Below, piece after piece: positions 1-64,000 of a DNA stretch of 64,000 nt (positions are counted from its first letter, which is position 1; each line of letters begins with the position of its first letter). The position numbers and the translations under genes were made by a program. Origin of the DNA: Thuidium tamariscinum (lineage: Eukaryota > Streptophyta > Bryopsida > Hypnales > Thuidiaceae); assembly GCA_947034885.2 (NCBI GenBank), contig OX344754.2, positions 16,944,501-17,008,500 of the forward strand. The letters are read 5' to 3'. The notes under the pieces were generated by a model. The model worked only from the letters and a program-made list of their open reading frames with translations. It was not told the origin of the DNA and searched no databases.

Positions 1-308
1 CAGACTGGTTTTGAACTTGATTTGAGTTGTCTTACCGACAACTCAGACAATCGAAGGCACGAACAGGAAACCACGAGATAGGATCGGATGAGACAATGAA
101 TCAGAGAGGGCATTGATGTACATAATCGGTCGTGAACTCGTAAATTTGCGAACACAAGACAATTTTATATTTAGTCACAAGTAAGGAAATTACAAAGGAA
201 GGAGTGCCTGGGAGGCACCGGGCTAGCTACTGGTCAGTTTAATTACTTGAGAAAATAGAGTACTGGTAGTGTCTTGTACATGCAATCTGCCACTGGAAAA
301 TCTCTAAG

Positions 309-480
309 CTAGATGCTTGATGGTGGAGCGAGGTACTGCCGGAGTTCGTCGCTACATTGATGTGCACCGCGTACAAGCTCGCCATAGCTGCGGATCAAAT
401 ATTCATGCATTGCATCAGTGATACCAAACCCTCTAACCTACTCCCAAGATTTCGTGACGTACGTCTAGAAGAAATGGAAA
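309..480 (-). pseudogene. Probable relic of a PAH-domain exon
   Basis: On the minus strand a pyrimidine-rich tract ending in TCTAG (about 470-490) is followed by ACGTACGTCACGA. Nearly the same string sits just before the start of the intact PAH gene at 3013. Downstream a frame of 42 codons (312-437) runs to a TAG. It contains YLIRSYGELV, spacing and a C-terminal LxPxxxI that resemble the second helix of the neighbouring PAH proteins (DLIRNVKELL...LLPERLRF). The first helix is not readable. The second unit has an 8-base loss in the same place that brings a stop earlier. I call it a decayed paralogue; chance resemblance is possible. Confidence 0.3.
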
Positions 481-1568
481 TCAACGGCAGGCCGGGACAG
501 CAGCAAAGACGACAGAGAAATGTAACTGACGATGATATTCGAGCTGACAGAAACAAAACAAGCTCTGACTTCCATTCCATTCCACAGTAATCCATACCAC
601 CCACATTATTCACTTCATTTACCACAAAATGTCCTCACCTGGAAGAACGTCATTGCGGAATCACAGATCATCTATCACAAGAAAACACTTGCTACGGTAA
701 CAGTTTTACACCAGGAGTCGCGTACCAGAGCAGCGGGATCGATCTCGCTAGCGACGGTAGCTGGCTCACGAGCGCCAATTGATTACGGCCCAACCTTCAA
801 GGTCAACAGGGCATCGCCCTGTAAGAACACGGAAAATGACAAGAGCTTTTTCCTCTCCGCCCAAGGCATCCAATAGAAAATTAACACACCCGTCATCACT
901 GCAGCTCACAGCTAGCTAGCTCCCCTGGGGAAAACCTGCTAGCATAGTCGTAATTGCAACAACAGGGTACTGATGGTGTTGGAAGCCTTTGAGGGAGAAA
1001 AACAAACCCTTGAATGTCTAGCTTGGCTTCTTCGTCTTCAATTCTTCGCAACCATCCGGCCACACACTCTACTCATGCTCTCAATTAATCTCCCAGATAC
1101 TGAGATCGATTCTGCAAGAGTAGCCCATGACTCCGCGCCGCGAGACTGGTACGTCGACTAATGAACTCCATTCAGCTACTGCTTTGGAGAAGAACACAGG
1201 CGCAGATACAAAGTCACAAACAGAAACTGTGGACTCGTGAAGCTCACACGCACAAGCTAGCTACCATTTCGACCCACGCATCGCTAGCTACCAGTGCATT
1301 TCGACAGCCCCATCCCGGGGAACATCAATGTTGAAATCAGAAGTCTAGCTCCGCCGGCAAGAACACTCAGACGAAAACGTGCTATTTAGGTATCAGACAG
1401 TGCCGCTGCAGTGAAGAAGGAAGTGAACTCAAGATGCAACCCAAGGCAGATGGAGTCCAGGATGGAGCCCAAGCCTGGAGCTAAGCTTAGCCCAAGATTG
1501 AGTCTCAAGAGGAAGCCCACTGCAAGTGCTCGCGAGTGTTGTGATGCAATGAGAGTTGCTCCCGCGCG
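481..1568. other. Island I leader region without a supported coding exon
   Basis: This is higher-GC sequence lying downstream of a good minus-strand TATA box (1569-1576) and upstream of the PAH relic. Reading frames here differ in length and frame between the two units: for example, a 5-base difference near 570 against 42900 changes the frame. I therefore do not call a CDS. It may be leader or intron sequence of the relic gene, or a non-coding transcript. Confidence 0.4.
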
Positions 1569-1576
1569 TTTATATA
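1569..1576 (-). promoter_or_regulatory. TATA box on the minus strand
   Basis: The minus strand reads TATATAAA followed by CGCGCGGGAGCAACTC, a textbook plant core promoter. It would drive transcription leftwards through 1-1540, towards the PAH relic. It is conserved in the second unit at 43881-43888 with its surroundings. Confidence 0.55.
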
Positions 1577-2106
1577 CATTATTGCACGGGCCCAGGGCGG
1601 GCTGCCAAACGCCGAGAGTAGGCTTTAGGGAAGTTGCGGGAGTCAGCGAGGTGGGAACCGTCGGCCCATTATAGAGATCGCAAGAGATAACTCTTAAGAT
1701 CTTTTAGTGTACTAACTGATACGGAGTGAGTATCCAACACACTCAAATTAATTAACTGCACACTAAACTAGCGCGCTAAAGTCTACACGGTGCACTTTGA
1801 ATTGCTCCCGTCATTCTAAGTTAGATTAATTTTTTCGTATTAACTCGATCTTCGTGTAGTTATATCCTTAGGATTTTAATTCGGGCACCGTGAACTTGAG
1901 CTTCACCGGGAGATACTTGACGAGTCCCGAGCAACTCTCGGTGCCCCGAGGTCGGGCCGACATGACAGCCTCCACACACACTTGCGCCACCAATGAAGCC
2001 GTTTTACTTTCTGATACTTAATATAAGCAAATGCCGGTTGGTGTCATGTCAGTTGGGTTACCCAAACAGGAAATAAAAACAAGAATTAAAAAGAACCAGT
2101 ACTTAC
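1577..2106. other. Island I intergenic stretch, possible last exon of unknown gene
   Basis: The left two thirds show no coding signal. On the minus strand, 1880-1990 contains frames open in more than one register just downstream of the donor at 2106. They could form a terminal exon of the 117-bp-exon gene, but the frame is not the same in the three copies (here, 30040-30170 and 44250-44340), so no CDS is called. The copy at 30060-30090 carries a short tandem duplication of TCACCGGGAGATAC. Confidence 0.3.
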
Positions 2107-2223
2107 CCTAGTGCTGGGATCGGTCACAGAGTTCGAGAGTTGGTCAACAAAGGGTTGCTCTGGATTTAATTGTTCAAGCATGGTTAAGTTCAGCGAGTTC
2201 TTGTACTCAACTAGAGCTAAAGC
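2107..2223 (-). pseudogene. 117-bp GT-AG bounded exon, copy 1, with a stop codon
   Basis: On the minus strand an acceptor ending in GTAG is followed by 117 bases, then a donor GTAAGTAC. The segment is 39 codons in phase 0. The equivalent at 30280-30396 is fully open and contains LEQLNPEQPFVDQLSNSV. In this copy the last codon TGG has become TAG, directly before the donor. I do not recognise the protein. It lies between the decayed gene at 309-1576 and the PAH gene at 2714, all on the same strand, so it may be a 3' exon of a PAH transcript or a separate gene. Confidence 0.4.
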
Positions 2224-2713
2224 CTACGGCAATTGAAAACTAACTTCCATCAGGATGGAAGGAAAGCATTAATTTCATGAGCGAGGTTTCAACAGAGGAG
2301 GGTAACAATTATCCAACTCATTTGTGAACTCCATGCAGCCTTTAATTTCCTCTTGTATGTACTCCAAACAAAAAAGAGAAATTAAACAAGAGTCAAGCAG
2401 GAATCAAGCACCAACATCGCACATGCAACTGATGAACAGGAGAAGAGATGAACAATCAGAAAGCGATCAACAGACTACAACAATTAATAAGAAAGTGCAA
2501 AAAGAATGTCAGCAGGAACTACACTCATTCTCCAAGCGCACATCAAATTGAGGAAGCTTTAATGAAGCATATAAAACTCCGTGTACTTTCCAGTTCTCCA
2601 AACTGATCTTAAAAACAGAAAACGATCTACTGCACTTAACAAAGTCAGTGCATGCGGTAAGTATCCATCTACATTATGCATGAGCGAGAGACAATTCGGG
2701 AAGTCCTGGCTAA

Positions 2714-3013
2714 CTAGGCCGGCATCTCAAACCTGAGGCGTTCTGGAAGAAGACGGTGAAACATGAAGAGCAGCCGCCGGTGCTCGTTTAGAAGCTCCTT
2801 CACGTTGCGGATGAGGTCGGGGAGAAGAGCCTCGGCGCAATTCTGCGTCCAGAAGTCCATCAGCACCAGATCCAACTCTCGTTTCTTGCCGGCGCTCTTC
2901 ACTGCTCGCACGAACTTCAGGGCTGCAACGACCTTCACTCGGCCAGGGTTCATCCCGCAGTGGTCCCGCAAAACCCTCTCCAGACTCGAAAGTCTTTCAT
3001 CGTCTACCCGCAT
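2714..3013 (-). CDS. Small single-PAH-domain (Sin3-like) protein, copy 1
   Basis: The product is 99 residues, nearly all one paired amphipathic helix. Residues about 28-95 match the PAH pattern: a first amphipathic helix (ALKFVRAVKSAG), a middle FWTQ segment, a second helix (DLIRNVKELLNEHRRLL) and the closing LLPERLRF, equivalent to the FLPxxY end of Sin3 PAH domains. In Sin3, PAH domains are nuclear docking sites for repressors that recruit histone deacetylase. No HDAC-interaction region is present here. The ATG is the first in frame. A tract ending in TTGCAG about 25 bases upstream suggests that this is the second exon of a gene with an untranslated first exon. It differs from the 45094 copy at only three residues (D5V, H18Y, V50L). 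The role as a corepressor competitor is inference. Confidence 0.72.
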   Translation of the reverse strand: MRVDDERLSSLERVLRDHCGMNPGRVKVVAALKFVRAVKSAGKKRELDLVLMDFWTQNCAEALLPDLIRNVKELLNEHRRLLFMFHRLLPERLRFEMPA

Positions 3014-3458
3014 CGTGACGTACGACTATGGCCTCTGCTTTCCTGCAACCCAGTTGCCGAATTGCCAAATGGACCGAACAAAGCTGCAAATAAAATTAAA
3101 GAACTTACAAACTTGTAACGAAGACTATTGACAGACTTGTAAGAAAGCTAGAAACTGCCCGGCATTGGGCTGTGCTCTTACAGGAAAGCAGTTTAACCAA
3201 GGAACTGTAGGGGTTCGAAGTAGCGGAGCACTAACGCTTATCCACTGTCTGGAGAGTTCGGGGGAACGCGCGTTTGTCCTGTGATTAACTTGCCACGATC
3301 AGTAGGTTATCGGGATATATCCATAATCTCGGTAATTACCAATAATCTAGACCCAGTAATCAAACTCTGCTTAGTTCTCTTGCAATGCAAGACAGTTCAT
3401 GTCCTCTGCGAACGGTGATCGATCCAGTCAAGCGAATTGGTCGGAGTCAACTCATTTT
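3014..3458 (-). promoter_or_regulatory. 5' region of the small PAH gene (splice acceptor, degraded TATA module)
   Basis: On the minus strand an AG acceptor lies just above the ATG. A GTAAGTTC donor-like site lies near 3110, with exon-like sequence above it. The motif TGTAAGAGCACAGCCCAATG at about 3160-3180 is the counterpart of TATAAGAGCCCAGCCCATTG at 41960-41985, with the TATA core changed by one base. The module appears in all PAH islands, so these genes were probably duplicated together with a promoter. Confidence 0.4.
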
Positions 3459-3720
3459 TCAATTCAATTCACTGCTAACACGAACTTCAACTCTAGATCT
3501 GCTGCGACCTTCGCTCTTACAAAGGTTGCGGCTGGTGTTCGTAGACATTTCTGGAGCTAACTGTTGGGCATGGCGGGCACCAGCCTCAAGCGCGTTGGGA
3601 AGATCGCCATCGCTGGGTGCGATCGTTTGTTTCCCGCTTTCGTGCACGTGTAAATTAAGCAATGCTACGGTAGGGTCGATGAGAATAGCACTGATGCATT
3701 TTGTCTATGGCCGGCAACCA
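3459..3720 (-). pseudogene. Truncated paralogue of the PAH exon at 41040-41597, copy 1
   Basis: The minus-strand reading contains VAGHRQNAS and later LPNALEAGARHAQQL and KSEGRSRSRVEVRV. These line up with the N-terminal part of the 41040-41597 exon (VAGHRQEAA, ... PSEGHCSLQPVLEFMRAV). It stops before a PAH domain. In this unit the frame is broken by a one-base loss near 3680 relative to the second unit, where 87 codons remain open. It is therefore a dead or dying PAH gene remnant between two intact PAH genes. Confidence 0.45.
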
Positions 3721-4458
3721 AAAGTATGCACCTAGTTACAAAACGAGAGATTCAAGGGAAAGAAATAATCCATCAGCAGAAGTCCAGGCATGAAGTAATT
3801 ACAGAGCTTGTCATCTAAGGGTCGCTCAGTTTAGTTCAAGCAAGCAAAGGATACTGATCGAGCTCATGCATACCACCATACCAAAAACCATGTCAGCGAA
3901 GTGAAATCTATAGCAGAGAAAGCATTTAATTGGTCAGACGCGAGTACATATGTAGAACCAATAGGCGGTAGGGTTTACTGACACATTTACTGACAAACAC
4001 TTAAAGAGTTGGAACTCGAATAGACAGATACTGATTCCAACTACCAGAAGTGTAGGAACCTAGCTTAACAGTCCTTAATTAATAAACTCGTTTGCCTGAA
4101 GCCTTTTGTCCAAAGTTTTGCTTTAACCACCCCAAGCTATTCCATAACAATGCACAAAATCAGTACGTTGCTGGCTTTACTTTGAAACGCATACAACAAT
4201 CACAAGACTACATCAAGACATCAAGTGAGCAGACATCAACAATTGCTGCAACTGAAGGAAAGTGGGTTGCCTAAATGCAGAGCATTGGGCAAACAGCAAA
4301 CTTTATTTTGCAAAACAGAAAAGCTCAAGAGAGCTTCTTCAGTGACAACAGCGAGAAACTTCGCAGTCACTTACTGAAACCAGGACGGTGCATGGACCTG
4401 CCCGTGGCAATCTAAACTCTAAAGGCTGATTTTCTCCCAGCCCTCACAAACTCACGCT
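3721..4458. other. Island I spacer without gene signal
   Basis: Moderate-GC sequence, conserved between the two units at substitution level but with small frame-breaking indels (for example at 4292-4310 against 46680). It lies between the remnant and the 3' end of the proline-rich PAH gene. I see no exon I can support. Confidence 0.4.
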
Positions 4459-5127
4459 TCACTGGTAAGCTTGCGGAAGGAACGTCCTGAACGTCACCAC
4501 CAAGTCCGGGTGATCTTCAAGCAACCGCTCCACTCCCGTGATCAGGTCTGGGTATGATCTGGTCACGATCCAGTCCTCCAGCAACGCCGAGAGCTGGCGA
4601 TCTTTGCCCGCGGCCACCACGTCTACCATAAACCTGCATGTCGCAGCTCGCATGGACACACGATCCAGGAGGTGCGCTGGGGCAGGCAGGGGAAAATGTG
4701 GTGGCATGACTTGTTGTCGCCGGGGAACACGAGCTCGGTAATTGTGTGCGTGTGCAGGCGTGTGCATGGGTACACGCAGCGGCAGGAGTCCTGGCCACGG
4801 TACACCGGGGAAGAAATGCGCTGGTGTGGGGATGAAATGCAGCCACGGCCAGGGCACAAACACACAAGGGAAAAGCATTCCCACCATGGGAAAAGGCAGT
4901 GGCGAGGGCCATTGCCAGGGCACGGGAACGAAGAAATAGAAAGGCACACAGAAAAGAAAAGGCCAGGGCCCTTGTGCATGACCTGGGAGGATCGGGGGGC
5001 TATGCATGGTCGGACCTGAAGGCAAGGGCTGCCGAATTGGGAGAATCGGCGGTGTAATCGTGAGCTCCGCGAACCTCTTGATCAGCTCCTCGACTTCCTC
5101 TGTCTCCTTCGCCATGGAATCCCCCAT
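4459..5127 (-). CDS. Proline/aromatic-rich protein with C-terminal PAH domain, copy 1
   Basis: The product is 222 residues from the ATG at 5127. The frame is open for five further codons upstream, to an acceptor-like TGTGTGCAG, so a 5' exon is likely. Order: a short acidic helix (KETEEVEELIKRFAEL); a TPP/ILP linker; a long stretch dominated by Pro with Trp, Phe and Leu (for example PWPFLFCVPFYFFVPVPW); a basic RRQQ patch; then PAH over the last 65 or so residues, with FMVDVVAAGKDRQLSALLED, DLITGVERLLEDHPDL and the ending FRTFLPQAYQ. HPDLxxxFxxFLP is the best family signature in the window. Compared with the copy at 46843 it lacks 21 residues in frame. Binding to Sin3-type ligands is inferred from the domain; the Pro/aromatic region has no assigned function. 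Confidence 0.78.
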   Translation of the reverse strand: MGDSMAKETEEVEELIKRFAELTITPPILPIRQPLPSGPTMHSPPILPGHAQGPWPFLFCVPFYFFVPVPWQWPSPLPFPMVGMLFPCVFVPWPWLHFIPTPAHFFPGVPWPGLLPLRVPMHTPAHAHNYRARVPRRQQVMPPHFPLPAPAHLLDRVSMRAATCRFMVDVVAAGKDRQLSALLEDWIVTRSYPDLITGVERLLEDHPDLVVTFRTFLPQAYQ

Positions 5128-5700
5128 GCTCTGTTCCTGCACACAGTCAAGTTACGTCCCAACCGAAAAGTTGTAAAAACGATGGAGCACACCTGTAGTT
5201 ACAGAGCTTGGCAACGAACTGCCGCTCTGCTTCGGTTAAGCACAAGCCAGGGCAAGCGACGCACAAAAGCCTGTGCACACTAACAACCACGGGGAAAACC
5301 TACCATGTAGCAATTATAATCAGCAGCTTTAAGAGAAGAGCTCCCCCCTGCGAAGAAGACGATTGGCGAGGAAGACGATCCTCCTACTGAGAAGAGCACA
5401 CAAGGATCGGAGCTCGAGTAGTGAGGTAAAGCAGGTTTTGTTATTTTCAATCGCAGTTATCAAGTTCGGATTTTGTCGCTAAACAAGCTCATGAATTTCC
5501 TTGCAAGTTGCTGGCGAACTTGGATTAGACTGCACGAAGATTAGTTGATTCAGGTTCAGATCACACAAAGAGTCTGTCAGTTGAGGTGATCGGCGGAGGG
5601 TGACAGCCGGGAGGCTGCTCACAAATGAATTTGCAAGATTTTTTTTCAAGTGCCACGTGGCGGTATAAAATGTTTTAGTGGTGCTTCATCCAAGCATTTA
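5128..5700. other. 5' flank of the proline-rich PAH gene and island edge
   Basis: It holds the acceptor-like tract just upstream of the PAH gene and a second possible donor near 5195 on the minus strand. The island ends abruptly near 5640-5700 in AT-rich sequence. GAAGAGTCTGTCA followed by TGAGGTGA recurs at the edge of island II (29114) and at 48022, marking an old module boundary. Confidence 0.4.
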
Positions 5701-6989
5701 AATTCATTCAAAATTTAAAACATTCATTCACTTGTATATAGGAAATATCACATTAGCACATATCACATATCACATATCTATGACTTTGTTTTTATCCAGC
5801 TTTTGGCAATTTTATCTAAGATTTTGTTTCTTAATTTAAAGTTTTTGGCAAAACTTTTACAATTATTTGCCATTTCTAATTTATTTTTGAAAAATTAGAG
5901 CTGTGTTAGGTAGGCCAACAAAGGCATCTAAAAGTTTCAATATTTCTACTATAAACATATTCTACACTTCTATTTCTACTTAGAGATAGGTAGAAATTTT
6001 TTATATTTTTTTTGAGACATATAATTGGAGATTTCAATGCACCAAAGAATACATGATTTGGATATCGTTTGCAAAAGTTATGAAGGGTTAAAGTTTTGTT
6101 GTATAGAAGTGTTTTATAATCATTTTTCACAATTTGAATTGGAAAGTAGAAAACTAGAAATTGATTTTAAGAGTAGACTTACACACTAAGTAGCACTTAT
6201 AGGCCTTTGTGTGCATTTGTGTATTCTCTACTTAGCAAGGTTTTGAAGAACTTTTCATTCCCAATTTCCTTTAAAATAAGTGAATGAGAAGAATCTCAGA
6301 ACTCTTTTTTGAGATCACAATTGTTATAGCTCCTAATATGCATGTCGCTTGATACCCCCATACTCGAGGGATCAACTTAACAACATGTATGTTGATCATC
6401 AGAAATTCCTTGAGTAGAACAAATTTTGGACATTTGCTATGATATTTCATGATTTCAAGGTAGATAGACATATCTTGTTTATATAGGTATTGTTCTATAT
6501 AACTAGTTGTCACGTGTGCATTGTTAAAACTATAGACTGAAATGAATGAACATCATTAAATATCACTAACATCATAGGATTTAATATCTAGAGATCTGAA
6601 AGGGCATGGAAGCAACGTTTGATTTCCAACTAGACAACATATCCATTGGGACTTTTCTTCATTCTATTGTATGTCACGTCATTTTAAATGTCATCTATAT
6701 CTTATTTAATGGCTATATGATGTGTAGGTGTATATATGCAAATGAATGAATAATTTTGCCTATGTATTGATTCTCAAGTTTGATGTTTAAGATATAATTG
6801 ACTATCTACATCAAACATGGAAGACCTCAAGAGACAAGTGGAAAACTAATCGGGTGCCATAAAAGTCCTAATTATAAAATTTGCAATCATGAAACTATCA
6901 ATGGTTGTTGAATAGTCATATCTAATCACATTTTGAACTAAACTTGAAAATACATTTGAGACTCATTTCAAAACCAATAATTCATTTAA
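5701..6989. other. AT-rich intergenic sequence, no gene
   Basis: Duplicated at 48110-49440. Short frames exist (for example on the minus strand at 5906-6130, and at 48354-48656 in the other unit), but they are AT-driven, hold no recognisable domain and change length between units. Confidence 0.5.
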
Positions 6990-7397
6990 GGTAGGAGGCT
7001 CTAAAATAGAGCGGGCATTAAGAATGGATTCTATAAAAGGCATTGAAATGGACAATATGTGGTTCTTAAATGGACCTCTATACTCATTGAATGAAATGAA
7101 GATAGGAGCATTGGGAATAGTGAGAGCCAATCATTCTCCTTGCTTTTCCATCTTTTCTTTGAAGTTGCAAGTGAACCACTCATGGAGGATCTAGGGACGT
7201 AAATAGGGACCTACAATACATTTTGTTTGAAAATTCATAACTAATTCAAAAATGCTCCGAAAAATATGAAATCACTTGTATTAGATTCCTCAACTATTTT
7301 TCTTCCTCTGGAAAATGGACTAGAAATATTTTCATTTGTTTAATTACATGAAAAAGGCAGATCAGCCCTTAGATGCTCCATTTCTGAGCCTTCTACC
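6990..7397. mobile_element. 408-bp TTAA element with GGTAGRAGGCTC termini
   Basis: Flanked by TTAA on both sides (6986-6989 and 7398-7401). The ends are GGTAGGAGGCTC on the left and the complement of GGTAGAAGGCTC on the right. The second unit has the empty site at about 49436-49444 with a single TTAA. It is too small to encode a transposase. TTAA targets are used by piggyBac and Kolobok; the termini differ from the CCCCTAAAGG family in this window, so it is a separate family. Confidence 0.75.
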
Positions 7398-7401
7398 TTA
7401 A

Positions 7402-9869
7402 TGAAGAAGTCATTAGATGAAATTTTAGAGAAAGGAAAGACTATTTTGGGGTTGTTCCTTGGTAGTTCCCTATACTATCCAAAAATTGCAAACCAACCTT
7501 GACAGCTTGATTTTTGGAATTTTTTGGAATTTTTTTTCTTAATTTCAAAAATTTCAAAAAGTACTAAAAAGGTGAAAACTAAATTTATTTATTTTTTCAA
7601 GAAATAATGTTTTAAAATTAATTAATTAATTAGTCATTACATTACATGAAAATCTCACATGGCACCATTAGGCATTGGCACAGTTGCATCTACTTATGTG
7701 GCATTGTTCCTAGAATTTCCATAGTCCAAAAATTTGCAATCTCTTCATGCCTTGATTGCCCATAAATTTCATCTAATGGATTGAATAGTTGGAAGATGCA
7801 ATTTAGAGCAATTAGTTGTTGATTTCCAAGTAATCACTATACAATCAATAATTTAGCATACTATTGTAGAAATTCAACCTTTAAAGGACCATTTGTCCCT
7901 TTGAGGAACAACTTGGATCCAACAATACTCCAATAGTTTCTTATTGTATGAATATGAAGTGAATGGATTCAAAACGTTTTGAGAACATGTGGTTTTGAGA
8001 AGGCTTAATGAATATACAATTTTATTTCAATTGGTGCCTTGGAGAAAATGTTGTAGCACAATATAGTAAAAAAAAGGTTGATGGGTAGCTAAAAAATCAC
8101 TAAAAGTCAAAATGATTTTTGAAGGTTCTTCTTATAAAACACTATATTTTTGTCTACATATAAAGCTTTGACTCATTCTATTTGGACTAGTGATGAGAAA
8201 GTCATGGAGAATCTTGTTTTTCAAGCAATCAAAGCAATTTTTTGGAAAAAAAACTTTTTGTCCAATTTTGAATACTAATAATTTCCAATCTATGTAGTCA
8301 AATTTGACAAAAATCAAACCACATTTAAGAAAATGTAACTTTTTAGTAGGAACGTAAATTTAAGAAAATGTAGTACAAGATCCTTTAAATAATATATATT
8401 TTTTGTTTTTTTGGATGAACACAACAAAGTGACAATTTTGATTGATTTTTTCTTATTGGAAATGGCTTTGGTCCTTTAGAAGTAAAAAAACCACAATTAT
8501 CCAATAAGTAATCTATTATATATCCATTTTATAGTGATTGACATAATATTATCGAGTGTGTATTTAATTTTCCTTTGCAATAGGCCTATTGGTGAAGTTA
8601 TCATTCCTTGGTAATTGCAAGAAAGAATTGTCCTATTTTGTGTCACATGTTGGATGCGGAAATTGTTTTATGCTATTAGCATTGCAAAAATAATCAAATG
8701 AATGTGAAATTTGGAATGAAGCTTCTTCAAGCATAAAAGATTTTACTTGAAGTTTTTCAATTTTTTCAAAAATTACAAAGTCAAAGGGATTGGATTTTGA
8801 ATTTATGTCACATATGTGGTTTTTGTGATTTTTAGTACTATTGAGTACTTTTTTTGAAGAATAACATTGTAAAATTAGGTAGGCTAGGTCTTCTAATAGA
8901 ATAACACTTTCTTAGAAGATGGATTACCAAAATCATGTTCCAAGTGACTGTGTTTTATATTGGCTTAAAGTGTGCATTATTTAGATTGAGTTTATATTGA
9001 ATTAAGAAAGTTTTTTTAATTCTAACTTTAATATTCTATCTTTGCCCTTAGTTAGCAACAATGGCCATTTTTAAAATGAATTTTTTAATTTAAGAAAATA
9101 GAAATGCAGAAGTCTCATTCTCAAGTGTAAATTGTAGCATGTGGCTCAAAATAGTATTTCAAGGTACACAAAAAGACTCAATAGTACTAGAAGGGACCTA
9201 TTATGCCTTCAATTTGTTCATGAAATTTTTTTTCAATGGAAAAATTAAGTATTGCCATTCATCCTTGTCATTCACTAATGAACATTACAAGTTGATTAAA
9301 TAGTAGATGTGAAATCCAACAAACTATCTAGATATCATATTCTATACCCCAAATAGTACTAAAGGTGACTTATACTATAAAAAATACAAAAAAGTTGAAA
9401 ATCAAAAACACAACTAATAGTACAAGTGATCCTTGTAATCACCTAATTTGAGACTATACTTGATCATCTCAAATACTAGAAGTATTATAAAGATGTAGTG
9501 AAAACCACCTAGTCTTCAATTCAAAATTCATTATAATAGTGGAATCTTAGACTTTTGTAAAGATACCACTATTGTATCTAAAATGAAATCTAATTTTTTG
9601 CATTACAAGAAATTAAAATTTCATATTAAGCACTCAAAGGAGGGCACTTCCTCCTAAATTTTGCATACACTTGCAATAATGACCTATTTAATTGGGGGCT
9701 ATTTACCTTATAAATTAGATTATAAAGCATGCTATTTTGTAAAATAAAAGTAATTATTGATGTTTTTAAGCATCCTATTGGTTATTATAATTTTTTGAAG
9801 TAATCATTTATAGATGCCCTATTTTATTTATATCCCATTTTTTCTAAATTTCCTATATTCATAAATGAA
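7402..9869. other. AT-rich sequence with a possible decayed TTAA-type element
   Basis: No gene. Between about 7880 and 8485 the ends contain CTTTAAAGGACCATTTG and, on the right, GGTCCTTTAGAAG. These are inverted and similar to the CCCCTAAAGGACC family, and the interior includes a segment resembling the interior of that family (TTTGGACTAGTGATGAGAAAG). It is probably an old member. The same arrangement is present in the second unit at about 49910-50490. Confidence 0.35.
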
Positions 9870-9873
9870 TTAA

Positions 9874-10627
9874 TCCCTAAAGGACCAAGAAACATTTTTT
9901 TGGTAACCTAGCAATTTTAGGTAACTCACTACATATAGAGTTTTTATTTTTATTTTTTGAAATTCTTGCATAATGTGTGTTTGAAGAATAGCTTAAAGGC
10001 TCAATAATTTTCATAAGTTCTGACTATGTGGTTAAAAAGTTATTGTATAATATGTGATTTTTTTTCTTATAAGGAACCCAAGGAATCCAAAAAAAACTTC
10101 CTTAAAAATCACTTTTTGAAAAAATAAAAATTTGAAACTGATTCTTTAGATTTTTATATATACAGTGGATTAGTGGGTAGCATTGAATCATTCTATTATA
10201 ATTAATGAGATGTAAGTTATGAGGAGTTCTAGGGTGCGGATAGGTGTTGAGTCTTTAAAAACCATACTTGTCTACAAACTTGAAGTCTTCATAACTTTCA
10301 TCTCATTAATCATGATGGAATGATTCAAAGCTATCCACTAACTCACATACATATAAATCTAAAGAATTAGTTTCAAATTTTAATATTTTTTAAAAGAGAT
10401 TCTTAAAGAAGTTTTTTGATTGCCTAAGTTGCTCGCCAAGAAATAAAAATAACATATCACACAATAATTTTCTAACCATGTAGTCAAAAGTTATGAAAAT
10501 TATTGGGCCTTAAATCTACTTCTTAAGCACATGTTGTGTAAAAATTTCAAAGAAAGAAAAGTTCCATCTATAGTAAGCTGCCAAAATTGCTACGTTGACA
10601 AAAAAATGCACCTTGTTTTTTTAAAGG
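9874..10627. mobile_element. 754-bp foldback element with TTAA flanks, unit 1
   Basis: TTAA lies at 9870-9873 and 10628-10631. The left end TCCCTAAAGGACCAAG pairs with a diverged right end. The two arms, each over 350 bases, are inverted copies of each other: AGATTTTTATATATACAG and ATGAGATGTAAGTTATGA in the left arm match the complement of the right arm around 10290-10370. The whole element can fold into one hairpin. No coding capacity. A copy sits at the same place in unit 2. Confidence 0.65.
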
Positions 10628-10631
10628 TTAA

Positions 10632-11185
10632 AGAATGATATTGTGTGATACTTATACAATATACACTATAACATTTTTTTTCTTGAAATTCCATTATACC
10701 TCATTTTTTCTTAAGTCCCTAGATTATTGGAGTCTTTCAAGTGAGATATTCTATATAACCTATCTTTTTCCGTATTTCTCTACAATCCTTGAAGTTAGTG
10801 TGATATCATACATTATCTATTCTCTATTTGAATCTTATTTTCTCATAGTCTTGAAATTCTAATCTACTAATAGGCATACTGAACACATATGAACAATACA
10901 AAAAAACAAAAAACAAATTGGAAGCAAATAAAGGCTAATATAAGCATCAATAATGTATGTCAAAGTTTGTGGAACACCAAAATAGCAAACAATTTGTGTT
11001 AAAAGATACAATAAATGATAGAAACAAAGATATTTTATAACCATGAAGACAATACCAAAATCCCTACTGAAAAATTAGAACCCTATATAAAATATACTTA
11101 GTTAGCAAGGTGAAGAGCAATTGTAAGAGAAGAACTCTAAAAACAAATTGAACCTAGGTCATTGAATTTTTCCTTCTACACTTAC
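10632..11185. other. AT-rich sequence, no gene
   Basis: Duplicated in unit 2 (about 52630-53235). I see nothing beyond short AT-driven frames. Confidence 0.5.
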
Positions 11186-13092
11186 TGTAGATAATGTTGG
11201 AACCTATTTGGATTTATCCAACTAATAGTTATGTTCGTTCCTAGGGAGGTTATTAAATAGGATTGTTTCTAAATACACCTAATTGGCCTAAACAAACACC
11301 AAGCATAGACTATTGTTCCCATAGTTTCTTTGATTACTTAATTAAATAAGCTAATTTTAATCAATTTTTATTTCTCAATTTTTATTTATTTATTTTTAAT
11401 TATGCTTATCTTCCAAATTGGATGGCATTTCCTCTTCAATCTGGTCCCAGTCTTTCTCCGACTTGGCCTGCTGCCTCCAGCCTTTTGAACTTCCCAGTTG
11501 GCCGCCTTCACAGGGAACCGATGCTTTCTTTTATTCCACCAATTTGGCTCTGCAACTACTGCTCGCCTTCACTCTCCCGAATTGGATTATAGCAAGGTAA
11601 CTGATTTACTCTTACAATTTGCTTAGTACATTCTTAATCACTGCCCTTCATTACCAACTTGGGCAATCTCACCAACCAAATTGGTTTTGTCTCCTATCAC
11701 TACAACATTAGCTACTTCACCTACCAATTTGGGATTTTGCTCACAGCTCCACAATTTGGTCTCTCATAACTCTGGCAATTACAGAACTTGCATTTGCTTC
11801 TACCCAATTTGGGAATTTCCTTACTCTCCACTTTTTATGCCTTTCTCTCACTTAACTCACTCATAAACTATCATCTTTTTTTACCAATTGCATACACTCC
11901 AACTACCAAATTGGACTCGTAAAATTAGATCACCATACAGCTTCCCTACTTGGCAGCTTAACGCGACAGACTCGCTCTCACAGACCAAATTGGAATTCAC
12001 ACAGACGCACATATCACTTCTTACACGACCAATTCGGACTTGCATTCATACCAACTTGATTTAAAACATAAAATCTCAATTACTCCACATACAACCAAGC
12101 ATAAAATTTCCATCAACTACAACGACACACAACACCAACTGGATATGAATTCTCCTCATATTAATCCAAGTTGGTGACAAATCACCATTATACATATTTT
12201 TATGTCTTTTCCATTTAAACTAATCCTTATCACAATCTTCCCAATTTGAACTTTAAGATTCTACAATTCTACAGCCCATAAACATTGGGAATCTTCCATC
12301 CTCTTAATTCTACAATTTGGCATCAACAAGCTCTGATTCACTCAGTCTCATCTTTCACCTAATCGGTATCCATCACTCACCCAATTAGGACTCACACAGA
12401 CACGATCCAGCCTTGGATCACATACACTTTTAAAAAAAATCTTCCACTCGACAGAGCCATTCACTGGCAAAATCTTCTCCGATTAGGACTCAAGCATGCA
12501 TCCATACAACCATCAAACATCACACAATCACACTCCAAGCACCAACTTGGAAACACAAACATAAAAAACACAACCTTCACCAGCTGGGACTCGCACTCGA
12601 CTCTCTCGTAGTGGGTGAAAACCAAAGCAAAAACAACAACCTAATAGGAGCTAGACGGTAGTTCCCTAACTGCCGAATGTAACTCTCCAAAATTGGTTCT
12701 AACTGCTCACATACCAATTAGGCATTCCAACTGGATTTCATCAAGCAATAATTTCCTACTTGGACTGAGCTACCAAATACTCACCAACTTAGAATTCCAC
12801 CAACTCAGCCAACACCTATTCGGATTTCACACACCCCATCAATACATTCCTCTATCCGATTAGGAATCCAACCCAATTAGGTTGTAAATCAATTGACTGA
12901 ATTGACCACCCTAAATTCCATTTGGATTACAGACTCAAAAATTAACTCCAAACCACACTCATATTAGTAAAAACATACACCAAAAACACCAAATTGGTAA
13001 CCAAACATAACAAAATCATGACAAATACATATACAAAAGCCTCAAAAACCCTCACAAAAAGTAAAAAGTTGAATCCAATTAGGTTATCTACA
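11186..13092. mobile_element. 1.9-kb insertion, TG...CA ends, 5-bp duplication, motif array (solo-LTR-like)
   Basis: The ends are TGTAGATAA and its exact inverse TTATCTACA, and the flanks are CTTAC on both sides (11181-11185, 13093-13097). Unit 2 has the uninterrupted site at about 53231-53240 with one CTTGC. TG...CA ends with a 5-bp duplication are the hallmark of LTR retrotransposon ends, so a solo LTR is the simplest reading. The interior is unusual: 11 exact CCAANTTGG sites (11413, 11539, 11654, 11676, 11724, 11804, 11906, 11985, 12166, 12542, 12989). It also has many one- or two-base variants such as CCAATTAGG (12381, 12714, 12873, 13075), in otherwise unrelated spacer. It is C-rich on this strand compared with its surroundings. 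No long open frame. Confidence 0.65.
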
Positions 13093-13134
13093 CTTACACA
13101 TTCAATCTAGTCATTTGTTTTTCAACTTTGAATA

Positions 13135-13695
13135 GAGTCATTGCAAGAAACACCTTGCAATTTTTGTAGCATTTTGTACAATACCTTTTTTAGGTGAGAG
13201 AATACATTATTATTAGAAAAAAAAATTAAAATAAATATTTCTTGTATGCATTTTTAAGAAGAAGGTATCTAGGAAGTAAAAGCATAAAAGAAATTTCTAA
13301 GTAGGTGAACTACAAAAGTACAAAATCTCATGAAAATTACTACTTTCACATTTTAATTTGTAAAAACTAGGAAAATAAACTAGTAAAGCTAAAAATTGAT
13401 GGTGATGAGTTTTTCACCAAAAGAATGATCTTAGAGCCATCTTCAATGTTTAAAATTTGTGTGCAATGGGAGCTCTATTTGTAATCAAGTAGAAGATATA
13501 AAATAACATGTTTTCAAATTTCCTTTAGAAGATATATGCTTTACTACTATCCAAATAAAAATAATAATTAACATAAAGTTAGACATGTTTAATAAATTTC
13601 TATGTTCATTGGACTTGTGCTTCAAAAGTTATAGTGGACTATAGGAATGTCACCCAGATTGTGACAAAACAGTCTAGGGTTTCTTGCAATGATCT
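13135..13695. mobile_element. Decayed member of the GGGTGATTGCAAGAAACAC family, unit 1
   Basis: The left end is GAGTCATTGCAAGAAACACC and the right end TTTCTTGCAATGATCT, each with one to three changes from the family ends. No clear 4-bp duplication remains. It is shared with unit 2 (53278-53835), so it predates the segmental duplication. Confidence 0.55.
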
Positions 13696-15426
13696 ATTTT
13701 CAATTTTGAAGTATTTATTGGAAACATAATACATAGCTTATCATAATATACTTTGTCTTGATTATGTGCAAAAATTGATTATAAACTATTCCATTCATAA
13801 TTTTGGAGTCTCTAAACTATACTCATTTTTTTCTACTATCCCTTTTGTATATATTGTTTTATAAGTATTGTTCATATAATTTTGTTATATTATACATAAC
13901 TCTATATTACATACAATCATGCTTCATAGTTGTGAAGCACCCTATATTACATGTAATTTGTTTAAGTATTTTGCATAGAATTAAAACATTAGATCCTATA
14001 TTTGATTGCATATAGTTCCTATGTTTTTTGACAATGGCCCCCCCCCCTCCATCCTTTCAAGATTAAGCACCAAGTCACCTGTTAGATGTAAGTAGGTAAT
14101 GAAGAAGACTATTAAGGTATTAGGTGTAGGTGTGTAGCTATACAAGCATCATTGCATTGTTCTTTGTTGCCTTAAGATTTCAAAAGTTTACAACTTGAAT
14201 GGTTCAATTTAAGGTTTTTTATATAGGATGTACACTAATAAATTAATTTCATTTTTATGAAGTTAATTTAAATTTGTAGCATACTTGAAATAGTCAACTT
14301 CAACTCTAAAGCCATGAGTGGTCTCTTTCTATTAGAAAATATATATTATAATATCTTAATTGATCGTCATAATCATGGATTTATACAAGTATTGCTTAAG
14401 TCAATTTAAGTCTCGTTGAGATTGAAGTAGTTACAAATCTTATTATTCTCATAAATATTTTCAAAGTTCTTACTAAATGTCTTTTGGAGAGTTTTTTTTA
14501 TATTATTTAAATTCTTAATCATGGAATCTCGCAATCTTTTTGAAATCTTGAATTACAAAATAGACAACATTGATTTCTACTTCTTTGAAAAAGTACATGC
14601 ATATATAAGCCTATTGGGTGAATTAAACGCATGTTATATTGAGATTTAGAAAGTTGATTGAATATATAAGAAGTATAACTTTCTATTTTGTAAATGCATC
14701 ATTCAAATGATAAGGTTCTTAAAATAAAATAAAAAAGAGTCATACAAATTACATATCTAATTTTTTTTCTTAAGTGAATAACGGCATATTATTTTTAGTA
14801 AAATCTACCACACATAGAAAGTAAAAAACTATATAATGTTACAAAATATATCATGTTTAATTTATACATTTGAATGGAAAATCTTGCAAACCTTTGATTA
14901 TTTAAGTAGAATAAATATCTGAGATAAAATAGATTATTCATTTGATTGAAAGAGATGGAAGGTACTTTTAAGAAAACTACAATCAACCTAAATGACTTCA
15001 AAGTAAGAATATTTGTTAAGAATTTATATTTGATTATGAAATAGAATGAAACAAATGGTTAGAATTCTAATTAATTTCTTTAATTGATTCAAAACAAAAC
15101 AAAAGTAACGTTGAACTCCAATAGTTATGTGTTTTGTATGAAAGTCCCTTGTATTGAACATATTCCTTCATACAAAAAGATAATAGAAACTTTAACCTTT
15201 TCTAATCTCATTTTGGCTCAAATGAGAATCAAAATTCTAGAATCATTTTAAAAACCATAAATTGTTAAATGTATCGTCACATAATGAAGAAAAGAATGCA
15301 AAAGTTCTTCAAGTGGTACTCCTTTGGGAGTTAGGGGTTGAAGTGCACTCATTGTCATTACATAAGCCCTAGCTTTTGCAAGTGATGGATGTCAACATGT
15401 TGCTCTTTTGGTAAATCTCTTATTAA
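13696..15426. other. AT-rich sequence with a C-tract, no gene
   Basis: No gene or clear transposon. A C10 run lies at 14038-14047 followed by TCC; the run is also present, at a different length, in unit 2 near 54176. Short frames at 13803-14015 and 14795-15001 carry no domain. Confidence 0.5.
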
Positions 15427-16357
15427 GCCCTAAAAAAACAAAGTGCTTTTTTTGGCAACATAGAAATTTTGGGTAGGTACGTGTGAATAGAGATTTCCAT
15501 ATTTTGGGACCAAAATTTAATAGAAGGTGTAGAAAAGGAATATCTTTAAGGCCCAACAAACTTTGTGGCTTTTGACTGCATGTTTTTAAAGTTTTTGCAT
15601 GATATGTTGATTTTTTTTCAACTCGGGCTGTCGGGCAGTTTAGGTAGTCTAGAAAAAATCACTTTTTTTGGAAATAGAAATGTGAAATTGGTTTCATAGA
15701 TTTATATGTATGTAGAAAGTTTTGAATCATTCCATTTGGATTAATGAGTCAAAAGTTATGAAGAGTTTTAGTTCGCAGGTAGTTATAGATTCTCAACTCT
15801 AAAAGAATCTTTGAAGTCCTTTATTTTACTCAATTTTCAATATTTTTGAAAAAAAATAAAAACATTAGATGTATATTGTTTATTATAACATTTGAACCAT
15901 TGGGATTGGAAAGCTTCAATTCCAAGAATAAATTCTTAACAATTTAGTATTTTGAATCATTCTCTACTTCTTTCTACTTACTATTTTTTTTGTACATGTT
16001 CAATTCCAAATGATTTGAAAACTTTGAAGCATGTAGCTAACTTGAACTTAAAAATGAATCCAAAGAGTTACAACCATTTTGGACATTTTTTCATACAAAT
16101 GTGGCCGTTTGAAGTGCAGCTACCCAAATTTTTACAGTCGTAAAAAAATAATTTTTGTAACTTCGAACACTAATATCTTGCAATCTACACTGTAGAATTT
16201 TCTGAAATTTTTTCTACATGCTTTCAAACTAGTGCACTAAAAGATCTTATGGTAACATTTATTCCAAAAATATTTTTTTTCTAAAATTTGGTAGCTATCT
16301 TAGAAATGGCAGTTTTAGAATGGTTTTGGTGGAAACATAGTTGCGGTCCTTTAGGAA
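15427..16357. mobile_element. 931-bp piggyBac-like non-autonomous element, unit 1
   Basis: TTAA lies at 15423-15426 and 16358-16361. The left end GCCCTAAAAAAACAAAG and right end GCGGTCCTTTAGGAA are degenerate versions of the CCCCTAAAGGACC terminus. The interior is collinear with 26397-27319, with the unit 2 copy 55549-57208 and with 38197-39218. No transposase frame. Confidence 0.6.
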
Positions 16358-16754
16358 TTAAAGAAGAAGCTGTACTATTGTGGTGATTTTATGGGAAATT
16401 TCATCAAAATAGTGGTATTTAATATAATATTCTTTCATTCATTTTCTTTTTTAGCTTCAAATATAGGATTGTTATAGATTTTATAAGACACTATTTAAAT
16501 GTAAAAGTTCTAAGTTTGTGGAATCTTGCCATTTTAATCAAATGTTGATTTTTTGCATTAGGCCTTGTATTGGTGACATCATTGGATAGCCAATAGAAAA
16601 AATGCATCCAAATGAACAAATTAAAAAGCACTGATTTTTTTTGTTGATTTGGTTGCATTGATCATTAATAGAAATCAACACAAAAGTGTTGATCGTTCTA
16701 TTGACTTGGTCAAATTCAAAAAAATTTAATCTAAGAAAAAATTCTTACAAAACC

Positions 16755-16960
16755 CATTACAAGAGAATGGGGTCTTTTAAGTGGTATCCTAGACATCATG
16801 TCTTTAAATAAAGTCTTTTAATGTGTCTTTTAAGTAAAATTTTACTGAAAAGATAGTCTTTTTAGTAAAATTTTATTTAAAAGGTCTACACATTAAAAGA
16901 CATTACTTAAAAGACATGATGTCTAGGGCACTATTTAAAAGACCCCATTCTCTTATAGTG
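16755..16960. mobile_element. CACTA-type palindromic MITE, unit 1
   Basis: The ends are CATTACAAGAGAATGGGG and its near inverse, with flanking ACC duplicated on both sides (16752-16754, 16961-16963). The interior repeats TCTTTTAAGT-type blocks in both orientations, so the whole 206 bases form a hairpin. The ends match the CACTACAAGA terminus of plant CACTA transposons and the 3-bp duplication fits that superfamily. Confidence 0.75.
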
Positions 16961-17496
16961 ACCTAAGTAAAAAAAAAATTGGGATTGCTTGAAATACACT
17001 GGTAGAAAAAAAAAAGATTCAACCTCAACCCCAAATTTGGGTCCATTGGTTGAAAGATGCTCACAAGATTCAAATCCAAGACCTCAAGCCTACAAGTTCA
17101 ATGCCCTAAACCACACTTGTGTTCTTTAGATTCAATAGACTCTGGACTATTTGGAGGTCATTTTGACATAGCAAATTAACTTTTTTCAAAAAACTTTGCA
17201 CTTAAAAAAATTGGGTAATCAAGTTAATTTTCATCTGTAGAACACCTTCTTATATTTTGAGCTTCCAATCAAAAATTATGAACAAAATTTAAAGTAGATA
17301 TTTGAAAATATCAAAAGAATTTCCTTTCAATTCTCTCTCAACTTTGTTGATAAATTTTGATTTGAGGCTCAAAATATAAAATAGATTTTTGGAGATGAAA
17401 ATCAACTTGATTACCCAACTTTACATAGTTCAAAGTTTTTTGAAAAGAAGGTTATTTTATTTTGTCCAAATGGACGCCAAAGTCTATTGATTTGGA

Positions 17497-17720
17497 AAAC
17501 ATTGAATTGTAAATGATTGAGTTAAAAAAAAAAATTTCATTGAATGTAATAGAATTTCAATGTTTTTGTTTTAATTTAAGCATGCGGAAATCTTATTTCA
17601 AACACTTGTAAATTAGAATTTTCTATTGTATTGAAAAACATTGAATTGTAAATGATTGAATTGAAAAATAATAATATCATTGAATGTAATAGAATTTCAA
17701 TGTTGTTGTTTTAATTTAAA
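17497..17720. repeat. Direct repeat of about 136 bp, two units
   Basis: AAACATTGAATTGTAAATGA, followed by the same 110 or so bases, occurs twice in tandem (about 17497 and 17632). The duplication is also present in the second segmental copy (about 58311-58540), so it is older than the segmental event. Confidence 0.7.
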
Positions 17721-17857
17721 CATGTGGAAATATTTTTTTGAATGCTTGTAAGTAAAAATTGTATGCTTATAGTATGTATTTCAAATTTTGGAATTATGTT
17801 AATAATTTAGTTGAAAGTATATATTTAAAGAATTTTTAACCAATTAATTGGGTTTAT

Positions 17858-17955
17858 CTTTTCAGTAGACTTTTACTTAAAGGACGCATTAAATGACATT
17901 ACTTAAAAGACATGATATCTAGGACGCTACTTAAAAGACCCCATTCTCTTGTAGT
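17858..17955. mobile_element. Right half of the CACTA-type MITE, unit 1
   Basis: It contains the right arm of the MITE up to CCATTCTCTTGTAGT without a matching left arm nearby. It may be the surviving end of a longer CACTA element or a deletion product. Copied at about 58667-58773. Confidence 0.5.
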
Positions 17956-19532
17956 AGGATCTACTTGTCATACTTGTCCAAACTGCCTATAACTAAAAAA
18001 TAAAGACCTTTCGAGACAAAAAAATTTAAATCAAAATTTGAATTAATTGGGTTGAAATTTTTTGGTCATGGAGCTTGTATAGAAGTATAATTTTGGTAAA
18101 AATTTCACAAGAGATATATCTAACAAATATTGCACCAAAAAAGACCTACTTCACAGCTGAAATAACTTGAAATGAAGCCTCAAAATTGTAAGGGTTTATT
18201 AATTCTTCAACATCAATGTACTGACCTTGCGCTACTACTATATTATGAGAGTATTCTAAAATATTCTAAAATAATTGTAAATGTGCTAAGTAGAGTCCAT
18301 AGACTCCAAAAAATTCTAAAAGATTTCAAAGGATTCCATTAGATTCCATTAGATTCCAAAAGATTCCAAAAAGAATTTTTTTTTGTTGATTTAGTCATTG
18401 CACCATTCAAATAAACAAAAAGCGAGCAACCATTCTGCCAATTTTTACAACCAGTCATTGCAATGCTCCAAACAATTAAAGACAAATAAAATCAATTGAT
18501 TTTCTGTTGATTTAGATATGATTTTCTACTAGTGGCTCTTGTATTAGTTGCATTTAGTTAGATGAGAAGGTAATTAAGGAGACCATAGTATTCAAGCAAT
18601 GGTTTGGGGATGACCAATAAGTTAGTTTTAAGGTAGGTACACCCAAAAGTACCACTTATTCATATAGTGCCTAGTTATTGTTACTAGCTAGTTCAAATTT
18701 GTATGCAGTCTTATTGGCAAGTGAAAGCATGTTCCAACGCACCAAAGAACGCAAGATTTGGATACCGTATGCAAAAGTTATTAACAGCCAAAGTCTATTT
18801 CTGAAAGTGCCATCTATAGTCTGTGAACATGACTGATTTTGGAAATGTATGTGCACTGTAGATGGTGCTTTTAGGAATAGGACGCTTTTGGATGTACCTA
18901 CCTTAGATAGTTGTTGAATTTTGACATGTAGGAAGTGCCTAATTGAAGTTATATCTAGTGGAAATTGTTCAAAGGCATCATCTTGGTGGATGTAAAGATG
19001 GAAGAATGTTGGTTGAAGAAAAAGGCTTGGCATTATAATCCATTTGATTCAAAAAAGAATCTCCAGTTGATTGTTTTGATTATAGGACTACAAAGAAATC
19101 AAGATTCTCATGAAGGTTGTAGCTAGGGCATGGTCACATTGCAAGATTTGCTTTGGAATATGGTGATGACTAGGCTACCTCAACAAGATGCATTGCATTT
19201 TACACTCAAACCTTGATGAGAACTTCTGAGAGGCAAAGCTCATTGATTAAAGCTACTCACTTGGTGCTAGGTGTGAGTGAAGACAAGACTTTCTAGTAGG
19301 TGATTTCCTAAATATGCAAGTGCTTCTAAAGCTTGTGCAACAATTTGTGACACTTCAATAAGGATTGAAGTGTTATTAACATATGTCTTAGATTTTGAGT
19401 GAATTCTCTATGCAAAGTGACACCAATAACTTGTAGAATAATATGTCTACACTTAGAAACGGGAATTTGGTAGATCAAAGGCACTCCAAATGGAAGAAAA
19501 GCCTTAAAAAGAACATTGTTGGCACTACAACA

Positions 19533-20261
19533 GGGTGATTGCAAGAAACACTTGTCCTATTTTTTGTCCCCTTGACCTCCAACATGTAGTTTTTTGCTCA
19601 TAACTTTTGCATCGTTTGCCCTATCAACTTGAAATTTGGAATGAAGGTGCACACAAAAGTTTTATACGTTTTGTAATTTTTTCAATTTTTTCAAAATTAT
19701 TTTACTATTTTTCAACTACCCCCGATTGGTTGTCTACCTTGGCCATTTGGGGGGGGGTTTAGTCCTATTTTTGACCCCAAAATGCAAATTTTGAGCTGAA
19801 AATTGGCATGCATAGATATATAGTATAGTCACACAAACCCTAAAAAGTATTTTTGAAAATATTAAATTGTCCAACTTCCACATGTCGTCAAAGTGGCTGA
19901 CTTTGCGCAAGTGTAGAGAATAGAATTAATTTTTTCCAAAGATGAAATTTGTTGGAAAAGAAAGACCTATACTTGAAGAAAAAATATTTTTTGAATTTTT
20001 ATTTTTTGAATTTTTTTACTATTTTTACCAAATTTGTGAAAAAAGAGCTATTTTCATTGTATTTTCCATTGTCTATAACATTTAGAGAAAAAAATTCTTA
20101 GGTCTGAATTTCAAGAGACATGATATTCTCATTGCTCTTCAAATTATCCATATTTTTTTCAATTTAAAATTTTTTTATTTCAAAGGGTCATAGGACTCAC
20201 AGAATTCATTGATTTTGAGCCATTTTGAGCCAAAACCGGTAAGTGTTTCTTGCAACGACCC
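19533..20261. mobile_element. 729-bp element, GGGTGATTGCAAGAAACAC family, unit 1 only
   Basis: Left end GGGTGATTGCAAGAAACAC, right end complement of GGGTCGTTGCAAGAAACAC. The 4-bp duplication AACA lies at 19529-19532 and 20262-20265. Unit 2 has the empty site at about 62803-62815. Closest relative by eye is the element at 56109. No transposase frame. Confidence 0.8.
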
Positions 20262-20265
20262 AACA

Positions 20266-21379
20266 ACAAAATGCATGAAGTCACCCAAGCATAAATATGA
20301 TAGCTTGACAAAGAAAAACAACTTAACGTGATTATAACACAAATAAGGGTACATTTTTATTTTCTATAGTCAATTCTTGCTTTATTTGGGATGAAAGCTA
20401 CAAAATGTATCATGCAAACTATATTAAAGAGAAAACATGGTAATAGACACTTTTTCTTAAGTAAATCTTGTGGAATGCATTATTTCTTGAAGCTCCCTAA
20501 GAGCTCTACTATTGTCACTATTTTCATAAAGAAGCAATAGCTTTAATCACACAATTTCTTGTAGCTTCTATTTTCTCAAATAAATCATGATCATAGTTGT
20601 AATAGTTAGATTTCAAGCCTGTTGAAAGTGATTAGTGAAATTGCACTATTGTAGGATAGAATTTTGCTTCTTATATATAGATTTTAGGATCTTTCAATCA
20701 TAAAGCCAAAGTAGAATTGATGATTTGAATCTAATTTGGATTGAGATTCTTACTATTTTCATTTGGATATTGTAACTCCAAGACCTAAAAAATTGCATGG
20801 AATTATCTCTAGGCCACAAAAATGTTAAGGAGGATAAATTGTTGAAGGTTTTGAACAAGTTGTAGATTGTCATTGTTACCTTTGGACATTTGATTTCCAC
20901 CCTTGGAATTGAGCAAATACAGCCAAGTTCAATGCAAATTAGGTCCTATAGGTGTCTATACGTTTAAAATGTCAAATCAAAGAATAACTTCTAAGCAATG
21001 AATCAATAGTATGAATTCAACCTTGAACTTTAAGCAAAAACTCCTTCTATTCCAACTTCTCCAATATTACCCCAATACCTAGATTTAAACTAGTTTGGAT
21101 GCCTAGAATTGTTATCTACAAGGTCAAACTTTGATTTGTTCCTAGACTTCCTTGTTCAAAGGTTCCTCCTTTTATTACCCTATTCTTCTCTACCCTCTTA
21201 CTTTTTTGACCTTGTTTGCTATCTTTGAACCTAAATAGTCTTTAAGTGAAGTTTATAAAGTCACCTCCCTAGGAAGGTAAGTTATCATTCTTGACTTTTG
21301 ACCTAACTATTATAAGTTGTCTATGGATGAAGTTTGACCAACAACCGGTTTATCACTTCAGACATCAAACTTCATTCAT
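20266..21379. other. AT-rich sequence, no gene
   Basis: Collinear with unit 2 at about 62806-63527. The last shared bases are near 21050, where unit 2 is entered by another transposon. I see no feature here. Confidence 0.5.
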
Positions 21380-22102
21380 GGGTGATTGCAAGAAAAACTT
21401 CATGTTTTTTGCTCAAAAATGCAGTTTTTGGCTACAAGATTGGCAATACTACGCGTTAGTTGTGTGCTCGCAAATCTTAATAGTCAATTCAAGGTGCGTG
21501 CAAATCCGGACCATTAATCAATACTATGCATGCAATACTATAGATTGCTACAAAGTATTACAAAGGCCACTAGTAGTAGAAAATAGCAGAAAAGGGGTCT
21601 AAGAACCTTTTCATTTTTAGTAATTCAAAAAAAATTAACTAATTATTTTAAAGAAATTCCTTTTTCTAAAGAAGATTGTGTTCACATTGCAATAAAAAAT
21701 TCCTTCAAGAATATTTTTCCCTTTTTGTAGCCTCTGTGTAAAGAAAGGTCACTTAGACCCCCATGTGTGCAACAAATATATTCCTATTTTCATAAAAACT
21801 CATCTTGTAATGGTATTAGACCTCCGATTTGTCTAATTTGTCACTTCAAATTTGGATTTCAAGGTAAAAATAGGACTTAATACCTCCAAAATGGCCAAAG
21901 TAGATGTCCAATTGCAGGCAGGAGAAAAATAGTAAACTAATTTTAAGAAATATGGAAAAATATTCAACATTCAAAACTTTTTTGTATACCTTTGTTCCAA
22001 ATTTCAAGACAAATAGACAAAAGATGCAAAAGTTATGAGCAAAAAAATACATGTTGAAGGTCAAGGTGACAAAAAAAGGACAAGTGTTTCTTGCAATCAC
22101 CA
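21380..22102. mobile_element. 723-bp element, GGGTGATTGCAAGAAACAC family
   Basis: Left end GGGTGATTGCAAGAAA, right end TTTCTTGCAATCACC with the final base changed to A. Flanking TCAT lies at 21376-21379 and 22103-22106. No transposase frame. Confidence 0.7.
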
Positions 22103-22106
22103 TCAT

Positions 22107-23279
22107 TGATTTTTTTTACCTCTATTTTTTGGAATTGACTTTTCCTTTCATTTTGAAGTCCTACTTTTAACCTAGAATTTGATATGTCTTGATAGATTTC
22201 TTTAGATGGATCTTCTATTTTTAATCCAATGGTGAGATTATCTTTTATCCTAACACAAATTTTGGACTTTTGATATAATTCTTTGAATCTATGTAATACC
22301 TTTCTAAGAAGCTCCTTTAATTTTCTAATTACTTAATTTTCAATTCAAATTCAAATTTCTAATGACTATGAAGGTTTGATCTTAATTTTAATTACTAATA
22401 CTATTGATTGGATGACAATAGTCAAGGAAAAACATCATAGGTATACCTCCCCTATTGCAAAGTGCATCCCTTAATAATGTACAAGCATATTTCCGTTATG
22501 CATGACTCCCACTTTCAATTTTTTAGTGTGTAGGCTTGGGGTTGCCCCCGCACGGCAAAGCTTTGACTTTGCAAGTTTCAAATTTTATCCTTGGATACAA
22601 TTTATGCCTCCGGTCACTTTTGCATGGCAAAGCTTTGACTCCGGTCTTTTTAAATTAGAACCTTGGAAAACCTACACTTGTAGTTTTGGTATTTAAAATG
22701 CAAAAAGTGGCCTTCATATCCCCTTTTTGCTTTGAACCCCATTCTTGAGAGTCCATTGCTTTCTTCCAACTTATCTTTGTGTTTTTTCATATTTTTGTTG
22801 TTTGTTTAAGAAAAAAAATCCCAAAATCACCATAAAAATTAGATAAATCCCTTTAGTTTCTTCTTAGTTTTTTAGTTATCTTTATTAGACAAAACTCATC
22901 GAATCCAAAAACATTAGAATTGATAGTAGTAGTTAGAGTTCTCCATAGATTAGATTTAGAAAAAATTCCTAAAATTCCGCCAAGAAATTAGATTAGTTCA
23001 TTTAGTTTTTTTCTTAGATATCTTTTAGATTTTAGTCTTTCTCTTTATTTGTGTTAAGAGATTTGATTACCAAAGATATACAGTTCAACTATCCAAGGAT
23101 CACTCATTTTGCAACTAGTCAACCAAGATCAAGGACTAGTCAATCAAAATCAAAGACTAGCTAATCTAGACGAAGGACCACTTGTGAGGCAAAGTAATAA
23201 TAAAACAAGTTTTATGATTGTGAATTGCGGTTCCAATAGCTAAGGTGAGGTTTTGAGTGGGTTTGGCTAGCTTTTGGCT
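22107..23279. other. AT-rich sequence, no gene
   Basis: Only a short local duplication is visible (GGCAAAGCTTTGACT at about 22554 and 22627). No coding frame with a recognisable domain. Confidence 0.45.
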
Positions 23280-23460
23280 CCTTGAGAGTTGATTGAGAGA
23301 CTCGGTAGTGAGAGGGATTGGGTAGTGAGAGAGACTGAGCAATTTGGAGTGAGAGGGATTGAGTAGTGACAATGAACAGCATAGAGTGAGAGGGACTAAG
23401 TAGTGATAGAGTAAACAACGTGGAGTGAGAGGGACTAGGTAGTGAAAAAGACTGAGCAAC
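23280..23460. repeat. Degenerate tandem repeat around GAGTGAGAGGGA
   Basis: GGAGTGAGAGGGACTAGGTAG-like units, each followed by a variable 20-40 bases, recur about five times. They create apparent long reading frames on the minus strand that I treat as repeat artefacts. Confidence 0.55.
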
Positions 23461-24299
23461 TTGGATTGTCATGACAAGTCTGAGTGGTATAGAAGTCACC
23501 TCATGAACAAAGGGAGTTTGAAAGCTTAGAGCCAAATTGGCAAAGTTGGATAGGGAGCTAAAGTTTAAGCAGGGATTGAACGTATGTATATGGAATTGGC
23601 ACAAAAATAAGACTCTTATGATTATAGAAGATTCTTTTTCCATTTTGCCTTTCTCTTAGGAGTTTGGTCTCTTAAGATTAGTGCTGTATTTGTTGGTTAT
23701 TCTATTTATTTTTCTCAAACCATACAGTGTGATTTTTTTATACAATATCAATAAACAAGATATAAATAATGAACTTAACTTTAATAAAATTTTACCAAAT
23801 ATTTTTTGGATATGAGGAGTTTGATCATAAACAATAAACAAATGGTGAACATGGTTACAATGATTTGTCAATTTTTGAATGGAAAATTGATCTAAGAACA
23901 TTAAGTTCATGCCATCGATTATGTATTCTATAGCTATTCACATTATGAAGTAGTCACTTTGGTATATGCATCATTTTCCACTTTCCATTGTTTTTCTTCA
24001 AAGATTCAAATTATTTTCATTCATAATTTTTGCATTATGCAATTATAAAATACTATATTTTATGAAATTTTTATTATATACCACATTTAATTATATTTTG
24101 AAATTTCTTTGAACAAATATGGCCCAAGGATAATGTGTTCAATAGATTCAAAAGATATTTCTAGATTTTTATTCAATAAAAAATTATTCTACAATTTTAT
24201 AGGTTCATCGCTATTTTTTGCCTATGATTTGATAGTGGGATAACCTACTTCAATCCCAACCAAGCTATAGTTTTGTAGTCTAACATCCAAACCTTAAAT

Positions 24300-24515
24300 T
24301 GTAAATTGTGATAAAAACCTGTTTCATAAATCATTCCTTAAAAAAATTTCATAAAAACATTTCATAAAAGAATTTTATAAAACCATTTCATAAAAGAATT
24401 TCATAAAACCATTTCACAAAAGAATTTCATAAATCTGTTTCATAAAAGAATTTCTTAAAAGAATTTCATAAAAGAATCTCATAAAAACCATTTTATAAAA
24501 GAAACCTATAGAAAA
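24300..24515. repeat. Minisatellite of TTCATAAAA-type units
   Basis: Imperfect tandem copies of TTCATAAAAGAATTTCATAA and variants run through about 210 bases. It is not a gene. Confidence 0.7.
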
Positions 24516-25006
24516 AAGAATTCACCTCAATTTTTTAATAAACTCAAATAGACTTAAGTCCAATTGCCTTGACTTAGTGATAGGATGGATTGGCTTTGTT
24601 CCATGATTAAAAATTTACCAATACTTCATACATGTCTAAAAACTGCATGCAAAGAGAATTTGGATTTCCCTTTTGACTCCGAGTGCATTGAAGGTCCTTT
24701 AAACACCTTGACCTTCACTCTTGTCAGGAAGTTAAAAAAAACCCCTCCATGAACTACAACTTCCACACAAACACTATAGTCCATTGCAGCTATTGTCGGA
24801 ACCTTGTATCAATTGAAGGAACGTACAATTCAAAGAAAGGCAATCAAGCATGATTCACCCACGGCAACAGCCATGGATTACAAACCTTGCCTTTTGCCCC
24901 ACCCAATTCTCCCCTTCATCTCCCCTAGCCAAGTTATTTTCTTCCCACTCTTCCAACATTGTCTTTGAACTAGCTTCCAATTTTGCAACTTCACCTCTCG
25001 CCTGGA

Positions 25007-26090
25007 GGGTCATTGCACGAAAGACCTGTACTATGTTTCATCACGCCCTAGTTTTTTATTTGTTTTTTGGCCATAACTTTTGTGTTTTAGCTCCAGATGA
25101 CTCAAAATTTATAGGAAAGCTACTCATAGCTATTATGTATCTAAAATGAACTTTAGAGATTTTTCAAAAATAATTTATTATTTTTAAATAGCCCCAAAAA
25201 TTTCTCATAGTACTTGATTTAAGAGTTTTTAGCACCTCGTTTCTCCAAAAAAACGAATTTTGACCTAAAATTTAGAGAAGATGGTCTCTTAATAGACTTA
25301 TAGCTACTGTCGAAAGTAATTCTAAAAATATTTATTTTTATGTGTTGTACAAGTCCACAAAAAGAGCTTCATTCTACATTTTTTTCCAAAGGTATAAAAC
25401 ATTTAATTTTGGTGTGTTTTTTAGTCAAATCACATCACCAAAAAGTTTTTTCAAATTTTGTATTTTTATGCATTTTATTTTCTTAAATCCTATTTTTTAT
25501 AAATTAAAATGTCACAAGGTGTATTTTCTTCACCGGAACTTTGGACATAGAATTTTCATAGAATTCTAGTGAAGAAAATACACCTTGTGACATTTTAATT
25601 TGTAAAAACTAGGATTTAAAAAAATAAAATACATAAAAATACAAAATTTGAAAAAACTTTTTGGTGATGAGATTTGACCAAAAAACTCACCAAAATAATG
25701 TTTTATACCTTTGGAAAAAAATGTAGAATGAAGCTCTTTTTGTGGACTTGTACAACACATAAAAATAAATATTTTTAGAATTACTTTTGATAGTAGCTAT
25801 AAGTCTATTAAGAGACCATCCTCTCTAAATTTTAGGTCAAAATTCGTTTTTTTTTAGAAACAAGGTGTTAAAAACCCTTAAATCAAGTACTATGTGAAAT
25901 TTTTGGGGCTATTTAAAAATAATAAATTATTTTTGAAAAATCTCTAAAATTCATTTTAGATACATAATAGCTATGAGTAGCTTTCCTATAAATTTTGAGT
26001 CATTTGGAGCTAAAACACAAAAGTTATGGCAAAAAAAAAATCAAAAACTAGGGTGTGACAAAGGGCTTTAAGTGTTTTGTGCAATGACCC
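25007..26090. mobile_element. 1084-bp foldback member of the 4-bp-duplication family
   Basis: The ends GGGTCATTGCACGAAAGACC and the inverse, with TGGA on both sides (25003-25006, 26091-26094). The two halves (about 25007-25530 and 25567-26090) are inverted copies throughout: for example, the sequence around TGTTGTACAAGTCCAC at 25341 returns inverted near 25750. Each arm resembles the right portion of the elements at 33887 and 35584. The two frames 25342-25569 (+) and 25566-25760 (-) are the same sequence read in mirror positions, not genes. Confidence 0.8.
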
Positions 26091-26370
26091 TGGATCACCA
26101 CGACAGAGTTGCGTATCTCAAGTGTAGCCTTGCTTTGTTTTGTTTATAGCTCAGTTCATAGTTTGCAATTGTGTGCACTATTTGTGGTGATACTAACAAT
26201 CCCTGTGCAGAAAGATGGCAAGACCCAAGGTTGCCATGAGAGATTAATTGGAGATTGGTTGAATAGAGTATTATTTCAAGCTACACTAGTTTTATAAATT
26301 GTTCTACACATTGTATAATTTGGATAAATTAAGTAAAAAGATTGATTTGAACCAAGACATAAAGTTGTTG

Positions 26371-27486
26371 CACTACAAGAGAATGGGGTCTTTTAACCCC
26401 TAAAGGACCAATGTGCCTTTTCTGGCAACATAACTATTTCGGGTAGGTACAAGTGACTAGAGATTTTCATGTTTTAGGACCAAAATTTAACAGAAGGTGT
26501 GGACAAGGAATATCTTTAAGGCCCAACAATTTTCGTGACTTTTGACTACATGGTTAAAGAGTTATTGCATGATATGTTGCTTATTTCTCAACTCGGGCAA
26601 TTTGGGTAGATCTGAAAAAATCACTTTTTTTGAAAACAAAATTTTTTAATTGGTTTTATAGATTTATATATAAGTGGAAAGCTTTTAATCATTCCATTTG
26701 GACTAATGAGTCAAAAGTTATGAAGAGTTTTAGTTTGTGGGTAGTTATAGATTTTCTACTCTAAAATAAACTTTGAACTCCTCTATTTTACTCTATTTTC
26801 AATATTTTTGGAAAAATATAAAAACATTGGGTGTAGATTGTTATTACAACATTTGAACCATTGGGATTAGCAAGTTTCAATTTCACAAATAAATTTTTAA
26901 CAATTTAGTATTTTGAATCATTCTCTACTTTTTTTTACTTATTATTTTTTTCCTATATGTTGTCCAATTCCAAATGATTTGAAAATTTTCAAGCATGTAG
27001 CCAACTTGCCTTGGAGAATGAATCCAAAGAAACACTACCATTTTGGACTTTTTTCATGCAAATGTGAGCTTGTAAAGTGCAGCTGCCTGGATTTTTGCAA
27101 TGGTAAGAAAACAATTTTTGTAACTTTGAACACTAATATCTTGTAATCTACTTGGTACAAATTTTTGAAATTTTTTTCTCATCTTTTCAAACTAGCATAC
27201 TACAAGATTCTACGGTTATATGTGTCTAAGAATAGTATTTTCCAAATATTTGGTACTTTGTGTTAAAAATGGTTGTTTTGGAGAATTTTGGGTGAAAACA
27301 TAATAAAGAACTTTAGGTGTTAAGTAATGTCCTAGACATCATGTCCTTTAATGTGTCTTTTAAATAAAATTTTACTAAAAAGACAGTCTTTTCAATAAAA
27401 ATTTATCTAAAAGACGCATTAAAAAACATTACTTAAAAGACATGATGTCTAGGACACTACTTAAAAGACCCCATTCTCTTGTAGTG
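26371..27486. mobile_element. CACTA-type MITE split by a piggyBac-like insertion
   Basis: The left 26 bases of the MITE (CACTACAAGAGAATGGGG...) and the remainder (27320-27486, ending CTCTTGTAGTG) are separated by a 923-bp element. Outer flanks are TTG and TTC, a 3-bp duplication with one change. Joined, the MITE matches the uninterrupted copies at 57603 and 16755. Confidence 0.8.
26397..27319. mobile_element. 923-bp piggyBac-like non-autonomous element nested in a MITE
   Basis: TTAA lies at 26393-26396 and 27320-27323. The left end is CCCCTAAAGGACC and the right end AACTTTAGGTG, its inverse with a few changes. Uninterrupted MITE copies have one TTAA at exactly this point, so the TTAA duplication is directly shown. 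The C-rich terminus plus TTAA is characteristic of piggyBac. No transposase frame. Confidence 0.75.
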
Positions 27487-27489
27487 TTC

Positions 27490-28916
27490 AATAGAATTGA
27501 AAATTTCAAAATTATATTTGCCATTTTATCATATTCTATAAAATAGTATGGTCATAAAGCAACTGGGCTTCAAGATTTGATCAACCTTTTTGATGTTTTT
27601 TAAGTGCATAGAAGTATTTTTCTTTACTTTTCACTTGAAGATAAATTGATGAAAAATCTAACATACAAGTACTTTTATATTTTTTTTGAGCATTTATGAA
27701 TTAGCAATGAAATTTTAAATAACTATGTCATAGGAATCTAATCTTGATTTTATAGCCCTTGCAAAATCCACATATGAATAGTCTAAAAAAAGATATATAT
27801 TGGTTTAACAAAAATAAAAATTGATGCATGTTTGAAGTAATGAAGAAGGTTCCAAAATACACCCCTTTCTAAAACTTAAATGGATGATTTAGTCAATCAT
27901 TATTTTGATTTTCTTTTGCATCTATAAGTAAGTAGTGTAGTCACCAATTCTCATTTTGAAAAAAACTTAATGAACACATGTCCACTTAATTCAAAATGGA
28001 CCCATTGTGGCTTTAAAACCAAGAAGTAGAGAAGTATGAACCTAATCTATTTATGTTGTGACATAATCAATAGTCCATTCATTAACCATCACAAATCCAT
28101 TTTAAAACCTTTTGGAAGATGGTTTAAGAATATACTATCATATCTCTTAAACCATCAAAAGATTGAAAAGTTATATCTATTTATTAAACCTCAAAAAAAA
28201 TTTGCATTGATTAATTACATAGATTTAAAACATACAAATAATTTTGACCATTGATGGTCGATCCTATATTTCATGAAAAAGTTTGTTAAATTCATTTTTG
28301 TGAAAAGACACCAACTTATATAATTCTTCTAATCTCATTTGAAACTAATTGAAAAAATTTAGGCACTTAATATTATTTAGATGACTACATTTCAATTGTA
28401 AAATTGTCTTATTGTAAGAATTTTGGGCCATGTCAACGAACATGTCAAATATATAGAATGTTAGTTGAATAATGTCTTATTGAGCATTTGTTTGACATAT
28501 TAAAAAAAATTTGTAATATGTTTTCAAAATATATCCATATTGTTTCAAATGATTTATTCTCGAACATATTTACTAAGCAAATGAAAGGTCATATTGAGGT
28601 CTAAGACTTTGTGTCACAAAGTTTGTCATAATTGAGTCTAATAAAATAAGTTTAACCAATTGTAGATACATTTATTCATTATGTACATTTTTTACAAAAA
28701 GATTTCAATATAAATAGTCCTTTTTATTATTAGACGAGTTAAGCTTATATTTATAACTATTGGCACATTAGAAAGACGATTGGCTTGCTAGAAAGATGAT
28801 CCACAAGCTAACAAAAAGCGAGAAGCACATGTATTATAGCATTGAGCAATTTGTAATCCGAATGAAGAGCACGCAAGTTGAAGATTAGTTGATTACTTGA
28901 AGATTAGTTGATACAA
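27490..28916. other. AT-rich sequence, no gene
   Basis: Single-copy in this window. I see only short AT-driven frames (for example 28036-28254) without domain signatures. Confidence 0.45.
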
Positions 28917-29092
28917 CAGAACAAGAGGATGGGATCTTTTAAGTAGTGTCCTAGACATCATGTTTCTTAAGTAATGTTTTTTATTGTGTCTTTTAAGTAA
29001 AATTTTACTGAAAAGACAGTCTTTTTAGTAAAATTTTTACTTAAAAGACACATTAAAAAACATTACTTAAAAGACCTCATTATCTTGTAATG
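28917..29092. mobile_element. CACTA-type MITE at the edge of island II
   Basis: A diverged left end (CAGAACAAGAGGATGGG) and right end (CTTGTAATG), with CAA on both sides (28914-28916, 29093-29095). It has the same palindromic interior as the other MITEs. It sits immediately beside the start of the higher-GC island. Confidence 0.7.
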
Positions 29093-29099
29093 CAACAAC

Positions 29100-30279
29100 C
29101 TCATGTCTTAATTCAAATTCCAAGAAGAGTCTGTCAACTGAGGTGACTTCAGCAGAGGTGGAACCGTGGAAGTCTCGACAGTGTCTTCCGTTGTCTCGAA
29201 AGTTCGGAGGTCGGGACTTGAAGAGTTTGACGGCCCTGCAAGTGGTTTAGTTAGTTCTGTGAGTGACAGGAATTTCAACTCCAGAGCGAGCTCGAGAGCC
29301 AAATGATACGAATCGAACCAAGGTGCAGAGATTGAGGAACTTACAAACAAGGAAGACGATCGACAGATCGACAAGAGAGCGAGAAACTGAGAAAGTGAGC
29401 TGCTGCGGCAATGGGCGGCTCTTATAGGAACGCAAAGCAAGCAACTCGGATGGAAGTATTGTAGCGAGTGGAGCACTCTCGATCATTCATTCTCTGGAAA
29501 ATTCTAGGGTCTGGAACGTTGGTTTTGTAAAAAAAATTTCACGATCACGATCGGTTAGGTTTTCGGTATTTCTCAATCTTGCAGGGTCAGTATCCAAACT
29601 CCTCTAAGTTGAATTCCCTTGTTTCACTGCAAGTTCATTTCCTCCATCGACGTTGATCCATCTAACTAATCGAATTGAACGGACTAAGTTCACTGTCTGT
29701 CTACGTCCCGATCTCGTATCATATGATTCGACTGTAAAGCAAAACAAACACCACAAAAGTGACAAAACTGCCCGGCCGGAATTGCAGCAGACTGGTTTTG
29801 AACTTGATTTGAGTTGTCTTGCCGACAACTCAGCTAGACAATTCGAAGGCTCAAACAGGAAACCACGAGACAGGATCGGATGAGACTATGAATCAGAGAG
29901 GACATTGATGTACAAAATCGATCGTGAACTCGTAAGTTTGCGAGCACAAGACAATTTGATATTTAGTCAAACGTAAGGAAATTACAAAGGAAGGAGTGCC
30001 TGGGAGGCACCGGGCTAGCTACTGGTCAGTTTAATTAGGATTTTCGGGCACCGTGAACTTGAGCTTCACCGGGAGATACTTCACCGGGAGATACGAGTCC
30101 CGAGCAACTCTCGGTGACCCGAGGTCGGGCCGACATGACAGCCTCCACACACACTTGCGCCACCAATGAAGCCGTTTTACTTTCTGATACTTAATATAAG
30201 CAAATGCCGGCTGGTGTCATGTCAGTTGGGTTACCCAAACAGGAAATAAAAACAAGAATTAAAAAGAACCAGTACTTAC
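29100..30279. other. Island II left part: promoter/first-exon module and truncated leader
   Basis: 29260-29600 matches 41820-42140 (the region upstream of the PAH exon of island III), including a TATA-like core and a GTAAG donor at 29340-29344 on the minus strand. 29789-30025 matches 1-240, then jumps directly to sequence matching 1873 onward. About 1.6 kb of the island I block, with its TATA box and PAH relic, is therefore absent. The 122-codon minus frame at 29108-29476 runs through the donor and is not supported as a protein. Confidence 0.5.
29421..29426 (-). promoter_or_regulatory. TATA-like core of the PAH promoter module
   Basis: The minus strand reads CCTATAAGAGCC. The homologous position in island III reads TTTTTATAAGAGCCC. 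Downstream is a conserved leader (CATTGCCGCAGCAG) and, about 80 bases further, a GTAAGT donor. Confidence 0.4.
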
Positions 30280-30396
30280 CCAAGTGCTGGGATCAGTCAC
30301 AGAGTTCGAGAGTTGGTCAACAAAGGGTTGCTCTGGATTTAATTGTTCAAGCATGGTTAAGTTCAGCGAGTTCTTGTACTCAACTAGAGCTAAAGC
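30280..30396 (-). CDS. Open 117-bp internal exon of an unrecognised gene, copy 3
   Basis: On the minus strand the acceptor TTCAATTGCTGTAG is followed by 39 codons with no stop, beginning ALALVEYKNS and ending TDPSTW, then the donor GTAAGTAC. Both ends are canonical and the length is a multiple of three. The other two copies (2107-2223, 44478-44593) carry a stop or a one-base deletion. I do not recognise the sequence. It lies about 500 bases downstream of a PAH gene on the same strand, so it could be a 3' exon of that transcript. The partner exons are not established. Confidence 0.4.
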
Positions 30397-30892
30397 CTAC
30401 AGCAATTGAAAACTAACTTCCATCAGGATGGAAGGAAAGCATTAATTTCATGAGCGAGGTTTCAACAGAGGAGGGTAACAATTATCCAACTCATTCGTGA
30501 ACTCCATGTGCACAGCCTTTAATTACCGGCTGTATGTACTCCAAATAGAAAAGAGAAATTATACAAGAGTCAAGCAGGAATCAAGCACCAACATCGCACA
30601 TGCTACTGATGAACAGGAGAAGAGATGAACAATCAGAAAGCGATCAACAGACTACAACAATTAGTAAGAAAGTGCAAAAAGAATGTCAGCAGGAACTACA
30701 CTCATTCTACAAGCGCACATCAGATTGAGGAAGCTTTAATGAAGCATATAAAACTCCATGTGCTTTCCAGTTCTGCAAACTGATCTTAAAAACAGAAAAC
30801 GATCTACTGCACTTAACAAAAAGTCAGTGCATGCGGTAAGTACCCATCTACATTATGCATGAGCGAGAGCCAATTCGGGAAGTCCTGGCTAA

Positions 30893-31195
30893 CTAGACCG
30901 CCGGCATCGGAAACCTGAGGCGTTCCGGAAGAAGACGGTGAAACATGTAGAGCTGCCGTCGGTGCTCGATGAGAAGCTCCTTGACGTTACGGATGAGGTC
31001 GGGGAGAAGAGCCTCGGCGCAATTCTGCGTCCAGAAGCCCGTCAGCAACAGATCCATTTCTGCTTTCTTGCCGGCTCTCTTCACTGCTCGCACGAACTTC
31101 AGGGCTGCAACGACCTTCACTCGACCAGGGGTCATCCCGCAGAAGTTCCGCAGAACCCTCTCCAGACTCGAAAGTCTTTCAACGTCTACCCGCAT
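30893..31195 (-). CDS. Small single-PAH-domain (Sin3-like) protein, copy 3
   Basis: The product is 100 residues, the same architecture as the 2714 and 45094 copies but the most diverged. Changes cluster in the linker after the first helix (KAEMDLLLTGFW) and at solvent-type positions (N/I, L/Q, F/Y), while ALKFVRAV, DLIRNVKELL and LLPERLRF are kept. One residue is added at the C-terminus (MPAV). The retained frame with conservative changes suggests past selection on the protein. The ATG is in the same context as in the other copies. The upstream TATA module is more degraded here (TCTCACTGG in place of TCTTACAGG on the plus strand), so expression is uncertain. Confidence 0.68.
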   Translation of the reverse strand: MRVDVERLSSLERVLRNFCGMTPGRVKVVAALKFVRAVKRAGKKAEMDLLLTGFWTQNCAEALLPDLIRNVKELLIEHRRQLYMFHRLLPERLRFPMPAV

Positions 31196-31700
31196 CGTGA
31201 CGTACGACTATGGCCTCTGCTCTGCTTTCCTGTGCGCAATGCAACCCAGTTGCCGAATTGCCAACGGAATCGTGCGAACTAAGCTGGAGATAAACAAAAG
31301 AACTTACAAGCTTGTAACGAAGACTATCGACACACTTGTAAATAAGAAAGCCAGGAACTGAGTGATCTGCCCCGGCATTGGGCTGTGCTCTCACTGGCCT
31401 GAACCCAATTTAACCAAGCAATGTACTCGATCTAGGGATTCAGAGTACTGTCTGGAAAAATCGGGAGAACGTTTCTCCCGTGATTAATCTGCCAGGATCA
31501 GTAGGTTATCAGGATCCATAATCTCGGTAATTACCAATAATCTAGACCCGGCCAGTAATCAAACTCTGCTTCAGTTAGTTCCCTTGCAATGCAAAGGCAG
31601 TTCATTTCCTCTGTGAACAGTGATCGATCCAATCGAGCGAATTGGACGGAGTCAAGTCATGTTTTCTCGACGGCCGAGTATTAATCAAGTAATTGCTTGT
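31196..31700. promoter_or_regulatory. 5' region of PAH copy 3
   Basis: It matches the 5' regions at 3014-3460 and 45394-45840, including acceptor-like and donor-like sites on the minus strand. Homology stops near 31660, so the truncated paralogue seen at 3459 is absent here. Confidence 0.4.
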
Positions 31701-33608
31701 GATTTAAATTAATTACCTGTATTTCGAATAAACTCTCAGCACTTGGCATCGTGAGGAGGTTGCGAATTATCCTCCCTGATCAGGTCATGACGTGTAAGAA
31801 TGAGAAATGCAGGTGATTAATTAGTTGATTTTGACTGCTGCAATTCTTCAGTCCAGGTTCAGTTCACGTTCTCAGTGGATTGACGTCGTGCCTGAGCAGG
31901 ATGAGACGCTAGAGGGTCTGTCATCTCAATGTCGGATCCTGAGGAGGATTGGAAGTGACTGCACGGCCCGTGAGCTAGCTACGCGCCTACGCGTCTTTTA
32001 CAGTAGGTTAGTTACACTGTTACAGATTTACAGAGATGAGTTAGGCAGGAACGCAGGCCTAAAATCTTCCCTTGGCCTCTGCGAATTTGTTTTCTTTTGA
32101 GACTTGTGAGAGTTTTACATCCTTCATAGTGGGAAAAGAAGAGGAGATTTTAATGCATCAAAGAATGCATCATTTAGATAAAGTATGCAATAGTTATTAA
32201 GGGTTAAAGTTTTTTTGGTAGATGAAATTTTTTTTAAATCACTTTTTCAAGAATAGGAAGATTTTGATTTAGGAAATATATTTGGTGTGAGTCTTTGCTT
32301 ATGTGGTGCTTAGCGGTTTTTGGCATGTGGCACATTTGAATGGCACATTCTTGCATTAGATTCATAAGTGCTAGTAAAACACACTTCAGTTGGTAACAAG
32401 CCCTTTAAATCTTTAATGACATATATGATTGTACATACTCATCATTGAACTTCAGTGAATGAACCTTGGACATTTCATATGACATTTTGAGGTATGTAGA
32501 CTCACCTTGGTCATTTATCACCCTACGATGTTGTTGTTATGCGTAGGATGTTAGAATGTGCTATGACGGATTTTGATTAAATTAAATGAATATCACTATC
32601 ATTTATTATTGTAATAAATATGGATGGAATAGAAAAGGACATCATCAAAGTGATAGTTGGTGCCCAATTACCAACATGCCCATTGCAATCTTTATAAATT
32701 GTGGTATACCACAATGGGCTATGAAGGCATAAGGATCTGGATCTCAGAGAATAAAAATCACAACCATTACATTATAGGAATAAATATAGGTGGTTAGGGT
32801 CAAGGGATAGAAAAGGGCATCAAAGCATGACTTGACGTCCAATTGCTACCATACCCATTGTAACATTTGTCACAATCATCTACAATACATTATAATGTAC
32901 CATGAAGGTATAAAGAATTGGATCTCAAACAATGAACATGAACATCATTACATCATGAAAACTAAAGAATAAATATGGATGGGATAGAAAAAGGTATAAT
33001 TTAAGCAAATTGCACCCAACTAACATCCAATTGCCTCTTGATATCCTTTCATTTGCGATCTCTCTCCTTTTTGTTGTAGATCATGAATATCATTTTCAAT
33101 GTTCCCTATTTTTGATCGGATGTTCCCTAGATAAATAAATATAGTTTACACATAAGTTTCCTAATTTATTGTTCTTAAAATATGTAATTGACTCTATTGG
33201 ATATGAAAGACTTTAAGAGACATGCATGTTAAATGGATGATTGGAGAAATAAATCAAATAATGACCTATTTTTGGATTGATGTAATGTTCACCTCTAAGT
33301 ACAAATTTGCAATCATCAATATAATGGACTTTTGAATAGTCATATCTTATTAGATTTTGAACTAATTAAAAATAAATTTAAGAATCACTTCTATACCAAT
33401 AATTCATTCAATGAATATGAAGTCATATAATTCGAGAATGCAAATAGTACAAATATTTTTACTTTAATAATTGTAATAAAGTGTCATATTTCCTCAGTGT
33501 ATCATGGATTTGAATAGATAGTCATTCAACTATCTATAATGTAAATGTACCACTAGAGCTAAATATTTTAGGAAAATATTTTAAAGGAGATAGTCATCAT
33601 TTTGGGTC
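31701..33608. other. Island II right edge and AT-rich sequence with degenerate repeats
   Basis: 31825-32100 (+) is a 91-codon frame with normal-looking composition (RRIGSDCTARELATRLRVF), but it has no recognisable domain, no second copy for comparison and no clear promoter. I do not call it a gene. The island ends near 32100. Between about 32610 and 33040 a roughly 190-base unit beginning ATAAATATRGRTGG recurs three times with heavy divergence. Confidence 0.35.
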
Positions 33609-34775
33609 AAAACGAGCTATTAGGAGCCACTTACGTGGCCACGTCACTTCCTTAGGTCCTTTTGGGAGTCCTTTTTGAAATTTTAATGGAATGATTTACT
33701 CAAAAACTTCATCAATTTCATTAAAATTAGCTCTAAAAATCATTCAAAGTTGTCAACAATGACAAGTTCTATCCAAAACACCATTACTTTCAATAAAAAG
33801 TTTCTAAATCATCTATTTTTAAATTCAACAAAGAAGTCAAAAGCATTAGTTACATGTACTTTTTTGTACTTAATTAAGATGATGAGGGGTGATTGCAAGA
33901 AACACTTGTCCTATTTGTTGTGTTTGGCTGATTTTTTCAGGAGTATTTTAAAATTAGAAAATTAATTTTTAAAAAATTTTAAAAATATGGATAGTGTATA
34001 TACCTCTAAGATGAAGGTTCTGACCGAAGGAAATGGATAGAAAATTTCTCTAAGTAGGAGAACTTGAAAAGTGCCAAACCTCCAAAAAATACATACCTTC
34101 ATGTTTTAATTAGGGAAAAATAGTAAAAATAGATATTTTCAAAAAATAAAAAGTGTCCATTTGCAACAACTTTATAGAGATGGTCATTCACCAAAAAACC
34201 CACCAAAATAATATTTTATATGTTTCAAAATACAAGCAGAAGGGAGCTTCCTTTATAGACCTCCACACCTCACAAAATTAACTTTAAAAAAAAATCCTTC
34301 CTTGGAAAGCTAGAAGTATATTAGAAGACCATCTCATCCAAATTTCATGTTAAAATCATTAAAATAAGGTATAGCTCAGGTATTGAAAACCCCTAAACTA
34401 CCAAGTGTGACATCCAATCGGAGGCTATTTTTGGATAGTAAACTATTTTTGAAAATTATGAAAAAATTATGGAAGGTTTATGATAGTTATGAGTATCTTC
34501 CCTACAAATCTTGAGTCAATCGGAGCTAAAACACAAAAGTTATGGCCAAAAAACAAATCAGAATACGATGTGTGACACAAAATAGGACAGGTGTTTCTTG
34601 CAATCACCCTGAGATGACATCATAAACTATGCGATATTCAAACATGACACTATAACATTAATGATGAATGACGCATGTTTTTTAGGACAAATTTAAGAAA
34701 ATTTGAACTCTACAATCAATAATGGGCCCAAAAAAGCAGTGGTTACGGCTTGAGTGGCTCCTAATAGCTTGTTTT
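33609..34775. mobile_element. Element with AAAACRAGCTATTAGGAGCC termini hosting a nested insertion
   Basis: 33609-33631 and the inverse at 34753-34775 match at all but one of 23 positions. Between them lies a complete 723-bp member of the 4-bp-duplication family, so the host element is about 440 bases without it. I could not define its target duplication, so its superfamily is open. Confidence 0.55.
33887..34609. mobile_element. 723-bp element, GGGTGATTGCAAGAAACAC family, nested
   Basis: Left and right ends are exact inverses over 19 bases, and similarity extends to about 30. TGAG is duplicated at 33883-33886 and 34610-34613. It is nearly identical to 35584-36306 and in the same orientation. 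No transposase frame. Confidence 0.85.
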
Positions 34776-35583
34776 ATATTTTATAAATTGATGTTATATT
34801 TTAGAATTTTGGAATTTCAATATATACATTTCTAGAATTTCAATATTTCAATTTTCAAAATTCTCATATCAACAAACAATATAGGATTACAAAATCTACA
34901 CTAACTTTAATCCAAACTTGTATTTATACTTATATCTAAATTAATTTTTTTCTTTTTTATTCTATACACCATACTTGTATTTATATTTATACTTTTTTAT
35001 TTTTGAGTAGGGGACTTTATATTTTTTGTAGGTAGTTTTATAATACTTCTATTGAGCAATGTTGTCTAGTATTTTTGAGAAAATAGTTGAAAATGCAATT
35101 TAAAGATATTCGATAACTAATCAATTAGTTTAATGCAAAATTTTCCTCATGTTCTTTCACTTTTACAATGGATTAAAATACTTGAGGAATTAAGGAGTTT
35201 CTTGAACCTAAATTCTATAAAAGATGGTGGCTGATATTTCTCCTTAAGATATTTTTTGACTTCCCTATATATACAAGGAAATGGAAAATCTACAAATCAC
35301 TAATTAGTAAGTGCATTTTGGCAAATTTTGTTGACTCCTATAATCTCAATTTAAACCATAAAAATAATCTTTTTTGACCAATCAATTAAATGGAGCTTAT
35401 CAAATTGAATTTCTAATTCAATTTGGAACTTTAGAAATCTTGTGAAAGAATGAAAGCACACCATAGTTGTATAATATTGTAGTCACAACAAAATTTCTAC
35501 ATAGGATGAAAGTTTGGAATCATTTAAATTACAATATTTTGGTCACTTTTTTGTTACAAAAAATGAAGTGTAGAAACATAGTC

Positions 35584-36306
35584 GGGTGATTGCAAGAAAC
35601 ACCTGTCCTATTTGTTGCGTTTGGCTGATTTTTTTGGGAGTACTTTAAAATTAGAAAATTAATTTTTAAAAAATTTAAAAAATATAAATAGTGTATGTAC
35701 CTCTAAGATGAAGGTTCTGACCGAAGGAAATGGATAGAAAAATTCTCTAAGTAGGAGAACTTGAAAAGTGCCAAACCTCCAAAAAATACATACCTTCATG
35801 TTTTAATTAGGGAAAAATAGTAAAAATAGATATTTTCAAAAAATAAAAAGTGTCCATTTGCAACAACTTTATAGAGATGGTCATTCACCAAAAAAACCAC
35901 CAAAATAATATTTTATATGTTTCAAAATACAAGCAGAAGGGAGCTCACTTTGTAGACCTCCACACCTCACAAAATTAATTTAAAAAAAAAATCCTTCCTT
36001 GTAAAGCTATAAGTCTATTAGAAGACCATCTCATCCAAATTTCATGTTAAAATAATTAAAATAAGGTATAGCTCAGGTATTGAAAACCCCTAAACTGCCA
36101 AGTGTGACATCCAATCGGGGTCTATTTATAGGTAGTAAACTATTTTTGAAAATTATGAAAAAATTATGGAAGGTTTATGATAGTTATGAGCACCTTCCCT
36201 CCAAATATTGAGTCAATAAAAGCTAAAACACAAAAGTTATGGCCAAAAAACAAATCAGAATGCGACGTGTGACACAAAATAGGACAAGTGTTTCTTGCAA
36301 TCACCC
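35584..36306. mobile_element. 723-bp element, GGGTGATTGCAAGAAACAC family
   Basis: Exact terminal inverse repeat GGGTGATTGCAAGAAACAC. AGTC is duplicated at 35580-35583 and 36307-36310. It is the same length as its neighbour 1.7 kb away, but has its own target duplication, so the pair arose by transposition, not by tandem duplication. Confidence 0.85.
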
Positions 36307-36310
36307 AGTC

Positions 36311-38196
36311 TTATATCTTTTATAAATTGAAAATTGCATAACAAGAAGCGATTTGCATTGATTTACTTAATTATGTATAAATTCAATACTATTTGTACTA
36401 TCACAAGTTTACATTTAGCATTTGAATTTGAATGTATTTGTTGTAGGCAATTTTCTACTTGGAGTATCCAAAAATGTTGTCTAAACTACAATATTAGTCC
36501 CTTATAGTCCATCACATGACTTCATCTCTTAAATGTAATAAAGTATGGTTCCTCATAATATGGTTTTTAACTTCCTACACTAGTACACTTATAATGTATC
36601 AAGGAAAAAAATTTCATCACGATCAAAGAATTTTAAGAATTTTTAATATATTTTTTAGTTGAAAAAGTAAATTTCATCACAAGTACCTAGAATCCTCAAA
36701 AATAAGCATTTGGAATATCAAATAATTTTATTTTAGTATCATTTTTGGATAATTATGACTTACATTTTGTGTACCAACATATGAAGTAATTAATTTTATC
36801 TATGAAAATTTGATAAATTGTGCATTATAATAATGCCTACAAATCCTAAAATTTAGCATTATTTTCACCTTTATCTATAGAGGAAAATATATAAATTAAA
36901 AAAAAACTTATAAAAATTTAAAAATATACATCTTCATTCCATTGAGGTGCAAGGATTTCTTTTTTCTATTTTAGGGTCTTCTTACTTGTTCAAAATGAAC
37001 AAATTAGAAAAACTTTGGAGGTTTTAAACAAAAATCACCTAATTAATGTGCTTAAAAAGTGATATCTCAAGCAAACCACTATCCTTATATCAAGTATACT
37101 AGTATAGGGTTTGATTATTGCAATTCAAATTAAGAGCTCAATGCAATGTTTTAAAGTTTAGATACTATCTTCAAGCACATATTTCAAGTTTAGTAATTAT
37201 CTTATAAGAAATTTTCCTTGCAAGTGTGTTATTTGAGTTGGGGATCCAAATTGTGATGTTAAAGTATAATCTTTTAAGTGTGAATTTTTAAATCTATAAA
37301 AGGCCTTTTAATTCACATAGTTTACCATTGAATTATAGTATAAATGATATTTTGACTCCATTTACTTAAAATTTTCATACATTTTGCAGCTTGTCCAAGT
37401 CTTTGTATATTCTATATATACTTATCAATATAGAGTTGTAATGGTTTTTTAGGTTTTTATTTTGAAAAGACACTAAGACAAGAAACCATAGTATGCAATT
37501 ATCCAAAATATAATAAGTTGATTTGGATAATGATGTTTTCGAATATAATGTTCATCTTCAAAGATAATTTCATATTTTATTATGCATATTTTACATTTGA
37601 TTTTAATTGAATTTTTGGTTCAAAAATTCAAAATAATTTCTAGTCTCCACCACATTCAATATCTTTAAAGTTTTATAACTTATAGAAGAAATTTGAATGC
37701 ATCTTTGAAAAATAAATATAATTTTTTTTGTTTTTACTTAATTGTGTTAGTTCTAAAATGGGTGCATATTAAGAAGAGTATGAGACTATGAGTTTTATAA
37801 ATGCTTGGTGATTGTAGGCCGATGCTTTTGGAATTAGTCCCTAATATGTCATTTCATCTATGGGGAGCAAAATAACTCTAGGCAAGCTACTATAGTTTCA
37901 ATAATGGTTGTGATTTTAAATTTTTATGGAAGCATAGAAAATTAAAACACATTAGCCTCTTAAAAATATAATTTTTATTTTAATCAATGATTCAAAACAA
38001 AAGTTATAGAACAATGTAACAAGCCCAAATTTTAGTTTGGCAAATAGAAGAGTCCCCCCCCTAAAATTAAAATTTCAAATTTCAATTATTTTATAAAGAA
38101 ATACTAGTAGTTTATTTTTTTCCTTCCATCTTGAACCTATACAGTGAATTTTGTTAAAATGACAATATTCCTACTAAATGGCACAACATTCGACTG
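36311..38196. other. AT-rich sequence, no gene
   Basis: Very low GC. I see no coding frame, repeat or element ends. Confidence 0.45.
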
Positions 38197-39218
38197 ACCC
38201 TTGATGGACCAAACGTCCAAACTACATTTTTGGTAACAAAGTAACTTTGGGTACCTCACTATGGATGGACTTGTTTTGTTTTGTTTTGTTTTAATAAGAA
38301 AAATTAATTTTTACATTATAACATGTGTCCAAGGAGTCGCTATTACGCTATAAGGTAATAAGACTCAATAATTCTCAAAACTTTTGACATTGTAGTTAAG
38401 AAGTTATTGCATGATAATTATGTGATTTTTGTTGTTTGGTGAGCAACCCGAGCAACTCAAAAAAATTCTTTTATGAACATTTTAAAAAAAAATTGAATTT
38501 GAAATTGATTCTTTAGGTTTATATAAACATGTGCAGCTTTGAATCATTTCATTTTGATTAATGAGATGAAAGTTATGGGAGTTTTAGTTTACAGGTAGTT
38601 TGAAAGAAGTTAGTGGAAAGTTATAGGATGTCTATTCTAAAATAAACTTTGAAGTCCTTTACTTAATTCAATTTTTGATATTTTTGAAAAAAAATAAAAG
38701 CATTGAGTGTAGATTATTTATTTTGGAGTACAATATTACAACCATTGGGATTGGCATTTTTCAATTCAATAAAAAAAGTTTTAACAATTTAGTATTTTGA
38801 ATCATTATTTACTTCTTTCTACTTACTATTTTTTTTTCCTACATGATGTACAATTTCAAATGATTTGAAAATTTTCACGCATATATTCAACTTGAATTGA
38901 AGAATGAATCTCAAGAGTTACAACCATTTTGGACATTCTTTCATACAAATGTGGCCTTTTGAAGGTCATTTGTCTGGATTTTTGCAGTGGTAAAAATAGG
39001 ATTTTTGTCACTTCAAACACTTATATTTTATAATCTGCATGGTGAAATCTTGGGTGGAATTTGCTAAGAAAATTTCTACATCTTTTCAAAATGATGCACT
39101 AAAAGATCCTACGATTATATTAATCTCAAAATGTTTCATTTCTAAAATTTGGTAGTTCTCTTAGAAATGACAGTTTTGAAGAGATTTTGGTGAAAACATA
39201 GTAAAAAACCTTTACAGG
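38197..39218. mobile_element. Diverged piggyBac-like non-autonomous element
   Basis: The interior is collinear with 15427-16357 and 26397-27319. The left end ACCCTTGATGGACC and right end ACCTTTACAGG are degenerate. TTAA survives on the right (39219-39222) while the left reads CTGA. It contains a short TTTTG run at about 38272-38292. Confidence 0.5.
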
Positions 39219-39222
39219 TTAA

Positions 39223-40100
39223 CATGATACGGAATATGTCAAAAATGAGACAACATTTCATTAAAATGGCATGGAATATGTGAAGAATGGTAAAAAAACC
39301 ATTGATATTTTATTAAAATTCACCATTATTTCTACTTAATAAATTTTTAATGAGTGAAAATCAAATATTTTTTTTAGAATTTTTGTCTCTAGACTTAGTC
39401 CCAGACTCTCAATTCAATTGTTCAATTATATAATTATCTAAGTTAGAAGAACATTTTAAGTAAAAAACTCCAATCAAGCACTCAAGCAAGGTGCCCCAAA
39501 ACTTGTTTTTTTCAATTCAAATGTGGATAGTTTGCAATCTATGATGTTAAAGTTTTGAAATTTTGCATATTTTTACAACAACTAATTTTGCCCATGCCCA
39601 AGAACTTATGATTACTTGATTAGATAATTATGCAAAAAGAATAGTTTAAACTTTTTTTGCTCTTTGCAATAGAAATGATATTTTTGAGTGTTTTTTGATG
39701 AAAAAAAGACCTTGGGACTTCTAAAAAGTAAAGAATGATCATGTTATTTTCTATCTAGTATCTACATATTTTTATACAATTATGAACTCTATTTCACTAT
39801 ATCAAGGTAGAAAATTCTAAAACCACTAATAATCATTCTAAGATATCATCTCATATATTGATCTTAGACACTGGGCTAAACATATGGGATATCATCTCAT
39901 ATATTGATCTTTGGAAATTATTAAAAAAAAACTGGGCTAAACTGTAACTTAACTTTAGCAAGTGGTGTACAACTGAATGACCTTGCTAAATTTCTATATA
40001 TAGCGACATGTCTTTCGGAGATTAGGACTGTCTTACCATCTGTGCATTGTGTGCAAGGGTGCAATAGGACTCCACAATCTCTAATCTTTAAATTTGCATA
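39223..40100. other. AT-rich sequence with a short direct repeat
   Basis: GATATCATCTCATATATTGA occurs at about 39842 and 39892, separated by a short spacer. Otherwise nothing is recognised up to the edge of island III near 40100. Confidence 0.45.
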
Positions 40101-41039
40101 AGGACTTCAACAAGGATTCAAACTGTTGCAGCCGAATCATCTCTTAAATATTCCAGGAACTATTGCAGCCATATTCACCGAGTGACTTAGGTGTTAAAGT
40201 ATTAAACTAATAATCATCCATCAATCGTGAATTCTCCCTGCAGATTTTTGTATGCATACAAACAGAAAAGAGTCTAAACAAGGATTAATTAACTACTAAT
40301 CAGTTTTAACGGCAGTGGGATCACAGGGTTACTGATCGAACTCGCCACCAAATTAAATGAAAGAGATGCTCTGTTTTTAACTTTTAGTTTGTTCAAGCTA
40401 GCAAGGTTACTTAAGTCCAGCCACAAACACATAGACTGTTGGCAAAACCCTACAGTGCGTCAACGGAACCTACAATTGCGACAGGAATACAGAATCAATC
40501 CGGCCATGGGCGAGGATTTTGCGAACAGAGAATGTTATGATCCATGTTTCCAATCGGCAACGGCAGATCGATCGATCGGTCCTGTAATTAACTTACCCGA
40601 AACAGGTACAATTATTCAACAAAAGAAGATCGATCGAGAAAAAATTAAAGAGAACAATGATCTTCTGCGAGATAATTGGGTTGTGTTCTTAATTAATTGA
40701 TCGATCAGTATGCCAAGTTATGCAGCTTTGGTGCATGAAACCGTGGAAGTCTGAACATCTCAATAGAGGAGGGTAATAATTATCCAACTCATTCGTGAAC
40801 TCTCCAGGCTGCATCTTTTTGTATGTACTCCAAACAGGAATTGAAAGAGAAAAAAGGATTAAGCAGGAATCCAGCTCCAATATCGTGCGTGCAGAAAATG
40901 AACAGCAGCGAGAAGAGATGAACAGTCAGCCGCGAGAAGAGATAAAAAGGCAAACTGTATTGCACTTAACAAGTGAGTGCAAGCAGTAAGTTTCCATCTA
41001 CAATTCAACATGAGCACAAGCAAATTCGGAACATGCTGA
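40101..41039. other. Island III left part, 3' flank of a PAH gene
   Basis: 40760-41039 resembles the 3' flank of the small PAH genes (2295-2710): shared GAGGAGGGTAA, TATCCAACTCATT and TGTATGTACTCCAAAC strings. The island III gene and the small PAH gene are thus paralogues including their flanks. The 103-codon plus frame at 40389-40700 has no domain and is not supported. Confidence 0.4.
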
Positions 41040-41597
41040 CTAATCGTTCTCTCGATTGATCTCCGATGATTCCGATCCGGCCTCATCAGGCATCCTGAAC
41101 TTGAGATGTTCCGGGAAAATAGCGTTGAACATGACAAGCAGCCGTCGGTGATTCTTCAGAAGCTCCTTGACGTTGTGGATGAGGTCGGGGATGTGAGCCT
41201 TATCGCACTCCTGCCTCCAGAAGTTCATCAGCAACCGACCCAACTCTGGTTTCTTGCCGGCGCTCCTCACTGCTCGCATGAACTCCAAAACGGGCTGAAG
41301 GCTGCAATGACCCTCGCTCGGACAGAGCTGCGCCTGGTGTAGACATGCCCGGAGTAGAATATCGGGGTCTCCACTCTCCGCCTGCTGTAAACATGCCTGT
41401 AGTAGAATGTCGGGGTCTCCACTCTTGAACGCCGCGGATAGATCCGCATTGTTGCAACTGTGGCCTCGATCCGCTTTCCTTAACGCAATAAAAGCCAATG
41501 CCGAATTTACCAGGGTGAGATCGGTACAAATTACAGCTGCTTCTTGTCGGTGGCCAGCAACAACTTTATATACACAACAAATTGATAATAGAAACAA
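41040..41597 (-). CDS. PAH-domain protein with 16-residue tandem repeat (3' exon)
   Basis: The frame is open for 185 codons, but there is no in-frame ATG before the PAH region. The true start is therefore probably in an upstream exon, for which a promoter and GTAAG donor are visible at 41888-41984. Order: VAGHRQ-containing N-terminal part; two tandem copies of a 16-residue unit (SGDPDILLQACLQQAE and SGDPDILLRACLHQAQ); PAH over about residues 101-168 (VLEFMRAVRSAG, DLIHNVKELLKNHRRLL, FPEHLKF); then an acidic tail (DEAGSESSEINREND). The same N-terminal part without a PAH occurs at 45848-46111. The role as a nuclear PAH adaptor is inferred from the domain only. Confidence 0.62.
   Translation of the reverse strand: MFLLSICCVYKVVAGHRQEAAVICTDLTLVNSALAFIALRKADRGHSCNNADLSAAFKSGDPDILLQACLQQAESGDPDILLRACLHQAQLCPSEGHCSLQPVLEFMRAVRSAGKKPELGRLLMNFWRQECDKAHIPDLIHNVKELLKNHRRLLVMFNAIFPEHLKFRMPDEAGSESSEINREND
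41347..41442. repeat. 48-bp tandem repeat inside the PAH exon
   Basis: Two in-frame 48-base copies, recognisable by ATCGGGGTCTCCACTCT and TGTCGGGGTCTCCACTCT, encode the duplicated 16-residue unit. Coordinates are approximate to a few bases. Confidence 0.65.
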
Positions 41598-42331
41598 GGT
41601 TGTATGTAAAGAAATAAGCCTTCAGTTTAAAGCAAAAGAATGAATCAATTACAAAGCTGGTCAACAAGGGGTCACCAACGAGTTTTGTTTAAACAAGTTA
41701 GGGCAAGTTAGTGGGCGCCTGCACAAAACCCAGGTAGCAAAACCTACGTACAGCAAGATTCGAAAATTACAACAGTGAGAAGGGCTAATTAAATCATGAA
41801 CGAACAAGAGAGTCTAATGATTTCAACTCCAGAGCGAGCTCGAGAGCCAAATGAAACGAATCGAACCAAGGTGCAGAGACTGAGGAACTTACAAACAAGG
41901 AAGACGATCGACAGATCGACAGATCGACAAGAGAGCGAGAAACTGAGAAAGTAATCTGCTGCGGCAATGGGCTGGGCTCTTATAAAAACGCAAGCAAGCA
42001 ACTCGGATGGAAGTATTGTAGCGCGCGGAGCACTCTCGATCATTCATTCTCTGGAAAGTTCGAGGGTCTGGAACGTTGGTTTTGTAAAATTTCTTTTCAC
42101 GATCGGTAGGTTTTCGGTATTTCTCAATCTTGCAGGGCCAGTATTCAAACTCCTCTAAGTTGAATTCCCTTAGTTTCATTGCAAGTTCATTTCCTCCATC
42201 AACGTTGATCCAACTAACTAACCGAATTGAACGGACTAAGTTCACTGTCTGTCTACTTCCCGATCTCGTATCATATGATTCGACTGTAAAGCAAAACAAA
42301 CACCACAAAACTGCCCCGGCCGGAATTGTAG
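41598..42331 (-). promoter_or_regulatory. Promoter and first-exon module of the island III PAH gene
   Basis: On the minus strand TTTTTATAAGAGCCC (core 41979-41984) is followed by a leader matching that of island II, and a donor GTAAG at 41888-41892. The intron would end near the VAGHRQ codons at about 41560. 42060-42331 continues the homology seen at 29510-29790. Confidence 0.45.
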
Positions 42332-42639
42332 CAGACTGGTTTTGAACTTGATTTTAGTTGTCTTACTGACAACTCAGACAATCGAAGGCTCGAACAGGAA
42401 ACCACGAGATAGGATCGGATGAGACAATGAATCAGAGAGGACATTGATGTACATAATCGGTCGTGAACTCGTAAGTTTGCGAGCACAAGAGAATTTAATA
42501 TTTAATCACAAGTAAGGAAATTACAAAGGAAGGAGTGCCTGGGAGGCACCCCGCTAGCTATTGGTCAGTTTAATTACTTGAGAAAATAGAGTACTGGTAC
42601 TGTCTTGTACATGCAATCTGCCACTGGAAAATCTCTACG

Positions 42640-42790
42640 CTAGATGCTTGATTGTGGAGCGAAGTACTGCCGGAGTTCGTCTCTACATTGATGTGCACCG
42701 CTCGCCATAGCTGCGGATCAAATATTGAAGCATTGCATCAGTGATACCAAACTCTCTAACCTACTCCCAAGATTTCGTGACGCACATCTA
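42640..42790 (-). pseudogene. Probable relic of a PAH exon, unit 2
   Basis: Counterpart of 309-480. The segment reading YLIRSYGE is followed by an 8-base deletion relative to unit 1, then an early TAG. Decay has thus continued after the segmental duplication. Confidence 0.3.
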
Positions 42791-44477
42791 GCAAGAAATG
42801 GAAATCAAAGGCAGGCCGGGACAGCAGAAAAAACGACAGAGAAATGTAACTGACGATGATATTCGAGCTGACAAAAACAAAACAAGCTCTGACTTCCATT
42901 CCACAGTAATCCATACCACCCACACCATAGCTCACATCATTTACCACAAAATGTCCTCACCTGGAAGAACATCCTCGCTACGGTAACAGGTTTACACCAG
43001 GAGTCGCGTACCAGAGCAGCGGGATCGATCTTGCTAGCTATGGTAGCTGGCTCACCAGCGCCAATTGATTACGGCCCAACCTTCAAGGTCGACAGGGCAT
43101 CGCCCTATAAGAACACGGAAAATGACGAGCTTTTTCCTCTCCGCCCAAGGCATCCAACAGCAAATTAACACACCCGTCATCACTGCAGCTCACAGCTAGC
43201 TAGCTCCCCTGGGGAAAACCCGCTAGCATAGTCGTAATTGCAACAACAGGGTACTGATGGTGTTGGAAGCCTTTGAGGGAGAAAAACAAACCCTTGAATG
43301 TCTAGCTTGGCTTCTTCGTCTTCAATTCTTCGCAACCATCCGGCCACACACTCTACTCACTCAATTAATCTCCCAGATACTGAGATACTGAGATCGATTC
43401 CCAGATACTGAGATCGATTCTGCAAGAGTAGCCCATGACTCCGCACCGCCAGACTGGTACGTCGATTAATGAACTCCATACAGCTACTGCTTTGGAGAAG
43501 AACACAGGCACAGATACAAAGTCACAAACAGAAACTGTGGACGTATTTGTGAAGCTCACATACACAAGCTAGCTACCATTTCGACCCACGCATCGCTAGC
43601 TACCAGTGCATTTCGACAGCCCCATCCCGGGCAACATCAATGTTGAAATCAGAAGTCTAGCTCCGCCGGCAAGAACACTCAGACGAAAACGTGCTATTTA
43701 GGTATCAGACAGTGCCGCTGCAGGGAAGAAGGAAGTGAACTCAAGATGCAACCCAAGGCAGATGGAGTCCAGGATGGAGCCCAAGCCTGGAGCTAAGCTT
43801 GGCCCAAGATTGAGTCTCAAGAGGAAGCCCACTGCAAGTGCTCGCAAGTGTTGTGATGCAATGAGAGTTGCTCCCGCGCGTTTATATACATAATTGCACT
43901 GGCCCAGGGCGGGCTGCCAAGACGTACGCCGAGAGTAGGCTACAGGGAAGTTACGGAAGTCAGCGAGGTGGGTACCGTCGGCCCATTATAGAGATCGCAA
44001 GAGAAAACTCTTAAGATCTTTTAGTAAGAGATAACTCTTAAGATCTCTTAGTAAGAGGTAACTCTTAAGATCGTTTAGTGTACTAACTGATACGGAGTGA
44101 GTATCCAACGCACTCAGATTAATTAACTGCACACTAAACTAGCGCGCTACAGTCTACACGGTGCACCTTATGCAGTAGGTGCACTTTGAATTGTTCCCGT
44201 CATTCTAAGCTAGATTCTAACTCGATCTTCGAGCAGTTATATCCTTCGGATTTTCGGGCACCGTGAACTTGAGCTTCACCGGGAGATACTTGACGAGTCC
44301 CGAGCAACTCTCGGTGCCCCGAGGTCGGGCCGACATGACAGCCTCCACACACTTGCGCCACCAATGAAGCCGTTTTACTTTCTGATACTTAATATAAGCA
44401 AATGCCGGTTGGTGTCATGTCAGTTGGGTTACCCAAACAGGAAATAAAAACAAGAATTAAAAAGAACCAGTACTTAC
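42791..44477. other. Island I' leader and spacer, no supported CDS
   Basis: Counterpart of 481-2106. Differences from unit 1 include a duplicated GATCGATTCCCAGATACTGA block near 43390 and extra copies of AACTCTTAAGATC near 44030-44060. Such repeats and frame differences argue against coding sequence. Confidence 0.45.
43881..43888 (-). promoter_or_regulatory. TATA box on the minus strand, unit 2
   Basis: TATATAAACGCGCGGGAGC on the minus strand, identical in the core to 1569-1576. Confidence 0.5.
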
Positions 44478-44593
44478 CCAAGTGCTGGGATCGGTCACAG
44501 AGTTCGAGAGTTGGTCAACAAAGGGTTGCTCTGGATTTCATTGTTCAAGCATGGTTAAGTTCAGCGAGTTCTTGTGCTCAACTTGAGCTAAGC
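44478..44593 (-). pseudogene. 117-bp exon, copy 2, broken
   Basis: Same acceptor and donor as 30280-30396, but one base is missing near the acceptor and LEQLNPEQ reads LEQ-stop-NPEQ (TTA to TGA). The donor GTAAGTAC is kept. Confidence 0.4.
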
Positions 44594-45093
44594 CTACAGC
44601 AAATAAAAACTAACTTCCATCAGGATGGAAGAAAAGCATTACTTTCATGAGCGAGGTTTCAACAGAGGAGGGTAACAATTATCCAACTAGCTTATTCGTG
44701 AGCTTTCCAAGCAGCCTTTACTTTCCGGCTGTATGTACTCCAAACAGAAAAGAGAAATTATACAAGAGTCAAGCAGGAATCAAGCACCAACATTGCACAT
44801 GCAACTGATGAACATGGGAGAAGAGATGAACAATCAGAAAGCAATCAACAGACTACAACAGTTAACAAGCAAGTGCAAAAAGAATGTCTGCAGGAACTAC
44901 ACTCATTCTACAAGCGCACATCAAATTGAGGAAGCTTTAATGAAGCATATAAAACTCCATGTGCTTTCCAGTTCTCCAAACTGATCTTAAAAACAGAAAA
45001 CGATCTACTGCACTTCACAAAAAGTCAGTGCATGCGGCAAGTTTCCATCTACATTATGTATCAGCGAGAGACAATTCGGGAAGTCCTAGCTAA

Positions 45094-45393
45094 CTAGGCC
45101 GGCATCTCAAACCTGAGGCGTTCTGGAAGAAGACGGTGAAACATGAAGAGCAGCCGCCGGTGCTCGTTTAGAAGCTCCTTCACGTTGCGGATGAGGTCGG
45201 GGAGAAGAGCCTCGGCGCAATTCTGCGTCCAGAAGTCCATCAGCAACAGATCCAACTCTCGTTTCTTGCCGGCGCTCTTCACTGCTCGCACGAACTTCAG
45301 GGCTGCAACGACCTTCACTCGGCCAGGGTTCATCCCGCAGTAGTCCCGCAAAACCCTCTCCAGACTCGAAAGTCTTTCAACGTCTACCCGCAT
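45094..45393 (-). CDS. Small single-PAH-domain (Sin3-like) protein, copy 2
   Basis: The product is 99 residues; residues about 28-95 form a complete PAH domain (ALKFVRAVKSAG ... FWTQNCAEALLPDLIRN ... LLPERLRF). It has the residues (V5, L50) shared with copy 3 where copy 1 differs, so it is closer to the ancestral form. Its acceptor-like TTGCATTGCGCACAG upstream is ten bases longer than in copy 1. Neighbours are as in island I: the broken exon downstream, and the truncated paralogue and proline-rich PAH gene upstream, all on the minus strand. Confidence 0.74.
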   Translation of the reverse strand: MRVDVERLSSLERVLRDYCGMNPGRVKVVAALKFVRAVKSAGKKRELDLLLMDFWTQNCAEALLPDLIRNVKELLNEHRRLLFMFHRLLPERLRFEMPA

Positions 45394-45847
45394 CGTGACG
45401 TACGACTATGGCCTCTGCTTTCCTGTGCGCAATGCAACCCAGTTGCCGAATTGCCAGATGGACCGAACAAAGCTGCAAATAAAATTAAAGAACTTACAAA
45501 CTTGTAACGAAGACTATTGACAGACTTGCATGAAAGCTAGAAACTGCCCGGCATTGGGCTGTGCTCTTACAGGAAAGCAGTTTAACCAAGGAACTGTAGG
45601 GGTTCGAAGTAGCGGAGCACTAACGCTTATCCACTGTCTGGAGAGTTCGGGGGAACGCGCGTTTGTCCCGTGATGAACTTAATTGCCACGATCAGTAGGT
45701 TATCGGGATCCATAATCTCGGTAATTACCAATAATCTAGACCCAGTAATCAAACTCTGCTTAGTTCTCTTGCAATGCAAGACAGTTCATGTCCTCTGCGA
45801 ACGGTGATCGATCCAATCAAGCGAATTGGACGGAGTCAACTAATTTT

Positions 45848-46111
45848 TCAATTCAATTCACTGCTAACACGAACTTCAACTCTAGATCTGCTGCGACCTT
45901 CGCTCTTACAAAGGTTGCGGCTGGTGTTCGTAGACATTTCTGGAACTAACTGTTGGGCATGGCGGGCACCAGCCTCAAGCGCGTTGGGAAGATCACCATC
46001 GCTGGGTGCGATCGTTTGTTTCCCGCTTTCGTGAACGTGTAAATTAAGCAATGCTACGGTAGGGTCGATGAGCACTAGCACAGATGCATTTTGTCTATGG
46101 CCGGCAACCAA
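45848..46111 (-). pseudogene. Truncated paralogue of the island III PAH exon, unit 2
   Basis: 87 codons remain open. They begin VAGHRQNASVLVLIDPTVAL, include LPNALEAGARHAQQL and end in VEVRVSSELN just where the paralogue at 41040 enters its PAH domain. There is no ATG at the frame start, so it is an exon fragment. It could still encode a PAH-less fragment if spliced, but the unit 1 copy is frameshifted and I treat both as pseudogenes. Confidence 0.45.
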
Positions 46112-46842
46112 AAGTATGCACCGAGTTACAAAATGAGAGATTCAAGGGAAAGAAATAATCCATCAGCAGAAGTCCAGGCATGAAGTAATTACAGAGCTTG
46201 TCATCTAAGGGTCGCTCAGTTTAGTTCAAGCAAGCAAAGGATACTGATCGAGTTCGTGCATACCACCATACCAAAAACCATGTCAGCGAAGTGAAATCTA
46301 TAGCAGAGAAAGCATTTAATTGGTCAGATGTGAGTACATATGTAGAACCAATTGCAGGCGGCAGGTTTACTGACACTTTTACTGACAAACATTTAAAGAG
46401 TAGGAACTCGAATAGACAGATACTGATTCCAACTACCAGAAGTGTAGAAACCTAGCTTAACAGTCCTTAATTAATAAACTCGTTTGCCTGAAGCCATTTT
46501 CCAAAGTTTTGCTTTAACCACCCCAAGCTATTCCTTAACAGTGCACAAAATCAATACGTTGCTGGCTTTACTTTGAAACGCTTACAACAATCACAAGACT
46601 GCATCAAGACATCAAGTGAGCAGACATCAACAATTGCTGCAACTGAAGGAAAGTGGGTTGCCGAAATGCAGAGCATTGGGCAAACTTTATTTTGCAAAAC
46701 AGAAAAGCTCAAGAGAGCTTCTTCAGTGACAACAGCGAGAAACTTCGCAATCACTTACTGAAACCAGGACGGTGCATGGACCTGCCCATGGCAATCTAAA
46801 CTCTAAAGGCTGATTTTCTCCCAGCCCTCACAAACTCACGCT

Positions 46843-47574
46843 TCACTGGTAAGCTTGCGGAAGGAACGTCCTGAACGTCACCACCAAGTCCGGGTGATCT
46901 TCAAGCAACCGCTCCACTCCCGTGATCAGGTCTGGGTATGATCTGGTCACGATCCAGTCCTCCAGCAACGCCGAGAGCTGGCGATCTTTGCCCGCGGCCA
47001 CCACGTCTACCATAAACCTGCATGTCGCAGCTCGCATGGACACACGATCCAGGAGGTGCGCTGGGGCAGGCAGGGGAAAATGCGGTGGCATGACTTGTTG
47101 TCGCCGGGGAACACGAGCTCGGTAATTGTGTGCGTGTGCAGGCGTGTGCATGGGTACACGCAGCGGCAGGAGTCCTGGCCACGGTACACCGGGGAGGAAA
47201 TGCGCTGGTGTGGGGATGAAATGCAACCACGGCCAGGGCACAAACACACAAGGGAAAAGCATTCCCACCATGGGAAAAGGCAGTGGCGAGGGCCATTGCC
47301 AAGGCACGGGAACGAAGAAATAGAAAGGCACACAGAAAAGAAAAGGCCAGGGCCCTTGTGCAGGACCTGGGAGGATCGGGGGGCTATGCATGGTCGGACC
47401 TGAAGGCAAGGGCTGCCGAATTGGGAGAATCGGCGGTGAGGGCAAGGACGCTGCAGGCGTTGCGCTGTTGCTGCTGCCATCAGGAACTCTTGTAGGCGGT
47501 GTAATCGTGAGCTCCGCGAACCTCTTGATCAGCTCCTCGACTTCCTCTGTCTCCTTCGCCATGGAATCCCCCAT
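46843..47574 (-). CDS. Proline/aromatic-rich protein with C-terminal PAH domain, copy 2
   Basis: The product is 243 residues from the ATG at 47574. It is the longer form: it keeps the 21-residue segment around PDGSSNSATPAASLP that copy 1 has lost. Order: acidic helix (KETEEVEELIKRF), Ser/Pro linker, Pro-Trp-Phe-rich region, Arg-rich patch, PAH over the last 65 or so residues ending FRTFLPQAYQ. The PAH part appears unchanged from copy 1, while small changes fall in the Pro-rich part. An acceptor (TGTGTGCAG) lies about 18 bases above the ATG, indicating a spliced 5' leader. No localisation signal is obvious; a nuclear corepressor-related role is inferred from PAH. Confidence 0.78.
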   Translation of the reverse strand: MGDSMAKETEEVEELIKRFAELTITPPTRVPDGSSNSATPAASLPSPPILPIRQPLPSGPTMHSPPILPGPAQGPWPFLFCVPFYFFVPVPWQWPSPLPFPMVGMLFPCVFVPWPWLHFIPTPAHFLPGVPWPGLLPLRVPMHTPAHAHNYRARVPRRQQVMPPHFPLPAPAHLLDRVSMRAATCRFMVDVVAAGKDRQLSALLEDWIVTRSYPDLITGVERLLEDHPDLVVTFRTFLPQAYQ

Positions 47575-48110
47575 GCTCTGTTCCTGCACACAGTACGTCA
47601 AGTTACGTTCCTACCGAAAAGTTGTAAAAACGATGGAGCACACCTGTAGTTACAGAGCTTGGCAACGAACTGCCGCTCTGCTTCGGTTAAGAGCAAGCCA
47701 GGGCACAAGCGACGCACAAAAGCCTGTGCACTCTAACAACCACGGGGAAAACCTACCGTGTAACAATTAAAATCAGCAGCTTTAAGAGAAGAGCTCCCTC
47801 CTGCGAAGAAGAGGATTGGCGAGGAAGACGATCCTCCTACTGAAGAGCACACAAGAGGTAGTAGTGAAGTGAAGCAGGTTTTGTTATTTTCAATCGCAGT
47901 TATCAGTTCGGATTTTATCGCTAAACAAGCTCGTGAATTTCCTTGCAGGTCGCTGGCGTACTTGGATTAGAGACTTGGATTAGAGACTGTGCGCAGATTA
48001 GTTGATTCAGGTTCAGATCACACGAAGAGTCTGTCAGTTGAGGTGATCGGCGGAGGGTGACAGCCGGGAGGCTGCTCACGTATGAATTTGCAAGATTTCT
48101 TTTTAAGTGC
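47575..48110. other. 5' flank of PAH gene copy 2 and island edge
   Basis: Matches 5128-5700. Differences include a short duplication of ACTTGGATTAGAGACT near 47958. The AT-rich flank starts near 48095. Confidence 0.45.
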
Positions 48111-51100
48111 CAGGTGGTGGTATAAAATGTTTTAGTGGTGCTTCATCCAAGCATTTAAATTCATTCAAAATTTAAAACAACCATTCACTCGTTGATAGGA
48201 AATATCACATTAGCACATATCACATATTTATGATTTTGTTTTTATCTAGCTTTTGGCAATTTTATCTAAGATTTTTTTTTAATTTAAAGTTTTTGGCAAA
48301 AATTTTATAATTATTTTTCATTTTTCATTTATTGTTGAAAAATTAGAGCTACATTAGGTAGGCCAACAAAGGCATCTAAAAGTTTCAATATTTCTACTAT
48401 AAACATGTTCTACACTTCTACTTCTACTTAGAAATAAGTAGAAATTTTTTATATTTTTTTTGAGACAAATAATTGGAGATTTCAATGCACCAAAAAATAC
48501 ATGATTTGGATACCGTTTGCAAAAGTTATGAAGGGTTAAAGTTTTGTTGTATAGAAGTGTTCTATAATCATTTTTCACAATTTGAATTGGAAAGTAGAAA
48601 TTGATTTTAAAAGTAGACTTACACACTAAGTAGCACTTATAGGCCTTTGTGTACATTTGGGTATTCTCTGCTTAGCAAGGTTTTGAAGAACTTTTCATTT
48701 CCAATTTCCTTTAAAATAAGTGAATGAGAAGAATCTCAAAATTCTTTTTTGAAATCACAATTGTTATAGCTCTTAACACGCATGTCGGTTGATACACCTG
48801 TACTGGAGGGGCCAACTTAACAACATGTGTGTTGATCATCAGAAATTCCTTGAGTAGAACAAATTTTGGACATTTGGTATGACATTTCATAATTTCAAGG
48901 TAGACAGAAATACCTTTTTTACATAAGTATATTGTTCTATATAATTAGTTGTCATGTGTGCATTGTTAAAACTATAGATTGAAATGAATGAACATCATTA
49001 AACATCACTAGCATCATAGGATTTAATCATAGGATTTAATATCTAGAGAACTGAAAGGGCATAGAAGCAACGTTTGATTTCCAACTAGACAATATATCTA
49101 TTGGGACTTTTCTTCATTCTATTGTAAGTCACATCATTTTAAATGTCATCTATATCTTATTTGATGGCTATATGATGTGTAGTTGTATGTATGCAAATGA
49201 ATGAATAATTTTGCCTATGCATTGATTCTCAGGTTTGATGTTTAAGATATAATTGACTACATCAAACATGGAAGACCTCAAGAGACAAGTAGAAAACTAA
49301 TTGGATGCCATAAGAATTCTAATTACAAAATTTGCAATCATGAGACTATCAAAGGTTGTTGGACAGTCATATCTAATCACATTTTGAACTAAACTTGAAA
49401 ATACATTTGAGACTCATTTCAAAACCAATAATTCATTTAATGAAGAAGTCACTAGATGAAATCTTAGGGCAAAGAGAGAATATTTTGGGGTTGTTCCTTT
49501 GGTAGTTCCCTATGTTATCTAGAAATTGCGAACCAGCCTCGACAACTTGATTTTTGGAATTTTCAGAAGAAAAAAAATTTTAATTTTTAAAATTTCAAGA
49601 AGTACTAAAAAGGTGAAAACTAAATTTATTTATTTTTTCAAAAAATAATGTTTTAAAATTAATTCATTAGTCATTACATTACATGAAAATCTAACATGGC
49701 ACCATTAGGCATTGGTACAGTTGCAGCTACTTATGTGGCATTGTTCTTAGAATTTCCACAGTCCAAAAATTTGTAGTCTCTTCATGCCTTGATTGCCCAC
49801 AAATTTCATGTAATGGATTGAATAGTTGGAAGATGCAATAGAGCAATTAGTTGTTGATTTCCAAGTAATCACTATACAATCAATAATTTAACATACTATT
49901 GAAGAAATTCAACCTTTAAAGGACCATTTGTACCTTGAAGAACAACTTGGATCCATCGGTACTCCAATAGGTTCTTATTGTATGAATATGAAGTGAATGT
50001 ATTCAAAACTTTTTGAAGACATGTGGTTTTGAGAAGGCTTAATGAATATACAATTTTATTTCAATTGGTGCCTTGGAAAAAATGTTGTAGCACAATATAC
50101 TAAAAAGAAGGTTGGTGGGTAGCTAAAAAAAATCACTACAAGTCAAAATGATTTTTGAAGGTTCTTCTTATAATCACTAATTTTTTGTCTACATATAAAG
50201 CTTTGACTCATTCTACTTGGACTAGTGATGAGAAAGTCATGGAGAATCTTGTTTTTCAAGCAATCAAAGCAATTTTTTGAAAAAGAAATTTTTGTCCAAT
50301 TTTGAATACTAATAATTTCTAATCTATATAGTCAAATTTGACAAAAATCAAACCACATGATTTAAAAAACATGTAGTACAAGATCCTTTAAATAATTTTT
50401 TTTTTTTTTTTTTGGATGAACACAACAAAAGTGACAATTTTAATTGATTTTTTCTTATTAGAAATGGCTTTGGTCCTTTAGAAGTAAAAAAACCCACAAT
50501 TATCCAACAAGTAATCTATTATATATCCATTTTATAGTGACTGACATAATACCATCGAGTGTGTATTCAACTTTCCTTTGCAATAGGCCTATTGGTGAAG
50601 TTATCATTCCTCGGTAATTGCAAGAAAAAAAATTCCTATTTTGTCACATGTTGGATGCGGAAATTGTTTTATGCTATTAGCATTGCAAAAATAATCAAAT
50701 GAATGTGAAATTTGGAATGAAGCTTCTTCATTCTTCAAGCATAAAAGATTTTACTTGAAGTTTGTCAATTTTTTCAAAGATTACAAAGTTGCAGGGATTG
50801 AATTTTGAACTTATGCCACACATGTGGTTTTTGTGGTTTTTAGTACTATTGAGTACCTTTTTTGAAGAATAACATTGTAAAATTAGGTAGGCTAGGTCTT
50901 CTAATAAAATAACACTTTTTTAGAAGAGGGATTACCAAAATCATGTTCCAAGTGTGTTTTATATTGACTTAAAGTGTGCATTATTTAGATTGAGTTTATA
51001 TTTAATTAAGAAAGTTTTTTTTAATTTCGACTTTAATATTCTATTTTTGCCCTTAGTTGGCAACAATGGCCATTTTTTAAATGAATTTCTTAATTAAAAA

Positions 51101-51867
51101 AAATAGAAATGCGAAAGTCTCATCTTTAAGTGTAAATTGTAGCATGTGGCTCAAAATAGTATTTCAAGGATACAAAAAGACTCAATAGTACTAGAAGGGA
51201 CCTACTGTGCCTTCAATTTATTCATGAAATTTTTTTTCAATGGCAAAATTAAGTATTTCCATTCATCCTTGTCATTCACTAATGAACATTACAAGTTGAT
51301 TAAATAGTAGATGTGAAATCCAATAAACTATCTAGATATCATATTCTATATCCCAAATAATACTAAAGGTGACTTATACTACAAAAAATACAAAAAAGAT
51401 GAAAATCAAAAACACAACTATTAGTACAAGTGATCCTTGCAATCACCCAATTTGAGATTGCACTTGATCATCTCAAATACTAGAAGTATTATAAAGACGT
51501 AGTGAAAACCACCTAGTCTTCAATTCAAAACTCATTTTAATAGTGGGACCTTAAACTTTTGTAAAGATACCACTGTTGTATCTAAAATGAAATCTAATTT
51601 TTTGCATTACAAGAAATTAAAATTCCATATGAAGCACTCAAAGGAGGGCACTTCCTCCTAAATCTTGCGACAATGACCTATTTAATTGGGGGCTATTTAC
51701 CTTATAAATTAGATTATAAAGCATGCTATTTTGTAAAATAAAAGTAATTATTGATGTTTTTGAGCATCCTATTGGTTATTATAATTTTTTGAAGTAATCA
51801 TTTAAAGGTGCCCTATTTTACTTATATCCCATTTTTCCTAAATTCCCTATATTCATAAATGAATTAA
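48111..51867. other. AT-rich sequence, unit 2, no gene
   Basis: Collinear with 5650-9873 but without the 408-bp TTAA element: the empty site is at about 49436. It contains the decayed TTAA-type element at about 49910-50490 and a T-run at 50396-50414. No gene. Confidence 0.5.
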
Positions 51868-52626
51868 TCCCTAAAGGACCAAGAAACTTTTTTTTGGCAA
51901 CATAGCAATTTTAGGTAGCTCACTACTCATATAGATTTTTTTTATTTTTTTTTTGAAATTCTTGCACAATGTGTGTTTGGAGAATAGCTTGAAGGCTCAA
52001 CAATTTTCATAAGTTTTGACTACATGGTTAAAAAGTTATTATATGATATGTGATTTTCATTTCTTACAAAGAACCCAAGGAATCCAAAAAAAACTTCCTT
52101 AAAAATCACTTTTTGAAAAAATAAAAATTTGAAACTGATTCTTTAGATTTATATATATGTGGATTAGTAGATAGTATTGAATCATTCTATTATAATCAAT
52201 GAGATGTAAATTATGACGAGTTCAAGTTTGCAGATAGATATTCAATCTTTAAAAACCATACTTGTCTAGAAACTCGAAGTCTTCATAACTTTCATCTCAT
52301 TAATCATGATGGAATGATTCAATGCTACCTTCTTATCCACATATATATAAAATATAAATCTAAAGAATTAGTTTCAAATTTTAATTTTTTTAAAAAGAGA
52401 TTCTTAAAGAAGTTTTTGGATTGCCCAAGTTGCTTGTTGAGCAATAAAAATAACATATGACACAGTAATTTTCTAACCATGTAGTCAAAAGTTATGAAAA
52501 TTATTGGGCCTTAAATCTACTTCTTAAGCGCATATTGTGTAAAAATTTCAAAGAAAAAAAGCTCCATCTATAGTAAGTTGCCAAAACTGCTATGTTGACA
52601 AAAAATGCACCTTGCTCTTTTAAAGG
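51868..52626. mobile_element. 759-bp foldback element with TTAA flanks, unit 2
   Basis: Counterpart of 9874-10627: TTAA at 51864-51867 and 52627-52630, left end TCCCTAAAGGACCAAG, arms inverted over nearly the whole length. Present in both units, so it predates the duplication. Confidence 0.65.
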
Positions 52627-53277
52627 TTAAAGAATGATATTGTGTGATACTTATACACTATAACATTTTTTTTCTTGAAATTCCATTATACCTTATTTTT
52701 TCTTGAATTCACTTAGATCCTATTTTTTTTTCTTGATTTCTATTATGATCTAATTTTTTCTTAAGTCCCTAGATTATTGGAGTCTTTCAAGTGAGATATT
52801 CTATAGAACCTATCTTTTTTCCATAGTTCTCTATACAATCCTTGAAGTGTGATATCATACATTATCTATTATCTATTTTAATTTTTTTTAAGTTCTCCTA
52901 GTCTTGAAATTATAATCTACTAATAGCCATACTAAACACATATGAACAATACAAAAAAACAAGAAAAACAAATCAAAAGAAAATAAAGGCTAACATAAGC
53001 ATCCATAATGTATGTCAAAGTTTGCGGAACACCAAAATAGCAAACAATTTGTGTTAAAAGATACAATAAATGATAGAAACAAAGATCTTTTATAAGTATT
53101 AAGACAATACCAAAATCCCTACTCAAAAATTAGAACCCAATATAAAATATACTTAGTTAGCGAGGTGCAGAGCAATTGTAAGAGAAGAACTCTAAAAACA
53201 AATTGAACCTAGGTCATTGAATTTTACCTTCTACACTTGCACATTCAATCTAGTCATTTGTTTTTCAACTTTGAATA

Positions 53278-53835
53278 GAGTCATTGCAAGAAACACCTTG
53301 CAATTTTTGTAGCATTTTGTACAATACCTTTTTTAGGTGAGAGAATACATTAAAATTAGAAAAAAAATTAAAATAAATATTTCATGTATACATTTTTAAG
53401 AAGAAGGTATCTAGGAAGTAAAAGCATAAAAGAAATTTTTAAGTAGGTAAACTAGAAAAGTGCAAAATCTCATGAAAATAACTACTTTTACATTTTAATT
53501 TGTATAAAACTAGGAAAATAAACTAGTAAAACTAAAAATTGATGGTGATGAGTTTTTCACCAAAAGAATGATCTTAGAACCATCTTCAATGTTTAAAATT
53601 TGTGTGCAATGGGAGCTCTATTTGTAAAGTAGAAGATATAAAATAACATTTTTTCAAATTTCCTTTAGAAGATATATGCTTTATTACTATGCAAATAAAA
53701 ATAACCATTAACATAAAGTTAGACATGTTAAAAAAATTTTATGTTCAGTGGACTTGTAATTCAAAAGTTATAGTGGACTATAGGAATGTCACCGAGGTTG
53801 TGACAAAAATAGTTTGGTGTTTCTTGCAATGATTC
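53278..53835. mobile_element. Decayed member of the GGGTGATTGCAAGAAACAC family, unit 2
   Basis: Counterpart of 13135-13695 with ends GAGTCATTGCAAGAAACACC and TTTCTTGCAATGATTC. Confidence 0.55.
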
Positions 53836-55548
53836 ATATTCAATTTTGAAGTATTTATTGGAAACATAATACATACCTTATCATAATATACTTCGTCATG
53901 ATTATGTGCAAAAATTGATTATAAACTATTCCATTCATAATTCTCGAGTCTCTAAACTATACTCGTTTTTTTCTACTATCCCTTTTGTATATGCTATTTT
54001 ATAAGTATTGTTCATATAATTTTCTTACATTATACATAACTCTATATTATATACAATCATGCTTCATAATTGTGAAGCATCCTATATTACATGTAATTTA
54101 TTTAAGTATTTTGCATAGAATTAAAATATTAGATCCTATATTTGATCGCATATAGTCCTATGTTTTCTGACAATGCCCCCCCCCCCTCCATCCTTTCAAG
54201 CTTAAGCACCAAGTTACCTATTAGATGTAAGTAGGTAATCAAGAAGACTTTTAAGGTATTGGGTGTAGATGTGTAGTTATGCAAGCATCATTGCATTGTT
54301 CTTTGTTGCCTTAAGATTTCAAAAATTTACAACTTGAATGGTTCAATTCAAGGATATTTATATAGGATGTACACTAATAAATAAATTTCATTTTTATGAA
54401 GTTAATTTAAATTGGTGGCATGCTTGAAATAGTCAACTTCAATTCTAAAGCCATGAGTGGTATCTTTCTATTAGAAAATATATATTATAATATCTTAATT
54501 GATCGTCGTAATCATGGATTTATAAAAGTCTTACTTAAGTCAATTTAAATCTTGTTGAAATTGAAGTAGTTACAAATCTTATTATTCTCATAAATATTTT
54601 CAAGTAAGTGTCTTGTGGAGAGTTTTTCTTATATTATTTAAATTTTTAATCATGGAATCTCGCAACCTTTTTGAAATCTTGAATTATAGAATAGACAACC
54701 ATTATTTCTACTTTCTTTGAAAAAGTGCATGCATATATAAGCCTATTAGGTGAATTAAACGTATGTCATATTGAGATTTAGAAAGGTGATTGAATATATA
54801 AGAGGTATAACTTTCTATTTTGTAAATGTATCATTCAAATGATAAGGTTCTTAAAATAGAAAAAAAAAGTCATACAAATTACATATTTAATTTTTTTTCT
54901 TTAGTAAATAACGGCATATTATTTTTAGGAAAATCTACCACACATAGAAAGTGAAAAAATATATAACTTTACAAAATATATTATGTTTACTTTATAGATT
55001 TGAATGGAAAATCTTGCAAACCTTTGATTATTTAACTAGAATAAATAGAGACAAAATAGATTATTCATTTGATTGAAAGAGATGGAAGGTGCTCTTAAGA
55101 AAACTACAATCAACCTAAATGACTTCAAAATAAGAATATTTGTTAAGAATTTATGTTTGTTTATCAAATAGAATGAAACAAATGGTTACAATTCTAATTA
55201 ATTGCTTTAATTGATTCAAAACAAAACAAAAGTAATGTTGAACTCCAATAGTTATGTGTTTTGTAGAAAAGTCCCTTGTATTGAACGTATTCCTTCATAC
55301 AAAAAGATAATAGAAACTTTAACCTTTTCTAATCTCATTTTGACCCCAATGAGAATCAAAATTCTAGAATCATTTTAAAACCATAAATTGTTAAATGTAT
55401 TGTCACATAATGAAGAAAAGAATGCAAAAGTTCTTCAAGTGGTACTCCTTTGGGAGTTAGGGGTTGAAGTGCACTCATTGTCATTACATAAGCCCTTTTG
55501 CAAGTGATGGATGTCAACATGTTGCTCTTTTGGTAAATCTCTTACTAA
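53836..55548. other. AT-rich sequence, unit 2, no gene
   Basis: Counterpart of 13696-15426, including the C-tract near 54176. Nothing else recognised. Confidence 0.45.
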
Positions 55549-57208
55549 CCCCTAAAAGACCAAAGTGCCTTTTCTGGCAACATAGAAATTTTGGGTAGGT
55601 ACGTGTAACTAGAAATTTCCATATTTTGGGACCAAAATTTAATAGAAGGTGTGGACAAGGAATATCTTTAAAGCCCAACAAATTTTGTGACTTTCGACTG
55701 CATAGTTTTAAAGTTATTGCATAATATGTTGATTTTTTTTCAACTCAAGCGGTTTGGATAGGTATAGAAAAAATCACTTTTTTTGGAAATAAAAATTTGA
55801 AATTGGTTTCATAGATTTATATGTATGTAGAATGCTTTGAATCATTCTATTTGGATTAATGAGTCAAAAGTTATGAAGAGTTTTAGTTTGCAAGTAGTTA
55901 TGGATTCTCAACTCTAAAATAAACTTTGAAGTCCTTTATTTGACTCAATTTTCAATATTTTTGAAAACAAAATAAAAACACTAGATGTATATTGTTTATT
56001 ACAACATTTGAACCATTGGGATTGGCAAGCTTCAATTCCAAAAATAAATTCTTAACAATTTAGTATTTTGAATCATTCCCTACTTTTTTCTACTTACTAT
56101 TTTTTTTTGGGTGATTGCAAGAAACACTTGTCCTATGTTTTGTCCCCTTGACCTTTGGTAGGTATTTTTTTGCTCATAACTCTTGCATCTTTTGTTCCTT
56201 TGACTTGAAACTTGAAATGAAGGTGCCTAAAAAAGTTTCACATTTTGTGTAATTTTTTCAATTTTTTCAAAATTAGTTTACTATTTTTAGATTGCCTTCA
56301 ATTGGATGTCTACTTTGGCCATTTTAGGGGGTTTTAGTCCTATTTTTGACCCAAAAATGAAAATTTTGAGATAAAAATTGGCATTGAAGGACCTCACGTA
56401 AAGTTACACAAGACTACAAAGAGATTTTTTGAAAATACTATACTATTCAACCTCCACAAGTCAAAGTGATTGACTTTGCGCAAGTGTAGAGAATGTAATT
56501 TATTTTTTCCAAAGATGAAATTTGTTGGAAAAGAAAGAACTTTACTTGGAGAAAAAATGGATTTTTCATTTTTATTTTTTTCATTTTTAAAATATTTTTA
56601 CCAAATTAGTAAAAAAAAAAGAGCTATTTTCATTGTATTTTCCATTGTCTATAACATTTAGAGAAAAAAAAATTTAGGTCTGAATTTCAAGAGACAAAAT
56701 ATTCTCATTTCTCTTCAAATTATCCATATCTTTTTCAATTTAAAAAAAATTTATTCCAAAAGTCACAGGAATCACAGGATTCACTGATTTTGAGCCATTT
56801 TGAGACAAAACCGGTAAGTGTTTCTTGCAACGACTCTTTTGTACATGTTGTACAATTCCAAATGATTTGAAAATTTTCAAGCATGTAGCCAACTTGAATT
56901 GAAAAATGAATCCAAAGAGTTACAATCATTTTGGACATTTTTTCATACAAATGTGGCCGTCTGAAGTGCAGTTACTTGCATTTTTGCAGTGGTAAAAAAA
57001 TAATTTTTGTAACTTCAAACACTAATATCTTGCAATCTACACCGTGGAATTTTCTGAAATTTTTTCTACATGCTTTCAAACTAGTGCACTAAGAGATTCC
57101 ATGGTTACATTATTCCAAAAATGTTTTTTTTCTAAAATTTGGTAGCTATCCTAGAAATGGCAGTTTTAGAGTGGTTTTGGTGAAAACATAGTTGCGGTCC
57201 TTTAGGGG
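55549..57208. mobile_element. piggyBac-like element interrupted by a later insertion
   Basis: Left end CCCCTAAAAGACC preceded by CTAA; right end GGTCCTTTAGGGG followed by TTAA (57209-57212). This is the best-preserved right terminus in the window. Without the nested 728-bp element it is about the same length as the unit 1 copy at 15427-16357. Confidence 0.7.
56109..56836. mobile_element. 728-bp element, GGGTGATTGCAAGAAACAC family, nested, unit 2 only
   Basis: Left end GGGTGATTGCAAGAAACAC, right end TGTTTCTTGCAACGACTC, with TTTT on both sides inside a T-run. Unit 1 has the empty site near 15990. It is a close relative of 19533-20261. The 63-codon plus frame inside is not a transposase. Confidence 0.75.
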
Positions 57209-57602
57209 TTAAAGAAGAAGTACTATTGTAGTGATTTTATGGGAAATTTCATCAAAGTAGTAGTATTCAATATAGTATTCTTTCATTCATTTCCTTTTTT
57301 AACTTCAAATCTAGGATTGTTATAGATTTTATAAGACACTATTTAAATGTAAAAGTTGTAAGTTTGTGGAATCTTGCCATTTTAATCAAATGTTGATTTT
57401 TTGCATTAGGCCTTGTATTAGTGACATCATTGGCTAGCCAATAGAAAAAATGCATCCAAATGAACAAATTAAAAAGCACTAATTTTTTTCTTTGATTAAG
57501 TTACATTGATCATTAATATAAATCAACACAAAAGTGTTGATTGTTCTATTGACTTGGTCAAATTCAAAAATTTTAAATCTAAAAAAAAATTCTTACAAAA
57601 GC

Positions 57603-57774
57603 CACTACAAGAAAATGGGGTCTTTTAAGTAGTGTCCTAGACATCATGTTTTTTAAGGAATGTCTTTTAATGTGTCTTTTAAGTAAAATTTTACTTAAAA
57701 GACACATTAAAAAACATCACTTAAAAGACATGATGTCTAGGACACTACTTGAAAGACCCCATTCTCTTGTAGTG
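57603..57774. mobile_element. CACTA-type palindromic MITE, unit 2
   Basis: CACTACAAGAAAATGGGG and the inverse of CACTACAAGAGAATGGGG bound 172 bases of hairpin sequence. Flanks are AGC and ACC. It is shorter in the centre than the unit 1 copy (206 bases), an internal loss. Confidence 0.75.
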
Positions 57775-58307
57775 ACCTAAATTTAAAAAAATTGGGGGTT
57801 GCTTGAAATATTTGGGTAGAAAAAAAAAGATTCAACCTCAGCCCCAAATTTGTGTCCATTGGTTGAAAGATGCTCACAAGATTCAAGCCCAAGACTTCAA
57901 GCCTACAAGTTCAGTGCCCCTAAACCACACTTGTGTTCTTTAGATTCAATAGACTCTAGACTATTTGGAGGTCATTTTGACATAGCAGATTAACTTTTTT
58001 CAAAAAACTTTGCACTTAAAAAAATTGGGTAATTAAGTTAATTTTCATCTTTAGAGCACCTTCTTAGATTTTGAGCTTCCAATAAAAAATTATGAACAAA
58101 ATTTAAAGTAGGTGTTTGAAAATGTCAAAAGAATTTCTCTTCAATTCTCTCTCAACTTTGTTGATAACTTTTGATTTGAGGCTCAAAATATAAAATAGAT
58201 TTTTGGAGATGAAAATTAACTTGATTACCAACTTTACGTAGTTCAAAGTTTTTTGAAGAGAAGGTTATTTTACTTTGTCCAAATGGACGCCAAAGTCTAT
58301 TGATTTG

Positions 58308-58545
58308 GAAAACATTGAATTGTAAATGATTGAGTTGAAAAAAATAATTTCATTGAATGTGATAGAATTTCAATGTTGTTGTTTTAATTTAAACGTGAGG
58401 AAATCTTATTTCAAACACTTGTAAATTAGAATTTTCTATTGTATTGAAAAACATTGAATTGTAAATGATTGAGTTGAAAAAAAATAATTTTATTGAATGT
58501 AATAGAATTTCAATGTTGTTTTAATTTAAGCATGAGGAAATCTTT
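58308..58545. repeat. Direct repeat of about 136 bp, unit 2
   Basis: Counterpart of 17497-17720: AACATTGAATTGTAAATGA and the following bases twice in tandem. Confidence 0.65.
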
Positions 58546-58666
58546 TTTCAAACGCTTGTAAGTAAAAATTGTATACTTATATTATGTATTTCAAATTTTG
58601 GAATTATGTTAATAATTTAGTTGAAAGTATATATTTAAAGAATTTTTAACCAATTAATTGGATCTA

Positions 58667-58773
58667 TCTTTTTAGTAAAATTTTACTTAAAGGACGCATT
58701 AAAATTTAAAAGACATTACTTAAAAGACATGATATCTAGGACACTACTTAAAAGTCCCCATTCTCATGTAATA
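58667..58773. mobile_element. Right half of the CACTA-type MITE, unit 2
   Basis: Counterpart of 17858-17955, with extra TTTAAAAGACATT sequence internally and a mutated end (CCCCATTCTCATGTAAT). Confidence 0.5.
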
Positions 58774-59748
58774 GGATCTACTTGTCATGCTTGTCCAAAC
58801 TGCCTATAACTAAAAAATAAAGACCTTTTAAGACAAAGAAATTTAAATCAAAATTTGAATTAATTGGGTTGAAATTTTTTGGTCATGGAACTTGTATAGA
58901 AGCATAATTTTGGTAAAAATTTTGCAAGAGATATATCTAACAAATATTGCACCAAAAAAGACCTACCTCAAAGTTGAAATGACTTGAAATGAAGCCTCAA
59001 AATTGTAAGGGTTTATAATTCTTCAACATCAATGTACTGACCTTGCACTACTACTATATTATGAAAGTATTTTGAAATATTCTAAAATATTCTAAAATCA
59101 TTGTAAATGTGCTAAGTAGAGTCCATGGATTCCAAAAAATACTAAAAGATTTCAAAGGATTCCATTAGTTTCCAAAAGATTCCAAAAAGAACAAAATTTT
59201 GTTGATTTGGTCATTGCACCATTCAAATCAACAAAAAGCGAGCAACCATTCTACCAATTTTTACAACCAGTCATTGCAATGCTCCAAACAACTAATAAAA
59301 GGCAATAAAATCAATTGATTTTCTGTTGATTTATATATTATTTTCTACTACACTAATAATGATATTTAGTGTCTTGTACACTAAATACGAAGGCATACAC
59401 TAAAAGCCAATTACCCTATGAAAGTAAGTAACATTAAATGTCAATTCAAACACTAAATGTGAACTACGGTGATTTGAGAGACTTGCCAAAAAGTTATATG
59501 TTTGAATTTAGTGTTTGTGAATTTAGAAAATTCAGGAAATACATGCAAAACAATGACATTCAAAGCGTAAGAAGTTAGAAGTGATTAATTAAAAGTATAC
59601 AACAAGCATTATCAATGAAAGAGTGGTTTATAACATAAAGAAGATGGAATGTACATTGTAATTTCTGAAAATCATGGAAGTACAAATTTTAGATTCTTGG
59701 AGGCACATGTTGCCCTAGAAAAATCTGCCCATACTTTCCTACTATCTC

Positions 59749-61150
59749 CTACAAATGTGGGAAAAGTTGCTCCACACTCCAACTGCCATCTAGAGCTAAA
59801 GACATACCAGATTTGATCATGGCTTTTCTAGCATAGTTGATATTGTCACAATCAAGTTCCCGGTTGACATCTTCAACAAAATCAACAACTAACTATAAAA
59901 AAAAACTCTTACCCGGATTTGAGAGTTTTCCTGACCAGCCACCATCCGCTTGAGGTGTATTCTGCCAAGCATTCGATGCTATTAAGTCTGTTTTCTTTGC
60001 CTCCCATCTTTTGATCCATTCATCTTTCACCTTAGAAATAATGAACGTGTCTGCTGATTGGCAAAGGTGGGCCGAAGAAGGTGGCAAGTATTTCAAGATG
60101 GCATTTTTGGCTTCCAAAATAGTGCTAAGTCTTGGGGTCACGTTATGGCCAGTACAATTATCTATCCAAATAAATTTTGAGCGGCCATGGACATCAGATT
60201 GGAAGGCTCGTGGTTCTACAAAATAATCTGAAAATAGAGTTTGATCCATCCATCCTTTAGGACTTGTACAATAACATACCCCTAGGATGTTGTCATTCAA
60301 TCCTCGAATTGGATAACTGCTGTTTGGATTTGTAAATATCAACATAGGAGCTTCGATCATGGATCGTCGCCCCCCTGAGATTCTAATGACCATTGTCATT
60401 GAATCTCCACCCGATACTACCTCAGCATATTTGACTGTTGTGTCACCACGGAAGCCTAATGTTCTACCGTTGTCCATGTTTAGAACAAAATGGGTTTCGT
60501 CTATATTCTCCATTAGATTTTCATCAAAGGTGCCATCTTGAAATCCTCGATTTAAGACTCCTAGATGATATGCAACTTGCATCTCAATTTCTTGTTCTTT
60601 TTCAGGATTACAAGTGAGACGACCTCTTTGAGATAAGAGGGCAATGTTTTGGATATGCATGAATTGTTGGATCCAACAGTGGGTCAGTTTTTCAAGCAAT
60701 AAAACATTGTCTTTAGGATCTATGGATATGGTTGTATAAGGGGATGTAGGGTCCACTAGGATCGTGTTTGCTAACTCAATTAGCAAACGGGGAGAGAATT
60801 TCACACTAGTTTTTTTGAAATGCTCGAATGCATCAAGTAAGAGCGAGTAGAGCCACTATACCCATTCAAAGCATTTGTGACCACGACCAGGTGCTACCTT
60901 TGTACGGAGTTGTTTTTGTCCTCCAAATCGGCTACGGGTGCATGAAATTGGTGGAAGCTCTTGGGGCTCTTCTCCTTCGTTGCAATATCGATCACGAAGT
61001 GCCCACCAAGGCACCAATGCGATGCACGCATCAAATTGGAGCTTCGTTGACCTCGAAAATGCTTGGGAAAAGCATGGATGGTGCGGTTGTAATGGTGGAA
61101 ACTTGCTGGAGACGTCAGGAGATTTTCGCCATGAGCTTGAGCCACAACGT
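59749..61150 (-). pseudogene. DDE_1 (pogo/Tigger-like) transposase, three in-frame TAG codons
   Basis: The catalytic part lies in the frame 59896-60855. Catalytic acids are visible in NIDETHF, WIDNCTGHN and QSADTF, the D-D-D pattern of the DDE_1 family, with the typical KYLPPSSAHLCQSAD context before the third. An uninterrupted stretch of 303 codons is left (59893-60804); it begins at GTG, not ATG. In the same frame the sequence continues past a TAG at 60856-60858 into RSRFGGQKQLRTKVAPGRG and further upstream to about 61150. It also continues past a TAG at 59893-59895 into VVDFVEDVNRELDCDNINYARKA-type sequence, a normal C-terminal part for the family, up to a TAG at 59749-59751. An N-terminal DNA-binding domain is not clearly recognisable. 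The gene is dead in this copy unless spliced around the stops. Confidence 0.78.
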
Positions 61151-61174
61151 GAAAAAAATCAAAAAATGTCGACC

Positions 61175-61213
<39 letters not shown>

Positions 61214-61215
61214 TA
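61175..61215. repeat. A-run followed by (AT)n microsatellite inside the transposon
   Basis: An A17 run leads into about 12 AT repeats. It interrupts any reading frame through the N-terminal side of the transposase. Confidence 0.9.
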
Positions 61216-61800
61216 ATGTAGAGGACAACAAGACGATTGCAATGATGTCGCTAATACCTGAAATGGACCTGTTGGTGAGAAGATGCGAGGACTTGAAAAC
61301 GGAGCTGTGAAGGAGCAAGTGTGCGGAGGCAACAAATTTGAAATGTGCCGGGTGGGCGGGAACGGCGAACTATAACCCCCCCCCCCCTGAAAAAAGACCG
61401 ATAGTCGCGGCAACAAGGGCAGCAACGAACTCGGACTTAAGATCTGAAATCTGAACTCGGGCTGAGCTAAGCTGAAGATCTCTCAACTTGGGCTGAACTG
61501 AACTGGGAAGAACTAAAGAACTCGGATGAACTGAATTTGGAGAGGAATTCCAACCGAGCTGCAGGGAGCAAAAGAAGTTGGAAGAGAAGATGGCGCAACA
61601 AAGGCGAGAAAGCAACGAAAGCCAGGAATCAAAGAAGAAGAAGGCGCAATGGAGTTGAGAATTCAAACAATTCCAGGGAAGGAGAAGGCGGCGCATTCAA
61701 GTCTAACACTAATTGTGGACAAGTTTAGATTTAGTGTTGTAGCTAGTAGGGGGGTAAAAACACTAAATGTCGCTAAACACTAAATATTATCTTTAGTGTA

Positions 61801-63527
61801 GTGGCTCTTATATTAGTTGCATTTAGTTAAATGAGAAGGTGATTAAGGAGACCATAGTATTCAAGCAATGGTTTGGGGATGACCAATAAGTTAGTATTAA
61901 GGTAGGTACATCCAAAAGCGCCACTTATTCATATTGTACCTAATTATTGTTACTAGCTAGTTTAGATTTTTATGTAGTCTTGTTGGCAAGTGAAAGCATG
62001 TTCCAACGCACTAAAGAACGCAAGATTTGGATACCATATGCAAAAGTTATTAACGGCCAACTTAGTCTATTTCTGAAAGCGCCATCTATAGTCTATGAAC
62101 ATGACTGATTTTGGAAATGTATGTGCACTATAGATGGTGCTTTTAAGAACAAGACACTTTTGGATGTACCTACCTTAGATAGTCGTTGAATTCTAACACG
62201 TAGGAAGTGCCTAGTTGAAGTTATGTCTAGTGGAAATTGTTCAAAGGCATCGTCTTGGTGGATGTAGAGATGGAAGAATGTTGGTTGAAGAAAAAGGCTT
62301 GGTATTATAATCCATTTGATTCAAAAAAGAGTCTTCAATTGTTTTGATTATAGGACTATAGAAAAATCAAGATTCTCATGAAGGTTGTAGCTAGGGCATG
62401 GCCACATTGCAAGATTTGCTTTGGGACATGGTGCGGGACATGGTAATGACTAGGCTACCTCAACAAGATGCATTGCATTTTATACTCAAACCTTGATGAG
62501 AACTTTTGAGAGGCAAAGCTCATTGATTAAAGCTACTCACTTGTTTGCTAGGTGTGAGTGAAGACAAGACTTTCTAGTAGGTGATTTCCTAAATATGCAA
62601 GTGCTTCTAAAGCTTGTGCAACAATTTGTGACACTTCAATAAGGATTGAAGTGTTATTGACATATGTCTTAGATTTTGAGTGAATTCTCTATGCAAAGTG
62701 ACACCAATAACTTGTAGAATAATATGTCTACACTTAGAAAGAGGAATTTGGTAAATCAAAGGCACTCCAAATGGAAGAAAAGCCTGGGAAAGAACATTAT
62801 TGGCACTACAACAACAAAGTGTATGAAGTCATCCAAGCATAAATATGATAGTTTGACAAAGAAAAACGACTTAAAGTGATTATAATACAAATAGGGGTAC
62901 ATTCTTATTTGCCATAGCCAATTCTTGCTTTATTTGGGATGAAAGCTACAAAATGTATCATGCAAACTATATTAAAGAGAAAACATGGTAATAGACACTT
63001 TTCCTTAAGTAAATCTTGTGGAATGCATTATTTCTTGAAGTTCCATAAGAGCTCTACTATTGTCACTATTCTCATAAAGAAGCAATAGCTTTAATCACAC
63101 AATTTCTTGTAGCTTCTACTTTCTCAAATAATTCATGATCATAGTTGTAATAGTTAAATTTTAGGATCTTTCAATCATAAAGCCAAAGTAGAATTGATTA
63201 TTTGAATCTAATTTGGATTGAGATTCTTACTATTTTCATTTGGATATTGCAACTCCAAGACCTAAAAAATTGCATGGAATTATCTCTAAGCCACAAAAAT
63301 TTTAAGGAGGATAAATTGTTGAAGGTTTTGAACAAGTTGTAGATTGTCATTGTTACCTATGGACACTTGATTTCTACCCTTGGAATTGAGCAAATACAAC
63401 CAAGTTCAATGCAAATTAGGTCCTATAGGTTTCTATACGTTTAAAATGTCAAATCAAATAAACCTTCTAAGCAATGAATCTATAGTATGAATTCAACCTT
63501 GAACTTTAAGCAAAAATTCTTTCTATT
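61801..63527. other. AT-rich sequence, unit 2, no gene
   Basis: Counterpart of 18532-21050 without the 729-bp insertion (empty site about 62803-62815). A stretch of about 40 bases present at 20620-20690 is missing near 63160. No gene. Confidence 0.5.
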
Positions 63528-64000
63528 GGGTCGTTGCAAGAAACACCGTCCATTTTCCGTAGCGTTTTGGAAATGGACGCTGTTTTCTTTGGGAGTACTA
63601 TTTATTAGAAAATCAATTTTTAAAAAATATGAAAAATATGTCTAATGTATAAAACTTAAAGAAGAAGGTATCCTATGAAGGAAAAGCTTAGAAAAATTCT
63701 CCAAGTAGGAGAACTAGAAAAGTGGAAAATCTCATGAAAATAGGCGTATTTACATTTTAATTTGTAAAAAATAGGAAAAGTTATTTTTCTTGAATCTAGA
63801 AATTGTCCATTTGGGAAGAGTTGACGGTGATGACATTTCACCAAGAAAAAAATCTCAATTCTATTATCAATGGTCAGAAATTGCATGCAATAGAAGTGCT
63901 GTTTGCATGCGTGTGGAGGACATAAAATAATGTATTTTTAGATTCCCTTCCATAGGAATATGCTTTCCTACTATACAAATGCACCATGAAAATTTCAACT
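63528..64000. mobile_element. Left part of a GGGTSRTTGCAAGAAACAC family element, cut by the window end
   Basis: It begins GGGTCGTTGCAAGAAACACC after TATT. Unit 1 has an uninterrupted site at about 21045-21052. The interior resembles the decayed members at 13135 and 53278 (TTTGTAAAAAATAGGAAAA, TGGTGATGA) more than the 723-bp type. The right end is outside the window. Confidence 0.7.

Follow-up and report, generated by a model that had tools for sequence, protein, structure and literature searches.

Small PAH-only genes in a probable birth-and-death cluster as plausible competitors of Sin3

The minus strand of the window (i.e., the whole stretch of DNA analyzed, 64,000 nucleotides) carries five intact open reading frames and a broken one, each with a single PAH-type core, and the locus is best explained as a group of small PAH-only genes that undergo birth and death within a nuclear genome of plant-like character. 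Titration of Sin3 ligands by these single-PAH proteins is plausible, and we consider competition with Sin3 for its ligands to be the single most likely role of both the small (sm) and the proline-rich (pr) proteins, with a probability of roughly 0.4.

Three of the intact frames encode small proteins of 11.7 kDa each, i.e., smA (99 aa, 2714..3013 with the stop included, 97% amino acid identity to smB), smB (99 aa, 45094..45393) and smC (100 aa, 30893..31195, 88% amino acid identity to smB). The other two, prA (222 aa, 25.4 kDa, 4459..5127) and prB (243 aa, 27.3 kDa, 46843..47574), are rich in proline and aromatic residues and have the PAH core at the C-terminus. These lengths agree with the original prediction of three frames of about 100 residues and two proline-rich ones. 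In prB, 150 aa in the middle contain 26% Pro, 7% Phe and 4% Trp, and the N-terminal segment is acidic. The small proteins have little beyond the PAH core except one additional, low-confidence predicted helix. The stop codon directly follows the PAH core in the open reading frames and the ATG-to-stop frame is kept in five of the six copies, both of which count in favor of competition with Sin3.

The sixth copy, D (41040..41449, minus strand; whole frame 41040-41621), is a broken relative. Its 16-residue repeat corresponds to a 48-bp tandem repeat at 41331-41425, and the first ATG of the 193-residue frame does not occur before residue 115. Translation that starts at the homologous ATG (41449) ends after 60 codons, since 11 nt inserted immediately ahead of the PAH core shift this core out of the reading frame of that ATG. 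The frameshift, together with the absence of an ATG before residue 115, rules out D as an intact protein carrying the 16-residue repeat. Six minus-strand single-PAH frames had been predicted, one with such a repeat, and all six are in place and the repeat is real, but the frame that holds it is not an intact, open gene. At least two broken relatives had also been proposed; D itself and the 5' remnant of a second D (29272..30037, minus strand, 90.9% identical to 41820-42576, a stretch that ends before the coding part of D) account for two. Beyond these no broken relative was found: searched with a profile, the 2063 six-frame segments of at least 20 aa in the window gave no further PAH frame (next best E 1.7).

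These copies belong to a block that, read along the minus strand, has the order pr, sm, D and is seen three times (units A, B and C), two of the three block copies being incomplete in view and unit C being truncated. smA and prA lie in unit A, smB and prB in unit B, and smC in unit C. A segmental duplication pairs 1..21051 (copy A) with 42332..63527 (copy B) at a period of 42.3 kb, with a mean identity of 91.8% over 18281 alignment columns in eight collinear blocks picked by hand, and units A and B, judging from this alignment, arose from it. The block would have been copied at least twice: one event led to unit C, which is truncated, and another, with the 42.3-kb period, to units A and B. Six independent tandem copies are ruled out, since the copies come from a single duplicated block. 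Turnover by duplication and decay, as suggested earlier, is supported by the segmental duplication, the broken D and the remnant of the second D.

Judged by sequence comparison, the PAH frames are genuine, the proline-rich ones by Pfam and the small ones by their alignment to the proline-rich ones and by the joint profile. Against the curated cut-off of 21.3 bits for Pfam PAH (PF02671), prA (4462-5127; E 2.3e-5, 24.5 bits) and prB (46846-47574; E 2.9e-5, 24.1 bits) both score above, which counts for competition with Sin3, and the D frame (41043-41621; E 0.0015, 18.6 bits) scores below. No Pfam PAH match was obtained for the smA, smB and smC frames at E<=1 (nor for the smB core at E<=10), which counts against it; with the cores scanned singly, three of six matched PAH at E<=10. 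By the curated cut-off, the proposed Pfam check succeeded for the two proline-rich frames and failed for the other four. At E<=1, a joint profile of the six cores retrieved 12 PDB sequences, of which 11 belong to the Sin3 family, a further point in favor; the best was Sin3B PAH1 (E 2.2e-6) and the top matches were mammalian PAH1 constructs. Significant PAH hits, the absence of which had been named as speaking against the original prediction, thus exist. As a lone query, smB reached Sin3B at E 0.32 only, with two thioredoxin-like chains at 0.75, and this counts against. Small and proline-rich proteins align with each other over about 60 aa (blastp E 4e-4 to 3e-8 within the six-sequence set).

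A PAH fold is predicted for both kinds of protein, i.e., the four PAH helices of the PAH/alpha-alpha-hub, and the small proteins accordingly combine PAH homology with a predicted four-helix PAH fold. In structure searches with the models, PAH and harmonin-homology structures take up the top 14 of 16 rows for sm and, for pr, the top 21 of 34, after which Z falls; this too counts for competition. The pr-core model gave 39 matches at E<=10 in a viral structure library, none of them at E<=0.001. Searches for relatives, seeded by short peptide patterns, covered viral and prokaryote collections: a profile produced 45 pattern matches in viral contigs and 162 in prokaryote genome contigs, and prB two in viral contigs, with 0 confirmed relatives in each case.

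Of the window's 83 frames with at least 80 aa, the Pfam scan covered 30, and in these only PAH and one DDE_1 transposase exceeded the curated cut-offs. Neither a Sin3 HID nor a Sin3 C-terminal domain was found among them, which counts for competition and agrees with the predicted single PAH per frame without any other Sin3 region. A tRNA scan with the bacterial code found none in the window, and the PAH domain together with the intron-like structure argues against a phage or a bacterium as the source. Upstream of the start codons, putative 5'UTR introns were read by eye on the alignment. That of smA (3043..3108, minus strand, 66 nt) runs from GTAAGTT to TTGCAG, with the GTAAGTT donor common to A, B, C and D, and that of prA (5137..5303, minus strand, 167 nt) from GTAGG to TGTGCAG, followed by 9 nt and then the ATG, with donor and acceptor letters identical in prB. 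A splice-acceptor-like CAG shortly 5' of the ATG in sm and pr would also suit last exons of larger, multi-domain Sin3-like genes with coding exons upstream. We regard this as highly improbable: the start ATG is common to all sm copies and D, and likewise to both pr copies, the sequence upstream of the sm intron is only 66-73% identical to the D 5' region, as untranslated sequence might be, and the scanned frames hold no Sin3 domain.

It is also possible, though somewhat unlikely, that the copies are mostly non-functional, i.e., recently duplicated and decaying without a selected role, and open only through youth and sequence exchange. Such exchange between copies is visible as mosaic similarity. 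The frameshifted D and the second D without its coding part fit this explanation, and so does the near-identity of smA and smB, which continues into the non-coding flank and whose three differences are all nonsynonymous (0 synonymous), a finding that counts against competition. None of the five within-family pairs rejects dN/dS = 1 (smB/smC 0.50, p 0.14; smA/smC 0.61, p 0.27; prA/prB 0.31, p 0.20; smB/D core 0.63, p 0.26; smC/D core 0.79, p 0.56). This fits the non-functional explanation and again counts against competition, and a dN/dS indistinguishable from 1 is what the original prediction had itself named as adverse. On the other side, the PAH signature can still be aligned to animal and fungal Sin3, and the comparison of the smB and prB cores rejects dN/dS = 1 (p 0.001), though with dS saturated and the fit degenerate. 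The coding sequences of prA and prB differ at 5/666 sites, compared with 118/1768 aligned flanking sites at 5.2-7.0 kb (Fisher p 1e-11), which also speaks against the non-functional explanation. Their synonymous divergence of 0.019, far under that of the 5' flank, counts for it, as homogenization would suit this as well as constraint. The five coding differences fall on codon positions 1, 2 and 3 as 2, 1 and 2, so homogenization accounts for the low divergence equally well, and the claim that it proves protein selection is rejected.

An unlikely further possibility is that the proteins act as adaptors, the PAH core docking a transcription factor and the Pro/aromatic part of pr (or, in sm, some other surface) recruiting a different partner, so that a function would be added and Sin3 not blocked. 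The composition of the prB middle and its acidic N-terminal segment would suit this, a plant PAH outside Sin3 is described in the NLR At4g12020/WRKY19 (in excerpts of PMC5067614 and PMC7948954), and some microProteins bring in co-repressors (according to passages of PMC6003976). The small proteins, with hardly anything outside the core, speak against it.

Mobile PAH genes are already on record in Arabidopsis, and the locus belongs with that kind. Outside SNL1-6, the "paired amphipathic helix repeat-containing" genes of Arabidopsis (AT1G23810/AT1G27270; At1g24200) are PAH genes that move, and presumably encode short PAH-only proteins; no Pro/aromatic-rich or ~100-aa form of them appeared among the matches listed. 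In the table of transposed genes in PMC2869330, AT1G23810 is among nine with long flanking repeats, in its row an 80-bp direct repeat; AT1G27270, given beside it, we take to be the parental gene. Under Al stress, AvSAMS1 plants reportedly show higher expression of At1g24200 (PMC5099669), and a Selaginella EST survey names one PAH-repeat EST (PMC1184070).

Compared with Sin3 itself, the proteins resemble its PAH domains, PAH1 most closely, in sequence profile and predicted four-helix fold, but the Sin3 scaffold has several PAH domains, an HID and a C-terminal region, while each frame here has one PAH and, in the scanned frames, neither of the others. C. elegans SIN-3 likewise has a single PAH but, as excerpts of PMC9217932 and PMC5902990 describe it, retains the HID and is thus a Sin3 scaffold, unlike sm and pr. 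The short mouse isoform Sin3b-202 also has PAH without HID and, in the passages of PMC4914931 concerned, no HDAC binding; it is, however, a splice variant and contains more than one PAH ("only PAH domains"), whereas here there are separate single-PAH genes. Its knock-down did not enhance BMP4-dependent transcription (same passages), and this one precedent counts against competition. MicroProteins are small, have a single interaction domain and are kin to larger proteins (as summarized in parts of PMC6003976, with a quoted range of 7-20 kDa); sm, known here from sequence, is similar and falls inside this range, which counts for competition, while pr lies above it, which counts against. Among the matches listed in the literature searches there were no published single-PAH microProteins and no Pro-rich single-PAH family.

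We postulate that competition with Sin3 would proceed as follows. The sm and pr proteins would be made and nuclear, and their predicted four-helix cleft would bind amphipathic helices of transcription factors. With no HDAC-interaction region of their own, they would be competitors of full-length Sin3 for its partners and would weaken Sin3/HDAC repression in the manner of a trans-microProtein, pr being a longer version of the same putative decoy. That the locus is dedicated to this, with an sm and a pr per unit and with duplication and exchange shifting dose and specificity against Sin3 in a lineage-specific, fast-turnover manner, we think quite unlikely. The locus adds a local expansion, including a minimal form of ~100 aa, to PAH genes known as mobile in Arabidopsis. 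If sm and pr do bind Sin3 partners, it would be a natural cluster in which dose tunes Sin3/HDAC repression, and would offer a compact test case of how free docking domains become competitors.

The minus-strand PAH genes of this window (PAH being the docking domain of the Sin3 scaffold) are one block present three times. All six frames with a PAH-like core named in the original prediction were confirmed in position: three ORFs of about 100 residues, i.e., smA (2714-3013, 99 aa), smC (30893-31195, 100 aa) and smB (45094-45393, 99 aa), two proline- and aromatic-rich proteins ending in the core, prA (4459-5127, 222 aa) and prB (46843-47574, 243 aa), whose lengths differ by an in-frame 63-bp indel, and a sixth open frame, D (41040-41621). 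When every one of the window's 2063 six-frame segments of at least 20 aa was searched with a profile, which these six match by construction, no further PAH frame emerged (next best E 1.7), and in the 30 frames scanned the cores are single, with the HDAC-interaction region (HID) and the Sin3 C-terminal domain absent. Both sm and pr genes carry a putative 5'UTR intron directly 5' of the ATG (splice sites read by eye), and an AATAAA motif lies 3' of prA and prB. Both proteins start outside the core: residues 3-18 of smB (frame 45097-45393) are modelled as a helix with low confidence, and residues 1-25 of prB (frame 46846-47574) are an acidic stretch. A G-box-like CCACGTGG is found at 5653-5660, 5' of the putative first exon of prA; its prB equivalent is CCACCTGG.

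In a self-comparison of the window, 1-21051 aligns to 42332-63527 as eight collinear blocks (picked by hand; 18281 columns, 91.8% mean identity), and thus smA/smB and prA/prB derive from one segmental duplication with a period of 42.3 kb, the two copies of which differ in their insertions. The minus-strand order pr, sm, D is complete in unit B, while the D position of unit A would fall beyond the window edge, outside view. Unit C (29272-31664) is truncated: smC is followed downstream by a D-like gene of which the 5' region is present (29272-30037, 90.9% to 41820-42576) and the coding part is missing; six-frame profile search and alignment gave no pr frame there. GC content is 26-35% in 23 of 32 2-kb bins and 42-50% in nine, eight of these being the islands with the PAH genes and one holding a transposase. 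We take the window to come from a plant-like nuclear genome.

Copy B also contains a ca. 2.4-kb insertion (59351-61798) that copy A lacks, the empty site lying near 18530. It has inverted ends CACTAA.../...TTTAGTG with TA on both sides (read by eye), and its 320-aa frame matches DDE_1 (59893-60855; Pfam E 8e-11), a match that we take to be pogo/Tigger-like. A transposon-like family of ca. 725 bp with ends GGGTGATTGCAAGAAACAC occurs at 19533-20259 (copy A only, flanked by an apparent CAACA repeat), 56108-56836 (copy B only), 33887-34609 and 35584-36306, the last two 95% alike. These two match at 68-69% the region of a large inverted repeat (25053-25420/25680-26047; 368-nt arms, 94% complementary, 259 nt between).

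Across eight bins from 2700 to ca. 3460, informative sites group the units as AB|C (77, against 6 AC|B and 6 BC|A), and across five bins from 2200 to 2700 as AC|B (26, against 9 AB|C and 9 BC|A), the four bins below 2200 being nearly uninformative (4, 2 and 1 sites). Such a change of grouping close to the stop codon suggests gene conversion or unequal exchange among the units.

D is broken. Aligned with the three sm genes, it is still similar upstream and still has the GTAAGTT donor, ATG and PAH core, with a net 57 extra nt between ATG and core that would preserve the frame (placement varies with the alignment) and a further 11 nt directly before the core that break it; translation from the ATG at 41449 meets a stop after 60 codons. 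The 16-residue repeat originally predicted is present, arising from a 48-bp tandem repeat, but is read out of the ATG frame; in the frame first proposed for D the first ATG is residue 115 of 193, a position that aligns within PAH helix 1 of the smB model. A short segment shared by smA (3759-3844) and D (41608-41697; 70% over 90 columns) is placed differently in the two: in smA it precedes the promoter-like region, and in D it comes after that region and ahead of the coding part, which suggests that the 5' region was rearranged in one lineage.

Do the copies matter to the moss? In Sin3 itself, the PAH domains bind transcription factors, frequently via short helical motifs, and the HDAC is carried by the HID (PMC4914931, PMC7948954). 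Free PAH cores would compete with Sin3 for these partners, a role originally proposed for the cluster that we hold only tentatively, at a probability of roughly 0.4. The nearest tested case, the PAH-only mouse Sin3b-202, cautions against assuming a decoy effect, as BMP4-dependent transcription was not enhanced when this short form was knocked down (PMC4914931). It is rather unlikely that the copies are simply decayed or neutral. Long-term selection on the core is implied by its match to Sin3, and present-day selection on the copies is unproven: in pairwise codon models dN/dS = 1 was rejected in none of five pairs (smB/smC 0.50, p 0.14; smA/smC 0.61, p 0.27; prA/prB 0.31, p 0.20; smB/D core 0.63, p 0.26; smC/D core 0.79, p 0.56). 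The rejection for smB against the prB core (p 0.001) deserves little weight given saturated dS and a degenerate fit, and smA and smB differ by three nonsynonymous and no synonymous changes. The coding DNA of prA/prB has 5/666 differences vs 118/1768 in the 5.2-7.0 kb flank (Fisher p 1e-11); third codon positions have diverged as little as the first and second, and divergence is low in the 3' flank as well, so recent homogenisation explains this as well as constraint does.

An adaptor role for the proteins seems a little more doubtful still, and that the frames are terminal exons of larger genes is very improbable. Sin3 is represented in Arabidopsis by six SNL homologues (PMC9266683), and an NLR of that plant contains a PAH domain (PMC5067614); many PAH proteins carry only part of the Sin3 domain set (PMC7948954), and the SIN-3 of C. 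elegans combines one PAH with a HID (PMC9217932, PMC5902990). Mobile PAH genes are thus already a known kind; what this cluster adds is the bare form of about 100 aa, the proline- and aromatic-rich form, and a view of PAH-gene turnover.
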